Shown: positions 1 to 64,000 of the stretch, one piece after another | Position numbering within the stretch: the stretch's first letter is position 1 | Layout: every line of letters starts with the position of its first letter | Origin: Venturia oleaginea | Lineage: Eukaryota > Ascomycota > Dothideomycetes > Venturiales > Venturiaceae | Assembly (NCBI GenBank): GCA_013176395.1 | Contig: JABMLP010000038.1 | Span: forward strand, 62,001 to 126,000 | Reading direction: 5' to 3' | Length of the DNA stretch: 64,000 nucleotides | Position numbers and translations under genes: made by a program | Notes under the pieces: generated by a model | Databases searched by the model: none | Seen by the model: only the letters and a program-made list of their open reading frames with translations | What the model was told of the DNA's origin: nothing

Positions 1-310
1 TTCTTCGCATTGCGCAGTTCGAATGGGTCCTGGAATCGCTCGCGCATAGCTTCAAACATATGCTCAGCAGTCAGTTTATCCAGTTCCATGCCTAGGGCAT
101 TGTGTAGAACTATGAGGGCATCTTTGGCACCGGCATCATCGTACTTTTCCTGACTGATCTTGTTGCGCATGTCCATATTCCAGTGCTTCCAGTCCTTTGC
201 GGGTAGACTTCTCTGACAGTTCATCCGGATTTGGGAGGCAGAGACTACTCTTTAGGTTTGAGAAGGAATCTTTGCTGCTACCGCCACCTTCTCCATTCAT
301 CAGTTGCTTG
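1..310 (-). pseudogene. Ty3/gypsy gag fragment (element G4, distal part)
   Basis: Minus-strand reading gives a retrotransposon Gag capsid segment. It contains an LPNPDELSEK stretch, then KHW, then a GAKDAL..MFEAMRERFQDPFELRNAK block. It aligns closely with the Gag of Gypsy-3 in this window (LPHPDLLTDK..KHW..NAKDAL..ERFADPFEKQNAKK). The reading changes frame near 193-196, so it is broken there. It runs off the left edge. The preceding coiled-coil part of the same Gag lies at 4284-4485, because Copia-1 has inserted between them. Family assignment rests on the alignment with the intact Gag at 60432-61910; the frameshift could be real decay or a sequencing error. Confidence 0.75.
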
Positions 311-410
311 TGACAAAAGGTAGATGAAGCAGACTGATTTTCGAATTGAGAGGCTGAGGGCCTCGTATATATACACGATGTGTCTCGTGCACAGACCAAT
401 TCATTTGACA
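311..410 (-). repeat. Copia-1 3' LTR
   Basis: This 100-bp repeat is nearly identical to 4184-4283. On the plus strand it starts TGACAAAAGG and ends TTTGACA. It contains a TATATATA box, which in the minus orientation is placed as an LTR promoter. It is preceded by the TSD GCTTG. At 100 bp it is at the short end for copia LTRs. Confidence 0.85.
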
Positions 411-1335
411 CCTCCCCTGCATGGAGATTCATAGTGTAACAAACAAAACTGGTGATCTGGCGATGTATAACGTAGCCCGGAGGCTGAAAAGATAAACTCT
501 GAAGCGTGGAGCTTGAAAAAATGACTGAAAAGTGGCCAGAATGGCTGAGTAAACTCCTTCTGAGAGGCGAGTGTACAGGATCTTTGAGTATACTGAGTAG
601 GTTTGAGAGGGTGAAAAAACTCTGCTGCTTTTCGAAGAAAAACCTCTGCTCAAGAGCCTTACAATGCGATGCTTTGAAGCCTTGAAAAGAGCTTAACAAT
701 GTAATAGATTGAGGCTTTGAAATGCTTTGAAATGAAGTCTTGAAATTGCTATACAATGAGGTCTTGAAATGAGGCCAAGCCTTTGAAAGAGAGATTGCTA
801 TCGAAGTCAGCGAAGATTGAGGGCTGAATATGTACAGATTGAATCGCTCCTTTTTCTCGGCGATGTCAGGGCACCCGTAGTCCATAGAGCGATAGCGAAT
901 ACCTGGACAATTGAGCCAAAAAAACGACCTGACACCGCCGAGAAGGTAGTTCTCGGCATGAGTTGTAGTTGTAGTTCCGCAAGCGATGCGACTTTGAGAG
1001 TGTGTATAAGCGGTACGACTTTAAGGATTGCACAAGCGATGCGACTTTGAGAGGTCTCGATCGAGAGAGAATATGTATTCTTCTTCCGCCCTAGATTCCA
1101 GCGAGGAGAGGTTGTTTTATGCTTGCAAGGCAGAGGAATTAAAACCCGTAGAGGAATGGTCGTTTTGTACGCAATTTAAGGGACTTGAAATTCGAAGAAG
1201 AGTGCTCGTTTTGTACGCAAGGTAAGGGACTTAAAACCCGTAGATTTGTATGTAGGAATTGAAACCCGTAGATTCGTATGTGGGAATTGAAACCCGAAGA
1301 AGAATGGTCTTGATAAGGCATAGGCTTCTGAACTT
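411..1335. repeat. Degenerate 3' region of Copia-1 with short tandem repeats
   Basis: This is the stretch where reverse transcriptase and RNase H would be expected. Instead it has imperfect tandem repeats: 'gcgatgcgactttgagag' units around 985-1055, 'gaattgaaacccgtaga' and 'gttttgtacgcaa' units around 1135-1310, and 'gtcttgaaatgag' units around 720-785. No recognisable domain was found on either strand. The open frames over it have low-complexity translations and look accidental. Confidence 0.6.
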
Positions 1336-1339
1336 TACA

Positions 1340-3680
1340 TCAAACCAGATAGGACAAAGAAGTGGTCTCGAAGCGGTCAACGTGAGCTGGATCAAAGCTA
1401 GTCTTGGTACATAGAGAGCGCGTCTTAGACCGTAGGTAATGAGAGAGAAAGCTGGGCCTGGATTGATTAATGGGTGTGGTTGAGATGGGGAGTTGATGAT
1501 GATAAGTGATAGGTTGGCGGCGCTTGATGGATTCGTCAGCGTGAAAGGTTGATGTACGAATGATGCGACCGTTTTCAAGCAAGACTTTGTAGATGCCGTG
1601 GCCATCGAAGCCAACGAATTTGCCTGCTAGGGAGCGATCTTTAAAGCATTTGGTCTTCCTTGTGATGGCCCAGCCGTTGCTACCAAAGATGAGCATATTG
1701 GAGACTGAGGGAGCAATGGAGGTCCAGGCCTCAAAGATGGTCATTGTAAGGCTGGAATGAGGTCCTAAGACGCGTATAAAGTTGGCGTAGGCATATGCGA
1801 GAGGCTAGTACTTGGTAGGAAGTTGTGAGGCAATCATCATAGGGTTTGCCATTGACGAGATGACGCCGTTGAAGCGCTCGGATCGAGGGTTTTGCTCAGG
1901 ATTATATGGAGTCATGCAGTGGTGAGTAATGCCCTGAGAGAGAAGTACGGCTTCATCTGCTGCTTTGACGTATTCTCCTCCATTGTCAGTCTGATAGAAA
2001 TGAATTCGCATAGTAGCAGTCTCATGGGTGAGCTTGAATTGCTGGAAGAGAGCAAACACCTCATCTTTATGCTTCATGAAATAGACCTCAGAATAGCCAA
2101 TATAGTCATCAATGAAGCTGACAACCCATAGTTCTCCGCGAAAACCAGGCGTTGGGTAGGGCCCAGTGACGTCTGAATGAATTAGATCGAGTTTGAAGCG
2201 CCCTCTCATGATGTGACCAGTGTGAGGTGTCCTCTTCACCTTCCCAAGCATGCAGGCTTCGCATGGAGGTTGGCGATCGATAGGTCGTGAGAGAACCATT
2301 CCTGTCACCATCTTTTCGAGAGTGCGAATGCGTGGAGTACTGATGTGTGCAAGCCTTTTATGCCAGAGTTGTAATGTATCTGAATTGATGGGTGCAAAAG
2401 ATAGGGGTTGACGGCGAAGATGGAGAGGAAAGACGCCATTGCCGCGACCGGTGGTGAATGTGAGCTTGTCTGGGATACAGAATTTGAAGCCTGATGTGTC
2501 AACTGAGAAGTTGACGCCTTTGGAGAGAAGTTGGTCAAAGGATAGCAGATTGACACCTGCCTCAGGGCAATGTTCGACTCCATGAAAGTCTACAGGGCGA
2601 AATGAGCCTTTGGTGGTGGTGACCCAGAGTCTGACTGTGCCTGTACCGATGACTTTTGCTGCAGAGCCAGAGAGACCGCTGAATTGACGCTGTTGGGATG
2701 GAGTAAGGGCGCGATATTCGACAAATGCAGAGCGAGCCCAGGTAAGGTGACGGCCGCAGGCGCTGCCAAGTAGCCATTGGTGAAGGAGATCAGTCCAAGG
2801 AAAGTCCTCTCGAGCCATTAAGGCGGTGACTTTCTTAGTATCTGGCTTCTTGGTGTCTTCGGTATTAGCGCGAGGTCTCTTCTGTTGATTCTTGTTGCCT
2901 CTCTGATTTCGAAAACATTCGTGCTTAGTGTGGAATGCGCGGTTGCATTTGGTACAGTAAGATGTGTGGAATTTGACTGTGTCACCGATGACTTCCTCGC
3001 TATACACACCTTTTCGCAGAAGGGAGGTTGGAATGGAAGGAATGGAGGGTTGAATAACTATTGCAGCGATTGTAGAGTGGGCATTGAGATGACTACGCTC
3101 TTCGTTCCTGACGCGATGAACGGTTTCTTCGAAGGAGATTGGGTCATCCTTTTCAGTCTTGAGGATGTTGGATAATGAAGGGTACTGGAAGCACGACGCC
3201 TGAGTTGAGTTCGTCGAAGGCGCGCATAATACGCCTGAAGTCTTCGGTGTAGGAAAGAAGGTCTGGAGAGTTCGAGTATGAGAGGCTGTTCTATTCCCTG
3301 TATAGTTCTGCGAAGGTGCCGGCGCCTTGAGGTCTGAATCTCCTAAGCAGCTCGTCGCAGAGCTTCTTAACAGTGTCGAACTTCGGATCCTTCACCCAGG
3401 ACTTGGCTTCTGTTCCGAGACGTGTACGAAGGGCGGAGAGAGCGAGTCTTTGTGATTTCTTCCATACGACCGATAAGTCTGGGGTTGTAGAGCTTCGAGT
3501 GGTGACGCCTTCGACAGTAGGAGGTGAGATAGGGTTGTCAAGGATAAGTTCAAAATCCTGATGGAGAAGATAGGTGTCCGCCAGTTCAAACCATGTGGTG
3601 ACCGAGTAACCATCCTGAAGTATTGGTATGTCTTTGAATTTGAAAGATCCAGAGCCGGATCCGGCTTGAGTTTCAGCCAT
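1340..3680 (-). pseudogene. Copia-1 gag-pol (Gag, zinc knuckle, protease region, integrase), broken
   Basis: The reading starts at the ATG at 3680 (MAETQAGSGS). Gag runs to a stop near 3291, continues open, then shifts frame near 3168. The next frame carries a CCHC knuckle (CTKC..H..C, about 2935-2900) and a copia gag-pre-integrase motif (LWHKRLAH..CEACMLGKVKR). The integrase core has its acidic residues in HSDVTGP, TDNGGEY and the ERFNG context. A TAG after LPTKY (about 1808) interrupts, and the same frame continues into TIFEAW..GFDGHGIYKVLL, typical of sequence after copia integrase. TAG for the expected Trp is a G-to-A change, CpA to TpA on the other strand, which fits RIP. RT is absent. 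Confidence 0.8.
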
Positions 3681-3887
3681 GAGTGTAGAATGAGAACGAA
3701 GACTTAGTGATTGTATCGCATCGTCGCAGTCGAGGAGAGTTGGCTTAAGTTTCAGCCATGAGTGCATGCCTGCTCACCGTCCTAGGGGGTCACGGAGACA
3801 TGGTCGAGAGATCTGGCTTAAGTTTCAGCCTTGATTGCATGCCTGCTCACCGTCCTAGCGGGTCACGGAGACATGATTGAAGACCAC
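3660..3887 (-). repeat. Copia-1 leader tandem repeats containing copies of the gag start
   Basis: A ~73-bp unit occurs at about 3742 and 3815 ('ggcttaagtttcagcc' followed by a shared 'gcatgcctgctcaccgtcc' block). A partial third copy lies at 3662. The part shared with the gag start encodes the ATG-GCT-GAA-ACT that opens Gag in the minus direction, so extra start-codon contexts lie upstream of the true gag ATG. Confidence 0.65.
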
Positions 3888-4169
3888 TTAGCTAATGCAA
3901 GGATTTGCATGAGCGATAGGAACCGTACGGGTGATGTTTCTGACGTGTAGGGGAACGAGAGACCTGAGAAGCGGCGTGAACAGGGCTTGTAGTAACTAGA
4001 AGCGCAATTGACGAGGTTCTGAGATTTGTCGTGTGCCTTGACGCGAGAGAGATCAGCGGGAGGGTTCGAATGGGTCATAGAAAGCCATTGGCCGCGTGGT
4101 GATTCAACACCAAGGAATCTGCTTTGCGTGGTAGGGTAAATTATATATGGGCACAGCGGTAGTGCAAGC

Positions 4170-4183
4170 CCGGGCTCATAACC
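4170..4183 (-). promoter_or_regulatory. Primer-binding site of Copia-1, initiator-tRNA anticodon-arm type
   Basis: Directly downstream of the 5' LTR in the minus direction is GGTTATGAGCCCGG. This is the reverse complement of the conserved anticodon stem-loop of initiator tRNA-Met (..GGGCTCATAACC..). Priming by a half-tRNA of this kind is established for Drosophila copia. That it works so here is inference from sequence and position. Confidence 0.75.
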
Positions 4184-4283
4184 TATCAAAAGGTAGATGA
4201 AGCAGATTGATTTTTGAATTGAGAGGCTGAGGGCCTCGTATATATACACAATGTGTCTCGTGCACAGACCAATTCATTTGACA
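4184..4283 (-). repeat. Copia-1 5' LTR
   Basis: This is the second 100-bp LTR, differing from 311-410 at only a few positions. It is bounded on the right by the TSD GCTTG (4284-4288) and on the left by the primer-binding site. In the minus direction it begins TGTCAAATG, and its terminal CA appears mutated. Confidence 0.85.
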
Positions 4284-4485
4284 GCTTGGTCAACTATTGA
4301 TTCTTGACCAAGGTCTCGTGGTGCTTGTCGAACCATTCTGCCTTCAGCTTTTCTACAGTAGTCAACTGTATTTCTAGGTCTGTAACGCGGGAAGTCAAGT
4401 CCGCATTGCGCGTCTCTGCTATGGTAGTTTCTGTCTGGCTGACTTCCAAATCATCTTTCAAGTTGGCTACTTGGGTCTGTAGAGA
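4284..4485 (-). pseudogene. Ty3/gypsy gag fragment (element G4, coiled-coil part)
   Basis: The minus-strand frame encodes a heptad-rich segment (QVANLKDDLEVSQ..TSRVTDLEIQLTTVEKLKAEW) ending at a TAG near the Copia-1 junction. The homologous coiled coil sits in the Gypsy-3 Gag just before the LPHPD motif. It is therefore the N-terminal neighbour of the fragment at 1-310, separated only by Copia-1. Its upstream end at about 4485 is fused abruptly to a piece of a Gypsy-1-family LTR. Confidence 0.7.
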
Positions 4486-4626
4486 AAAGGTTGGGGGTGG
4501 GCTTGCTTCGTATGCATTTGACTTGTGCTTGATTGTATCTAAGTAAAAGGTCGTTACTGTAGTAGGTTGAAGAAGCTCCTATGTGAGAAACATAACATGA
4601 GATAACCACGAAGAGAGAAAGGAAAG
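4486..4626 (-). repeat. Gypsy-1-family LTR fragment
   Basis: This is the reverse complement of Gypsy-1 LTR sequence corresponding to about 6541-6690. It shares the pieces 'actttcctttctctcttcg' and 'aagcaagcccacccccaacc' with a few mismatches. It is truncated at both ends: by the G4 gag at 4485 and by the solo element at 4627. No TSD is visible. It is probably a remnant left by recombination. Confidence 0.75.
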
Positions 4627-4797
4627 TGTGACGGCACGGCATATCCATACGAAGGCACAAGGCACTTCAGAACATGTCACCGAATTACACTTAGGATCTA
4701 AGGTAGAGAGGTAAGAGTTTGGTAAGGAAACTCCGACTAAGTAGAAAGTGCACGAGCCATAGCACGTGATTTTATTATCACGTGCCGTGCCGTCACA
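4627..4797 (-). repeat. Solo LTR or MITE, copy 1 (TGTGACGGCACGGCA termini)
   Basis: A 171-bp element with perfect 15-bp inverted ends TGTGACGGCACGGCA / TGCCGTGCCGTCACA. It starts TG and ends CA. A second copy in the opposite orientation is at 15300-15477. Only the right flank, CGGGG (4798-4802), belongs to the original target; its partner CCCCG follows the other copy. The terminal sequence resembles the Gypsy-3 LTR start (TGTGACGGCATGGCA), so a solo LTR is likely. A MITE cannot be excluded because of the long inverted ends. Confidence 0.75.
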
Positions 4798-4845
4798 CGG
4801 GGTCGCATACCCAGCTGCGCAGATGCTCTGAATAACTGTAACCCA
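4798..4845 (-). pseudogene. pogo transposase fragment (split from 15478)
   Basis: The minus-strand translation VIQSICAAGYATP matches the pogo-type transposase at 27780-27820 residue for residue. The continuation of that protein (PFIIY.GR..) starts at 15478, next to the other copy of the solo element. It is bounded on its other side by the 5' end of the (AATC)n element. Confidence 0.8.
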
Positions 4846-6450
4846 GAAAACAGCACACACAGCGAGAACCCAATTTTTGGAATTTACAGAAGTATCATCT
4901 AAAGATCATCAAAACACCTCTGCCAGTGGCCGCTCCGGCCTCTAGAGGCCATCGCGCGTCCCTCAGCGTCGATGAGATACCTCTAGAGTCGCCGTCGCTG
5001 CCACGGCAGAGCAAGCAGACGAATACATGAGCAAGCTACACGAACGATGCGTCCACCAAAGACAACAGCAACCATCTAGTCACTATCTCCCGGCTAGTCC
5101 ATCACCCCAGATGACACTGCAACGCTCCGAGTCGACGAGTCACTGCTAGAACGGCAATACCTTCAACACAACTCAAACACCAGACGCCCGGTGTGCAACA
5201 ATCGGCACCACACACCACTGCAACGACTAGACAACCTCTCCCAACGTCTTGGCAAACCGTCTTGCTACAAGCTGTTGCCCAGAGCCTTGAGTCTCTCCCC
5301 AAACTGTTGCCTCCCAGTTATGGCATTGGCAAGAGTAGGTGCGCGACACAGTAAGTAGTAAGGACGCATAGAAGGAGCCTATTGACGGCAAATCCCCTCC
5401 CTGTAAGCTAGCAGACGTAGCCTTGAGCCTCTCCCCAGACTGTTGCGTCCCAGTTATGGCAGTGGCAAGAGTAGGTGCGCGATATAGCAAGCAGGGAGAG
5501 CGACTAGCAGCAGATAGGCTCCGACTATAAGACGACAGGTCTACAACACAATCGGTGCGACACGATACGGCAGCTGCTAGAGAACCTCATCTACTATCGT
5601 CTCCGCAAACCGTCCTGCTGCAAGCTGATGTCCAGAGCCTTGAGCCTCTCCCCAAACTGTTGCGTCCCAGTTATGGCATTGGCAAGAGTAGGTGCGCAAC
5701 ACAGTAAGCAGTAAGGACGTATAGAAGCAGCTTATTGGCGGCAAATCCCCTCCCTACAAGCCAGCAGACGTAGCCTTGAGCCTCTTCCCAGACTGTTGCG
5801 TCCCAGTTATGGCATTGGCAAGAGTAGGAGCGCGATATAGCAAGTAGGGAGAGCGACTAGCAGCAGGTAGGCTCCGACTATAAGACGGCAGGTCTATAGC
5901 ACGATCGGCGCCATACAATACGGCAGCTACCAGACAGCCTCGTCCACGGGCATACCCGGAGTATCACACCCAAGCAGCGAAATCACGACTACGATGGTTA
6001 CTAGTGTCTCCAGCATCACACAACCAAATACACCGCCGCATAGGAATCTGGTGCAAGGCAACTTTCACAAGCAGAAACATACTTAGGGAACCCATTGGCC
6101 TTGAGGGATAAGGCGAAACAGATAGACAAAGCTGAGCATTAGAGGGAGACTGTAGGTAGAAGGATAGCGAAACACGAGGCATTGCCTCTTGAGTCTACAT
6201 AGCACAGATATACCAGCAGAATAACCAGTATCTACAAGAGCCAGCGGGCATTTGGAGATACTGGTTAAGGGAAAAGAGGGAGGACGGAGGGGACAGCTGG
6301 TCTTGTTTCAGTGAACGGGGCGAAGTGGGGCGCGGTGGATTATATAATCTATCACGTGTCGGCTGTCTGATGAAGTCCTCCTAACCGGACATAGCTGCCT
6401 GATTAAGCGGCTGCAACCGAGTAGGATAAAATCAATCAATCAATCAATCA
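4846..6450 (+). mobile_element. (AATC)n-tailed non-LTR-like element, copy A
   Basis: A ~1.6-kb repeat starting 'aaaacagcacacacagcg' and ending in 'ggataaaatc' plus an AATC microsatellite. It is nearly identical to 20874-22480 and inverted relative to 14010-15261. It holds a direct duplication of ~390 bp (each unit beginning near 'gcaaaccgtc', about 5259 and 5605). No coding domain is visible. Copies B and C have 13-15 bp target-site duplications, typical of target-primed insertion. Copy A has none: its head abuts the pogo fragment and its tail abuts the truncated Gypsy-1 LTR, so its right flank was lost or rearranged. Confidence 0.8.
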
Positions 6451-6931
6451 GTGTGGGAAGTGTGGGAAGAGCCAAGAGGTGTGGGAATACACCTTGGCAC
6501 CTAGAACCAGAAGGGTATATAGGGAGGACGTTGGACTGACTTTCCTTTCTCTCTTCGTGGTTATCTCATGTTATGTTTCTCACATAGGAGCTTCTTCAAC
6601 CTACTACAGTAACGACCTTTTACTTAGATACAATCAAGCACAAGTCATATGCACACGAAGCAAGCCCACCCCCAACCTTCATACTAACCGACAAGCGTTC
6701 AGGATTGATCTGAGGATCAAATCGGTTAGACGACAATTGAATTGGGAGATACATCGGACGGCTAGGATCTAGTGAGCCTCCAAAGAACCTGAGCAAGGAA
6801 AGGTACTTAAGGTAAGTACTTCCAGACTGATATTGCCCTTACCCCAAACCCGCGGACCAGAACAAGAGAACACAGGCGTCAAGAAGGTCTTGACATAATC
6901 AGCTGTGTTGAGAAACGAGTTCCCCGTAACA
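6451..6931 (+). repeat. Gypsy-1 5' LTR (5'-truncated)
   Basis: Homologous to 13087-13548, ending ..CCCCGTAACA. It carries a TATA motif ('gggtatatagggagg', about 6510) before the likely transcription start. A ~19-bp internal duplication ('gtgtgggaagagccaagag') is absent from the 3' LTR. Its first ~90 bp, as judged from the 3' LTR, are missing and replaced by the AATC tail. Confidence 0.8.
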
Positions 6932-7017
6932 CTATAACCACCCTCATCACGAGTAGAGGCGCAACAGTCAAACAGTCCTTCACATCATTTGTGAAGAAGA
7001 CAGTCAACATAGGCGAT

Positions 7018-10000
7018 ATGTCGACTGTAGGCGGGACCAACTCGGTTCCCAGCCCAGCACAGCAAGCGGCTATGCTCATGGAGCTGAAGGAACAGATGGA
7101 CCGCATGGAAGTCGAGTTAACAGCAAAGAATACTGAACTCGCCAAACTTAAAGGAGGTAGATTCATCAAGAGAGATCCCCCTGAGAGATACGACGGAAAC
7201 CGGGAGGGACTAAAGAAGTTCCTTACCCAGGCAGATTTGTTCATCGAGCCAACAAGGAAGCGCTACCAGAACCGGAAGATCAAGTCAAGTTTGTGGCAGA
7301 ACGACTGACCGGAAGAGCCTTCGATTGGTTCGAACCAAAGTTACGAGATTACCTGGACTACGATGCAAAGAAGCAGGACAAGGAGACCAGCAGACATTTT
7401 CGGAGACTACAAACACTTTGTGGAGAAGTTGAAGGAAATCTTTGGGAACGTGGACGAGGTCCGCGAGGCGGAGCGGAAGATCCAACTTATTACCCAGCGA
7501 GGGTCGGCGACACAGTATGCTTCAGAGTTCCAGCAGATATCCAGCAAGTTGAGCTGGGCCGACGGGCCACTCATCACCCACTACTACAAAGGACTGAAGC
7601 CACACATCAAGGACGACCTGATTCGAGTCAAGAGGCCCGAGACCATTCATGCATTCATGACCCTCACGATCGAGATCGACAACCGACATTACGAGAGGCA
7701 GTTGGAGCGCAAGGGCGCAATGCCAACGTTCATGAACCATGCACCAAGAAAACAAGACCAACCACAACAGCAGCGGCGACAGCAGCAACCTAATGCGAAG
7801 GTTCCTCGACAGCCACCATCGCAACCACACTGGGGAGATCCGATGGACCTCAGTGCAGCGAAGATACCCAGGATGCAATTCAACCCGAGAAACGAGAAGC
7901 GCTTCCAGGACCGAGCATGCTTTACCTGCGGGAAGAGAGATCACTTTGCGAAAGAATGCCCGAACAGGACGAGGCAGCTCAATGTGATGGAAGAAGATCG
8001 GTTAGATCTTCAGAAGGGACGAGATCGGTCAGATCCTCCCCAAGTACAGAATCAAGAGGATTCTCCCAGCAAGAGTCAAACAGACGGGACGTATGGAAAG
8101 GAAAGCCAACACGCCTGTTTGAGCTGGACGGCTTGTTATGACGAACATTGCAAGGTGCATATGTCTGACAAGCATGCTTCCGGATGGTATCCAAGGGAAC
8201 CACGGAAGAGGACTCCTTTGCGAAGGAAAGAGGCGGAGAGTCACCAAGCTCACGACCTAACGATGACTGTAGTGGACCAGGAAGACCGGATAACAAAGGA
8301 CCGTGCCCTCGTACCCAGACAAGAGCCACAGAAGGCCTGCGCAGTGTCGGAGTATGCTCAACACTTAGAGTTCCATGTGGTGGTAGACGGAAAGCGGATC
8401 AAGGCAATGATCGATTCCGGTGCCCATGCGAACTTCATAAGTAAGAACTGCGTCGAAAAACATGGATTCAAGACCAAGGAAAAGGAAGAGCCTTACCCTG
8501 TGCGAGCCTATGATGGAATAGTAAACGAAGACGGAACAGTGGAACATGAAACAACACCCCTGACCATCAGACTTCAGAGTCACTTTGAGGAGGCTGTCCT
8601 AGATGTAGTTGCAATGGATGGACACGAAATTATCTTGGGAGCACCGTGGCTTCGCAAGCATAATCCAAACATTGACTGGAAAGCGAGAAGTGTTGTCTTC
8701 TCAGATTGGTGTGGGACAACGTGCAGAAGAGCCGTTAGCAACCACATTCCGGAACATCACCCCAACGAGAGGAGTGAAGAGAACGAGAGGGTGCGTCACC
8801 CCAGAGTCTCGGATAGGACTGAGCAACCATCCAACGAAGAACGGCAGATCGCCGCCACCAATCAGATACCACCGGAATATCAAGGTCTCGAAGATGCATT
8901 CAGGGAATTGACAGACGACGAGAACCTACCAGACCATCAGCCATGGGATTTGGAAATATTGCTGAAGCCAGGTGCAAAGTTGCACTCGCAATCCATCTAC
9001 AGACTGAATGAAGCTGAGCTAAGGGAGCTCAGAGACCAGCTAAGCGACTTGCTGAAGAAAGGATACATTCGCGAATCCAAGTCACCATGTGGAGCACCAA
9101 TCATCTTTGTGGCGAAGAAGGACGGCACTAAGAGGATGTGCGTAGACTATCGACAACTGAACGACAACACGGTGAAGAACGTCTACCCACTACCACTGAT
9201 TGAAGAGCTCAAGGATCGACTTACGGGAGCCACACATTTCACCAAGGTTGACGTCAGGGACGCATACCATCGAATCCGGATCAAGGAAGGTGATGAATGG
9301 AAGACGGCATTCCGCACAAAGTATGGCTTGTATGAGTACTTGGTTATGCCATTTGGGCTCACCAATGCACCGGCAGCGTTCCAAGCAACGATAAACAACG
9401 CACTAAGGGACTTCATCGACAAGTTCGTGGTTGTTTACTTGGACGACGTACTCATCTACACCGAAGGAACGAAGGAGGAGCACACAGAGAAAGTCCGTGT
9501 CGTACTGGGAGCACTTTTGGAGAAGGGCTTCAGAGTAAAGCTCTCCAAATGCGAATTCTACACAGAGGACTTTGATTTCCTAGGATTCCGCATCATGCCA
9601 GGATTGATAGCAATGGACCAACAGAAGGTCAAGGCTGTCCTGGAGTGGCCACAACCCAAAACAGTCAGGGACGTACAGTCGTTCCTGGGGTTAGCCAATT
9701 ACTATCGCAAGTTCATCAAGAACCATGGCAGCAAGGCCAGGCCACTCACGGAACTTACGAAGAAGAACCAGGAGTTCAAATGGACAAGAGAATGTCAAGT
9801 AGCTTTCGATAGGATCAAGGCATCCTTTACAAGTTACCCAATCCTGATGATTTTCCAACCGGATCGGGTAATCATCGTTGAAACAGATGCATCAGACTTT
9901 GCCATTGGGGCATGTCTGAGCCAGAAGGATGAGAAGGGTCACCTGCATCCGATCGCATTCTACCCCAGGAAAATGATTCCTGCGGAACAGAATTACGACA

Positions 10001-12711
10001 TATTCGACAAGGAGTTGCTAGCAATTGTGGCAGCACTCAAGGAGTGGAGGGTGTACCTCGAGGGAGCTGCACAAACCTTCACAATCATCACGGATCACAA
10101 GAACCTGTTACACTTTACAACAACAAAAGTATTGAACAGAAGACAAGCTCGGTGGGCTGAACAGTTAGCCGCATACGACTTCAAAATAGTCTACCGAAAA
10201 GGGTCTGACAACGGGAGAGCCGACGCTCTTAGCAGACGCCCAGACTATGAGGACAACGGTCCTAGGCCAGGATACCAGATCCTGAAGGAGAACGAGGACG
10301 GATCGCTAAGCTACGCGAATCCTCAAATCTCGGCGATGTTAATGATCTCCAACGAGGAGCACAAGGAGAACATACGCAACGAGTACAAGAACGACTTGAT
10401 GGCGAAAGAACTCGGCGAAAGACAGCACGAGGATCCCCATATTCTGATCGACAATGAAGGTCTCATACGATACTACGAGAAGGTATACGTGCCAGACATC
10501 ATGCGACAGAAACTTGTCGAAGATGTACATGGCGCATTGGCGCATGGACATCAGGGCTTCCAGAAGACCTTTGACAGGTTAAAGGAAACATATTACTTCC
10601 CTGCAATGAGGCAGAAGGTAAAAGATGTGGTTAGCAATTGTGTGGAATGTGCAAGGAACAAGGCCAGCCGGCATGCACCGTACGGCGTGATGCAGATTGC
10701 TGAAATTCCAACACAACCATGGCAACACATCGCATTGGATTGGATAAAAAAGCTTCCACCATCCAAGGAACCAATGACAGGAGTAGTATTCGACTCTATC
10801 CTAGTCATTACCGACAAACTTACCAAGAGTGGCAAGTTTATCCCGTATCGAGAAAGCTCGAGTGCGGAGGAACTCTCATATGTGTTTATGAGGAATGTCC
10901 TCGGCGATCACGGCATGCCACAACGAATCATCTCGGATCGAGATAAGTGGTTAACATCGAAGTTCTGGACCTCGTTGATAGGACAGCTGGGAATCAAACA
11001 GAAGATGTCCACAGCATACCATCCCCAGACAGACGGACAAACGGAACGGTTGAACCAGACTTTGGAGCAGTACCTGCGGTTCTACGTGAACTATCGACAG
11101 AACAATTGGGTTGAGCTCTTACCACTCGCCCAATTCGCTTATAACAGCGCTGTTACAGAAACAACCAAGGTCTCACCACACAAGGCATTGTATGGATATC
11201 AACCGAGAGCATACTACGAACCGCTAGGACCAACAGAGGTGTCCCAGAATGCGAAGTTCAGAGTGTCACAACTGAAGGATGTGCAAAGGCAATTGACGCA
11301 AGATCTACGTTTTGTAAGCTACAGAGCAGCAAAGTACTACAACAACAAGAGGTCTTCGGCGCCGACCTTTGAAGGGGGGGATAAGGTCTTCCTGCTCCGA
11401 AAAAACATCAAAACAAAGCGACCAAGCGCGAAATTGGACCATGTCAAGATTGGACCATTCCGGGTTGTGGAAAGGATTGGGAAAGCCAACTACAGGTTGG
11501 AACTACCCCAGAGCATGAGAATACACACGGTGTTCCATGTAGCGTTGTTGGAAAAGGCTCCACCGGGTGCCCAGGTTGATACCACGACGGTAATCACCAA
11601 CAACGAGGAAGAAGAGTACGAGGTTGAGGAATTCTTGGACTGCCAGAAGATCCGTGGACAACCCTACTACTTGACAAAATGGAAAGGGTACGGAAACGAA
11701 GAGAATACATGGGAACCCCTCAGCCACTTGAACTCGGCACAGGAGGTGCTTCGCCAATTCCATCAACAAAACCCACAGTTTTCCAAAAATCAGAGTTCGG
11801 ATCCAACAGTGACGGGTCCGAAGCCCAGTCGACGGTCGGTTCGACTGAGGACCCAGGTGTCGACAACGGAAGCAGGTTGGCTTCCGGCACAGGCAATTGA
11901 GACGGAGACGGAGGAGCCTCGCCAATGGGAACGAGGTATCCATGCAACAGGGCGGTTTCGTAAGGATGACCATCAGACAGGGTCACCTCACCGCAAAGGG
12001 CTGCTTCGTACTCAACACGCTCCAGTGCTTCGATGGATCGAAGATCTTCCGCCCAAAGGGTTTTTTCCCTCTCGGTCAGAAGATGAAGCTGCTTGCGGAG
12101 GCGCAGTTTCTTTTGGTGACGAGTCGCTTCACGCTGACGAAGGCGTTCGCGGAGGATGTCGTCTTCTATTGTTTCATGCTCAACAGCATCAAGAGCTGAG
12201 TGGATCTTGGCCTTCTGCGCGTCAATCTTATCCCCTGCGACAACAGTTAGCACACAGGCTACGACAGGTGGATCAGAATCTGACGTGGGCAAGCAAGCAA
12301 AAGATGCGTAAGTGGAGGGACTTGGACACGACCGATAAGGCGACAGTTGTTGCTAAAGACAATGTGGCCATACAGCCAGAGGGCTGGAGTGGAGGCCACA
12401 CTTGGGAACTTGTGCACAACGCATGGATGGACTACCAGCTCTATCACGCGGATGAAGAATGGAAAAACCAAGGATTTGACCAAGGGCACAGCGGAAAATT
12501 CAGCCAGGCACGAGGAGCCACAAGAACCAGGGACAACTTACAATCTGCCTTAGATAAAATCAAATCACAGCTGCGGTCGGAACCAACACACGCAGAGCAT
12601 TTCCCCGAGGCCACATCAATGCGACACTCGAGGTTGGAGGAGCGACAGCGTTTGCAAGGCAATGGCATGATGCTACCGGAAGACCAGATGCGCGAGGCAC
12701 GGGAAGAGTGA
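7018..12711 (+). CDS. Gypsy-1 gag-pol polyprotein (chromovirus), gag frameshifted twice
   Basis: Gag starts at ATG 7018 (MSTVGGTNS). It shifts frame near 7250 and returns to the first frame near 7390, so two compensating indels put about 140 nt out of frame. The order then is: CCHC knuckle (CFTCGKRDHFAKEC, about 7918), aspartic protease (IDSGAH, about 8410), RT with CVDYRQLN and YLDD (about 9430), RNase H (ETDASDF..ELLAIVAAL), integrase HHCC and DDE core (SDRDKW, YHPQTDGQTERLNQ), and a chromodomain (YLTKWKGYGNEENTWEP, about 11670-11760). The frame stays open to 12711, but the ~300 residues past the chromodomain have no family resemblance and lie opposite an antisense gene. The functional polyprotein probably ends near 11800. 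Confidence 0.85.
11720..12668 (-). CDS. Antisense Zn(2)Cys(6)-like protein encoded within Gypsy-1
   Basis: Two-exon model on the minus strand. Exon 1 is 12668-12542, an intron with GTAAGT donor and CAG acceptor is 12541-12280, and exon 2 is 12279-11720; the joined frame stays open. Residues 5-35 have six cysteines spaced C-X2-C-X6-C-X8-C-X2-C-X6-C, exactly the fungal binuclear zinc-cluster pattern, with basic residues in the first loop. Exon 2 encodes a charged, Arg/Glu-rich likely coiled coil, then a Pro-rich tail ending DPNSDFWKTVGF. The product would be about 228 aa. It overlaps the 3' end of pol by a few tens of bases. I recall similar antisense ORFs in other fungal gypsy elements, but cannot check. 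DNA binding is inferred from spacing only. Confidence 0.65.
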
Positions 12712-12995
12712 GACAGCTTTGAAGACGAGGCCTTCGGCATGGTTAGAGGATTGATGAAGGATAACATAAGGACCCCAGGGAGCTCACAAACCTTAAGTAC
12801 CGAGACAGGACGTCAGGTGATTGATAAGCAAAGACAAGGTTTCGGGACGACAACCTATGGAGGGGAGGGTAGTGTTACAGATCACCTCAAGACCGAAGAG
12901 CAGGGACAACGGGACTTGCAGAGGATGGTTGGATAACAAGAAGTTGTTGTTAGGACTGATGTGGAGTGGAATCCGTTGGGCGCACAAGAGGGGAC

Positions 12996-13548
12996 TGGTG
13001 CAACCAGGTCAGTCCTAAGAGAGAATAGTACGTGCAGGAGTCACGTGATATTCCCACAGTTCCCACAGCACTTGGCATTGCCCACAGTGTGGGAAGTGTG
13101 GGAATACACCTTGGCACCCAGAACCAGAAGGGTATATAGGGAGGACGTTGGACGGACTTTCCTTTCTCTCTTCGTGGTTATCTCATGTTATGTTTCTCAC
13201 ATAGGAGCTTCTTCAACCTACTACAGTAACGACCTTTTACTTAGATACAATCAAGCACAAGTCATATGCACACGAAGCAAGCCCACCCCCAACCTTCATA
13301 CTAACCGACAAGCGTTCAGGATTGATCTGAGGATCAAATCGGTTAGACGACAATTGAATTGGGAGATACATCGGACGGCTAGGATCTAGTGAGCCTCCAA
13401 AGAACCTGAGCAAGGAAAGGTACTTAAGGTAAGTACTTCCAGACTGATATTGCCCTTACCCCAAACCCGCGGACCAGAACAAGAGAACACAGGCGTCAAG
13501 AAGGTCTTGACATAATCAACTGTGTTGAGAAACGAGTTCCCCGTAACA
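12996..13548 (+). repeat. Gypsy-1 3' LTR
   Basis: It ends ..CCCCGTAACA at 13548, as the 5' LTR does at 6931. The start is inferred at 12996 (TGGTGCAACC) because it follows a purine run 'acaagaggggac' that could be the polypurine tract. Homology with the truncated 5' LTR begins only at about 13085. Inverted 'ttcccaca' / 'tgtgggaa' motifs lie around 13050-13105, followed by a TATA motif near 13132. Confidence 0.7.
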
Positions 13549-13739
13549 TGAGAGTTCTAGATAGGACATGTGTTGAAACAGCTTGGGTTAGGACTGTCTC
13601 GGCATCATATGAAGTTCATATACTCCACACTGAGGATCTGCGATGAACTCATACATTCACTTCTAGAATTTTCTACAGTTATGTGTATATAGTCAGGCGT
13701 TATGCCATCACTTAGGACAGTGAGCCATTCAATCTTTTC

Positions 13740-15298
13740 TTCCCTCCACAAGCTGTTTCCTTTAAGTCTTCAATGAATACTTTCCTGCACAGCCCTTATT
13801 TCATCAACATGAGGCGGTTCTTTTTACAGGCGGTGACAAAGGCTTCAAGCTCATCAACCTGTTCTTCGGAGAGGAGGGGTTTGAATCCCACATGGCCCTT
13901 TTTCTGCGTTATAGGGTGGCCAAAAGCGATAGCTTTCTAAATTTGACGTAGAGAGATATCAACTTGAAGAAGAGGTTTGAGTGAAAGAAAGTAATCTCTG
14001 ATTGCTGCATTGATTGATTGATTGATTTTATCCTACACGGTTGCAGCCGCTTAATCACGCAGCTATGTCCAGTTAGGAGAACTTCATCAGACAGCCGACA
14101 CGTGATAGATTACATAATCCACCGCGCCCCACTTCGCCCCGTTCACTGAAACAAGACCAGCTGTCCCCTCCGTCCTCCCTCTTTTCCCTTAACCAGTATC
14201 TCCAAATGCCCGCTGGCTCTTGTAGATACTGGTTACTCTGCTAGTATATCTGTGCTATGTAGACTCAAGAGGCAATGCCTCGTGTTTCGCTATCCTTCTA
14301 CCTACAGTCTCCCTCTTATGCTCAGCTTTGTCTATCTGTTTCGCCTTATCCCTCAAGGCCAGTGGGTTCCCTAAGTATGTTTCTGCTTGTGAAAGTTGCC
14401 TTGCACCAGATTCCTATGCGGCAGTGTATTTGGTTGTGTGATGCTGGAGACAATAGTAACCATCGTGGTCGTGATTTCGCTGCTTGGGTGTGATACTCCG
14501 GGTATGCCTGTGGACGAGGCTGTGTGGTAGCTGCCGTATTGTATGGCGCCGATTGTACTATAGACCTGCCGTCTTATAGTCGGAGCCTATCTGCTGCTAG
14601 TCGCTCTCCCTGCTTGCTATATCGCGCTCCTACTCTTGCCAATGCCATAACTGGGACGCAACAGTCTGGGGAGAGGCTCAAGGCTACGTCTGCTAGCTTA
14701 CAGGGAGAGGATTTGCCGCCAATAGGCTCCTTCTATGCGTACTTACTACTTACTGTGTCGCGCACCTACTCTTGCCAATGCCATAACTGGGAGGCAACAG
14801 TTTGGGGAGAGGCTCAAGGCTCTGGGCAACAGCTTGTAGCAAGACGGTTTGCCAAGACGTTGGGAGAGGTTGTCTAGTCGTTGCAGTGGTGTGTGGTGCC
14901 GATTGTTGCACACCGGGCGTCTGGTGTTTGAGTTGTGTTGAAGGTATTGCCGTTCTAGCGGTGACTCGTCGACTCGGAGCGTTGCAGTGTCATCTGGGGT
15001 GATGGACTAGCCGGGAGATAGTGACTAGATGGTTGCTGTTGTCTTTGGTGGACGCATCGTTCGTGTAGCTTGCTCATGTATTCGTCTGCTTGCTCTGCCG
15101 TGGCCGCGACGGCGACTCTAGAGGTATCTCATCGACGCTGAGGGACGCGCGATGGCCTCTAGAAGCCGGAGCGGCCACTGGCAGAGGTGTTTTGATGATC
15201 TTTAGATGATACTTCTGTAAATTCCAAAAATTGAGTTCTCGCTGTGTGTGCTGTTTTTCTCTCTCTGATTGCTGCAAACGTGAAGCCTGCGTCACGTA
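13740..15298 (-). pseudogene. Tc1/mariner transposase N-terminus, split by (AATC)n copy B
   Basis: Minus-strand reading begins near 15298 with TLRDAGFTFAAIRD. It is interrupted by copy B (14010-15261) and resumes at 13994 with a helix-turn-helix region. It includes RQI, an in-frame TAG, then AFGHPITQKKGHVGFKPLLSEEQVDELEAFV, the GHP..R.G.PPLLSEEQ.DEL pattern of fungal Tc1-like transposases. Further stops follow and the catalytic domain is gone. The remaining ~190 bp to the Gypsy-1 LTR (13549-13739) show nothing recognisable. Confidence 0.7.
14010..15261 (-). mobile_element. (AATC)n-tailed non-LTR-like element, copy B
   Basis: Reverse complement of copies A and C, 1252 bp, lacking one unit of their ~350-390-bp internal duplication. 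It is flanked by a perfect 15-bp target-site duplication 'tctctgattgctgca' (13995-14009 and 15262-15276), inside a Tc1-like transposase gene. The AATC tail (GATT on the plus strand) lies directly next to one TSD copy, as expected for an element inserted by target-primed reverse transcription. No ORF with a known domain was found. Confidence 0.85.
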
Positions 15299-15299
15299 G

Positions 15300-15477
15300 T
15301 GTGACGGCACGGCACGTGATCCTTAAATCACGTGCCGTGGCTCGTGCACTTTCCACTTAGTCGGAGTTTCCTTACGAAACTTTTACCTCTCTACCTTAGA
15401 TCCTAAGTGTAATTCGGTGACATGTTCTGAAGTGCCTTGTGCCTTGTGCCTTCGTATGGATATGCCGTGCCGTCACA
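15300..15477 (+). repeat. Solo LTR or MITE, copy 2
   Basis: A 178-bp copy of the element at 4627-4797, in opposite orientation, with the same 15-bp inverted ends and TG..CA termini. It is followed by CCCCG (15478-15482), the pogo-gene target sequence whose partner is next to copy 1. Its left flank is the Tc1-like fragment. Confidence 0.75.
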
Positions 15478-16674
15478 CCCCGCCATTCATTATCTATGAA
15501 GGACGCGCTCACATCTCTGCGTGGTATGAGGAGGCAGATATACCACGGAATTGGAAGCTCTCTGTGACGGCTTGCTAGGCTACTGGAACAACCACAGTGT
15601 CCAAGCACCTAACAAGGCGCCACAGTACATGGGCCCCAGCAAGACCTATAAGTAGGCCTTGCCCCCAGCCCCCATTTACATAGCTACCTGTAGTTCACTA
15701 TCACATTTAGTCCATACCTGGTTGCTGCTCACGCCTTTCATTAGTTACTACTAGCCGTGACACTCTCAGTCTCCGAGAACGACTAGACAAACAACGCGCT
15801 TGATCTTGAGTGGTTGAAGCATTTTGACGCGTTTACAAAGGCGCGGCAGGTGGGGGGGTACAGGCTGCTTATCTTGGACGGCCATGAGAACCATGAGAGC
15901 CATTTCAGTCAGGATTTCAAGGACTACTGCCTCGAAAATAAGATTCTAACCCTCTGCATGCTATCGCACTCGTCGCATATATTCCAGCCCCTTGACGTGG
16001 TCTGCTTCTCGCCGTTAAAGCGCAAGTACTCCCAACGCATCCGGGACTTGGCGCGACAACCCGTGTACCATATCAACAAGGAAGGCTTTCTCCCTTCCTT
16101 TAAAGACTCGTTTTTCGACGTGTTCACGAAAGTGAATTGTCGAAAAGCCTTTGAGGCAGTAGGGCTAGTCCCTATTAACGCGCAGGTAGTGTTGAATCGC
16201 CTTGAAGTACGGCTACGTACCCCGCCAGAATCTCGTCTCCTAGAAACGCCGTGGCAGTCAAAAACTCCAAGCAATACTCATGAATTTGGATCCCAATCCA
16301 AGCTCGTAAGCGAGTCTTTTTCTCGGTCACCAGTTACTGCGCAGGCAGGCTTTTCACAGCTTGTTAAAGGCGCTGAATCGATGCTGCACCAGAACGCCCT
16401 ACTTGTTGCACGAAACCACGAGCTTGAAGAGCAATTGGCAGTAATGAGAAAGCGAAAATCGCGTAAAAGAAAGCGGATCCAGCAAGGTGGTACTACGGAG
16501 TATGGGACTGCAGCAGCGCGGGTAGCTGCTGAGGCGTCTGTTGCGCCTCAGGGATCAAAGAATGCTCGTAGTAGTAGTGGTCAAGAAACAGCCCAACCAA
16601 CTCAAAAGGCGCTGTGAGAACTGCGGCGCGACTGGGAACGATGTGTGAACGTGTAAAAAGGATATTGAGATATC
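15478..16674 (+). pseudogene. pogo/Fot-type DDE transposase, C-terminal part (pogo-1)
   Basis: Continues the protein split at 4798-4845. It runs PFIIYEGRAHISAWYEEADIPRNWKL, is interrupted by a solo LTR (15563-15762), then NNALDLEWLKHFDAF.., LLILDGHENH (second catalytic Asp) and FQPLDVVCFSPLK (third Asp) to about 16615. Compared with pogo-2 (27310-28979), one extra base just before the zinc knuckle (CENCGATG..) causes a premature stop at 16617. The N-terminal CENP-B-type DNA-binding region is missing. This is DDE_1 superfamily endonuclease architecture. Confidence 0.8.
15563..15762. repeat. Solo LTR, 200 bp, inside pogo-1
   Basis: It begins TGTGACGGC, ends GCCGTGACA, and is flanked by a 5-bp TSD CTCTC (15558-15562 and 15763-15767). 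The uninterrupted sequence is present in pogo-2 ('gaagctctcggtctctgag'). The termini match the ends of the Gypsy-3 LTR (TGTGACGGC..GCCGTGACA), but the interior differs, so it comes from a related element family. Orientation is not determined. Confidence 0.8.
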
Positions 16675-16982
16675 TTCTGAATCAGATAGCAGCATGACAG
16701 ACTTGGAATCTATTGTCGATAGCGATAAAATTGAAGAGTCGTAACATGAGTTGGTCGTGCCAAGGAAAAGTGGCCGGCTCAGTCGTGGAATACGTTTTAT
16801 ACTCCTAGTAAGTAATAAAAACTTCTCCAAAACAAGAGATTATCTAAGTCAATCGCGTTTAAGGAGGATGAAGATAATATTAGGGTTTATCAAGCGGATT
16901 CGACGATAACTATCGCGTATTTACAATGAGAGATTTTCCTCGTCAGCCGATTCAGATTAGCAACCGCATTATCGAAGTCCTA
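16675..16982. other. Non-coding gap after pogo-1
   Basis: AT-rich, stop-rich sequence that probably holds the decayed 3' end of the pogo element. I could not identify a convincing terminal inverted repeat, and no gene was seen. Confidence 0.4.
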
Positions 16983-17876
16983 TTACTCCTCCCCCCAAAC
17001 ATCCTCGTAATTCGCAGGTAACGTCTTCATCGCCGCAACAATCTCAACAATTTTCCCATCAACAATCCGAAAGTACTCATGCAGCCAAAGCCCAACCTTG
17101 CTATCCGGTCCACGATTCTTTCCGCCCGTCTGGCCGAGCTTTCCCTTCCCATCCTTGTAATTGAAGAAGAAACTTCCCATGACAGCGCCCGTCATCGTAT
17201 CCACGACCCATCGCCTGTTCGTCACCGGCCACTTGAAGAGATCCATGTTCGCGCCACAATGGAGCGTCGTCTGATTCCCGTTCTCGAGACGCGGACAATC
17301 GACAGCAGCGATGGCCCTCGTGTTGCTACCTTCCTGCAGCGCTTCCGGATACGAGTTCGCGATAAGTTCCAGATTTTTGCGTTCGCCTTTTCGTAGTGCG
17401 CTTGGGTTGGAGAGGCGCCAAAGGGGTGGGATATTATTGGGAAAGGCCTCCGGTGCGAAAATCTCATGGGATCCGTTTGTAGCCTTCAGGATTTCGACTT
17501 CTTGTATCGTGGTTGCTTTGGCTTCTGAGAGTCTCAAGCGTATGCTGGCGATGGCGGGTCCAGTGGCTTCTTTTGCGACGAACAGTTTTGCAATGTTGCA
17601 TCTCCCCTCGTCGGAAATCTCGATCTGGTAGGCGCGTTCAAGACCAAGCATTGTCCTGTATAAGGTGTCGTTAAGGCTTTTCACGACCACATTGTTTTCG
17701 GTGATTTGGGCATTTTTTGCCAGTTGGACATCTCCCTTGCTGCGTGGACCCGACTGCGAGATCGTGCCCGCGAAGAAGCTTTGAGTCGCTTTGAAAAGTT
17801 CAGCGCGTGGGCATGCAGCTTTCGAGATCGAGGCGAGTGCAATCAATTGCGCAACGATTAGAGCAAGCCTGGCCAT
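16983..17876 (-). CDS. Secreted protein, DUF8021-like
   Basis: Single-exon minus-strand gene of 297 aa. The start at 17876 (MARLALIVAQLIALASISKA) is chosen because it begins a good signal peptide, with cleavage probably after SKA; an upstream ATG at 17939 would add 21 residues without such a signal. The mature protein has a C-terminal half with CPRLENG..C.., NRRWVVDTMTGAVMGSFFF and WLHEYFRIVDGKIVEI. This is the pattern of the fungal secreted family I know as DUF8021 (NTF2/SnoaL-like fold; function unknown). The family name is from memory. Its neighbour on the same strand is the GMC oxidoreductase. It appears intact in a TE-rich setting. Confidence 0.8.
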   Translation of the reverse strand: MARLALIVAQLIALASISKAACPRAELFKATQSFFAGTISQSGPRSKGDVQLAKNAQITENNVVVKSLNDTLYRTMLGLERAYQIEISDEGRCNIAKLFVAKEATGPAIASIRLRLSEAKATTIQEVEILKATNGSHEIFAPEAFPNNIPPLWRLSNPSALRKGERKNLELIANSYPEALQEGSNTRAIAAVDCPRLENGNQTTLHCGANMDLFKWPVTNRRWVVDTMTGAVMGSFFFNYKDGKGKLGQTGGKNRGPDSKVGLWLHEYFRIVDGKIVEIVAAMKTLPANYEDVWGEE

Positions 17877-18440
17877 GGCGAATATGCGTCTGGGAAACTG
17901 TGAAGTAAAGAGGGAGCATACGTACCATCCTTCGTACATGAATCGACCAGAGATACAAAATTATCCGTTGGCAACCAGTGTCCGGCAACCAAGAAATCGA
18001 GGATGTGGGCAAATGAATTGGATCGACGACATCGGGGAGATCAATAACTCCGCTGGCCCTAGTTGGTCCAGCACCCAGTCCCTGTCACGAGCTTTCGGTA
18101 CCATAGTACTTGGATTCTTGGGTGCCCTCCGAACTTAACCTGAAACGGGAACGAGCACCTCTTTCAGCCTCTTAGGTCATGGCGCGACTCGAAATAGACT
18201 GGACCCTATTTATAGAAAACGCGAACGAGATACGACGGCACATGGGAGCCTTGAAGTCAATTACCTACGATCCGTATAAACGGTTCCAGCTGGAGATCGA
18301 TCATTCTGGGAATTTGTTGCAGAAGACAGCCAGCAATTAGTCATGATCTGTCTCGAATTGGGGCATTCTAAATTCAACCCAAATTTTGATCGCTATGGTC
18401 GCAGCGGCCTTGGATTAAGGGCATGACGTGGTCTTTGTGC
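17877..18440. other. Intergenic region between DUF8021-like gene and GMC oxidoreductase
   Basis: This holds the promoter of the DUF8021-like gene and the 3' flank of the GMC gene. A 53-codon plus-strand frame at 18179-18340 has no recognisable features and is not called. Confidence 0.5.
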
Positions 18441-20257
18441 TTACGACTTTGCAACGTCGGTCCGATCGTTCACCTTATCCGAGTCGTGTTCTTGAATTAT
18501 CTTCTCAGCAGCAAGCTCGCCGACGATGTATGCTGTGGTTTGGGTATGGTTGCTTGGAAATCTCAGCTTCAGTAACATGCCCTTAAGGGTACTGGACTTA
18601 CTTTGTGACAAATGGACAGACACTCAGATCGCAGACTCGTAGCCCATCAACGCCAAAGACTTTAAAGTCCGAATCGACACATGCACTCTCCTTGCTCGTT
18701 CCCATCCTCACAGTACAGCTCATATGCCACGAGCTTCCAAAGAACTTCTTCGCATGTTCCCAGATGACTTCGTCGGAGGCATCAAGGGGTGGTCCGACGA
18801 CATCGATGGTGTTAGCCGCGTAAACAGGTGCTCGAAGCAATTGGAGAGTCTGACGAATGCCATCAACCATGGCTTTACGATCGAAGGGATGTGACAGAAA
18901 TTTTGGGTCGATAATGGGATGATCGAGCGGGTTCGAGGACGACAACGTCACCGTGCCGTGCGATTGTGGATTTTGTAAGATACACGCGGCACCCACAAAG
19001 GAGATGCCTGGTTTTAGTTCATAAGCTAACATTTGCGACGGCGTGCCCTGGCGACGCTCGTTAGTTTCAGAATACAACAGCATAGCCATTCAAAACGGGA
19101 CTTACAGCTGCAATCTCAAAGTTCGGCACTGTTGGCAACGAAAGATGTCTTCGAACTGTCGGTGGTAAATTCTTGAACTCTTCCGACGCCATCGCACCTG
19201 GACTTTTCAAAAAAGCCATCGGTGTTGGATTTAACGGTGGAATAGAAGGCTCCTTGAAATCAGGATCTTGCTTCAATGCGATGCCGACTGCCCCATAGCA
19301 GTGATCTTTGAGGTTCTTTCCGACCATGGGCAATTTTTGAACGACAGGAATCTTGTGTTTATCAAGCTCATCGCCTGGACCAATCCCCGAAAGAAGAAGA
19401 AGTTGAGGACTATTCAGTGCGCCACCCGACAGAATGATTTCCTTGCGTGCACGAAACGTTCGGCCGTCGACAGTCTCAACAGCCACAGCTTTGCCATTTT
19501 GAATCAAGATCCTGGCTGCGTGTGCTCCGGTGACAATGGTAAGGTTCGAAGAACAAAGAGGCAGATACGCTGTCGCCGCGGTACTTCTCTTTCCATTGAA
19601 GATATTGAGCGAGCCCAGCCCGAGGCCAAGCGGCTCGCCGTCGTTGATATCCGGATTCGTTAGTATACCAACCTGCTCAGCCGCTTCGAAGATAGTCCCA
19701 ATGTCGTGCGGCCATGGGCCACCATACGAGATATCGACAACTCCAGTGCTGCTATGGCTAGGTCCCGGATTAACATACTTGCGCATCTCCGGGGCAGGTA
19801 ATTCAGTATGGACATTCTGGATGCGATCAAGACATCTCTTCACATTGGTCCATTCGAAGTCTTCATCTCCCATCAGTCGAGCCCACTCATCATAGTCGTC
19901 CTTGGGTCCAACAATCCAGCCGGCGAAATTGATCGAAGTCGTTCCACCCAGGCCTTGACCCCGGCTGTAATCGACTTCTTGTCCGGACAGTTGATTTTGC
20001 TTGACAGTTTTGTAACCCCAATTAGGGAATGAGTTGGGATCGAAAGCGACCGTCAGTCTTTCTTCGGACCTTAGAAATGTTTCAACGCCATTCGGCTTTC
20101 CAGCTTCGAGAAGGCAAACTGAAGGTCGAAAAGGAGCTTGAGCTAGACGCGATGCAACCGCGCAGCCAGACGCTCCCGCTTGGGTATGTCAGCGAATGAG
20201 AGGGTGAGTCACGGTTTGCTCACCTCCAATGACGATAAAGTCATATTCGTTATCCAT
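18441..20257 (-). CDS. GMC oxidoreductase (FAD-dependent alcohol oxidase/dehydrogenase family)
   Basis: Four-exon model: 20257-20224, 20178-19106, 19047-18602 and 18552-18441. All introns are GT..AG, 45-58 nt, and the CDS totals 1665 nt (554 aa). The dinucleotide-binding motif VIGAGASGCAVASRL spans the first intron. Other motifs are GLGGTTSINFAGW (FAD binding), SGGALNSPQLLLLSGIGP (GMC signature 2) and the C-terminal SSWHMSCTVRMG, with its catalytic His, followed by NHTQTTAY. No signal peptide is seen, so it is probably intracellular. Such enzymes oxidise alcohols or sugars and often occur in secondary-metabolite clusters; the substrate cannot be told. No frameshift or stop was found, so it looks functional. 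Confidence 0.9.
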
Positions 20258-20639
20258 GACAGTCAACTCGAGACGCAATCTTGGAGACGATTACAGTGGA
20301 ACGCTTTCGATTTTTGCGACCCTAAAGAAGAAGCAATATCAACAGATGATGACGGAGAATGGAAGCAGGACGTGAAAAGCTATTGCCATCGAACAGCAGC
20401 GTCATAAGATGACAATTCAGATGGCATTCGGAACGGGAAATCCAGAATAAGCATGCGGTGAAAGCAACAAAGAGAAGCATGCGATGTGATCGTGCTCCTT
20501 TGTTCGGAATACGGGACGAAAGCCGTCCCGCCTTCGCATCCTTGCTTCCGATCTGTACCAGGATCTTTGTCAGCCTCCCGATACTGAGTAACGTGTTTCA
20601 CCACTCAGTGGGCCACCCCATGGTACAATAATTACGATA
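20258..20639. other. Intergenic region upstream of the GMC gene
   Basis: This should contain the GMC promoter. No gene or repeat was recognised on either strand. Confidence 0.4.
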
Positions 20640-20798
20640 ATGTCAACACCAACGCCTGAATCACAATCAGTCGGGAAGAACTGGGTATCCCGCTTTATCT
20701 CCACTCAAACTGAGCTTCGTACAAAGTGGAATCGCAAATTCCATTCACTGCGTGCAAAATACAAAGATCCTGTTGAACAGTGGCATGCCAGTCCTTGA
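20640..20798 (+). pseudogene. pogo transposase fragment (CENP-B-type helix-turn-helix)
   Basis: A 52-codon plus-strand frame reads VGKNWVSRFISTQTEL..KWNRKFHSLRAKYKDP before stopping. This is the typical VGKNWV..F..R.PEL..K..RK...QRA...DP core of the Tc5/CENP-B DNA-binding domain in pogo transposases. It is the very segment absent from pogo-2. The catalytic region is missing, so it is a remnant. It lies about 75 bp before (AATC)n copy C. Confidence 0.7.
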
Positions 20799-20873
20799 TA
20801 CCTCAGGCAGAGTGCACGTGATAGATGCCAAGGAATGCATTGACATGCATATAGGTGTACTTAACCTCCTTAG

Positions 20874-22480
20874 AAAACAGCACACACAGCGAGAACTCAA
20901 TTTTTGGAATTTACAGAAGTATCATCTAAAGATCATCAAAACACCTCTGCCAGTGGCCGCTCCGGCCTCTAGAGGCCATCGCGCGTCCCTCAGCGTCGAT
21001 GAGATATCTCTAGAGTCGCCGTCGCGGCCACGGCAGAGCAAGCAGACGAATACATGAGCAAGCTACACGAACGATGCGTCCACCAAAGACAACAGCAACC
21101 ATCTAGTCACTATCTCCCGGCTAGTCCATCACCCCAGATGACACTGCAACGCTCCGAGTCGACGAGTCACTGCTAGAACGGCAATACCTTCAACACAACT
21201 CAAACACCAGACGCCCGGTGCGCAACAATCGGCACCACACACCACTGCAACGACTAGACAACCTCTCCCAACGTCTTGGCAAACCGTCCTGCTACAAGCT
21301 GTTGCCCAGAGCCTTGAGCCTCTCCCCAAACTGTTGCGTCCCAGTTATGGCATTGGCAAGAGTAGGTGCGCGACACAGTAAGTAGTAAGGACGCATAGAA
21401 GGAGCCTATTGGCGGCAAATCCCCTCCCTGTAAGCTAGCAGACGTAGCCTTGAGCCTCTCCCCAGACTGTTGCGTCCCAGTTATGGCATTGGCAAGAGTA
21501 GGTGCGCGATATAGCAAGCAGGGAGAGCGACTAGCAGCAGATAGGCTCCGACTATAAGACGACAGGTCTACAACACAATCGGTGCGACACGATACGGCAG
21601 CTGCTAGAGAACCTCATCTACTATCGTCTCCGCAAACCGTCCTGCTGCAAGCTGATGTCCAGAGCCTTGAGCCTCTCCCCAAACTGTTGCGTCCCAGTTA
21701 TGGCATTGGCAAGAGTAGGTGCGCAACACAGTAAGCAGTAAGGACGTATAGAAGGAGCTTATTGGCGGCAAATCCCCTCCCTACAAGCCAGCAGACGTAG
21801 CCTTGAGCCTCTCCCCAGACTGTTGCGTCCCAGTTATGGCATTGGCAAGAGTAGGAGCGCGATATAGCAAGTAGGGAGAGCGACTAGCAGCAGATAGGCT
21901 CCGACTATAAGACGGCAGGTCTATAGCACGATCGGCGCCATACAATACGGCAGCTACCAGACAGCCTCGTCCACGGGCATACCCGGAGTATCACACCCAA
22001 GCAGCGAAATCACGACTACGATGGTTACTAGTGTCTCCAGCATCACACAACCAAATACACCGCCGCATAGGAATCTGGTGCAAGGCAACTTTCACAAGCA
22101 GAAACATACTTAGGGAACCCATTGGCCTTGAGGGATAAGGCGAAACAGATAGACAAAGCTGAGCATTAGAGGGAGACTGTAGGTAGAAGGATAGCGAAAC
22201 ACGAGGCATTGCCTCTTGAGTCTACATAGCACAGATATACTAGCAGAATAACCAGTATCTACAAGAGCCAGCGGGCATTTGGAGATACTGGTTAAGGGAA
22301 AAGAGGGAGGACGGAGGGGACAGCTGGTCTTGTTTCAGTGAACGGGGCGAAGTGGGGCGCGGTGGATTATATAATCTATCACGTGTCGGCTGTCTGATGA
22401 AGTCCTCCTAACCGGACATAGCTGCCTGATTAAGCGGCTGCAACCGAGTAGGATAAAATCAATCAATCAATCAATCAATC
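20874..22480 (+). mobile_element. (AATC)n-tailed non-LTR-like element, copy C
   Basis: 1607 bp, nearly identical to copy A, including the internal duplication. It is flanked by a perfect 13-14-bp target-site duplication 'cttaacctccttag' (ending 20873 and again at 22480-22493). The AATC tail lies directly before the second TSD. This copy defines both element ends. Confidence 0.85.
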
Positions 22481-22493
22481 TTAACCTCCTTAG

Positions 22494-23300
22494 CCATTAC
22501 AGTCAAGTCACTGGGTGACGCTTGTTCTGTTCATCGGCTCCTATCGTTAAGTTCGTGTTGAATCTACTTCCGAATAACTTTGTTTTGCTCGTTCAGCGTA
22601 ACAGGTTATGAGCCTGGGTTTTGCCTAGGTTCTACAGGACTAAACCGATAGAAAGGGAACTACGTCCCTCCCAAGGATAAGAGACGGCGTTGAATGTGAC
22701 AGGGTCAGCATTCAAACAGGGACACCAACTCTCCCAAGGATAAGAGCAGGCGTTTGATCTGACGGGGTCAGGATCGAACAAAGGAACAACAACCCTCCTA
22801 AGGACAAGAGGTGTACAAGTGCTTCGACAAGAGTCAGGAAACGAAGACTAAAGGATATGTCTTCAGAGCACAAATTCAGGCATCCACTGCCAACACTGAG
22901 TTGCGAGAACTCAAGGATGTGGTTCCAAAGAGCAAGGAATTACTTGACTGGTGAAGGGACCTGGTGGGTCATTTCCCAGGCCACCAAGTACATCACATAC
23001 AAACTTCCAGATTATCGCTATCTGGTACAGACAAGAGCACCAAAACCACCAGGTGCTGAGGTACGCGGTCTCTAATATGAGACGACATTGTGGTGAGCAA
23101 TCGTCGCGTGAATTAAGGGCTGTATCCACCACAAAAGATCACCAGCCGAAGGACACCAAAACCAGCTCAACCAAGTGGCATACTCCATAAGACGCAATCC
23201 TTCACTCCTCAGCCAAAGAATAGGAAAGCGCAAATATCTGTTGGACATGAACCTCTCCGTCGTTGCCTCTCCACCATTGCCACCCAGCTCAACCAAAGGA
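22494..23300 (+). pseudogene. Decayed copia 5' end: LTR edge, PBS, leader repeats, gag remnant
   Basis: At 22604-22617 is GGTTATGAGCCTGG, the same initiator-tRNA-type primer-binding site as in Copia-1, directly after a putative LTR end ..GCGTAACA (22603). Three imperfect ~65-bp repeats follow ('ctcccaaggataagag', 22668-22812). Then comes a gag-like frame at 22857-23075 (PLPTLSCEN..WFQRARNYLTGEGTWWVI) resembling the start of copia Gag. It decays after about 23075. The LTR start is not defined. Confidence 0.45.
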
Positions 23301-26300
23301 CACCGTGAGATGGAAGATAGTTACCTCTCTACCGTTTTTTACAGGATCTCGAACACCAACGCTACGAAGATGAAACCACTTCAATCATCACAGACCTTCC
23401 CTGCGACGATGGTTCCGCTCAGCGTAGCTAGACTATTCTCTGCATAACGAGTAGCCGTAAATTCACCTATCAACTTTGCGCATACATTGCCAAGACTGAC
23501 AGGTCACTTCTACTGCATGATCTCCATGACTGACGGTCTTCTCGATCCTTACGATTCACACACGGTCCCTTTCACGCTGTTCACACAAACGGTTCACACA
23601 CACAATACATGGCAGGTTCGGGTTCGGAAGCCTGGACAATAGTTAGGCAGATTCCTTCCCTCTCAGTTTTGAAATTCTCCTCGATGATAAACCAACACTT
23701 CTTTAGTGACTGCAGCCCGTCATCAGAATAAAGGCTTGGTCACTTTTCATTACGACTCACCACCAACACCTCCAGCGGGTGAGAACCATCGACCCACTAG
23801 CAAAGACGACACACTGCGATGTTCCTCTCCACCGAAACCTCCCTCTCCAAAGTTTTTTCTCAACGTGCTTCCATACCTGGATAGCTTCTCCTCTCTGAAG
23901 AAAAAGGCCTCAAGTCTCTCGCACCTACTCGACTCCACCGCTTCCAGCATGCTACCATTCGCAAGCTAGTCGCTGTCTTCATACTCCGTGCGTCTATCCC
24001 AATCACAACGTTGCGATAGCTGTAAGGTATCGTGTCATTCGGGCAGTGAATCCACACCTCTCTCTCTCGTCAACAATAGAACCCAGCAGTGACAGCATCC
24101 TCACCATAAGCGCTATCAAGAATTTCAACGACTTCCATCATACTCCCGCCATCGCTCCCGAAAGCCACCATACATGCGCAGCACCGAGTCCTCTCCACCG
24201 AGTCAGTATTATCACCACAAATCTACACCACCCAGCTCAGCCGAATATCGAGGAAGCTCCTTCAACCATTTCGAACACCGATTCCTCTTCACCGATTCCT
24301 CTCTACCAGCAGAAATCCATTTTCATCCACCTCGAGACTTCAGACACAACAAAGTCCAGCCCGAGGTAGCTCCAGGTCTGTGGCTGCGCTATCAGCATCA
24401 CGGACTTTAATTCGTCTGCTGCGCAATGATTGCTGTAATTGGATAAATTGCAGGAAACCGACTTCCAGGATGCAATGATCGATACCTTCCAGACTAGACG
24501 TTCTTATTTATTGTCCCAGCATCTCACCTCTACTAGCAATAGCAGCAGGTACATACCCCTCCACCGTATCCTCCCCAGCCCGGATCGCACATCGTCCTTT
24601 AATCGCTCTCAAGTACCATCAGCGGCGGCTTCATCGGTAGAGTCATTGTAGACTTCACCCGCCAACAAATACGACATCTCCTCTTTGAAGAAGAAAGCCA
24701 CAGGGCGCCGATACATCGAAGAACCCCTCCTCTCCTTACCGGCACCTCCTCACCGACACCTCCTCACCAAAACCGCCTCACCGAAACCTCATTACCGAAA
24801 CCTCCTTGCCGAAACCAAAAAGTACATTGCAGGCTACTCAACCAAAGAATACCGTGATGGAAGACACCGCCCTCACTCCCGAAGCCATTCTTCGAGGCTG
24901 CCTGTTCTTCCTTGCTCTCAAATACCAACATCTAGCAGCAATGGCAGCATTGTCACCCCCGCGGTCGAATCATGCACCCTACAAGGTCCTCCTCTCCACC
25001 GAATCCTCTCCACCGAATCCTCTCCACCAGACAACGAGGGCGCACGCATATCTCCTCTTGCGACTCCAGCTTTGGTGAGTACCCACCACCGTCACTCCTA
25101 CAACACCAGATTGGAAGGAAGTCACCCGAATCATTGGTGCCGATTATCCCACCACTGCATCACTCCGCACACCAAAAGATGCGCCCGAAGCCTTTCGCAT
25201 GTACTTCAACTGGTATCTATCAGAAGGTTTTTTTCCAAGCCTTTCGCATGTCGTTTTGACGTCTCGAACCCAGCTCACCTCGTCACTGAATATGGAACTA
25301 ATCTGAAGCAGACTCCCGCACCAGACAACGAGGGTGTCGTGCTCCTTCGTCACGTACGCGTCTACATAATTCGACTCGCTTTGTTATCTCCCGCTCGGCC
25401 TCGCGGTCAAAACAATGAACAAATTGGTGGAGAAGGCTGCGTACTAGCAAGTCCAGTTTCTTTCCGCCACCGAGTTTCATATTCAATGACGAGATAATTG
25501 TTTGGGTTGCGAACCTGGATATCAATCTTCATTACACACAAAACCGTCACACCAATGAAGTGGGAGTCCTTCACACCAGCAATAGTTCTGCACGATGCAC
25601 AATCATTTTGCCCCAGCCTGTTATCTGTCACGGCGCCGATTACTGCACCATCCGCTACGGAATCATTACAGACGGGATAACCACCACAGCTTTTCACACC
25701 AGCCACGGAATTGACGATACTGTAATGTAAGCACAGTCACTGTCGTATCCTTGGCACTGACGGGGGCGGTGCAATCTCTGCATCTCAAGGATACCTCAAT
25801 GTTCGAAGAAAAACAATGAACAATCAAGAACACAAGAGACTTATCCATATATGTTTAATTTATTATCATTTCATTATCGTTACATTATCATTTCATTACT
25901 ATTTCATACACGTGTACAAAGCCGAATCAACAGTCACTAGTTCTACACAATGCCCACCACCTCACTTTTCATTGCGATTCCAGGAGGCTGCCGAACAAAT
26001 ACCTTCAGCGGCGTGTTACAACTCCTCTCCACCAAAGGACAAGAGCCATAACTTCAACCAAAGGACTCGCACACAGCTACCCGGCCAGGCGCGGAAGATT
26101 AGTCAAAAATTTGCATCACCTCCACCAGCAATGGCAGCATTATCCGACAAAAAGAAAGCCACAATCCTGTCACGCGCTTTCTGGCCGACAAACATTCCAG
26201 GAGACCGCCACCAGTGAAAGTGAAAAATCCTCACCGAAACCTCGTAAGCACGGATGAAGGCGCTGGAGAACTTACGGAAGGAATTCCTCTACCGCCGAAC

Positions 26301-27300
26301 TGATCCATCGCACCAGACTTCGATCTTCGAGAGCTTCCTCCACCGTAAGCAACTACAACCGGAACTTAGCCATCATAGACAACTTCGAACCGCATCGCAC
26401 ATAGCTACCTGGCCTGGTTCAGCTATAACAACAGTATCCTCGCTCCCGAAAGCTGTCATACCACAACCGCGACTTCGTTATCACAGACTACTTCGAACCG
26501 CATCGCACATAGTTATCCGGATTGGTTTAACTATGAGTACCCAACAGCAGTTAACCCGGCAATCGCCAGCAATTCAAGAAGTCACCAAGTAGTGACCCAG
26601 CGCAACAGAAGGAAACCGTGATGGAAGATAAGTACTCACGACCCGATCTCTCGTCGTGCGCCTCCAGCAGCAACTCAGACATAATAACGGATGACCAACC
26701 GCACCACCGCAACTACGGACTTAGCACGGCCCAGTTTTGGCAACAACCACAACTGCACACTTCGAGATTGGTTTAGCTATGAATACCCAACAGCATTCGG
26801 TCCGGCAGCTCAGTTACCATCTTTCGAGGCTTACCACAACCGGCAGTCGCCAATAATCAAGGCGTCGCCAAGTACCTCTTCACCACCGAATCATATACCC
26901 AGTGCACCGCATTACTCGAATCTACCTGGTTTCATCTCAGTTACCTCTACCAGCAATGGCAGCATTGTTACCCCAGGCGCAATACAGGCCACAGCCGAAC
27001 TCTTACCCAGCACCTCCACCGCACCGGATATTACTGCACCACATAATGAGATCGTCTCCACAAAGAATAAAGCAGAGTTCTACACAATGCCGTGAAAGGA
27101 ACCGAAGCACACGAGGACACCGCCAGAAAGCACCAAATTGACGCATGAATGGAAGCGAAACTGGAATCACCAAAGGCCAAATTGTTTGGAGGTAGTCCCT
27201 CGAACACTTGGCCTACTCTACCCTTTGAACCCATCGCACTAATACGACATCTCCTCTTTGAAGAAGAAGTCGGATAATCCGTCTCTCAACCACAACTTGA
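23301..27300. repeat. Degenerate C/A-rich tract of dispersed imperfect repeats
   Basis: About 4 kb with strong C and A excess on the plus strand and no convincing gene. Imperfect repeats recur: 'cagcaatggcagcattg' (near 24939, 26130, 26954), 'cgacatctcctctttgaagaagaa' (about 24672 and 27245), 'accgtgatggaagat' (24849, 26610), 'atcgcacatag' with a following W-F-S-Y coding pattern (26393, 26503), 'accagacaacgaggg' (25026, 25320) and a 'caccgaaacctc' array (24735-24815). The many overlapping open frames here are low-complexity and not called as genes. It may be a decayed repetitive gene or element array. Confidence 0.55.
25741..25932 (+). repeat. Solo LTR of Copia-2 family
   Basis: A 192-bp sequence homologous to the Copia-2 LTR (41125-41293), from TGTCGTATCC to CGAATCAACA. 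It has an extra ~22 bp in its AT-rich centre. It is flanked by the TSD GTCAC (25736-25740 and 25933-25937), so it is a solo LTR left by intra-element recombination. Confidence 0.85.
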
Positions 27301-27309
27301 GAGAAGACA

Positions 27310-28979
27310 GTGTACACATTTGAGAACACGGTTGTCAATCATTCTCATTGCGACAGCCATCGAGTCCTCTCCACCAATAGAAATCCATTTTCATCAGGAA
27401 TCACGTATCGTCTAGATACTCGCAACGCCCAACACAAGCTCACTGCGACAGAAGAGCAAACGCTTGTCCGATATATTCTCGACCTCAATTCGCGAGGATT
27501 CGCGCCCCGGCTGTGTGAGGTAGCAGATATGGCGGAGAAACTACTAGGTATACGCGGTGGAGAGCCAGTAAGATACTACAGGAAGACCTCGAGATTATCG
27601 GCGCGTGGTTCAAGCTCGTTGCAGATACTAAAGCCAAGTACGGCGTCCATAACGAGCATACGCACAACTTTGACGAGATTGGCTTCCAGATGGGGGTTAT
27701 TGGGTCAATGAAGGTCGTCACAGCTTCTGAAAGACGTAAACGGCCTAATTTGATCCAGCCAGGCGATCACGAGTGGGTTACAGTTATCCAGAGCATCTGC
27801 GCCGCCGGGTATGCGACCCCGCCCTTCATTATCTACAAAGGACGCGTTCACACCTCTGCGTGGTATGAGGAGGCAGATATACCACGGAATTGGAAGCTCT
27901 CGGTCTCTGAGAACGGCTGGACAAACAACGCGCTTGGTCTTAAGTGGTTGAAGCATTTTGACGCGCATACAAAGGCGCGTCAAGTAGGGGGGTATAGGCT
28001 GCTCATCTTGGACGGCCATGAGAGCCATCTCAACCAGGGTTTCAAGGACTACTGCCTCGAACACAAGATCCTAACGCTCTGAATGCCACCTCATTCATTG
28101 AATATCCTCCAGCCGCTTGATGTGGTCTGCTTCTCGCCGTTGAAGTGCAAGTACTCTCAACGAGTTCGAGACTTGGCACGCCGACGCGTCTGCCATATCA
28201 ACAAAGAAGGCTTCCTCCTGGCCTTCAAAGACGCGTTTTTCGACGTGTTTACAGAAGAGAACTGTCGAAAGGCTTTTGAGATGGTAGAGCTAGTCCCTAT
28301 CGACGCGGAGGTGGTATTGGATCGCCTTGAAGTACGGCTACGTACCCCACCAGCACCCCCACCGCAGGAGACGCCGTGGCAGTCAAAAACTCCAAGCAAT
28401 ACTCATGAATTTGGATCCCAATCCAAGCTCGTAAGCGAGTCTTTTTCTCGGCCACCAGTTACTGCGCAGGCAGGCTTTTCACAGCTTGTTAAAGGCGCTG
28501 AATCGATGCTGCACCAGAACGCCCTACTTGTTGCACGAAACCACGAGCTTGAAGAGCAATTGGCAGTAATGACGAAGCGAAAATCGCGCAAATGGAGGTG
28601 GATCCAGCAAGGTGGTACTACGGAGTATGGGACTGCAGCAGCGCGGGTAGCTGCTGAGGCGTCTGTTGCGCCTCAGGGATCAAAGAAGGCTCGTGGTAGT
28701 GGTGATCAAGAAAAAGCCCGACCAACTGTAAGGCGCTGTGGGAACTGTGGCGGGACCGGGCATAACGCGCGAACGTGCAAAAAAGATACTGAGATATCTT
28801 CTGAATTAGATGCGAGCACAACGTACGTAGGCTCCTTATTTGATAGTGATGAAATTGAGGATGCGAAATATAAGTTCGTTGTGCCAAGCCTTTTTGACCA
28901 GCTCGGTGGTTTGACCAGCTCGCTGGTGGAACACGTTAGTTATAAGAGAATAGATACTCCGGTAGCGGAAGCCATGTAG
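27310..28979 (+). pseudogene. pogo/Fot-type DDE transposase (pogo-2) with C-terminal zinc knuckle
   Basis: N-terminal part HKLTATEEQTLVRYILDLNSRGFAPR (CENP-B-type domain start) to about 27570. The VGKNWV helix-turn-helix is deleted. The reading continues in another frame into FDEIGFQMGVI (first catalytic Asp), then LLILDGHESH (second Asp), an in-frame TGA at 28080 where pogo-1 has TGC, then ILQPLDVVCFSPLK (third Asp). The C-terminus has a long coiled segment and a CCHC knuckle (CGNCGGTGHNARTC), ending at 28979. Broken by deletion, frameshift and nonsense, it is otherwise ~85-90% like pogo-1. Confidence 0.8.
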
Positions 28980-29219
28980 TAGCGCAGTTGGCCCGCCAAA
29001 ACTCGCACGAAGGAACATCTGATTTATGAGATATTTGTAAACGCTGAAACCTTCTTCATTCATGTCATTTTACACCCCCAATAATATCGATGACACTAAT
29101 TTGGCTTACCATTACAAGATCATCGTCAACGACTCACGTGGTATATACTACCAGCTTGTAACAGGAGCATAAGGCTTTCCAGCTGGTTTCTGGGCCTCAG
29201 AACGGTAAAATAAAAGTCT
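28980..29219. other. Gap between pogo-2 and the next gene
   Basis: No ORF or repeat recognised. It probably contains the pogo-2 3' end and the promoter of the gene at 29220. Confidence 0.4.
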
Positions 29220-29854
29220 TTGCAGTGTCCACTTCTGAGTCTAACCTTATACAGTTCCTCGGTCTCACAATTACCAACCGCCAGCAAGTCACATACGTCT
29301 AATTCAAGCTATCTCCGCTACTTTCCAAGCGTTGCAACTCCAAACAAAAAGCGTCTGTATATTGCCCTATACCCCAGCGGAGTTGTTGACAATGATGAAA
29401 GGAGGTTTTTGAATAGTCTCTCCATTAGCTGGTATAAGCTGATGCTCCCAGATATCATTGGGGATTCCTAATTGGACCCAAAGCGGAGAAGAGCGCAGAT
29501 GCCCCCGGTATTCGTTATCACGTGAAGAATCACTCGATTAACGGATGGACGTACGAAGAGAACATCGTCAGCGATATCAGAGCAACGTACAACCTACCCG
29601 CCCGTATTGTTGTTGCAAAGGTGGAGAACGAACAACGTCTAATTGAGCTTATTCGCAATATTCCCGTCGTCGATGGGGACCCAAACTGGAGATGTCGTAC
29701 ATGGGTTGTGCAGGCTCTAGCAGAGATTGCGGACAACGGTAGCTGCGTGGGCTTTTCTGAGCTCGATTGGGGAACTCTTGAGAAGTTTGCAAGGCAATAT
29801 GTTGCACAGAAAACTGCTGCAGGGAGAGGTACGCGAAGGCAGAGGATTTATTGA
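29220..29854 (+). CDS. Conserved fungal protein of unknown function (DUF6914-like)
   Basis: Two exons, 29220-29404 and 29452-29854, with a 47-nt GT..AG intron; the CDS is 588 nt (195 aa). The join restores the motif VDNDERRYHWGFLIGPK, followed by GIRYHVKN, GWTYEE, ARIVVAKVENEQRLIELI, DPNWRCRTWVVQALAEI and ARQYVAQKTAAGR. This string of motifs belongs to a family common in filamentous ascomycetes that I believe is DUF6914; the function is unknown. The start is the first ATG in frame; the N-terminal ~35 residues are low-complexity and uncertain. It appears intact. Confidence 0.75.
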
Positions 29855-29942
29855 AACCTAAACCGACTTATGATTTGATCGAAGGGAAGGAGAGCGTGCC
29901 TTAAGGTGAGAATAGTCGCCTCGATTGGGAGCGCAACATAAT

Positions 29943-30824
29943 TCAACACTCACCCCACCATTGGTTGCGAGTTCTTTCCATATTTAGTTCTTCCAGATAA
30001 GGGTGAAGTAGGGAATGGAGAATGCCCTGCCATTCAGTTCTAGTCCTGTTTCCAAACCATGCAGTTGTGAATTCCCAATAGGGAGGATACCACCCCGATG
30101 ACTCCCAATCAATAATTCCAACTATCTTGTCCCCAGAAACTAAGATGTTGAATGGGTTTAGATCGCAATGTGTGAAAACTGGGGGTGGCCATTGACCTTC
30201 CTGTTTCGCAATCATGGTTTTGATGTCGTTGGCGTCCTGGCTGCCGACGTGGTCGCCTATCTGTGTTGCTTGAAGATTGTATCTCAGCCATCGATGAAAC
30301 CCTTGAATTGTTGTGAACGGCCCAAAGCGTGGGGTCCCATGCGGGAGACGGAAGTCGTACAAAGAGCTACCAATACAACTTTGAACTCCCGTGCCAGGCG
30401 GCGGTTCCAAAGCCCGAAGCTCCTGGACCATGTCTTTTAGTTGCGAGAAAACTTTCCCAAGGGACTCAGCAGAGAGTTTCTTCCAGGCACTTGCTAATTC
30501 TTCGCCTTGGATCCGTTCCATGACAAGGTAAGCTCGTTTTTTGTGGAGAAAGGAGCAGTAAACTTTAGGAACAGGTATCGAGGTGTGTTCTGCGATATAC
30601 TTCATTGTTACGGCTTCCGTTAGGTGTACCGAATATCCTGTTTTGATGATTCTGTATTTCGAAATTGGTACACAAGCGCCATCCCGGTGAAAGAATCTGG
30701 CCGTGGTGTGAAGTGCTAAACGAGCCAAAAAACGTCGGGTATATGTGTTGTTGATCGCGAGGTCTTTGCTTCCTTTGTGCTGGATTTCGTAATTGTTCGC
30801 AAGATTGAAGTAAGGATCTGCCAT
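29943..30824 (-). CDS. APH/phosphotransferase-family kinase-like protein
   Basis: Single-exon minus-strand gene of 293 aa. Start chosen at 30824 (MADPYFNLANNYEIQHKG); an in-frame ATG at 30950 would add 42 residues with no similarity. It has the kinase-like fold of aminoglycoside phosphotransferase-related proteins: EAVTMKYIAEHTSIPVPKVY, YLVMERIQGEEL (hinge), FTHCDLNPFNILV (catalytic HxDxxxxN) and IIDWESSGWYPPYWE (DxE metal-binding region). Fungi have large expanded families of these; the substrate is unknown. All key catalytic residues are present. It is convergent with the gene at 29220-29854, 88 bp away. Confidence 0.85.
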   Translation of the reverse strand: MADPYFNLANNYEIQHKGSKDLAINNTYTRRFLARLALHTTARFFHRDGACVPISKYRIIKTGYSVHLTEAVTMKYIAEHTSIPVPKVYCSFLHKKRAYLVMERIQGEELASAWKKLSAESLGKVFSQLKDMVQELRALEPPPGTGVQSCIGSSLYDFRLPHGTPRFGPFTTIQGFHRWLRYNLQATQIGDHVGSQDANDIKTMIAKQEGQWPPPVFTHCDLNPFNILVSGDKIVGIIDWESSGWYPPYWEFTTAWFGNRTRTEWQGILHSLLHPYLEELNMERTRNQWWGEC

Positions 30825-31104
30825 CGCAAGAGCGATAAGAAAGAAACAATCGGTAGTGAGAAAAGGGCGACTTGGAATGCGAGGTGTAAAAATTGTTCTA
30901 GTGTCGTTGTTGCAACGGATGACATGGCCGTAGCTGGTGTGAAAGAGCACTGCACAGGACCAGCAGGCTCACGCAAAAGGGAGGACCGCGGAGGCTCGAG
31001 AACGGGCGGGACGATACGGTCTATCGTACGCTGCTGATAGCTCGTGGTAGGCAGATTCATGCGGTGCTTGAGAGTTGAGTGACGAAGATGAAAGGTTGAG
31101 ATTA
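30825..31104. other. Upstream region of the APH-like gene
   Basis: Promoter region of the APH-like gene, ending at the TA target of the Tc1 element. No other feature recognised. Confidence 0.4.
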
Positions 31105-32447
31105 CAGTACTAGGGCAAAAGTTTCCGTACAATTAAGCGAAAACGCGAAATCTACACCTCTCATTTTTTAACACATTATCTTTGCACTACCATTATGCCA
31201 CCTCAACGAAAGCCATTGACTCCTATAAACCCGCAGAGGCTTCCTAATCATCGTCTTACTCCATATCAACGCGGCAAAATTGATGCGCAGCGTGAAGCCG
31301 GGCTCAGTTTAGGCGCAATTGCGGCGCTACAAAAACTACCGCGTTCCACCATCCAATACAGCCTTGAAAAGGCCCCATTACGCCAGAACGGCGAATCCCT
31401 ACCTTCCAGCGGCCGGCCACGCTCGTATACAGACCGAGATGAACGATCTCTGTTACGCTTTATACATACGCAGCCTAAGTTAACGTACGAGGAGGTCAAA
31501 AGACAGGCTTGCATCGATTTTTCGAAGGATACCATCAGGAGGATATTGAAAGAGTACGGAATCGCAAATTGGAGGTCTGCAAGGCGCCCTTTCCTCACAC
31601 AGGTACATGCTGACGCCAGGAAGCTCTGGGCAGAGCAGCACATGTCGTGGAAAGCTGAAGATTGGGCGAAGATTATATGGTCTGACGAGTGCTCAGTTGA
31701 GCGAGGGACCGGCAAGGCAAGAACATGGTGTTTTCGCACACCAGGACAAAAATGGGAGACCTCAATGATTGATACCTATAAGAAGGGTAAAGGAGTGTCT
31801 ATCATGATTTGGGCATGCTTCTCTGGCCAAGTAGGGCGCTCTGAATTGTACATTCTTAAGCGTGACCTAGAGAGCAAGCGTCAAGGCTACTCTACGAACT
31901 CGTATATCAAGTTACTCGACGAAATGTTACCTACAGTATACGAACCGGGCCTTAAATTTATGCAGGATAACGCGCCTATCCACAAAGCCAAAAAGACTAC
32001 AGTCTGGTTTAAGGAAAACCTCATTCCACTACAAGATGCGCCGCCCTACAGTCGTGATATGAACCCGATTGAAAACCTCTGGCGGAGGCTCAAGGAATTG
32101 GTCTACAAAGTGGAACCTATGATTGAATACGTTACTGGCGGTGTAGACAATATACGAGAGGTTCTAGGAGAAGCACTTATTAAGGCCTGGCGGCTTATTG
32201 AACAACATTATTTTGATGCTGTACTTGAGTCAATGCCAAGGAGGGTTGAGGCATTACTGGCGGCAGATGGTTGGCACACAAAATACTAAATAGCTCACTG
32301 AATGGCTCATTTTGTAGCCCTGGTATTACTGTACATTATACGAGAATATGAGCGAAAATGATCGCGTTGAAAGCGCGATAATGTAATTACAAGAATCACC
32401 ATTTTTTGAGCGATCTCGGCTGTACGGAAACTTGTGCGACCCTACTG
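31105..32447 (+). mobile_element. Tc1-like transposon, apparently complete
   Basis: A 1343-bp element with imperfect terminal inverted repeats, both starting CAGTA and sharing 'aagtttccgtaca' ~15-20 bp inside. It is flanked by TA dinucleotides (31103-31104, 32448-32449), the classic Tc1/mariner target duplication. It encodes one uninterrupted transposase (31195-32289). Confidence 0.85.
31195..32289 (+). CDS. Tc1/mariner transposase, DD34E type
   Basis: A 364-aa protein in the nucleus-acting Tc1/mariner family, which cuts and pastes DNA at TA sites. It has a paired helix-turn-helix N-terminus (LTPYQRGKIDAQREAGLSLG.., then GRPRSYTDRDERSLLRFI). The catalytic residues are Asp in IIWSDECSVE, Asp in FMQDNAPIH, and Glu in MNPIENLW, with 34 residues between the last two, giving DD34E. 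The length is normal for the family and there is no stop or frameshift. Codons look like those of host genes. With its TIRs intact this is the best candidate in the window for an active cut-and-paste element. Confidence 0.9.
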   Translation: MPPQRKPLTPINPQRLPNHRLTPYQRGKIDAQREAGLSLGAIAALQKLPRSTIQYSLEKAPLRQNGESLPSSGRPRSYTDRDERSLLRFIHTQPKLTYEEVKRQACIDFSKDTIRRILKEYGIANWRSARRPFLTQVHADARKLWAEQHMSWKAEDWAKIIWSDECSVERGTGKARTWCFRTPGQKWETSMIDTYKKGKGVSIMIWACFSGQVGRSELYILKRDLESKRQGYSTNSYIKLLDEMLPTVYEPGLKFMQDNAPIHKAKKTTVWFKENLIPLQDAPPYSRDMNPIENLWRRLKELVYKVEPMIEYVTGGVDNIREVLGEALIKAWRLIEQHYFDAVLESMPRRVEALLAADGWHTKY

Positions 32448-32614
32448 TAGGTGCTCTCTAAGGAGCCGCCCAGGCCTGCTAAAGAGCCCACCAGCCCTTT
32501 TAAACGTGTCCTGTTAAAGTTGTTCCACTCCGTGCTGCGATCCACAAGTTTGAGGCATAAAACCTACACACGTCGCTGAATACTAACAGTATACACTTGC
32601 TCTTTTCTAGATGT

Positions 32615-34142
32615 CTATATAACCAGTGAGTCCTTCCGCTCTGCGTGCGTCTTTGGCGAGGACAAGCTGTAGCTTGCGAATTCGAAGTTGATTGACAGCG
32701 GAGAAATCTTCAAGCGTTGTGCCGCGTTCGCCAGCGTGCACCTGGAAGAGATTTTCCCCATACAAGATGTTAGTGCATCCTCCCTAGCTTGTTTGCACAC
32801 CAATACGATGCTCTTATCCTGCTTCTTTTCCCAACCCAAATTCCAGCCCATGTGGTTCAATTTCACGAGTACGGATCCATTTACACTTAATTCCTCCAGA
32901 TCCTTAGCCTTGTAGGTGAGTGGATGATTTGTTGCACTTCGTTGTTGAACCGCATCAACAAATGACAGGAGTACGGATTTGTGCCGCCAAACACCATTGA
33001 CATCGATGACAGAATCGCATTTGATGCGGTATCGGAAGATTTGGTGCCGTAACTCGAAGGGATGATTGATACCCTACCATAGGGAACTGGATTTTGTCCG
33101 CTTTGGAAATTCCTTGACGAGATCTTGTACGAGGGCGTTGACATGTTCGGGAAGACCCTTCGATAGTCCGTTCATCCTAATGCACACCCTTGTCCATGTT
33201 TGCGATGGCAAGCCTGAAACAATCAAGATGGGCTGTTTTGGAAAACGGTAGGTCGGCATTCGTGTCTGTTTCCATGGGTTTTTGCGTAGAGCGAAGGCCA
33301 TCACGACTGACGATCGCAGGTCCCTCTTCTGACACAGCATCTAGACCAATACAATTAGCTCCAGGGAAAGAATAGCGGGCTCAGCAATCATACCTTCTTC
33401 CAAAACGGTCGATGGATTTTGAGACTCAACTTTGTTGGAGACTTCATGAGCAACACGTGCTGCTGCAGGCGATTTGCTACCACTGGCGGAAATTTCCCGG
33501 TCCTCTCTCGCTTTCTTTGCGAATCGTCCGCCCAGGCCTCGTGGGGTCGAAGTAGGTTTTCGCTTCATCTTTGATGCTGTCGCAAGCCGAATTGAGGCTG
33601 TTTGGTGTTCTTTCAGCCGCGTGGCAGAGAGAAAATTGAAGGTATGTGAGACTTTGTGGAGTTGCTTCTCAAGTTTATGGGCTGGAAGACAATGTTGATG
33701 GTATAGAAGAAAGTGAGTGCTCGATCGGTATTGGTGCTACAATTGTTGGCTACTAAATTTCCAGCTGTTCTTGAGGCTTTTGTGCCAGGAATTGTGGAGG
33801 TGGTGGCATCTGGGTGTGGATGGAATGCTGAATAGCAGACTGGTATGTTTCCTGCTGATTCTGTCCCTAGAATCGAGACATCCAGAGATTGTGTTCCTGC
33901 TCCTTGAACTACTGAGTGTGCAATCCGAAGAAGCGATGGTACTCGCTGTTCTCCGAACGCAAAATGGCGTTTGCTCTGAAGAGCGAGTCGCAACTGCGCT
34001 CGGATGCGGTGAGCTTGCGGCTAAGCTCGCTATACTTGCCGCAGTAAGGAATCCGGTACTGCCGGAAGTCGCATCGCTGGCAGAGCTGGGAGGGTTTGGG
34101 ACCGGCTTGGAGTTTGGCGATCTTGTCGCCGATATCCAACAC
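32615..34142 (-). pseudogene. Hypothetical protein gene, decayed or multi-exon
   Basis: Successive minus-strand frames read like one protein. From 34142: IAKLQAGPKPSQLCQRCDF..PYCGKY..SLFRANAILRSE; then from about 33900 YSAFHPHPDATTST..; 33568-33341 KRKPTSTPRGLGGRFAKKAREDRE; 33340-33074 MPTYRFPKQPILIVSGLPSQTWTRVCIRMNG; to 32887 and finally 32866-32615 MGWNLGWEKKQDKSIVLVCKQ. Joining them needs several frame changes without good splice sites everywhere, so it is probably a pseudogene. I do not recognise the family. A CxxC..C set in the first segment may bind zinc. Confidence 0.5.
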
Positions 34143-34528
34143 CTTGTATTGTGCTTACTAAGTGATTGCGGTCATTTTTTCAAAAGTTTCGTTGAAAATA
34201 TAAGGAGCCAAGAGGGATAGCACAGGCCGTTTACTCTGTTACTAGCCAATCGAACGCCTTCATTCGGGGGTAGGTTATTTCAAAAGATTCGATTGATGAC
34301 ATTATTCGGTTCGCCCTCTGCCGTCAAACAGAATGGTGATTGGTTGCTCGCCATGCTACTAGGAAGGCGCTGATTTTCCCATCTGAATACGGGATGACCT
34401 CTTCGATATGGACCGTTGATATCGAAACACTGCCGCACGCATTTGGATAAATCTCAGGGCGGGGAATCTTTTGTACATATTCTGTCCGCAAGCCTGGTTC
34501 AATCCGACCCGATTGCGCCTTGCTATAT
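34143..34528. other. Left flank of the CACTA element
   Basis: No gene assigned. A minus-strand frame of ~70 codons adjacent to the CACTA end (34528 to about 34315) has protein-like composition but no family I recognise. It is not the continuation of the ABC transporter found on the other side of the CACTA element. Confidence 0.35.
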
Positions 34529-34789
34529 CACTACGGTCATAGAATTATGTAGATTACAACGATTTTAGGTGTATTTTACATCTAGATTCCCGTGGCCGAT
34601 TTCACCCTTTTTTGGTGTAATTTACAATGGAATCTCCGTTTTTTGGTGTACGTATCTTGTTACAATGCACTAGAAAATCCCGTAGATTACAATCCGTTCA
34701 AAAAGCAATATATTCTCGTGATCTCGGCGAGATTGCCGTGTCACTCATCACCACTAAATATAGTGTAATATAGCTAATATACAGTGATT

Positions 34790-37700
34790 TTAAGGCTCCA
34801 AACCATGCATTCTAACATAGTTCAAAGCCCCTACAATAAGCCGTGACTTGCGCGTGCGATGGCCCTCATCTTTTTCTTCTAGAACCCCAATTAGGCAGTA
34901 GATACCTTCCACCTCAATGATCTCCTTTCTACCATTCTCGTGAGCCACAGTAATCTGGTGTACGTAGTCATCCAATTGAGGGTTCTTCCACCGTGTAATG
35001 AGCGCATATTGACGAGATCTGACCATGAAAAATGTTGATATTGAGCCGAAATTGCAGCGTGGATTGGCTGCAGTGCGGTAGCAGACATAGTGGTCCCTGC
35101 GATTGAGGTCAGTGACGTATTGTGACGAGATTGAGCCAATTGAGACGTCTTTTGAGAGTTTGCAGCGCTTGTAGTAGATTATACGATACCTCGCGATCCT
35201 TGGCGTTATGGAGTTGACGATTTTGGCCAGATCTGAACGCATTCTACGGCTTAGATAGTGATATCTTTTGAATACGACATCTCCATCGACGTCATCGATC
35301 TCGTCGCTCAATGGCCGCCGCTGGCCACTGACTCGAGGGTATGGCGTAGGATCCTCGATATCGGGGTGTAGTCGATTACCATCGGTGGTCTCAAGTAACA
35401 TTATATGGTTGAGCTGTTCTACTCGTAATAGACCGTTACCAATCGACTTATCGATTTGTGACTTGCTTGTACCGTGACTCTTTGCCGCAAAACAGTATCT
35501 TTCGAGTGGATATGACCAATAGTAACGGCAAGGGCCGTTTTTTCTGATGATATCGGGTAGATGTAGAAGCCAGTGATGGTTGATTGAGCAAGCCATTAAC
35601 CTCTCCGGTACGTTACCGTAGTAGATTCGCTGATATTGGCTCACAAATCTGTATACAAACATCTCGAGATCGTTGAGTTGTTCAGGTGTAACAGATTCTG
35701 CAGTAGCAATATACCAGATCTCGTATAAATCGCAAAGATTTGAGTATGCAGGGCCATATAGATGACCGTGTAGAAGCGATATCCCATAGGTCTCAAGAAA
35801 GTCCTGCCATTCAGCCGATTTGAAGCCACGAATATGGTCGAATTTCCCTGGCATCCAGCACATTTTGGTGGGCATTGTAGTACGAGATTGACGTAGAGTC
35901 TTCGAGACGATATTCGCTACCGATGAGTTGAAAAGATAGTCACTACCTGGTGTATAGGTATCGTGATCTTTCTTATATGTATTGATCCGAGTACCGTTCC
36001 AGGTTTTCCAGAGAGTCTTCATGATAATGAGTGGAATATAATGCATAAGATCCATAGGGAAGCTATCAGGGAAGTGGAGGGTATCTAGTTCTAAGAGGAT
36101 GCTTTTTCGTACAACTCCTAGGTTTGTTAGTCAATGCTGATTAATTGAATTGGTATGAGTAGATCTCCACGCCAAGGCGTCAAAATAGTCATGAAATAAG
36201 GCTTTTTGTTAGTAAAACGGCTTAATAATCATACTATCTCGTAGAAGTATGCTGAGGGTGATTCTAACTGGTCCGGTACTTACCAACAAGATCTGCCCAA
36301 CCCTTACCAAGCAACAATGTATCCTCAATCTCTTGACGTAAGGCTTCTCTACAATGTAGATTACCCTTTAATTGATGCTCTGTATGAGGAACATAATAAG
36401 TCTTTTGCCCTGGCGACCATTTGGCTCGAATATAGCAGAATCTACAAGGACTCATTGCATTACCGGGGTGCTTCATTCCGCAGAGCTCAGATACTGCAGG
36501 GCCATCACCTATATGGTAGGTTAGTTAGCTAAAAAAAAGTATCTAGACTATTGAATGAAGTTGAAATAAATATTATTATAGATGTCTCCGGTAACCGAAT
36601 GACCATATATTGAAATAGAGAGGGACTTACCACAAACCAACACCACATTCGCTCGCATCGTGAACTCTCTACCACGGTATTTATTGTGTGCCTTGACCCC
36701 AGTTTTGAGAAGTTTGAGCTCGTCAACGAGAGGCCTTAGATAGCTGTCAATATCCTCATGTTTGTTGGGCCCTGGAATGACGAGAGAGAGTAATATATTA
36801 CCCTTCTTATAGCGAATCGATGGTGGTAGATTATAGTTGACGAGGATGACTGGGCTGACCGAGTGATTGCCCGATTTGATAGCTTGAACGCCATCATAAT
36901 GTAGTGCAAAAGCGATGTCAGTTGGTCGCTTGAAATAGCCTTCTTTTCTGAGATCTCGGTACCTTTCGCCGGACCACCAGTCATCATAGACTAATGGTAA
37001 CTGGTCAATAGGGTTGATCCAGTACTTTTGGTGGTGTTTTTGGAGGGTCTCTGCTCGTATAGCCGATTGGAATTGATACCTGAGGCGAGGTATAAGAGGG
37101 ATATATAGGAAGGTTTTTCGTGCACGGCGAGTGCTATAGTAATAACGAGGTTCGTTACAACTACTGCAACCCTCTAGATTAGCGTAATCGCCAGTGTATG
37201 CAATACAACTCTTGATACAGCAGTCAAAGGTTCTACCCTCGAGCCTCGTCAGTGCCGTAAGAACATCGCCGCGGCGGCGTAGATCTGGCAACTGTGTAGA
37301 CCACCCATTCTCGACGATATAGCGTAGCATATTGTATTGTTCTCAGCTGACATGGTAACCAACCCATTCAGAGAGTTGTAGATACCGTAATTGGGCGTCG
37401 GAGAGTTGACGTACTTAAAGAAAGTTAGCTTTATGTTAACTTGGGGACCTCCAGCGTAAATGAAAGGCCAATTCTGCTAAGAGGACGTTACAGGGATTAA
37501 AATTAGTGTAGAATGAGGTTATATCGTCCTCGAAAAGAATTGAAGTTGCTCAATCGCTGAAGGTTCCTATTTATCTCAAAGTTAACTTTAACTTACTTCG
37601 CTCAAAGTCGATTCCATCACCAACATCGATATCAGAATCGTAATCTAGTGGCTCATTCTGCTCATTCTGAGGGCTTGGCGGGGTGTGAGACTCATCATCG

Positions 37701-37870
37701 ACTATCTCGTCATCGGTCTCGATGCCGGCGGGCTCATCTGCAGCGTTATAGGTAGGAAGATTGAGGTTTTGACGTCGTATCCAAGCCTCACGATGTCTTG
37801 TACGAGTCCGGATAGAACATCGATGTATAGATTCGCCGAGATCTCGTTCAAAAAAGCAGAATACAGCCAT
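34790..37870 (-). pseudogene. CACTA transposase (Tnp2 family), one in-frame TGA
   Basis: Four-exon model: 37870-37597, 37413-36631, 36508-36284 and 36117-34790. All introns are GT..AG and phases are consistent; total 2610 nt. Exon 2 has TFDCCIKSC..CSSCNEPRY..RKTFLYIPLIPRL, the Tnp2 N-terminal zinc-finger-like motif, and LHYDGVQ..VILVNYNLPP..LVIPGPNKHEDIDSYLRPL. Exon 3 continues CGDGPAVSELCGMKHPGN..PCRFC. Exon 4 has SFPMDLMHYIPLIIMKTLW and a DUF4218-like region (DLYEIW..YWSYPLERYC). A TGA at 37343-37345 lies inside exon 2 where related proteins have Arg, so a CGA-to-TGA change is likely. Everything else is intact. Confidence 0.8.
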
Positions 37871-38119
37871 TTTTGGTATGCCAGCGAGAGTGATGTGTTC
37901 GAGTCACAATAGAGGTGTGAGATTCTGAGGCTACCGGCCGCAGAATCCACCTCCGGATTGACTCGAGACGTTTGAAACGGCTACTGATTCGGACATATCG
38001 TTATTGTTGGTGTATGAAACGGTCTAGATGTCATGCTAAGGTGGGGTTGAGGTGTATAATAGGAGAATCTAGCTGTAGATAATTCTACCTTCACGATTAA
38101 AACCTTTCAAAGACTTATA

Positions 38120-39379
38120 ATGGCGCCAAAAACAGCTTTGAGTGAACGCCCGATTGAGCAACCTCTTGATACCGAGATCACCACCTTGGCAGACATCCTC
38201 GTCACCATTAATCTGGCCGTGCGGAACTACCCGGAGAATATTCGCAAGGAGCTGATTGCAGACTATAAATCTGCGGTAGCGAAGTCACTCAATATCGCGA
38301 GATCTTATAGTCAAAAGGAGTCGGTTCCGATTCGCAATGGTGATGGGACTCTGAATCTTGAAGCGTTAGTAACTACTCAATATCTCATCAAAGAAAGCTA
38401 CTTATCTCTCTCTTTTAGTACACGTTTTAATCCCGTTAAGCAAACCAAGCCTTTTAAATCTCAGAGTCATACAGATCGTCAAAATCTGTTCACCGCCCTC
38501 CATACCGAAAGTCCTATTCTATCCAGATACGTAGGCTATTGGCCCTCCGCAGCGTTACTAAAGATCAAGTTGGACTATATTCGTACCGAAGAGTGCCGAC
38601 GAAGAAAGGTTATAATGACACCAAACGTTCCTCGAAAAAATGGCAGGGCAAAGTTGAAATCTACACCGATATCTACACCAACTTCATTAGCAAGTCAAGA
38701 CACCGAGGGTGCCAGAATGATCGATTTTACACCTTCAAAGCCATCAAAACAGTCCTCTCATGTCGCCGAGGTGCTTGCTACACCTGGTATCTATTCGAGG
38801 TCGGTTTCTGCCGAGCCATCTTTGCCATATACATACGACGATGAGGCCGCCGATTTCGAGGACTCTCAGGATCAGATCAATATCGATGATGATATTAGCG
38901 TCTATAGCGATGACCAACACGATGACTACGCCGCTCGAATTGACGAGATTGATGGCGACCTTGAAGCGCTAGATTCTACTCTACAATCTACTCAGATAGC
39001 CTCGAAAAAGCGCAAGGAACGAGACCCTCAAGATTCTACTCTTATATTGGCCCCGAGTGCTAAAAGAAGCTTTCAAAAAACGTCAATTGTGGTGGATGTT
39101 AACGATAATAACGAGAGAAAGAGAGCTGAAAAGAAAGATTCTTTGGCCAAACAAGCTCTTGCATTGAAAAAGAAGACACAGCAAGATGCAGCCCTGGTAC
39201 GTCAGAAAAGAAGCAGTTGGTTCAAGTCACTGAGTGGCCAATTACCCGAAATTGACGAAGAATCAGAGTCATGGTATATCATCGCTTCCACGGTATCTAA
39301 CAAGAAGATGGCATTTGGAAGAGTCTGCACGTACGAGTGCTTCATTGGGGCAAAGACCCTGGACGCGGAGGATGCATAG
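38120..39379 (+). CDS. Second ORF of the CACTA element, unknown function
   Basis: A 419-aa protein transcribed divergently from the transposase. It is charged, with an acidic middle (YDDEAADFEDSQDQINIDDDIS) and a basic, possibly coiled C-terminal region (NNERKRAEKKDSLAKQALALKKK), plus nuclear-signal-like KKRKER. No catalytic motif recognised. CACTA elements often carry a second gene for a DNA-binding accessory protein, and position and composition suggest that role; this is inference. The ORF is identical in the other palindrome arm (50505-51764). Confidence 0.7.
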   Translation: MAPKTALSERPIEQPLDTEITTLADILVTINLAVRNYPENIRKELIADYKSAVAKSLNIARSYSQKESVPIRNGDGTLNLEALVTTQYLIKESYLSLSFSTRFNPVKQTKPFKSQSHTDRQNLFTALHTESPILSRYVGYWPSAALLKIKLDYIRTEECRRRKVIMTPNVPRKNGRAKLKSTPISTPTSLASQDTEGARMIDFTPSKPSKQSSHVAEVLATPGIYSRSVSAEPSLPYTYDDEAADFEDSQDQINIDDDISVYSDDQHDDYAARIDEIDGDLEALDSTLQSTQIASKKRKERDPQDSTLILAPSAKRSFQKTSIVVDVNDNNERKRAEKKDSLAKQALALKKKTQQDAALVRQKRSSWFKSLSGQLPEIDEESESWYIIASTVSNKKMAFGRVCTYECFIGAKTLDAEDA

Positions 39380-39691
39380 CCCCCAGTTTAGGGCCTGGAT
39401 TGGAGGCTATCTGCCTATGTCGCTGTAATTATATAGTTAATCTGGTGATAGAGCTAGATTTGTTGTTTTTGCGGCGATGCGGCGATGCAGTGCACGTGAC
39501 TTTGGGGGGGGGGGGGATCTCCCCGCCAAAAACCAAAAAAAGGGCTGAAATTTACAATAGACTGAATGCTAGATTGTTTACGAACTTTTTTTGAGTACAA
39601 TGAGAATTCCTGAGAGAAATCCCGTAAAAAACGGTGATCTGGTTGTATTTTCCGTGATTTTGGCGTTTACAATGTGTTTGTGACCGTAGTG

Positions 39692-40837
39692 TTAGCAGAC
39701 GTCCCTCTGAGCACCACCTCGCCGCTGACTTTCCACAGATCTCCGAGCATGGCTTGTTGCAATGATGATTTGCCGGCACCGACTCGACCAACGATACGAG
39801 TCAATTCTCCTTTGTGCGCGGAGAAATCAATATCCTCGAGTGCATTTCGAGCTTCTGCTTTGTTCCAAGTGAAAGTGGCATCTCGAATTCGTACCGACTC
39901 TTCGCCTATTTCTTCAACCGTTTCCTTAGTGATGACCGCATCCTTCTGCAGCTCTTCAGCAGAGAAATAGGATGTCAATCTGCCGACCGCTACCGACGCC
40001 TCGATGATAGCGGTGATTACATTGGGCAGGACTGAGCGCGGGAAAGTTAGCAGGTTAAAGAGTGTCAGAGCAGGGAACACGATATCCGAGGTCAGCGGCT
40101 TATTCTGAGTTAGGACGAACACTGCAAATGTAGAGCAAGAGACCAGAAACGGTGTTGTTGACCAGGTAAAATTGGCGAAAGCTTGAGTAGCTCCAATCTT
40201 GCGCAAGGTCTTCAATTCCAGATCATTTCGAATGTAGTTGAGCTTGTTAATAAATGCCGTAGTCCATACGTAGAGTTTTATAGATTTCATGTTGTTGAGG
40301 ATCTCGGTCATAAGACGTGTTCGAGCATCTTTGTTTGCCATTTGCGTCTTTTGCAAAGACTTCATAAAACGAGCGATGAGCCCGTTAGCTGGAATCATAA
40401 GAACCATCACAACAACACCCGCAATCATACTGAGTCCCACTAGTTGATATAGTGAGATCATGCACAACACTACCTGGAACGGGGCAGACCAGAGTTGTTG
40501 GCCGTATTGAGTCAGATCCTGCAAGCGCTGAACATCCACAGCCATGTAATTCACTATGTCGCCGGTGGATTTTGCAGCCCGTCCCTCGTTCGAAAGTCGC
40601 ATTGACTTGACGTAGATTGAGGCTGTGAGAGCAGACTTGATTCTCATTCCTGTTTCGAAAGCTCTTTGAAAGTACTGATGCAAGGAAGCAGTCTGCATGA
40701 CTGAAACGAAGAACATCGTCAAAGCAATCGCCACACCTTTGATCTGCGATTGAGGAGATTCGGTAGTGTACGAATCGACCCCTGAGATCAAGAGCCGCAG
40801 AAGCTGTGGTTGGATGAACTGGGAGGCAGTCGCTGAC
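39692..40837 (-). pseudogene. ABCC-type (MRP/YCF1-like) ABC transporter fragment
   Basis: Minus-strand frame without introns or stops. It starts at FIQPQLLRLLISGVDSY, runs through a transmembrane domain (LHQYFQRAFETGMRIKSALTASIYVKSMRLS..STGDIVNYMAVDVQRLQDL, several membrane segments) and enters the first nucleotide-binding domain. That part has WNKAEARNALEDIDFSAHKGEL and a Walker A GRVGAGKSS, and ends just past GEVVLRG at the CACTA terminus. The N-terminal membrane domain, signature motif, Walker B, second TMD and second NBD are missing. The upstream end is cut by a copia fragment. It is a dead fragment of a vacuolar glutathione-conjugate pump type gene. Confidence 0.85.
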
Positions 40838-41124
40838 GGTTCACTACTACCACACTGACAATGGTGGAGAGTACGTTGATAAGGAAAGCGAGGCTATTCT
40901 AGCCACTCAGGGCATCACCCATCATCGCACGACTCCCTACAATCCTAAGCAGAACCCAAAAGCCGAGCGCTTCAATGGAGTTATCATGACTATGGCCAAC
41001 CCTTAATTCATCGCCTCAGGACTTCCAGAGAAGTACTGCCCTTTGGCCTACACTCATGAAAACTACGTTCGCGTGAGGATGTTGCATCCCAGTGGTTCAA
41101 TGACTATCTACAAGGCATGGTATG
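40838..41124 (+). pseudogene. Copia-1-like integrase fragment
   Basis: The plus-strand reading has HTDNGGEYVD..ATQGITHHRTTPYNPKQNPKAERFNGV, one stop, then LPEKYCPLAYTHENY and SMTIYKAW. It aligns with the Copia-1 integrase of this window, so a related copia element was here. It is cut on the left by the ABC fragment and on the right by the Copia-2 LTR. Confidence 0.85.
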
Positions 41125-41293
41125 TGTCGTATCCTTGGCACTGACAGGGGCGGTGCAATTTCTGCATCTCAAGGATACCTCAATGTTCGAAGAAGAACAA
41201 GAACAATCAAGAATACAAGAGACTTATCCATATATGTTTATTTCATTATCATTTCATTAATATTTCATACACGTGTACAAAGCCGAATCAACA
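41125..41293 (+). repeat. Copia-2 5' LTR
   Basis: 169 bp, TGTCGTATCC..CGAATCAACA. It matches the solo LTR at 25741-25932 and the inverted copy at 48584-48752. An AT-rich centre ('tatccatatatgttt') could serve as promoter. Confidence 0.9.
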
Positions 41294-41470
41294 CTGATTA
41301 GTGGTTACAAGGCGACCACAGATTAGCAAGAACCCAATTTTCCGACAATTGTACGAAACTCCCGCACTGCAGGAGATTATTGTACAACCCACGAGTCACG
41401 TATCGCACAACGGATACAATTCACTTAGATTTATTTGATCTAGAACAAATACGACATTGGAACCCGTACG

Positions 41471-43394
41471 ATGTCTCAACTACCAATCGGAGCATTCCAA
41501 GCAAGCAGTCCTACACCGGCAGGCCCGGCAGTCCCAAGGAAGTTCCAATCGAAAGGGAAGGAAATTGAGCTATTACAAGAGGAGGAGCCAGAAGAAGAAC
41601 CAATACCTCTATTTAGGGAGATCGCACAAGATACTGGAATCCCAATCAATATCCTAAAGAAGCACCTCAATCTACACAATTGGTAGGCAGATATCAACCC
41701 AGAAACGGAACCAGAGGAGGCAAACTTGACAACTTACCTTGTATTAAAACTATATCGACGTAAAGCGGGCAGGAATTACAAAGAGGAATCTAGTCGGAGA
41801 GCTGCGCGATGTTTTCTACGGATGGACAAATTATCAGTTTGGACAGATTAACAAACGTTTCATACGAATATTGATTCAACTCTGTCAAGACAGGCAAATT
41901 ACAATCCGAGATGAGCCCGGCTGTACGGCTGCAAATCAGATGATGTATGTACTTGAGGACTCCATTCCACCAACACCCCGTATTGAGGAGAGTTTGGTGG
42001 AACAGCAGAGCCCAACTACAGACGAATCTGTTAGGCTACGGCTACCGACAATAGAACATGCAGTTCGCGCAAAGCAGGAGTTGGTAGGAGAAACCCTATT
42101 AGGACTCTCCGTTCGACAGAAAGGAACTCTCTCTCCAGTGGTGGAAATGCCGAGATTTCAACCCCAGATTGAGGAGAGAACTCAATCCCAGAGACCTGAG
42201 AACGCAGTACGGCAACCTCAATACCGAACCCAACGTCCTCAATCCTCTCGGCCTACTGGCATACAACAGAAGAATTGGGAAAGAGGCCGTACGAAGGAAC
42301 TATCTCAATTTCAACTACCGACGCAACAGCAGCAGCAGCCTCCCCAAGGTTGGCTTGTACAACCACAAGCAGGAGGAGACGGTAGAGGAGAAGGAAACGG
42401 CGGAGGAGAACTACCAGGCCTACTATTAGGGTCTGGTAGCTTTGCACAAGGTTCCCCAGACCCATTAGGAAGAGGATACAATTCTCAAGGCGGAGGATAT
42501 TCAGGTGGAGGGGATGGAAGCTCGTACGGAGGACCAGGAGCACTACCAACAGGATTACCAGCAGGACCACCAAGACCACCAGGACCGGATCCGTACGAAC
42601 TTCCCACTACAAGATGGATCCCAAATGCCTTTGTCGAATCTCGTGCGATCGCCGCTTTCTCAAAAATATGGAAAAAGGAGAGATGCTACACCGGTGTACT
42701 GTACGACATCCTACAGGAGAAGGTGAAGCTATTTATCACTCTCTGCAGGCGACTCCAGATCTATGAGAACCAGTACCATGCTGTCTTCCCCGACATTCTT
42801 ACCGGACGTGCAGAGACATTCTACCTTGACCATATCGGACCAGATATGAGATGGGACCAGATATATCGTGCGATGTACAACAGATTCAATACTAGCCAAA
42901 ATCACGCAATCTACTACGCAGATTGGACAACAACCTCGTTTGCACGAAGAAGATCTGAGAACCCTGATAAGCCACTTCCCGAAGTGCTCCAGATTATGCT
43001 AGATAAGCTCCAACTTGTCCAACGCGCAATGGGAGAACCGTACAAAGGCGAGATACATCTCAGTACAGCTGTTACCAAGGCATGCAAAGGCGTACGAGAG
43101 CTGGAATCCGCATTCCTACGCCCAAGCACATCGTGCGAGAACTTGTTTGCAGAGCTCCGGTCCGCCCTTCAACTCTACATAGATCGGAAATCTACAAAGC
43201 AATTCTTTACAAGAGAAGGGCAACCCCAGCTACCACGGCCCTTGCACGAAGCAGATCAATTCTTCAATGACAGGAGATTCCGAGATAACAGTAAGGGAGG
43301 AACACCTGCTCCGTCGTACAGCAGAGGCCAGCAACCATGGCAGCCAAGAATAGATCCCCCGCATGAGGCGAATTCGGGACAGCAATCTTATTAA
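41471..43394 (+). pseudogene. Copia-2 gag
   Basis: The N-terminal part (MSQLPIGAFQASS.., 41471-41686) ends in a stop. The main frame picks up around 41770 after a frame change (KRAGITKRNLVGELRDVFYGW..). It then runs through a Pro/Gln- and Gly-rich linker (about 42170-42600) and a globular Gag domain (TTRWIPNAFVESRAIAAFSKIW.., about 42600-43200). The frame ends at TAA 43392-43394, with pol in the same frame directly after. The gag N-terminus is therefore damaged, or needs an unrecognised splice. Confidence 0.7.
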
Positions 43395-44930
43395 CAACCA
43401 TGGCAGAGATCCAAGAAACCATGGCAATCTAAGCCATTTTCTCGCACGGGAGGGAAAGGTTGCTGGATCTGCAACAAACCAGAATGCCGTTCCTGGAAAC
43501 ATACACCTGAGGAGCAAGCTCGCACGAAGAAGCAGTTCTTTACGGCAGTAGATGAAGCTGACATGGAACTCCCAAATGACGAGGAAATCCGACAATTCAT
43601 AGTCTCGTACGAAAGTACCTATGAACAGTTCCTAGCTTCCCAGGACGACGAAGAAGACAAGGGACAACAAGTGGTTTCCTACCTAACCACCGCTGCATTC
43701 TACCACCGTACAACAGGAGAGGATATCTACGGCCAGGGAGAACCGTCAGTACGTGCGGAACAGTTTATCCTTGAAAGCAAATATGCTAAAGCATACCAAG
43801 GTGAACTTTGGGACACAGGCGCCGCACGAGTCTCTACAGTTGGGAAATGCCAGGTTGAAGCATACCTCCGAGAGTTCCCTCGTATGAAGATTGATTGGAC
43901 ACCTGGTAGTGCCCATATCTCGTTTGGAAGTGGACCACCTACTGCGGCAATTGGCACGATAGAAATGGAGAACTCTCTTGGCAAGATCACCTACCACATC
44001 TTGGAGACAGGCACTCCATTCCTCTTCTGCTTGGACGAAGGAGACAGGCTGAAAGCCTACTTCAACAATGTTAACAATACTATCGTACGAAAAGATGGAT
44101 CTACAATCCCAGTCGTGCGAAAATGGAGACATCCTTTCTTCAATCTCAGCCAAAGAGAAGCCGCATCATTCCTAACTGAGACTGAACTTAGGAGAGTCCA
44201 CAAGAGATTTGGCCACCCTCGTACAGAACGCCTACACACTCTCCTCAAGCAAGCTGGCTATACGGATGTTGAAGAGTCCGTGCTAGAACAGATCCGGAAG
44301 GTGTGCCATCAATGTCAATCGCACGACCAGGCCCCAAGAAGATTCAAGTCCTCCATCCAGGATAACTGCGAGTTCAACTACGAAATTATTATCGATGTAA
44401 TGTACCTCGATAGTAAGCCAGTTCTCCATGTGATTGATGCAGCTACATCTTTCCAGGCAGCTACCTTCCTGAAATCGATGTCTGCACGAGACACCTGGGA
44501 TGTTCTCTGCAAATACTGGATCTATGTCTACCAAGGACCCCCAGACAACATTACACACGATCCAGGAACCAACTTTGCGTCCGAAGACTTCAGGAACTTC
44601 GCACGAATTGTTGGAACCTCATGCGAAGAAATGCCTGTTGAAGCCCATCATGCTATAGGGAAGATTGAGAGACAACATGGACCACTAAGGAGGGTGTACA
44701 ACATCCTTTTAGAGGAAATTGGCCATCGTACGGACAAAGAAATAATCCTCCAGATGGCAATCAAAGCTCTCAATGATACAGCAGGACCAAATGGCATTGT
44801 CCCAACACTTCTTGTATTTGGAGCATACCCCAGAATCAACCAGGACTCGCCACCATCTCAAGACATTGTCGCACGAGCTGAAGCAGTTCAAAAGGCTATG
44901 AAAGAGCTCAGAAGTATTCGTGCAAGTTGA
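43395..44930 (+). pseudogene. Copia-2 pol, protease-integrase part
   Basis: In the same frame as gag after one UAA. It has a Cys/His motif (CWICNKPECRSWKH), protease active site (LWDTGAARVS), integrase zinc-binding region (VHKRFGHPRTERLH..CHQCQSHD), and core acidic residues in IIIDVMYLD, HDPGTNF and GKIERQHG. The reading ends at a TGA (44928-44930) created at the palindrome centre. The opposite arm reads a few residues further. RT is lost, so this copy cannot replicate. Confidence 0.8.
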
Positions 44931-44931
44931 G

Positions 44932-46482
44932 TTAGCGCGGTAACTTCAACCTTGCGCGAATACTTCTGAGCTCTTTCATAGCCTTTTGAACTGCTTCAGC
45001 TCGTGCGACAATGTCTTGAGATGGTGGCGAGTCCTGGTTGATTCTGGGGTATGCTCCAAATACAAGAAGTGTTGGGACAATGCCATTTGGTCCTGCTGTA
45101 TCATTGAGAGCTTTGATTGCCATCTGGAGGATTATTTCTTTGTCCGTACGATGGCCAATTTCCTCTAAAAGGATGTTGTACACCCTCCTTAGTGGTCCAT
45201 GTTGTCTCTCAATCTTCCCTATAGCATGATGGGCTTCAACAGGCATTTCTTCGCATGAGGTTCCAACAATTCGTGCGAAGTTCCTGAAGTCTTCGGACGC
45301 AAAGTTGGTTCCTGGATCGTGTGTAATGTTGTCTGGGGGTCCTTGGTAGACATAGATCCAGTATTTGCAGAGAACATCCCAGGTGTCTCGTGCAGACATC
45401 GATTTCAGGAAGGTAGCTGCCTGGAAAGATGTAGCTGCATCAATCACATGGAGAACTGGCTTACTATCGAGGTACATTACATCGATAATAATTTCGTAGT
45501 TGAACTCGCAGTTATCCTGGATGGAGGACTTGAATCTTCTTGGGGCCTGGTCGTGCGATTGACATTGATGGCACACCTTCCGGATCTGTTCTAGCACGGA
45601 CTCTTCAACATCCGTATAGCCAGCTTGCTTGAGGAGAGTGTGTAGGCGTTCTGTACGAGGGTGGCCAAATCTCTTGTGGACTCTCCTAAGTTCAGTCTCA
45701 GTTAGGAATGATGCGGCTTCTCTTTGGCTGAGATTGAAGAAAGGATGTCTCCATTTTCGCACGACTGGGATTGTAGATCCATCTTTTCGTACGATAGTAT
45801 TGTTAACATTGTTGAAGTAGGCTTTCAGCCTGTCTCCTTCGTCCAAGCAGAAGAGGAATGGAGTGCCTGTCTCCAAGATGTGGTAGGTGATCTTGCCAAG
45901 AGAGTTCTCCATTTCTATCGTGCCAATTGCCGCAGTAGGTGGTCCACTTCCAAACGAGATATGGGCACTACCAGGTGTCCAATCAATCTTCATACGAGGG
46001 AACTCTCGGAGGTATGCTTCAACCTGGCATTTCCCAACTGTAGAGACTCGTGCGGCGCCTGTGTCCCAAAGTTCACCTTGGTATGCTTTAGCATATTTGC
46101 TTTCAAGGATAAACTGTTCCGCACGTACTGACGGTTCTCCCTGGCCGTAGATATCCTCTCCTGTTGTACGGTGGTAGAATGCAGCGGTGGTTAGGTAGGA
46201 AACCACTTGTTGTCCCTTGTCTTCTTCGTCGTCCTGGGAAGCTAGGAACTGTTCATAGGTACTTTCGTACGAGACTATGAATTGTCGGATTTCCTCGTCA
46301 TTTGGGAGTTCCATGTCAGCTTCATCTACTGCCGTAAAGAACTGCTTCTTCGTGCGAGCTTGCTCCTCAGGTGTATGTTTCCAGGAACGGCATTCTGGTT
46401 TGTTGCAGATCCAGCAACCTTTCCCTCCCGTGCGAGAAAATGGCTTAGATTGCCATGGTTTCTTGGATCTCTGCCATGGTTG
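44932..46482 (-). pseudogene. Copia-2 pol, protease-integrase part (right-arm copy)
   Basis: Mirror copy of 43395-44930 with the same protein. Its last residues differ because the element reads slightly further before the centre (..RSIRARLKLPR). Confidence 0.8.
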
Positions 46483-48406
46483 TTAATAAGATTGCTGTCC
46501 CGAATTCGCCTCATGCGGGGGATCTATTCTTGGCTGCCATGGTTGCTGGCCTCTGCTGTACGACGGAGCAGGTGTTCCTCCCTTACTGTTATCTCGGAAT
46601 CTCCTGTCATTGAAGAATTGATCTGCTTCGTGCAAGGGCCGTGGTAGCTGGGGTTGCCCTTCTCTTGTAAAGAATTGCTTTGTAGATTTCCGATCTATGT
46701 AGAGTTGAAGGGCGGACCGGAGCTCTGCAAACAAGTTCTCGCACGATGTGCTTGGGCGTAGGAATGCGGATTCCAGCTCTCGTACGCCTTTGCATGCCTT
46801 GGTAACAGCTGTACTGAGATGTATCTCGCCTTTGTACGGTTCTCCCATTGCGCGTTGGACAAGTTGGAGCTTATCTAGCATAATCTGGAGCACTTCGGGA
46901 AGTGGCTTATCAGGGTTCTCAGATCTTCTTCGTGCAAACGAGGTTGTTGTCCAATCTGCGTAGTAGATTGCGTGATTTTGGCTAGTATTGAATCTGTTGT
47001 ACATCGCACGATATATCTGGTCCCATCTCATATCTGGTCCGATATGGTCAAGGTAGAATGTCTCTGCACGTCCGGTAAGAATGTCGGGGAAGACAGCATG
47101 GTACTGGTTCTCATAGATCTGGAGTCGCCTGCAGAGAGTGATAAATAGCTTCACCTTCTCCTGTAGGATGTCGTACAGTACACCGGTGTAGCATCTCTCC
47201 TTTTTCCATATTTTTGAGAAAGCGGCGATCGCACGAGATTCGACAAAGGCATTTGGGATCCATCTTGTAGTGGGAAGTTCGTACGGATCCGGTCCTGGTG
47301 GTCTTGGTGGTCCTGCTGGTAATCCTGTTGGTAGTGCTCCTGGTCCTCCGTACGAGCTTCCATCCCCTCCACCTGAATATCCTCCGCCTTGAGAATTGTA
47401 TCCTCTTCCTAATGGGTCTGGGGAACCTTGTGCAAAGCTACCAGACCCTAATAGTAGGCCTGGTAGTTCTCCTCCGCCGTTTCCTTCTCCTCTACCGTCT
47501 CCTCCTGCTTGTGGTTGTACAAGCCAACCTTGGGGAGGCTGCTGCTGCTGTTGCGTCGGTAGTTGAAATTGAGATAGTTCCTTCGTACGGCCTCTTTCCC
47601 AATTCTTCTGTTGTATGCCAGTAGGCCGAGAGGATTGAGGACGTTGGGTTCGGTATTGAGGTTGCCGTACTGCGTTCTCAGGTCTCTGGGATTGAGTTCT
47701 CTCCTCAATCTGGGGTTGAAATCTCGGCATTTCCACCACTGGAGAGAGAGTTCCTTTCTGTCGAACGGAGAGTCCTAATAGGGTTTCTCCTACCAACTCC
47801 TGCTTTGCGCGAACTGCATGTTCTATTGTCGGTAGCCGTAGCCTAACAGATTCGTCTGTAGTTGGGCTCTGCTGTTCCACCAAACTCTCCTCAATACGGG
47901 GTGTTGGTGGAATGGAGTCCTCAAGTACATACATCATCTGATTTGCAGCCGTACAGCCGGGCTCATCTCGGATTGTAATTTGCCTGTCTTGACAGAGTTG
48001 AATCAATATTCGTATGAAACGTTTGTTAATCTGTCCAAACTGATAATTTGTCCATCCGTAGAAAACATCGCGCAGCTCTCCGACTAGATTCCTCTTTGTA
48101 ATTCCTGCCCGCTTTACGTCGATATAGTTTTAATACAAGGTAAGTTGTCAAGTTTGCCTCCTCTGGTTCCGTTTCTGGGTTGATATCTGCCTACCAATTG
48201 TGTAGATTGAGGTGCTTCTTTAGGATATTGATTGGGATTCCAGTATCTTGTGCGATCTCCCTAAATAGAGGTATTGGTTCTTCTTCTGGCTCCTCCTCTT
48301 GTAATAGCTCAATTTCCTTCCCTTTCGATTGGAACTTCCTTGGGACTGCCGGGCCTGCCGGTGTAGGACTGCTTGCTTGGAATGCTCCGATTGGTAGTTG
48401 AGACAT
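46483..48406 (-). pseudogene. Copia-2 gag (right-arm copy)
   Basis: Mirror copy of 41471-43394, including the same N-terminal break and the same UAA between gag and pol. Confidence 0.7.
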
Positions 48407-48583
48407 CGTACGGGTTCCAATGTCGTATTTGTTCTAGATCAAATAAATCTAAGTGAATTGTATCCGTTGTGCGATACGTGACTCGTGGGTTGTACAATAA
48501 TCTCCTGCAGTGCGGGAGTTTCGTACAATTGTCGGAAAATTGGGTTCTTGCTAATCTGTGGTCGCCTTGTAACCACTAATCAG

Positions 48584-48752
48584 TGTTGATTCGGCTTTGT
48601 ACACGTGTATGAAATATTAATGAAATGATAATGAAATAAACATATATGGATAAGTCTCTTGTATTCTTGATTGTTCTTGTTCTTCTTCGAACATTGAGGT
48701 ATCCTTGAGATGCAGAAATTGCACCGCCCCTGTCAGTGCCAAGGATACGACA
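48584..48752 (-). repeat. Copia-2 LTR (right-arm copy)
   Basis: 169-bp reverse complement of 41125-41293, with no difference noticed. Confidence 0.9.
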
Positions 48753-49039
48753 CATACCATGCCTTGTAGATAGTCATTGAACCACTGGGATGCAACATCC
48801 TCACGCGAACGTAGTTTTCATGAGTGTAGGCCAAAGGGCAGTACTTCTCTGGAAGTCCTGAGGCGATGAATTAAGGGTTGGCCATAGTCATGATAACTCC
48901 ATTGAAGCGCTCGGCTTTTGGGTTCTGCTTAGGATTGTAGGGAGTCGTGCGATGATGGGTGATGCCCTGAGTGGCTAGAATAGCCTCGCTTTCCTTATCA
49001 ACGTACTCTCCACCATTGTCAGTGTGGTAGTAGTGAACC
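48753..49039 (-). pseudogene. Copia-1-like integrase fragment (right-arm copy)
   Basis: Mirror copy of 40838-41124, with the same internal stop. Confidence 0.8.
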
Positions 49040-50185
49040 GTCAGCGACTGCCTCCCAGTTCATCCAACCACAGCTTCTGCGGCTCTTGATCTCAGGGGTC
49101 GATTCGTACACTACCGAATCTCCTCAATCGCAGATCAAAGGTGTGGCGATTGCTTTGACGATGTTCTTCGTTTCAGTCATGCAGACTGCTTCCTTGCATC
49201 AGTACTTTCAAAGAGCTTTCGAAACAGGAATGAGAATCAAGTCTGCTCTCACAGCCTCAATCTACGTCAAGTCAATGCGACTTTCGAACGAGGGACGGGC
49301 TGCAAAATCCACCGGCGACATAGTGAATTACATGGCTGTGGATGTTCAGCGCTTGCAGGATCTGACTCAATACGGCCAACAACTCTGGTCTGCCCCGTTC
49401 CAGGTAGTGTTGTGCATGATCTCACTATATCAACTAGTGGGACTCAGTATGATTGCGGGTGTTGTTGTGATGGTTCTTATGATTCCAGCTAACGGGCTCA
49501 TCGCTCGTTTTATGAAGTCTTTGCAAAAGACGCAAATGGCAAACAAAGATGCTCGAACACGTCTTATGACCGAGATCCTCAACAACATGAAATCTATAAA
49601 ACTCTACGTATGGACTACGGCATTTATTAACAAGCTCAACTACATTCGAAATGATCTGGAATTGAAGACCTTGCGCAAGATTGGAGCTACTCAAGCTTTC
49701 GCCAATTTTACCTGGTCAACAACACCGTTTCTGGTCTCTTGCTCTACATTTGCAGTGTTCGTCCTAACTCAGAATAAGCCGCTGACCTCGGATATCGTGT
49801 TCCCTGCTCTGACACTCTTTAACCTGCTAACTTTCCCGCGCTCAGTCCTGCCCAATGTAATCACCGCTATCATCGAGGCGTCGGTAGCGGTCGGCAGATT
49901 GACATCCTATTTCTCTGCTGAAGAGCTGCAGAAGGATGCGGTCATCACTAAGGAAACGGTTGAAGAAATAGGCGAAGAGTCGGTACGAATTCGAGATGCC
50001 ACTTTCACTTGGAACAAAGCAGAAGCTCGAAATGCACTCGAGGATATTGATTTCTCCGCGCACAAAGGAGAATTGACTCGTATCGTTGGTCGAGTCGGTG
50101 CCGGCAAATCATCATTGCAACAAGCCATGCTCGGAGATCTGTGGAAAGTCAGCGGCGAGGTGGTGCTCAGAGGGACGTCTGCTAA
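49040..50185 (+). pseudogene. ABCC transporter fragment (right-arm copy)
   Basis: Mirror copy of 39692-40837: TMD1 and the start of NBD1 with Walker A GRVGAGKSS, running into the CACTA end at 50186. Confidence 0.85.
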
Positions 50186-50504
50186 CACTACGGTCACAAA
50201 CACATTGTAAACGCCAAAATCACGGAAAATACAACCAGATCACCGTTTTTTACGGGATTTCTCTCAGGAATTCTCATTGTACTCAAAAAAAGTTCGTAAA
50301 CAATCTAGCATTCAGTCTATTGTAAATTTCAGCCCTTTTTTTGGTTTTTGGCGGGGAGATCCCCCCCCCCCCCCCCCCCCAAAGTCACGTGCACTGCATC
50401 GCCGCATCGCCGCAAAAACAACAAATCTAGCTCTATCACCAGATTAACTATATAATTACAGCGACATAGGCAGATAGCCTCCAATCCAGGCCCTAAACTG
50501 GGGG

Positions 50505-51764
50505 CTATGCATCCTCCGCGTCCAGGGTCTTTGCCCCAATGAAGCACTCGTACGTGCAGACTCTTCCAAATGCCATCTTCTTGTTAGATACCGTGGAAGC
50601 GATGATATACCATGACTCTGATTCTTCGTCAATTTCGGGTAATTGGCCACTCAGTGACTTGAACCAACTGCTTCTTTTCTGACGTACCAGGGCTGCATCT
50701 TGCTGTGTCTTCTTTTTCAATGCAAGAGCTTGTTTGGCCAAAGAATCTTTCTTTTCAGCTCTCTTTCTCTCGTTATTATCGTTAACATCCACCACAATTG
50801 ACGTTTTTTGAAAGCTTCTTTTAGCACTCGGGGCCAATATAAGAGTAGAATCTTGAGGGTCTCGTTCCTTGCGCTTTTTCGAGGCTATCTGAGTAGATTG
50901 TAGAGTAGAATCTAGCGCTTCAAGGTCGCCATCAATCTCGTCAATTCGAGCGGCGTAGTCATCGTGTTGGTCATCGCTATAGACGCTAATATCATCATCG
51001 ATATTGATCTGATCCTGAGAGTCCTCGAAATCGGCGGCCTCATCGTCGTATGTATATGGCAAAGATGGCTCGGCAGAAACCGACCTCGAATAGATACCAG
51101 GTGTAGCAAGCACCTCGGCGACATGAGAGGACTGTTTTGATGGCTTTGAAGGTGTAAAATCGATCATTCTGGCACCCTCGGTGTCTTGACTTGCTAATGA
51201 AGTTGGTGTAGATATCGGTGTAGATTTCAACTTTGCCCTGCCATTTTTTCGAGGAACGTTTGGTGTCATTATAACCTTTCTTCGTCGGCACTCTTCGGTA
51301 CGAATATAGTCCAACTTGATCTTTAGTAACGCTGCGGAGGGCCAATAGCCTACGTATCTGGATAGAATAGGACTTTCGGTATGGAGGGCGGTGAACAGAT
51401 TTTGACGATCTGTATGACTCTGAGATTTAAAAGGCTTGGTTTGCTTAACGGGATTAAAACGTGTACTAAAAGAGAGAGATAAGTAGCTTTCTTTGATGAG
51501 ATATTGAGTAGTTACTAACGCTTCAAGATTCAGAGTCCCATCACCATTGCGAATCGGAACCGACTCCTTTTGACTATAAGATCTCGCGATATTGAGTGAC
51601 TTCGCTACCGCAGATTTATAGTCTGCAATCAGCTCCTTGCGAATATTCTCCGGGTAGTTCCGCACGGCCAGATTAATGGTGACGAGGATGTCTGCCAAGG
51701 TGGTGATCTCGGTATCAAGAGGTTGCTCAATCGGGCGTTCACTCAAAGCTGTTTTTGGCGCCAT
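50505..51764 (-). CDS. Second CACTA ORF (right-arm copy)
   Basis: Identical 419-aa frame to 38120-39379 and uninterrupted. The element around it is disrupted, so its role would depend on trans activity. Confidence 0.65.
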   Translation of the reverse strand: MAPKTALSERPIEQPLDTEITTLADILVTINLAVRNYPENIRKELIADYKSAVAKSLNIARSYSQKESVPIRNGDGTLNLEALVTTQYLIKESYLSLSFSTRFNPVKQTKPFKSQSHTDRQNLFTALHTESPILSRYVGYWPSAALLKIKLDYIRTEECRRRKVIMTPNVPRKNGRAKLKSTPISTPTSLASQDTEGARMIDFTPSKPSKQSSHVAEVLATPGIYSRSVSAEPSLPYTYDDEAADFEDSQDQINIDDDISVYSDDQHDDYAARIDEIDGDLEALDSTLQSTQIASKKRKERDPQDSTLILAPSAKRSFQKTSIVVDVNDNNERKRAEKKDSLAKQALALKKKTQQDAALVRQKRSSWFKSLSGQLPEIDEESESWYIIASTVSNKKMAFGRVCTYECFIGAKTLDAEDA

Positions 51765-52013
51765 TATAAGTCTTTGAAAGGTTTTAATCGTGAAGGTAGA
51801 ATTATCTACAGCTAGATTCTCCTATTATACACCTCAACCCCACCTTAGCATGACATCTAGACCGTTTCATACACCAACAATAACGATATGTCCGAATCAG
51901 TAGCCGTTTCAAACGTCTCGAGTCAATCCGGAGGTGGATTCTGCGGCCGGTAGCCTCAGAATCTCACACCTCTATTGTGACTCGAACACATCACTCTCGC
52001 TGGCATACCAAAA

Positions 52014-53538
52014 ATGGCTGTATTCTGCTTTTTTGAACGAGATCTCGGCGAATCTATACATCGATGTTCTATCCGGACTCGTACAAGACATCGTGAGGCT
52101 TGGATACGACGTCAAAACCTCAATCTTCCTACCTATAACGCTGCAGATGAGCCCGCCGGCATCGAGACCGATGACGAGATAGTCGATGATGAGTCTCACA
52201 CCCCGCCAAGCCCTCAGAATGAGCAGAATGAGCCACTAGATTACGATTCTGATATCGATGTTGGTGATGGAATCGACTTTGAGCGAAGTAAGTTAAAGTT
52301 AACTTTGAGATAAATAGGAACCTTCAGCGATTGAGCAACTTCAATTCTTTTCGAGGACGATATAACCTCATTCTACACTAATTTTAATCCCTGTAACGTC
52401 CTCTTAGCAGAATTGGCCTTTCATTTACGCTGGAGGTCCCCAAGTTAACATAAAGCTAACTTTCTTTAAGTACGTCAACTCTCCGACGCCCAATTACGGT
52501 ATCTACAACTCTCTGAATGGGTTGGTTACCATGTCAGCTGAGAACAATACAATATGCTACGCTATATCGTCGAGAATGGGTGGTCTACACAGTTGCCAGA
52601 TCTACGCCGCCGCGGCGATGTTCTTACGGCACTGACGAGGCTCGAGGGTAGAACCTTTGACTGCTGTATCAAGAGTTGTATTGCATACACTGGCGATTAC
52701 GCTAATCTAGAGGGTTGCAGTAGTTGTAACGAACCTCGTTATTACTATAGCACTCGCCGTGCACGAAAAACCTTCCTATATATCCCTCTTATACCTCGCC
52801 TCAGGTATCAATTCCAATCGGCTATACGAGCAGAGACCCTCCAAAAACACCACCAAAAGTACTGGATCAACCCTATTGACCAGTTACCATTAGTCTATGA
52901 TGACTGGTGGTCCGGCGAAAGGTACCGAGATCTCAGAAAAGAAGGCTATTTCAAGCGACCAACTGACATCGCTTTTGCACTACATTATGATGGCGTTCAA
53001 GCTATCAAATCGGGCAATCACTCGGTCAGCCCAGTCATCCTCGTCAACTATAATCTACCACCATCGATTCGCTATAAGAAGGGTAATATATTACTCTCTC
53101 TCGTCATTCCAGGGCCCAACAAACATGAGGATATTGACAGCTATCTAAGGCCTCTCGTTGACGAGCTCAAACTTCTCAAAACTGGGGTCAAGGCACACAA
53201 TAAATACCGTGGTAGAGAGTTCACGATGCGAGCGAATGTGGTGTTGGTTTGTGGTAAGTCCCTCTCTATTTCAATATATGGTCATTCGGTTACCGGAGAC
53301 ATCTATAATAATATTTATTTCAACTTCATTCAATAGTCTAGATACTTTTTTTTAGCTAACTAACCTACCATATAGGTGATGGCCCTGCAGTATCTGAGCT
53401 CTGCGGAATGAAGCACCCCGGTAATGCAATGAGTCCTTGTAGATTCTGCTATATTCGAGCCAAATGGTCGCCAGGGCAAAAGACTTATTATGTTCCTCAT
53501 ACAGAGCATCAATTAAAGGGTAATCTACATTGTAGAGA
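52014..53538 (+). pseudogene. CACTA transposase, right-arm copy, split by Gypsy-2
   Basis: Exons 52014-52287 and 52471-53253 (with the same TGA at 52539-52541) and exon 3 from 53376, broken by Gypsy-2 after ..GNLHC. The rest of exon 3 is at 59726-59799. Exon 4 is not in the window. Confidence 0.8.
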
Positions 53539-53870
53539 TGTAAGAGTTCAACCCTCAAAGGTGTTTCGCAAGTGAGGGAAGACAGCTTTTATTTCAAGTA
53601 TCTAAGTACAGAGAAGAAAGTGTAAGTACAGGAAGGATAGCTAGTATATATAATCCTCCTCTTACAATAGATCCTTCTAGAAAGTATCTTTAAATGGAAA
53701 CGTGACAGCTTGCAAAATAGAACATGGCAGCTTGCGAAATAGAACATGACAGCTTGCAAAATAGAACATGACAGCTTGCAAAATAGAACATGACAGCTTG
53801 CAGAATAACAAGAGAACAATTGGAAATCCAGTCATGGATAAGCTAGAGAGAAGCATTCCATCCCTTAACA
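53539..53870 (-). repeat. Gypsy-2 3' LTR with 22-bp minisatellite
   Basis: 332 bp, TGTAAGAG..CTTAACA on the plus strand. It contains five near-identical ~22-bp units ('gacagcttgcaaaatagaac', about 53704-53805) and a TATA-like 'tatatataatcc'. Confidence 0.9.
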
Positions 53871-56800
53871 TTATCCCCTCCCCCCCTCTCTTGTAGATCG
53901 ATGTGAGCGTAGTCTCTGAGGGCGTAGTATAGGTCCGTCGTTTTCAAGAACGTTGCCGTAGGCACTTTCAAAAGCGTCCAGAGCTGTAGTTTGTTGGAGT
54001 TCGCTAAGGGGTTCCCACGTAGGATCAACGTAGCCTACCCACTTAACTAAGACTTCTCGCGTTTGTTGTCGACCTCGCCGGCGCCATCTTGCGGCTAGAA
54101 TAGCCTCGATACCGTATTCCTCGTCTCCTTGTTCAGTTACTATAGGAGGCGGCTGTGTATTATCTTGTATTTGTGAAGGTAGGGGATCTGTGCCAGCTCT
54201 CCTAAGTAAAGACGTATGAAATCGGTTGTGGATTCCTCTGGGTGTATCAAGCTCGTAAGACATTGAGTTGATAACTCGTGTAACTGTATACTTCCCATGA
54301 ATCCAGTCTAGTTTCTTACAAGGACGTAGGGTTTTTACGTTCTTTAGGTTGAGCCAGACTTTGTCTCCCACTTTAAAAGAGTCAGCCGGAGCACGATCTC
54401 TATTAGAGTAGTATTCTTGCTGTTGCTGAGCTGATACCATTGACGTTTCTGCCCATTCTTGTGCGTCCTTCAATTTTGCTACAAGATCTTGTGCTTTTTC
54501 TTTTGGATTCTTAGGGGTTTCCTGGGGAGCTTCAACAGTTCCTATATGCTCAATGTTATAACCGTGGGTTAAGAAGAAAGGCGATAGGCCCGTAGCTTGG
54601 TTTGGTCTATTATCGAGGCATATTTGAGCAATAGGCAGGAGCTCGACCCAGTCGTTCTGACTAAATGTACAGAACTTACGTAGATAGGCTTCAACTTCTT
54701 GATTTCTTCTTTCCGTAGATCCATCAGTCTCAGGGTGATACGCTGTAGAGAGTCTTCTCTCTATCTTAAGAAGGTGACAAACTTCTTTCCAGAAAGCATT
54801 AACAAATTGCGTGTCCCTATCTGAGACTAGAGATCTAGGAAGCCAGTGTAATCTTACGTAGTTCTGCATAAATAGTTTTGCAAATCCTTCAGCTCCAAAC
54901 TGTTCTTTAGGCACTGGGAACAGGATAGTTCCTTTACCCAAGCGGTCAGTAATAACGCAGAGTCTTGTGCATCTTTGGCTCTCTGGTAATTCGACTATGA
55001 AGTCTACTGAAATATCTTGCCAGATACGGCTAGGGACAGGAAGAGGTTTAAGTAAACCTTTCTTTTTGTCTCGCCAGACTGAAGTTCTTCCGCAGACGTC
55101 ACAATTGCGTATAAACTGACGTATATCTTGAGCAAATCCCGGCCAGTAGAACTGTCTGGAGAGAATAGCAATAGTAGCTTCTCGTCCAGGATGCCCTGAT
55201 AGGACTGAATCGTGTATTTCTTGAATTACTCCTGTTAAGAGAGGCTCGTAGGAGGGCAACCAGATTCGGTCTCTATAGTAGAGCTGGTTATTTTCGACTT
55301 TACAATCTCCTATAGAAGTAGGAACCTTTAGCTTAGATGGGAACTGCCTATCTTGCTTTAGAACGCTTTGGAAAATACGTCTGTAGTCTAGATCTCCTTC
55401 GAGTGCAGTTTCCCATCTATCCCTTAGATCACCTGAGAGAAAGGGATTTTGTATAAAGGGGATAGGTTCTTTGTCTACTTCTTGAGCATTTTCTTGGGCA
55501 GCTTCTTCTCTTGCAGGAGTCTTATCCTCTAGAACGTTAATCCAAAGCTTTGGAGGTAATAACGTTCTAGTTCTTTCAACGATTCTTGGGTCTTGAATAT
55601 CCTTTGGGAGATCTTGATCCCTTCGAGTTAAGGCGTCTGGAACTACAGATTCAGAGCCTGGGCGATAGCCTAGTTTGAAGTTAAACTTAGCTAGTATCTG
55701 CGCCCATCTCATTTGCCTTTCATTTAGTTCCCTTTTTACCATAAACTTCTCAAGGTTCTTGTGATCTGTGAGGATAATGAATGGCTTACTTAGGCTTAGT
55801 AGCTCGCTAGTCCAATGGACTAGAGCTTTGACTATAGCCATAAGTTCTTTGTCGTGGATATCATAATTGCATTCGGCTGGCAAGTGCTTAGTAGAGAAGA
55901 AAGCACATGGTTTCCAGTTACCTAGCTCATCTTTTTGACTAAGTACTGCTCCGGAAGCCCAGCCTGAAGCATCAGGTTCTACTCGCGTAGGCTTATCTTC
56001 ATCAAGTGCAGACAGGACAGGTTCTTTGCAAAACTCTGCCTTAAGTTTTTGAAAAGATTCTTCTTGCTCCTTTCCCCATAAAAATGGAGTATTCTTCTTT
56101 GTAAGGCAAACCAGAGGCTCCCTTATTGTTGAGTTATCTTTTACAAAGTCACGGTAGAAGTTTGTAAAGCCTAGGAAGCCACGTACTCCTCGTAGAGTAG
56201 TAGGACGTTCCCATTCTTTAATTGCTTTGATCTTCTCCGGATCCATGTGTAGGCCCGTTTCAGTATCTATAACGAAGCCTAGATACTTGACTCGTTTGGT
56301 ATTAAACTCGCACTTCCGAATATCAAGGTATAACCCAGCGTTAAGGCAGCTTTGAAGTATCTTTTCAGTCTTTTCTTCATGGTCTTTAAGGTTCTTTGAA
56401 GAGTATATTACTATATCGTCTAGATAAGCTGAGCAGAACTCGTCTAGGTATCGTCGAAGGATATAGTTTATATACCGTTGAAAAGACGCAGGTGCACCGG
56501 TTAAGCCAAAGGGAGTAACTAGCCATTCAAATAGACCATATCTAGTTCGAAAGGCAGTTTTGAACTCATCTCCCGTTGCGATTCGAATCTTGTGGAAGGC
56601 AGCATTTACATCAAGCTTACTAAGATACTTAGCACGAGCTAAGGTTAGTAAAGTCTCTTTTACTAACGGTAGCGGGTACCTATCCTTTCGAGTAATTGCG
56701 TTTAAGGCTCGGTAGTCTACGCAAAAGCGTAAGCCCCCTCCTGGTTTCTTCACAAAGAGAACTGGAGACGCAGCAACTGATTTACTCTCTCGGATAAAGC

Positions 56801-57656
56801 CTTTATCTAGTAGCTCTGTAAGAGTCCTTCGCAAAACAAGGAGTTGTTCTCGACCCATACCATATAGAGGTCCCCAAGGAAGTGGTTTTCCTTCTTCTAT
56901 AGGTATTTCGTGATCAATCCCAGGGCGATGCGGTGGTAGTCTCTCGGCCCTTTTAGGATCAAAGACAGCAGCGTACTTATGAAACCTCTTAGGTAGCAAT
57001 TCCAGTATTTGCTCTGTTGTCAAAGGGACTTTCGGCTTCAAGGCAATATCAATATCTCGAAGAGTAACAGCAAATACTCTAGACGCGTCTTTGATTTTCT
57101 CAAGTGTAGAAGTGACAAGGCGGTGGAATCTTACGGGCGCTACTTGTTGTATATCAAGTTTGTCTTCAAATTTAGCATCGCGAATGCTAATCCCGTTTGC
57201 AAAGGTAAGAGTACCTTTAGATTCATTGATAACGGCTTTGGTGTCCTTGAGAAAAGGCCTGCCTAATAGAAGATCCTCAAATTGTCCCGGGACTATATAA
57301 GCAAAAGCGTTGCATATAAGTCCCCCTAAATCTAGGTTCAACTTCGCAATTTTTGTCACTTGGGTCTGTCCTTCTTCCTTAAGAACTCCACCTATAGTAC
57401 GCGGACTAATAGGGAGTACTTCAAGGTCCATCTGCGAAGCTTTCTCCTCGTTTATTGATGCGTAGCAGCTAGATCCATTATCAAGGAGAGTTTTAAGAGA
57501 GTATATATCGTTCACTATAGTATTTGTGTAGAAAAGGCGGGAGAGCATCTTGGGTCTGAACTGCTCCCATTCTTTTTCTATCCGAGAACGGTGTGAATCA
57601 GTGTCTTTGTTCGAATTCAAAATACTATTTACTCTCTCAATTGACTCCTTTGACAA
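53871..57656 (-). CDS. Gypsy-2 pol polyprotein (protease, RT, RNase H, integrase, chromodomain)
   Basis: 1261-aa uninterrupted frame. Domains in order: aspartic protease with LLDNGSSCYA (DNG instead of the usual DS/TG) near residue 58; RT with FCVDYRALN and YLDDIVIYS near residue 415; RNase H with EPDASGWASG and the DHKNLEKF region; integrase HHCC (HDSVLSGHPG..CDVCGR) and core (DISVDFIVELP, VSDRDTQFVNAFW, YHPETDGSTERRNQ); GPF-like region; and a C-terminal chromodomain (EVLVKWVGYVDPTWEPLSEL) expected to target insertion to marked chromatin. No stops. In minus orientation it lies ~90 nt after gag in the same frame, separated by TGA codons, so expression needs reinitiation or recoding. Confidence 0.9.
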   Translation of the reverse strand: MSKESIERVNSILNSNKDTDSHRSRIEKEWEQFRPKMLSRLFYTNTIVNDIYSLKTLLDNGSSCYASINEEKASQMDLEVLPISPRTIGGVLKEEGQTQVTKIAKLNLDLGGLICNAFAYIVPGQFEDLLLGRPFLKDTKAVINESKGTLTFANGISIRDAKFEDKLDIQQVAPVRFHRLVTSTLEKIKDASRVFAVTLRDIDIALKPKVPLTTEQILELLPKRFHKYAAVFDPKRAERLPPHRPGIDHEIPIEEGKPLPWGPLYGMGREQLLVLRRTLTELLDKGFIRESKSVAASPVLFVKKPGGGLRFCVDYRALNAITRKDRYPLPLVKETLLTLARAKYLSKLDVNAAFHKIRIATGDEFKTAFRTRYGLFEWLVTPFGLTGAPASFQRYINYILRRYLDEFCSAYLDDIVIYSSKNLKDHEEKTEKILQSCLNAGLYLDIRKCEFNTKRVKYLGFVIDTETGLHMDPEKIKAIKEWERPTTLRGVRGFLGFTNFYRDFVKDNSTIREPLVCLTKKNTPFLWGKEQEESFQKLKAEFCKEPVLSALDEDKPTRVEPDASGWASGAVLSQKDELGNWKPCAFFSTKHLPAECNYDIHDKELMAIVKALVHWTSELLSLSKPFIILTDHKNLEKFMVKRELNERQMRWAQILAKFNFKLGYRPGSESVVPDALTRRDQDLPKDIQDPRIVERTRTLLPPKLWINVLEDKTPAREEAAQENAQEVDKEPIPFIQNPFLSGDLRDRWETALEGDLDYRRIFQSVLKQDRQFPSKLKVPTSIGDCKVENNQLYYRDRIWLPSYEPLLTGVIQEIHDSVLSGHPGREATIAILSRQFYWPGFAQDIRQFIRNCDVCGRTSVWRDKKKGLLKPLPVPSRIWQDISVDFIVELPESQRCTRLCVITDRLGKGTILFPVPKEQFGAEGFAKLFMQNYVRLHWLPRSLVSDRDTQFVNAFWKEVCHLLKIERRLSTAYHPETDGSTERRNQEVEAYLRKFCTFSQNDWVELLPIAQICLDNRPNQATGLSPFFLTHGYNIEHIGTVEAPQETPKNPKEKAQDLVAKLKDAQEWAETSMVSAQQQQEYYSNRDRAPADSFKVGDKVWLNLKNVKTLRPCKKLDWIHGKYTVTRVINSMSYELDTPRGIHNRFHTSLLRRAGTDPLPSQIQDNTQPPPIVTEQGDEEYGIEAILAARWRRRGRQQTREVLVKWVGYVDPTWEPLSELQQTTALDAFESAYGNVLENDGPILRPQRLRSHRSTREGGRG

Positions 57657-57749
57657 TTTTGCTCTATCTACTCTACGCCTCCATCCACGACTTTGGATAG
57701 AGGCTACTCTTTTTCCGAGTAGTCCTCTTCTTCAACTTCTTCATTCTCC

Positions 57750-58724
57750 TCAGTGGTTCCTTTGGCCCTTTTTGAACCAAGTTGCGTGACTCTTTCTACC
57801 TGTATCCAACCAGCAGTCTTTCATTCTATGGCCGGCCTTCCCACAGCGTAAGCAGAGGTTATTTGCCTTCCTATATTCATAGGCTTTAGACGAAATTTTT
57901 AACTTGTTTACGCGTGTAGGCTCCCAGTCCATAGCGTTCAGATCTTTAAAAGACTTCTCTTTATCTCTGAATCGTAACTTATCTTCTGAGGAAGAGAGCA
58001 TCTTTGCTGTAGTGATTTGCATACTTGTATTCAAAAGATCGGACACAAACTGCTGGTAGGAGGTACTCTGAGATTGGCCTATTCTCTGGTTTCGCAGCTC
58101 TTGATTTATTGCTTTGTGTAGAAATGCAATTTTAACAGCGTCAGGCCAAGTCATTCCTCCAGCATTAGCAAGAGTGGTTTCAAAACGGGGAAGAAAAGAG
58201 AAGAAGGGTTCTTTCTCTTTTTGTTTGATTGTGGACAGGCTTACAGTAGCTCTTTGTTGTTGTACTGGATCGCCATAGAAGTTGTCCATATACTGTAACA
58301 ATTTCTGTCCCGTTTTATCTTCCTCTGGAGCTGTCTTTACGTAGGCCAGAGTAGCCTGAGCTGCGGAGCCTCGTAGAGAGGAGAAGATGTAGGCAAATTG
58401 GTTCCTACTATCCCCTATAGATTCTGCGTCTATCTCCAACTTCATCCTTGCTTGTTGAAACCACTGAGCCCATTCAGAACGCTTGCCATCAAATTCTTGG
58501 AGCTTAGGAAGTACAGCTTTCTTCCTATGTATTCTGTCTTTTTGTGAATTCTTAGTCTCTTGTCCTTCTACTACGTTCTCAGAGCGAGTAGTGTTAGGCA
58601 AGATTGTAAGAATACGCGTAATAGCATCGTTCTGAATGGCTAGTTGATGTTGTAATGCTGCCATAGCTTCTTGTAGGGCTTGGGGTTCTTGAGGAACTCT
58701 TTGTTCCTGATCTTCTCCTTCCAT
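57750..58724 (-). CDS. Gypsy-2 Gag
   Basis: 324-aa protein. It has an N-terminal coiled segment, a retrotransposon Gag domain (PKLQEFDGKRSEWAQWFQQARMKL..IFSSLRGSAAQATL..MDNFYGDP) and a CCHC knuckle (CLRCGKAGHRMKDC) near the C-terminus. It is open and intact. It forms the capsid that packages element RNA. Confidence 0.9.
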   Translation of the reverse strand: MEGEDQEQRVPQEPQALQEAMAALQHQLAIQNDAITRILTILPNTTRSENVVEGQETKNSQKDRIHRKKAVLPKLQEFDGKRSEWAQWFQQARMKLEIDAESIGDSRNQFAYIFSSLRGSAAQATLAYVKTAPEEDKTGQKLLQYMDNFYGDPVQQQRATVSLSTIKQKEKEPFFSFLPRFETTLANAGGMTWPDAVKIAFLHKAINQELRNQRIGQSQSTSYQQFVSDLLNTSMQITTAKMLSSSEDKLRFRDKEKSFKDLNAMDWEPTRVNKLKISSKAYEYRKANNLCLRCGKAGHRMKDCWLDTGRKSHATWFKKGQRNH

Positions 58725-59014
58725 ATTTTCACCTATGAGAGATAATAGAGAGCACTAATATACACACTCCTAGGCTCTACTCTAGAGATTTGCTAGGCAG
58801 TATAGAGTCAATGCCTATTAGTATAGGAAGGTGACTATAGAATCCCAGAAGGATTTTTTACACTATAGTCCGCTCTGCAATCCTTATTACTAAGGACAGA
58901 GCTCCCAGGGACTGTGAAGGCCAAGTGTATTAAATCTCTCTCCCTAGCTCTTTCTTTCCTCAGCTTATTACAGCTTCAACTCCTAAGACTACGCTGTCTT
59001 AGGATGACCTGCCC

Positions 59015-59340
59015 TTGCTTCTTGGAGATTCTAGCACGTTCTAGAAAATCTCAGTTTGAATTCTCTTGAATTCCCTTTTTGGATTGGCCCTTTCGGTTGG
59101 CCCTTGCTTCTTGGAGATTCTAGCACCTTCTAGAAAATCTCAGCTTGAATTCTCTTGAATTCCCTTTTTGTTTGGCCCTTGAGGTTGGCCCTTGAAGTTG
59201 GCCTTTGAGGTTGGCCCTTGCTTCTTGAGTTAGGACAAGTGTCCTCTTCTTGAAATTCCTTTCTGTTTGGCACTTGAGGTTGGCCCTCGCTTCTTGGATT
59301 AGGACAAGTGTCCTCTTCTTGAAATTCCTTTTTGGAGCTT
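59015..59340 (-). repeat. Gypsy-2 leader minisatellite
   Basis: Between gag and the 5' LTR, an ~88-bp unit ('cccttgcttcttggagattc'..) occurs twice and a ~67-bp unit ('taggacaagtgtcctcttct'..) twice. Between them are several 'ttggcccttgagg' 13-mers. The remaining leader (58725-59014) has no feature seen. Confidence 0.7.
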
Positions 59341-59388
59341 GCTCTCTGTGAGCCTTTCTTCCTTTGTAAGACTGAGGTACTTAGATAA

Positions 59389-59720
59389 TGTAAGAGTTCA
59401 ACCCTCAAAGGTGTTTCGCAAGTGAGGGAAGACAGCTTTTATTTCAAGTATCTAAGTACAGAGAAGAAAGTGTAAGTACAGGAAGGATAGCTAGTATATA
59501 TAATCCTCCTCTTACAATAGATCCTTCTAGAAAGTATCTTTAAATGGAAACGTGACAGCTTGCAAAATAGAACATGGCAGCTTGCGAAATAGAACATGAC
59601 AGCTTGCAAAATAGAACATGACAGCTTGCAAAATAGAACATGACAGCTTGCAGAATAACAAGAGAACAATTGGAAATCCAGTCATGGATAAGCTAGAGAG
59701 AAGGATTCCATCCCTTAACA
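59389..59720 (-). repeat. Gypsy-2 5' LTR
   Basis: 332 bp, identical to the 3' LTR except for one base. The same 22-bp repeat array is present. It is followed by the AGAGA TSD. Confidence 0.9.
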
Positions 59721-59924
59721 AGAGAAGCCTTACGTCAAGAGATTGAGGATACATTGTTGCTTGGTAAGGGTTGGGCAGATCTTGTTGGTAAGTACCGGAC
59801 CAGTTAGAATCACCCTCAGCATACTTCTACGAGATAGTATGATTATTAAGCCGTTTTACTAACAAAAAGCCTTATTTCATGACTATTTTGACGCCTTGGC
59901 GTGGAGATCTACTCATACCAATTC
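59721..59924 (+). pseudogene. Remainder of CACTA transposase exon 3 and intron (right arm)
   Basis: Continues the right-arm CACTA: EALRQEIEDTLLLGKGWADLVG, then the GTAAGT donor of the third intron. It matches the reverse complement of 36147-36350 and is cut by the Gypsy-3 LTR. Confidence 0.9.
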
Positions 59925-60104
59925 TGTGACGGCATGGCATGGTGGCCATCTTTGTCACATGACAACGTTTCGCAGCCACACTGTGGCGAGAGGAACATCA
60001 ACTCGCGCGCCCCGTACGTACTTACTCTCTATCTGATATTCTCTCATCACACTGAGTAAATGGAATCTTAGTTCATTCTGTCTGGTTCAATGCTCGCCGT
60101 GACA
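59925..60104 (+). repeat. Gypsy-3 5' LTR
   Basis: 180 bp, TGTGACGGCATGGCATGG..GCCGTGACA. The first ~65 bp match the sequence from 63932 with a few differences. Its termini match the solo LTR at 15563-15762. Confidence 0.9.
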
Positions 60105-60431
60105 TTATATCAGATCAACCCTCACGCTTAGAACAGCGACAAATAGTTCCAGATTGTTTACGACAATAAGCAGTCAAAACCGACCCCAACCTGACCAGAC
60201 ACCGACCAGTCTCGCGACCTTCTTTGAGCCGACCATTGCTCAACACACGATACCAACCTGACCAGAGACACCGACCAGTCTCACAACCTTTTTTCTTTGA
60301 GCCGACCATTGCTCAACGACCGAGCCGACTATTGCTCACTGATTCGAAGCCGACCATTGCTTCCGAAACGAGGCACCGATCCGTCTCACGACCGAAACGA
60401 CACAGTTACTCCCAAAAAAGTACGATTTGAG
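60105..60431 (+). repeat. Gypsy-3 leader with tandem repeats
   Basis: Directly after the LTR is 'ttatatcagatcaacc', the expected primer-binding position. Repeats of 'accgaccagtctc' and 'gagccgaccattgctcaac' at about 60190-60365 (two full ~62-bp units and partial ones) fill the leader up to the gag ATG. Confidence 0.65.
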
Positions 60432-61910
60432 ATGGCGCCTTTCCGCTACAGTGGCGAAACGCCTATAACCCAGCTCCGAGAGGCTATTGAGGCTGCAGAG
60501 ACTCCAGAGGACTTCGCCAAGTTGAACCTCCAGGCTCCAGAATACAATGCCGATAAGGCTACCCGCATCGCTCACAGCAGGAAGGAAGACACCGACGACC
60601 TGATACTTGTAGTACCCTGGGCGGACGCGACTACGGGTTGGCTAGCAAGCGAAGCAACGATTGCGGCTGCTGTTAATGACGACCAGTTGAAGCCACAGAT
60701 GGTTCAAGAAATTCTTCGATGGATACATAGCAGCAACATCAAACAACAGCAGCTAGAGATCTGCCTAGACCTGACGGATAGGTTAGCAGCGAAAGGAGGA
60801 GAACTCCTAAAGGCAAGAGATGCTACGATCGAAAGCAAGTCCGATGAGCTCCGCCTACAGACGGCTATGCTCAACAGTGCGGAGGAAGCACTCGCAAAAG
60901 AAAAGGAAGCTTGTGCGACGATATTCGACAAGTACGAAGCTCTCAATATCCAATACAATGCGACCCGACAGAGTTTGCGACAGAACCTCATATCGGGTGA
61001 CGACTTGTCCGGATTTGGTTCTCGATCGGAAGGCGGCTTTTCGAAGATCAAACTTCCACACCCTGACCTATTGACCGACAAATACACTCCTACGGAGTAC
61101 AAGCATTGGCGCAATGCAATGGAAAACAAGCTGAAGGCAGAGGGCTACGATGACGAGATGTCTGTTGCCTACTTTATCAATCTTGTAAAGGGACCTAATG
61201 CAAAAGACGCCCTACTACTCATCAATGCGGCCGACCGTACAATGGACAAGGTATGGAAGGTTACCACTGAGCGATTTGCAGACCCGTTTGAGAAGCAGAA
61301 CGCAAAGAAGGCGTACAAGTCGCTGACTATGAAGCCCTACACCGACTTCCTGAACTTCAAGAATCAATTCGAGACCCTTGCGATGCAGTGCAAGGTAGAC
61401 AAGGACTATTGGAAGGAGGATATCCACGAGAAGCTGTATACCCGCCTCAAGGAAGGTACAGCCGGAGAAGCCGGCGACCCAGATCTGACCTACGAGAAGC
61501 TGTGCTTTAAGGCCTCCAAACTTTCCCGAACCTATATCCAGACTCAAGAAGAGCGCAAGGCTCTCGACGCTGCAACTACGGCCAAGAAGAACAGAAATTC
61601 GAACGGCAACCGACAGAACTCCTCGAACAACACCGGTGCAGGTACGAGCACGCCTCAAGGACAGTCCAGCGGTGGTGGAAACAATGGATTAGGTGGAGGT
61701 CGACGGGAGCGAGACCCCGAAAAAGCACGCGCAGCATTCAATCGCTACAAGGACGTAGGATTAAACATTGATCAGGCGGTCCAATTGGCTCAGGAGCGCA
61801 AGTGTTTCAAGTGTAAGAAGGAGGGACATTACATGAAGGACTGCCCAGAGGCCTCCATCTCCGTAATGGATGGCGCTGGCGGGATTGAGTCAGAACACCC
61901 AAAAGCATAG
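60432..61910 (+). CDS. Gypsy-3 Gag
   Basis: 492 aa from ATG 60432 (MAPFRYSGETPITQLREAI), chosen because the upstream in-frame sequence is leader repeat. It has an N-terminal region, a coiled coil (residues ~110-185), the capsid domain (LPHPDLLTDKYTPTEYKHW..NAKDALLLIN..ERFADPFEKQNAKKAY..), a Gly/Asn/Ser-rich linker, and a CCHC knuckle (CFKCKKEGHYMKDC) near the C-terminus. The frame is intact. Confidence 0.9.
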   Translation: MAPFRYSGETPITQLREAIEAAETPEDFAKLNLQAPEYNADKATRIAHSRKEDTDDLILVVPWADATTGWLASEATIAAAVNDDQLKPQMVQEILRWIHSSNIKQQQLEICLDLTDRLAAKGGELLKARDATIESKSDELRLQTAMLNSAEEALAKEKEACATIFDKYEALNIQYNATRQSLRQNLISGDDLSGFGSRSEGGFSKIKLPHPDLLTDKYTPTEYKHWRNAMENKLKAEGYDDEMSVAYFINLVKGPNAKDALLLINAADRTMDKVWKVTTERFADPFEKQNAKKAYKSLTMKPYTDFLNFKNQFETLAMQCKVDKDYWKEDIHEKLYTRLKEGTAGEAGDPDLTYEKLCFKASKLSRTYIQTQEERKALDAATTAKKNRNSNGNRQNSSNNTGAGTSTPQGQSSGGGNNGLGGGRRERDPEKARAAFNRYKDVGLNIDQAVQLAQERKCFKCKKEGHYMKDCPEASISVMDGAGGIESEHPKA

Positions 61911-61927
61911 ACCTGGTAAAAGTCACC

Positions 61928-63094
61928 ATGCCAGGTCCTAGCAATCGAGATCTTTCTTTCCGATATCAGGTGCAAAACTTCAATGTCTCATCTCCTAAGT
62001 TGTTCGGCGGCAACGCTTTCACTTTCGATGTTATCCTCTACTTCAACGGCATGGGTGTCCGATCCCGAGCTCTTCTTGACACCGGAGCAAACGGTTATGC
62101 CTTCATTAACCGACGATGCGCACAGAAGCTGCAACACATACTCCCAAACGTGGATCGACGAGCCCTCGAGACACACGCTACGGCGACCGGTTACAAAGGA
62201 AATCAGGAGGAGGCAATATCGCATGCAACGCTGTTGCATATGGAAATCGACGGAAGGCAGGAGTACAACGTTCCTTTCCTGGAAGTAACATTAGGACACC
62301 ACGATGTAATTCTGGGAAGGACGTGGATGGCTCACAACAAGGTTCTACCGGGCCCCGCCATGCAGCGCATTATCTGGAAGGATGGCCGAAAGAGAGAGAC
62401 ACCGATACAGAAGGAAGTGATGGTGGAGGAGGATAGGAAAGTGACGGTTAATTCGGAGGCTATCCAGAACAATATCGACAAGAGAGAAAGGAGGATGAGA
62501 CAGGATGATCGTCGGAGAGCCGGCAACCAGGCTAAACGGTTTCGGGACAACGTACAGCTGCTCAAACGGCCGAAATCGACCCGACCTCAATCTAACGAAC
62601 TCGAGCCATCGATAGTAAGAAACGCGGAGTCAACGCCACTGGTACGCGAGAATGATACGATCGACACTTCAGAAGAAAACGTCTCTGTAGACTCGGAAAG
62701 CAACACTAATAGTGGTTGTTCAGACCTCTCCAATTTCGGTAACTACCAAGAAGAAAACCAGCCGGTCAGATATTACCAGACACTGAAATGGGAGCAAGCA
62801 AGGGGCTACCGCATCATGGATAAGCTATTAAAGGCAGCCAGTACAGATATCAACGCCTTGGATTCCAGACACGATAGCTCGAAGATTGCGGGTAAGAAGC
62901 TTGACCTCTGTATGATCAACTCTTCAGGTTTCCGCTTGAACTTAAAAGACAAAGAAGTCACCGCTGGATCCATATCCTTGTACGAAATCGAAAAGAGGAT
63001 GAGTGAGCTCAGGAAGGAACGAGGAATCGATTCCACTGAGGACCACCATGACCGGCTGAAAGTCGCCCTAGCAACACTGCAACAGAGAGGATGA
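61928..63094 (+). pseudogene. Gypsy-3 protease and pol linker, ending at internal deletion
   Basis: Frame distinct from gag. Aspartic protease: RALLDTGANGYAFI and the flap/second motif HDVILGRTWM. A long charged linker follows, to SISLYEIEKRMSELRKE, the segment normally just before RT in this group. The sequence then jumps to the integrase C-terminal part, so RT begins nowhere. Confidence 0.8.
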
Positions 63095-63801
63095 ATCGCC
63101 AAGAAGCACAGCAGTATGCGACACGAATGTATAACGCATGGAAGTTCGCAAAGGAACAACTATTCAAGGCCCAAGCCCGACAATCGACGCAGGCGAACAA
63201 GAAACGACGAGAGGAGGACTTCGACTTCAATGAGGAGACTGGCATTGGAGATTCAGTATACATTATAAAGAAGGCTTGGATTACTGATCGACCCTGCGAC
63301 AAGCTTGACAATCCTGTAGTAGGCCCATTCCCCATCATTGGAAGGAAGGGACACTCTTGGATTGTCAAGCTACCCGAGAGCTAAAAGGTTGGCAACGTGT
63401 TCCACTCAGACCGACTTCGAAAGGCATCCCTCGAAGGGCTACCAGGGCAGCAGAACGCCAACGATGAGAACGACAGCTATGAGATCCATGGCAACGTGGA
63501 ATGGGAAGTTGAACAAATACTCGGTAGCCGTATTCACCGTCGCAAACTTCAATACATGGTATCATGGAAAGGCTGGGACCCAGACAACACTTGGTACGAC
63601 GCGGAGAGTTTCAAGAACTCGCCAAAGCTGCTCCGTCTCTACCACGATGACAACCCAGATACGGACGGACCACCATTGAGGCTCGATGAATGGCAGGATG
63701 CATTTGATCGCGAGATTGAAGACCTGCCTCATGAGGATGACAATGCTGCAGTTACCAAAGGAAGGATAACGAAAATGCGGAGAAGGATGAACAAGCGCTA
63801 G
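63091..63801 (+). pseudogene. Gypsy-3 integrase C-terminus and chromodomain
   Basis: Starts RQEAQQYATRMYNAWKFAKEQL..QARQ..NKKRREEDF, followed by the GPF/Y module (NPVVGPFPIIGRKGHSWIVKLPES). A TAA at 63382-63384 replaces an expected aromatic residue. The same frame then continues NVFHSDRLRKA and a chromodomain (YMVSWKGWDPDNTWYDAESF). The catalytic core is missing. Confidence 0.85.
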
Positions 63802-63918
63802 CCGTGTTGGGAAGATGCATTTAACGGTTTTTGTATTGGGCTTGATGGCGCTCGGATGACAAATTCAGCACGCCAAGATGATACCTTATAGCCCTACTCG
63901 GTATACACTTGGCTCATT

Positions 63919-64000
63919 GAAGGGGGGGTGATGTGACGGCATGGCATGGTGGCCATATTTGTCACATGACAACGTATCCCAGCCACACTTGCGAGAGGAA
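63919..64000 (+). repeat. Gypsy-3 polypurine tract and start of 3' LTR
   Basis: 'gaagggggggtga' at 63919-63931 fits a polypurine tract. The LTR begins TGTGACGGC at 63932 and matches 59925 onward; it is cut by the window edge. Confidence 0.85.

Follow-up and report, generated by a model that had tools for sequence, protein, structure and literature searches.

The long palindrome in this Venturia oleaginea sequence is most likely an inverted duplication that arose by fold-back priming, and as such it is a known kind of event in a new natural example. A second contig of the assembly keeps the turn in a form that can be compared base by base with unrearranged copies of the transposon in which it lies.

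Arms of the palindrome

The window, by which we mean the whole stretch of 64,000 nucleotides that was analysed, covers positions 62001-126000 of a contig of 153,203 bases (C32) in an assembly of 46,083,126 bases and 61 contigs. When the window was compared with itself by BLAST, positions 36346-53538 matched their own reverse complement at 99.87% over 17,202 columns, with 4 mismatches and 6 gap openings, and 36147-36350 agreed at 100% with 59721-59924 once the latter was reverse-complemented. The palindrome is thus present in the sequence at the coordinates given in the original prediction, and a near-exact inverted repeat of 8.8 kb cannot be due to chance. Its parts, as delimited by self-BLAST and an alignment of the arms, are:

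36147-44937, plus strand: first arm (arm A), 8,791 bp long
44938-53538, minus strand: inner part of arm B, reverse complement of arm A
59721-59924, minus strand: outer 204 bp of arm B, past the Gypsy-2 insertion

In the arm alignment there is not a single substitution between arms A and B except in the last 20 or so bases at the centre. The arms were predicted to agree base for base save for a homopolymer and the centre, and this is what the alignment gives, the homopolymer being a poly-G run of 13 in arm A and 20 in arm B. The palindrome occurs a second time at the start of a contig of 2.29 Mb (C12), which begins within it. The inner arm of C12 has likewise no substitutions against arms A and B in the roughly 8.7 kb that lie away from the centre, and the poly-G run measures 15 in the inner and 16 in the outer arm of C12.

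From the outside towards the centre, an arm holds part of a CACTA-like transposon, about 1.4 kb with an ABC-C reading frame, and a Copia-like element that is cut at the centre. The features in question are:

34529-39691, minus strand: CACTA-like DNA transposon with ends CACTACGGTCA / TGACCGTAGTG, carrying Transposase_21 and DUF4218, present in many copies
39667-40893, minus strand: ABC-C fragment reading frame in arm A, 408 aa from stop to stop, with Pfam ABC_membrane and the start of ABC_tran
48984-50210, plus strand: mirror copy of the ABC-C fragment reading frame in arm B
41121-44937, plus strand: Copia-like element of arm A, truncated, with copies on other contigs to which it is mostly 96-97% similar
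44938-48756, minus strand: the same truncated Copia-like element as mirrored in arm B, with its outer limit set by symmetry

The transposon at 34529-39691, which we take to be of the CACTA type, contains position 36147, where the palindrome ends on the arm A side, and there are at least nine full-length matches to it at 99-100% on genome contigs other than C32 and C12. The ABC-C fragment is like YCF1-type ABC-C transporters, its best-named relatives, in their N-terminal part; one other copy, C5:1646260-1647406, is 96% identical over 39694-40841 of the window (among the best 38 of 157 candidates), and a comparison of the fragment with phage records gave no match, which is uninformative. In the truncated Copia-like element, Pfam gag_pre-integrs and rve were each detected under the cut-off. 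Rfam and tRNA scans of the 64,000-nt window returned nothing. Because of what the arms contain, the outer limit of symmetry falls within one repeat (CACTA-like) and the turn within another (Copia-like).

The turn on C12 and a fold-back model

A genome search with the Copia-like element (32 match rows, 15 of 15 candidates scored) found seven copies at 96-97% that reach or pass the position of the centre. Four of the seven were fetched and compared for the run through the centre only. All four read AGAAGTATTCGCGCAAAGGTTGAAGTTAACCGCGCAATCAATGCACG, then CAAT, straight across it. The C12 centre is identical to them through TGCACG and continues with AATACTTCTGAGCT; directly after TGCACG, where the Copia copies have CAAT, it has AATACTTCT, the complement of the upstream AGAAGTATT. 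CGCGCA and TGCACG form a stem with five of six positions paired, and between them lies a loop of 26 nt whose sequence is present once. The one unpaired position, C against A, reappears in both contigs as a T/C difference between one arm and the other, as would be expected if both strands of the hairpin stem became part of the product. As far as it can be read from the sequence, the turn on C12 supports hairpin priming (fold-back inversion), and it is what such priming from a single-stranded 3' end would predict. The fold-back origin that the original prediction proposed is in this way borne out and made specific, through the Copia copies that read through the centre.

Against this reading, the Copia segment itself is predicted to fold no better than shuffled DNA (z about -0.4 to -0.5), and its best predicted fold is a different hairpin, with pairs other than those of CGCGCA and TGCACG. 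Short stems of this size are easily found by chance.

We propose that a break in the Copia-like element would have left a single-stranded 3' end finishing in AATCAATGCACG, and that this end may have folded back over 26 nt so that TGCACG paired with its own upstream CGCGCA at five of six positions. Extension from the paired end would have copied the chromosome backwards, through the Copia-like element and the ABC-C fragment and into the CACTA-like transposon. Sequence distal to the break would have been lost from the copy that bears the palindrome, and the mirrored arm would have been joined via repeats, with Gypsy-3 inside a CACTA-like element, to another stretch rich in transposable elements. 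The arms, the hairpin-type junction on C12 and the traces of recombination that Gypsy-3 bears are directly seen, and an unfolded copy was not found in the assembly; from these we infer the break, the direction of copying, the loss of the distal end, and an outer join made in the cell rather than by the assembler.

The centre on C32

44910-44966, no strand: palindrome centre, loop altered and more symmetric than the equivalent hairpin on C12

The letters GTTA-GCGCGG-TAAC are found at 44931-44944 (C32 106931-106944), as predicted. The accompanying description of a near-perfect cruciform with essentially no spacer is right for the letters of C32 and fails at the origin, where C12 has its loop of 26 nt. 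The two centres are separated by six edits, which by eye can be read from the alignment as four insertions and two deletions, and the edit distance to the own complement is halved, from 16 for the C12 centre to 8 for the C32 centre. When two deletions and four insertions were placed at random 20,000 times, the symmetry of the C32 centre was never reached, and the predicted single-strand fold is stronger in C32 (-26.9 vs -21.4 kcal/mol in C12). The C32 centre looks like an edited form, a later or artificial symmetrisation of a centre of the C12 type. It could come from hairpin-templated mutation in the cell or from a consensus made of reads in both orientations.

A natural Copia hairpin with zero loop was considered and rejected, as the C12 centre matches the Copia sequence and the C32 centre differs from it. 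A simple simulation of loop reads merged from the two orientations, with 30 sets of noisy reads, did not reproduce the C32 centre; the best simulated consensus was 7 edits from the C32 centre (mean 11.5), and no chimera or shuffled control came closer than 6.

Retrotransposons at the outer end

Two LTR elements lie on the arm B side:

53539-59720, minus strand: Gypsy-2, LTR retrotransposon in arm B with LTRs of about 333 bp, defined by its LTRs, target duplication and empty site
59925-64000, continuing past the window to C32:126109, plus strand: Gypsy-3, beginning where the mirror symmetry stops

The LTRs of Gypsy-2 are alike at 332 of 333 positions (one mismatch), and the element is flanked by a 5-bp target duplication, AGAGA, at 53534-53538 and 59721-59725. 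It carries reverse transcriptase, RNase H and integrase domains and a chromodomain just below the Pfam cut-off (24.3 vs 25.1 bits), and it is missing from arm A, where the site is empty, and from both arms of C12. These features fit a simple insertion. Gypsy-3 does not fit one. Over 180 columns its LTRs show 8 substitutions and 2 gaps, the flanks (AATTC on the 5' and CAGCC on the 3' side) are no target duplication, and about 2.4 kb is absent from its interior when compared with several other copies. Two of its reading frames were scanned and held a zinc knuckle and an aspartyl protease; reverse transcriptase, integrase and chromodomain were not found in these two. The view that two chromoviruses inserted after the palindrome had formed therefore stands for Gypsy-2, with its AGAGA duplication and single LTR mismatch, and fails for Gypsy-3, with no duplication and unlike LTRs. 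Nor does Gypsy-3 lie inside one arm, as was thought, since it starts at 59925, right where the mirror symmetry ends. The arms carry no substitution, which gives a long persistence of the structure no support.

Gypsy-3 begins within a many-copy CACTA-like transposon. The sequence that should come next in the arm does not resume after Gypsy-3 in the remainder of C32, and the junction between CACTA-like element and Gypsy-3 was seen nowhere else in 72 match rows (best 40 of 519 candidates). Either Gypsy-3 is older than the palindrome with its substitution-free arms, or recombination between two elements gave rise to it, and we favour a recombinant origin because the target duplication is missing. 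The end of the palindrome at Gypsy-3 is a recombination or an assembly join. Homology-mediated capture in the cell, as it occurs in yeast, and a join by the assembler would both give the pattern at this outer end.

Artefact or chromosome

The whole arm of ABC-C fragment and Copia-like element was found in four places, twice on C32 and twice on C12, and all four stop at the turn (best 38 of 157 candidates). In the 32 match rows, with 15 of 15 candidates scored, there was no near-identical copy of the arm that runs straight past the turn. The search of the assembly thus found no unfolded genomic version, although it would overlook one in a region that the assembly has collapsed or lacks.

The outer arm of C12 is of lower quality. 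It has extra single-base deletions, which accumulate towards the end of the contig, and its outermost 430 bases or so disagree with the arm five times, four of them at sites where two other CACTA copies (on C59 and C14) differ. At those four sites C12 has the allele of C59 and C14 once and is missing bases three times. At six sites farther in where C59 differs, the poly-A site at 36538-36540 being left out, C12 is of the arm type throughout. Disagreements at sites that vary between CACTA copies suggest that reads from several CACTA loci were probably mixed at the end of C12, and the outer flank of C12 is therefore unfit to count as mirrored chromosome.

The palindrome might for these reasons be thought an artefact, made in vitro from fold-back chimeric reads or during assembly by mirrored recruitment of reads at the end of a contig. 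C12 does terminate inside the palindrome, with an error density that climbs towards its end and with mixed outermost bases. A missed adapter, on the other hand, would be expected to turn without a loop, which we count against an artefact. Palindromes in long reads are a known artefact of whole-genome amplification, and the chimeric reads described in the accessible part of that report have, like the present case, inverted repeats joined at one point (PMC6218980). Unlike such reads, the turn and its mismatch are shared by two contigs with different outer sequence, of which C32 runs on for 46 kb past the centre, and the search of the assembly gave no version without the fold. We consider an artefact improbable. 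The outer joins of palindromic regions can nonetheless be wrong in an assembly, and the present one is not fully trustworthy there.

Two contigs and three outer contexts

C32 matches C12 in inverted orientation in the stretches C12:1-40000, 40001-50000, 78897-86130, 83001-89000, 91633-94333 and 103932-105705; the comparison leaves out C12:50001-78896, 89001-91632 and 94334-103931, as well as C32 left of 7927. The spacings between the compared stretches agree to the base or nearly so, with one exception: by arithmetic, C12:50000-78897 exceeds its counterpart on C32, 52000-74031, by about 6.9 kb. In six segments outside a shared 1.6-kb element the flanks differ by 11 substitutions in 23,984 bases (about 0.05%). 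Only C12 has an insertion of 1.6 kb with a 13-bp target duplication and another of about 6.3 kb, and only C32 has a segment of 17.26 kb that ends in direct repeats of 1.6 kb, one of the two repeats being missing from C12 as well. Such clean structural differences look biological, so two versions of the region probably exist. There are three outer contexts, namely the flank of C12, the left flank of C32, and the side with Gypsy-2 and Gypsy-3. A structure with an even number of arms cannot have three, and at least one context must be missing or one join wrong. C12 and C32 may be duplicates, they may be variants within a single culture, or they may form the two arms of a giant palindrome; the assembly does not tell these apart.

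A search for TTAGGG and TTTAGGG in exact runs of at least three units, on either strand, gave nothing in C32 or in C12:1-40000. The marker family PF04998 gave four match rows at three loci, as many loci as single copies of the large subunits of the three nuclear polymerases would occupy. This argues against a general diploid duplication, within the limits of a single family. The largest subunit of RNA polymerase II encoded in the assembly is 92% identical to that of V. effusa and 93% to that of V. inaequalis, with the next protein among the matches listed at 74%, as would probably be seen in a member or near relative of Venturia. One report, in its accessible part, calls V. inaequalis a haploid ascomycete (PMC6256676).

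We give not quite an even chance to two versions of one chromosome end, either as variants in a mixed culture or through later duplication onto two chromosomes, each with the palindrome. The contigs differ by clean events (the 1.6-kb and 6.3-kb insertions, the 17.26-kb segment, and Gypsy-2 in C32 only), but the support comes from one duplicated region of the genome and bears only on what happened after the fold-back. C12 and C32 might also be the two arms of one fold-back, of some 100 kb or more each. PF04998 suggests a haploid assembly, yet segments of C32 from 7927 on match C12 up to C12:105705, and each of the two contigs runs into the palindrome; a mirror-image duplicate of precisely such a flank is what a fold-back would leave. 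The side of C32 with Gypsy-2 and Gypsy-3 would in that case be a wrong join or part of a further copy. Against such a structure it can be said that the Gypsy-2 side needs a third arm, that C12 ends about 620 bases past the Gypsy-2 site with outermost bases that appear to be mixed with another CACTA copy rather than clean C32 flank, and that the centres of C12 and C32 differ. We think it unlikely, and we are highly doubtful of its natural form in a haploid fungus, which would have lasted until transposon insertions and a repeat-mediated deletion of 17 kb distinguished its arms, and whose centre would be drifting towards perfect symmetry by hairpin-templated mutation. Two versions of a chromosome end and a giant palindrome both concern events after or around the fold-back, and both are compatible with it.

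The palindromes of mammalian Y chromosomes have arms that are kept identical by gene conversion, and an old palindrome could owe its identical arms to the same process. From the C12/C32 flank about 4 substitutions would be expected over the roughly 8.7 kb where there are none (Poisson P about 0.02). However, a young palindrome predicts the same identity, polishing with multi-mapping reads would give it too, and conversion within the palindrome alone would not make C12 and C32 alike. We hold an old, converted palindrome to be very unlikely.

Comparison with known fold-back inversions

Fold-back inversions are known mainly from yeast mutants and human disease. In the open literature, as far as titles and the first lines of abstracts go, we found no report of a filamentous fungus with a natural palindrome like this one. 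Here the hairpin, its mismatch and the unrearranged comparison copies are all readable, which suggests that the same route was taken between transposons in a filamentous fungus. The locus is also a site where the stability of a palindrome and the decay of its centre could be followed in single-spore cultures.

According to the accessible part of a study of Saccharomyces cerevisiae, fold-back inversions there have stems of 4-15 bp, and among the strains studied those in which MRE11 and SAE2 were intact had loops with a median of 36 nt; a homology-mediated secondary rearrangement follows almost always, in some cases at sites containing Ty elements (PMC7467729). Stem and loop on C12 fall within this yeast range. 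The palindrome of V. oleaginea resembles what is described there in its short stem, imperfect stems included, in a loop of tens of nucleotides that is present once, in the inverted copy of the flank and, if the outer join was made in the cell, in an outer end joined at dispersed repeats. It differs in belonging to a natural genome and not to selected mutants. Telomere capture and a monocentric outcome are shown for the yeast inversions only.

In human inverted duplications with terminal deletion, the accessible part of a report gives an inverted microhomology of 2-8 bp at 13 junctions, and 21 sequenced spacers of 766-70,466 bp (PMC3907307). Short inverted microhomology and a spacer that is present once are common to these cases and ours, while the spacer of 26 nt on C12 is far shorter than those of the human duplications.

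Length differences and repeated elements

At its centre (window 44910-44966), the palindrome is more symmetrical on C32, the contig that carries the window, than on C12, a 2.29-Mb contig that begins inside the same palindrome, and the gain in symmetry was not matched by random edits in 20,000 trials. C32:29105-46367, compared with C12:84530-86130, holds 17.26 kb that are absent from C12, made up of 15.7 kb and one of two direct copies of a 1.6-kb element, an absence such as a repeat-mediated deletion would leave. Computed from the spacing of matched segments, C12:50000-78897 exceeds its counterpart C32:52000-74031 by about 6.9 kb, a surplus that would be a further insertion or deletion. Copies of the 1.6-kb element lie at:

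window 4845-6450 and 20872-22477
C32:27502-29104 and 44766-46367
C12:28493-30096

The element ends in ATTG repeats on one side and in poly-T on the other, and contains a tandem repeat of about 353 bp; the single insertion inspected is bounded by a target duplication of 13 bp. It is a non-LTR-like element that has probably been active recently.

Genes and other repeats among the transposons

Several further features were found:

window 39667-40893 and 48984-50210, two copies of a truncated fragment of a YCF1-like ABC-C transporter
window 29943-30968 and 19067-20188, ORFs in which APH phosphotransferase and GMC oxidoreductase domains are recognised
C32:136023-139351 and 149520-153203, near-identical copies (97-99%) at the contig's right end that form a second inverted pair
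C32:55013-55514, self-complementary stretch of 502 bp outside the window, 93% match to its own reverse complement

The transporter fragment lies between two transposons and owes its second copy to the palindrome, and a 1.15-kb stretch of another contig (C5:1646260-1647406) is 96% identical to this region. The APH and GMC ORFs lie in a TE-rich contig. One copy of the second inverted pair contains a 333-bp stretch resembling the LTR of Gypsy-2, the retrotransposon in arm B of the palindrome.
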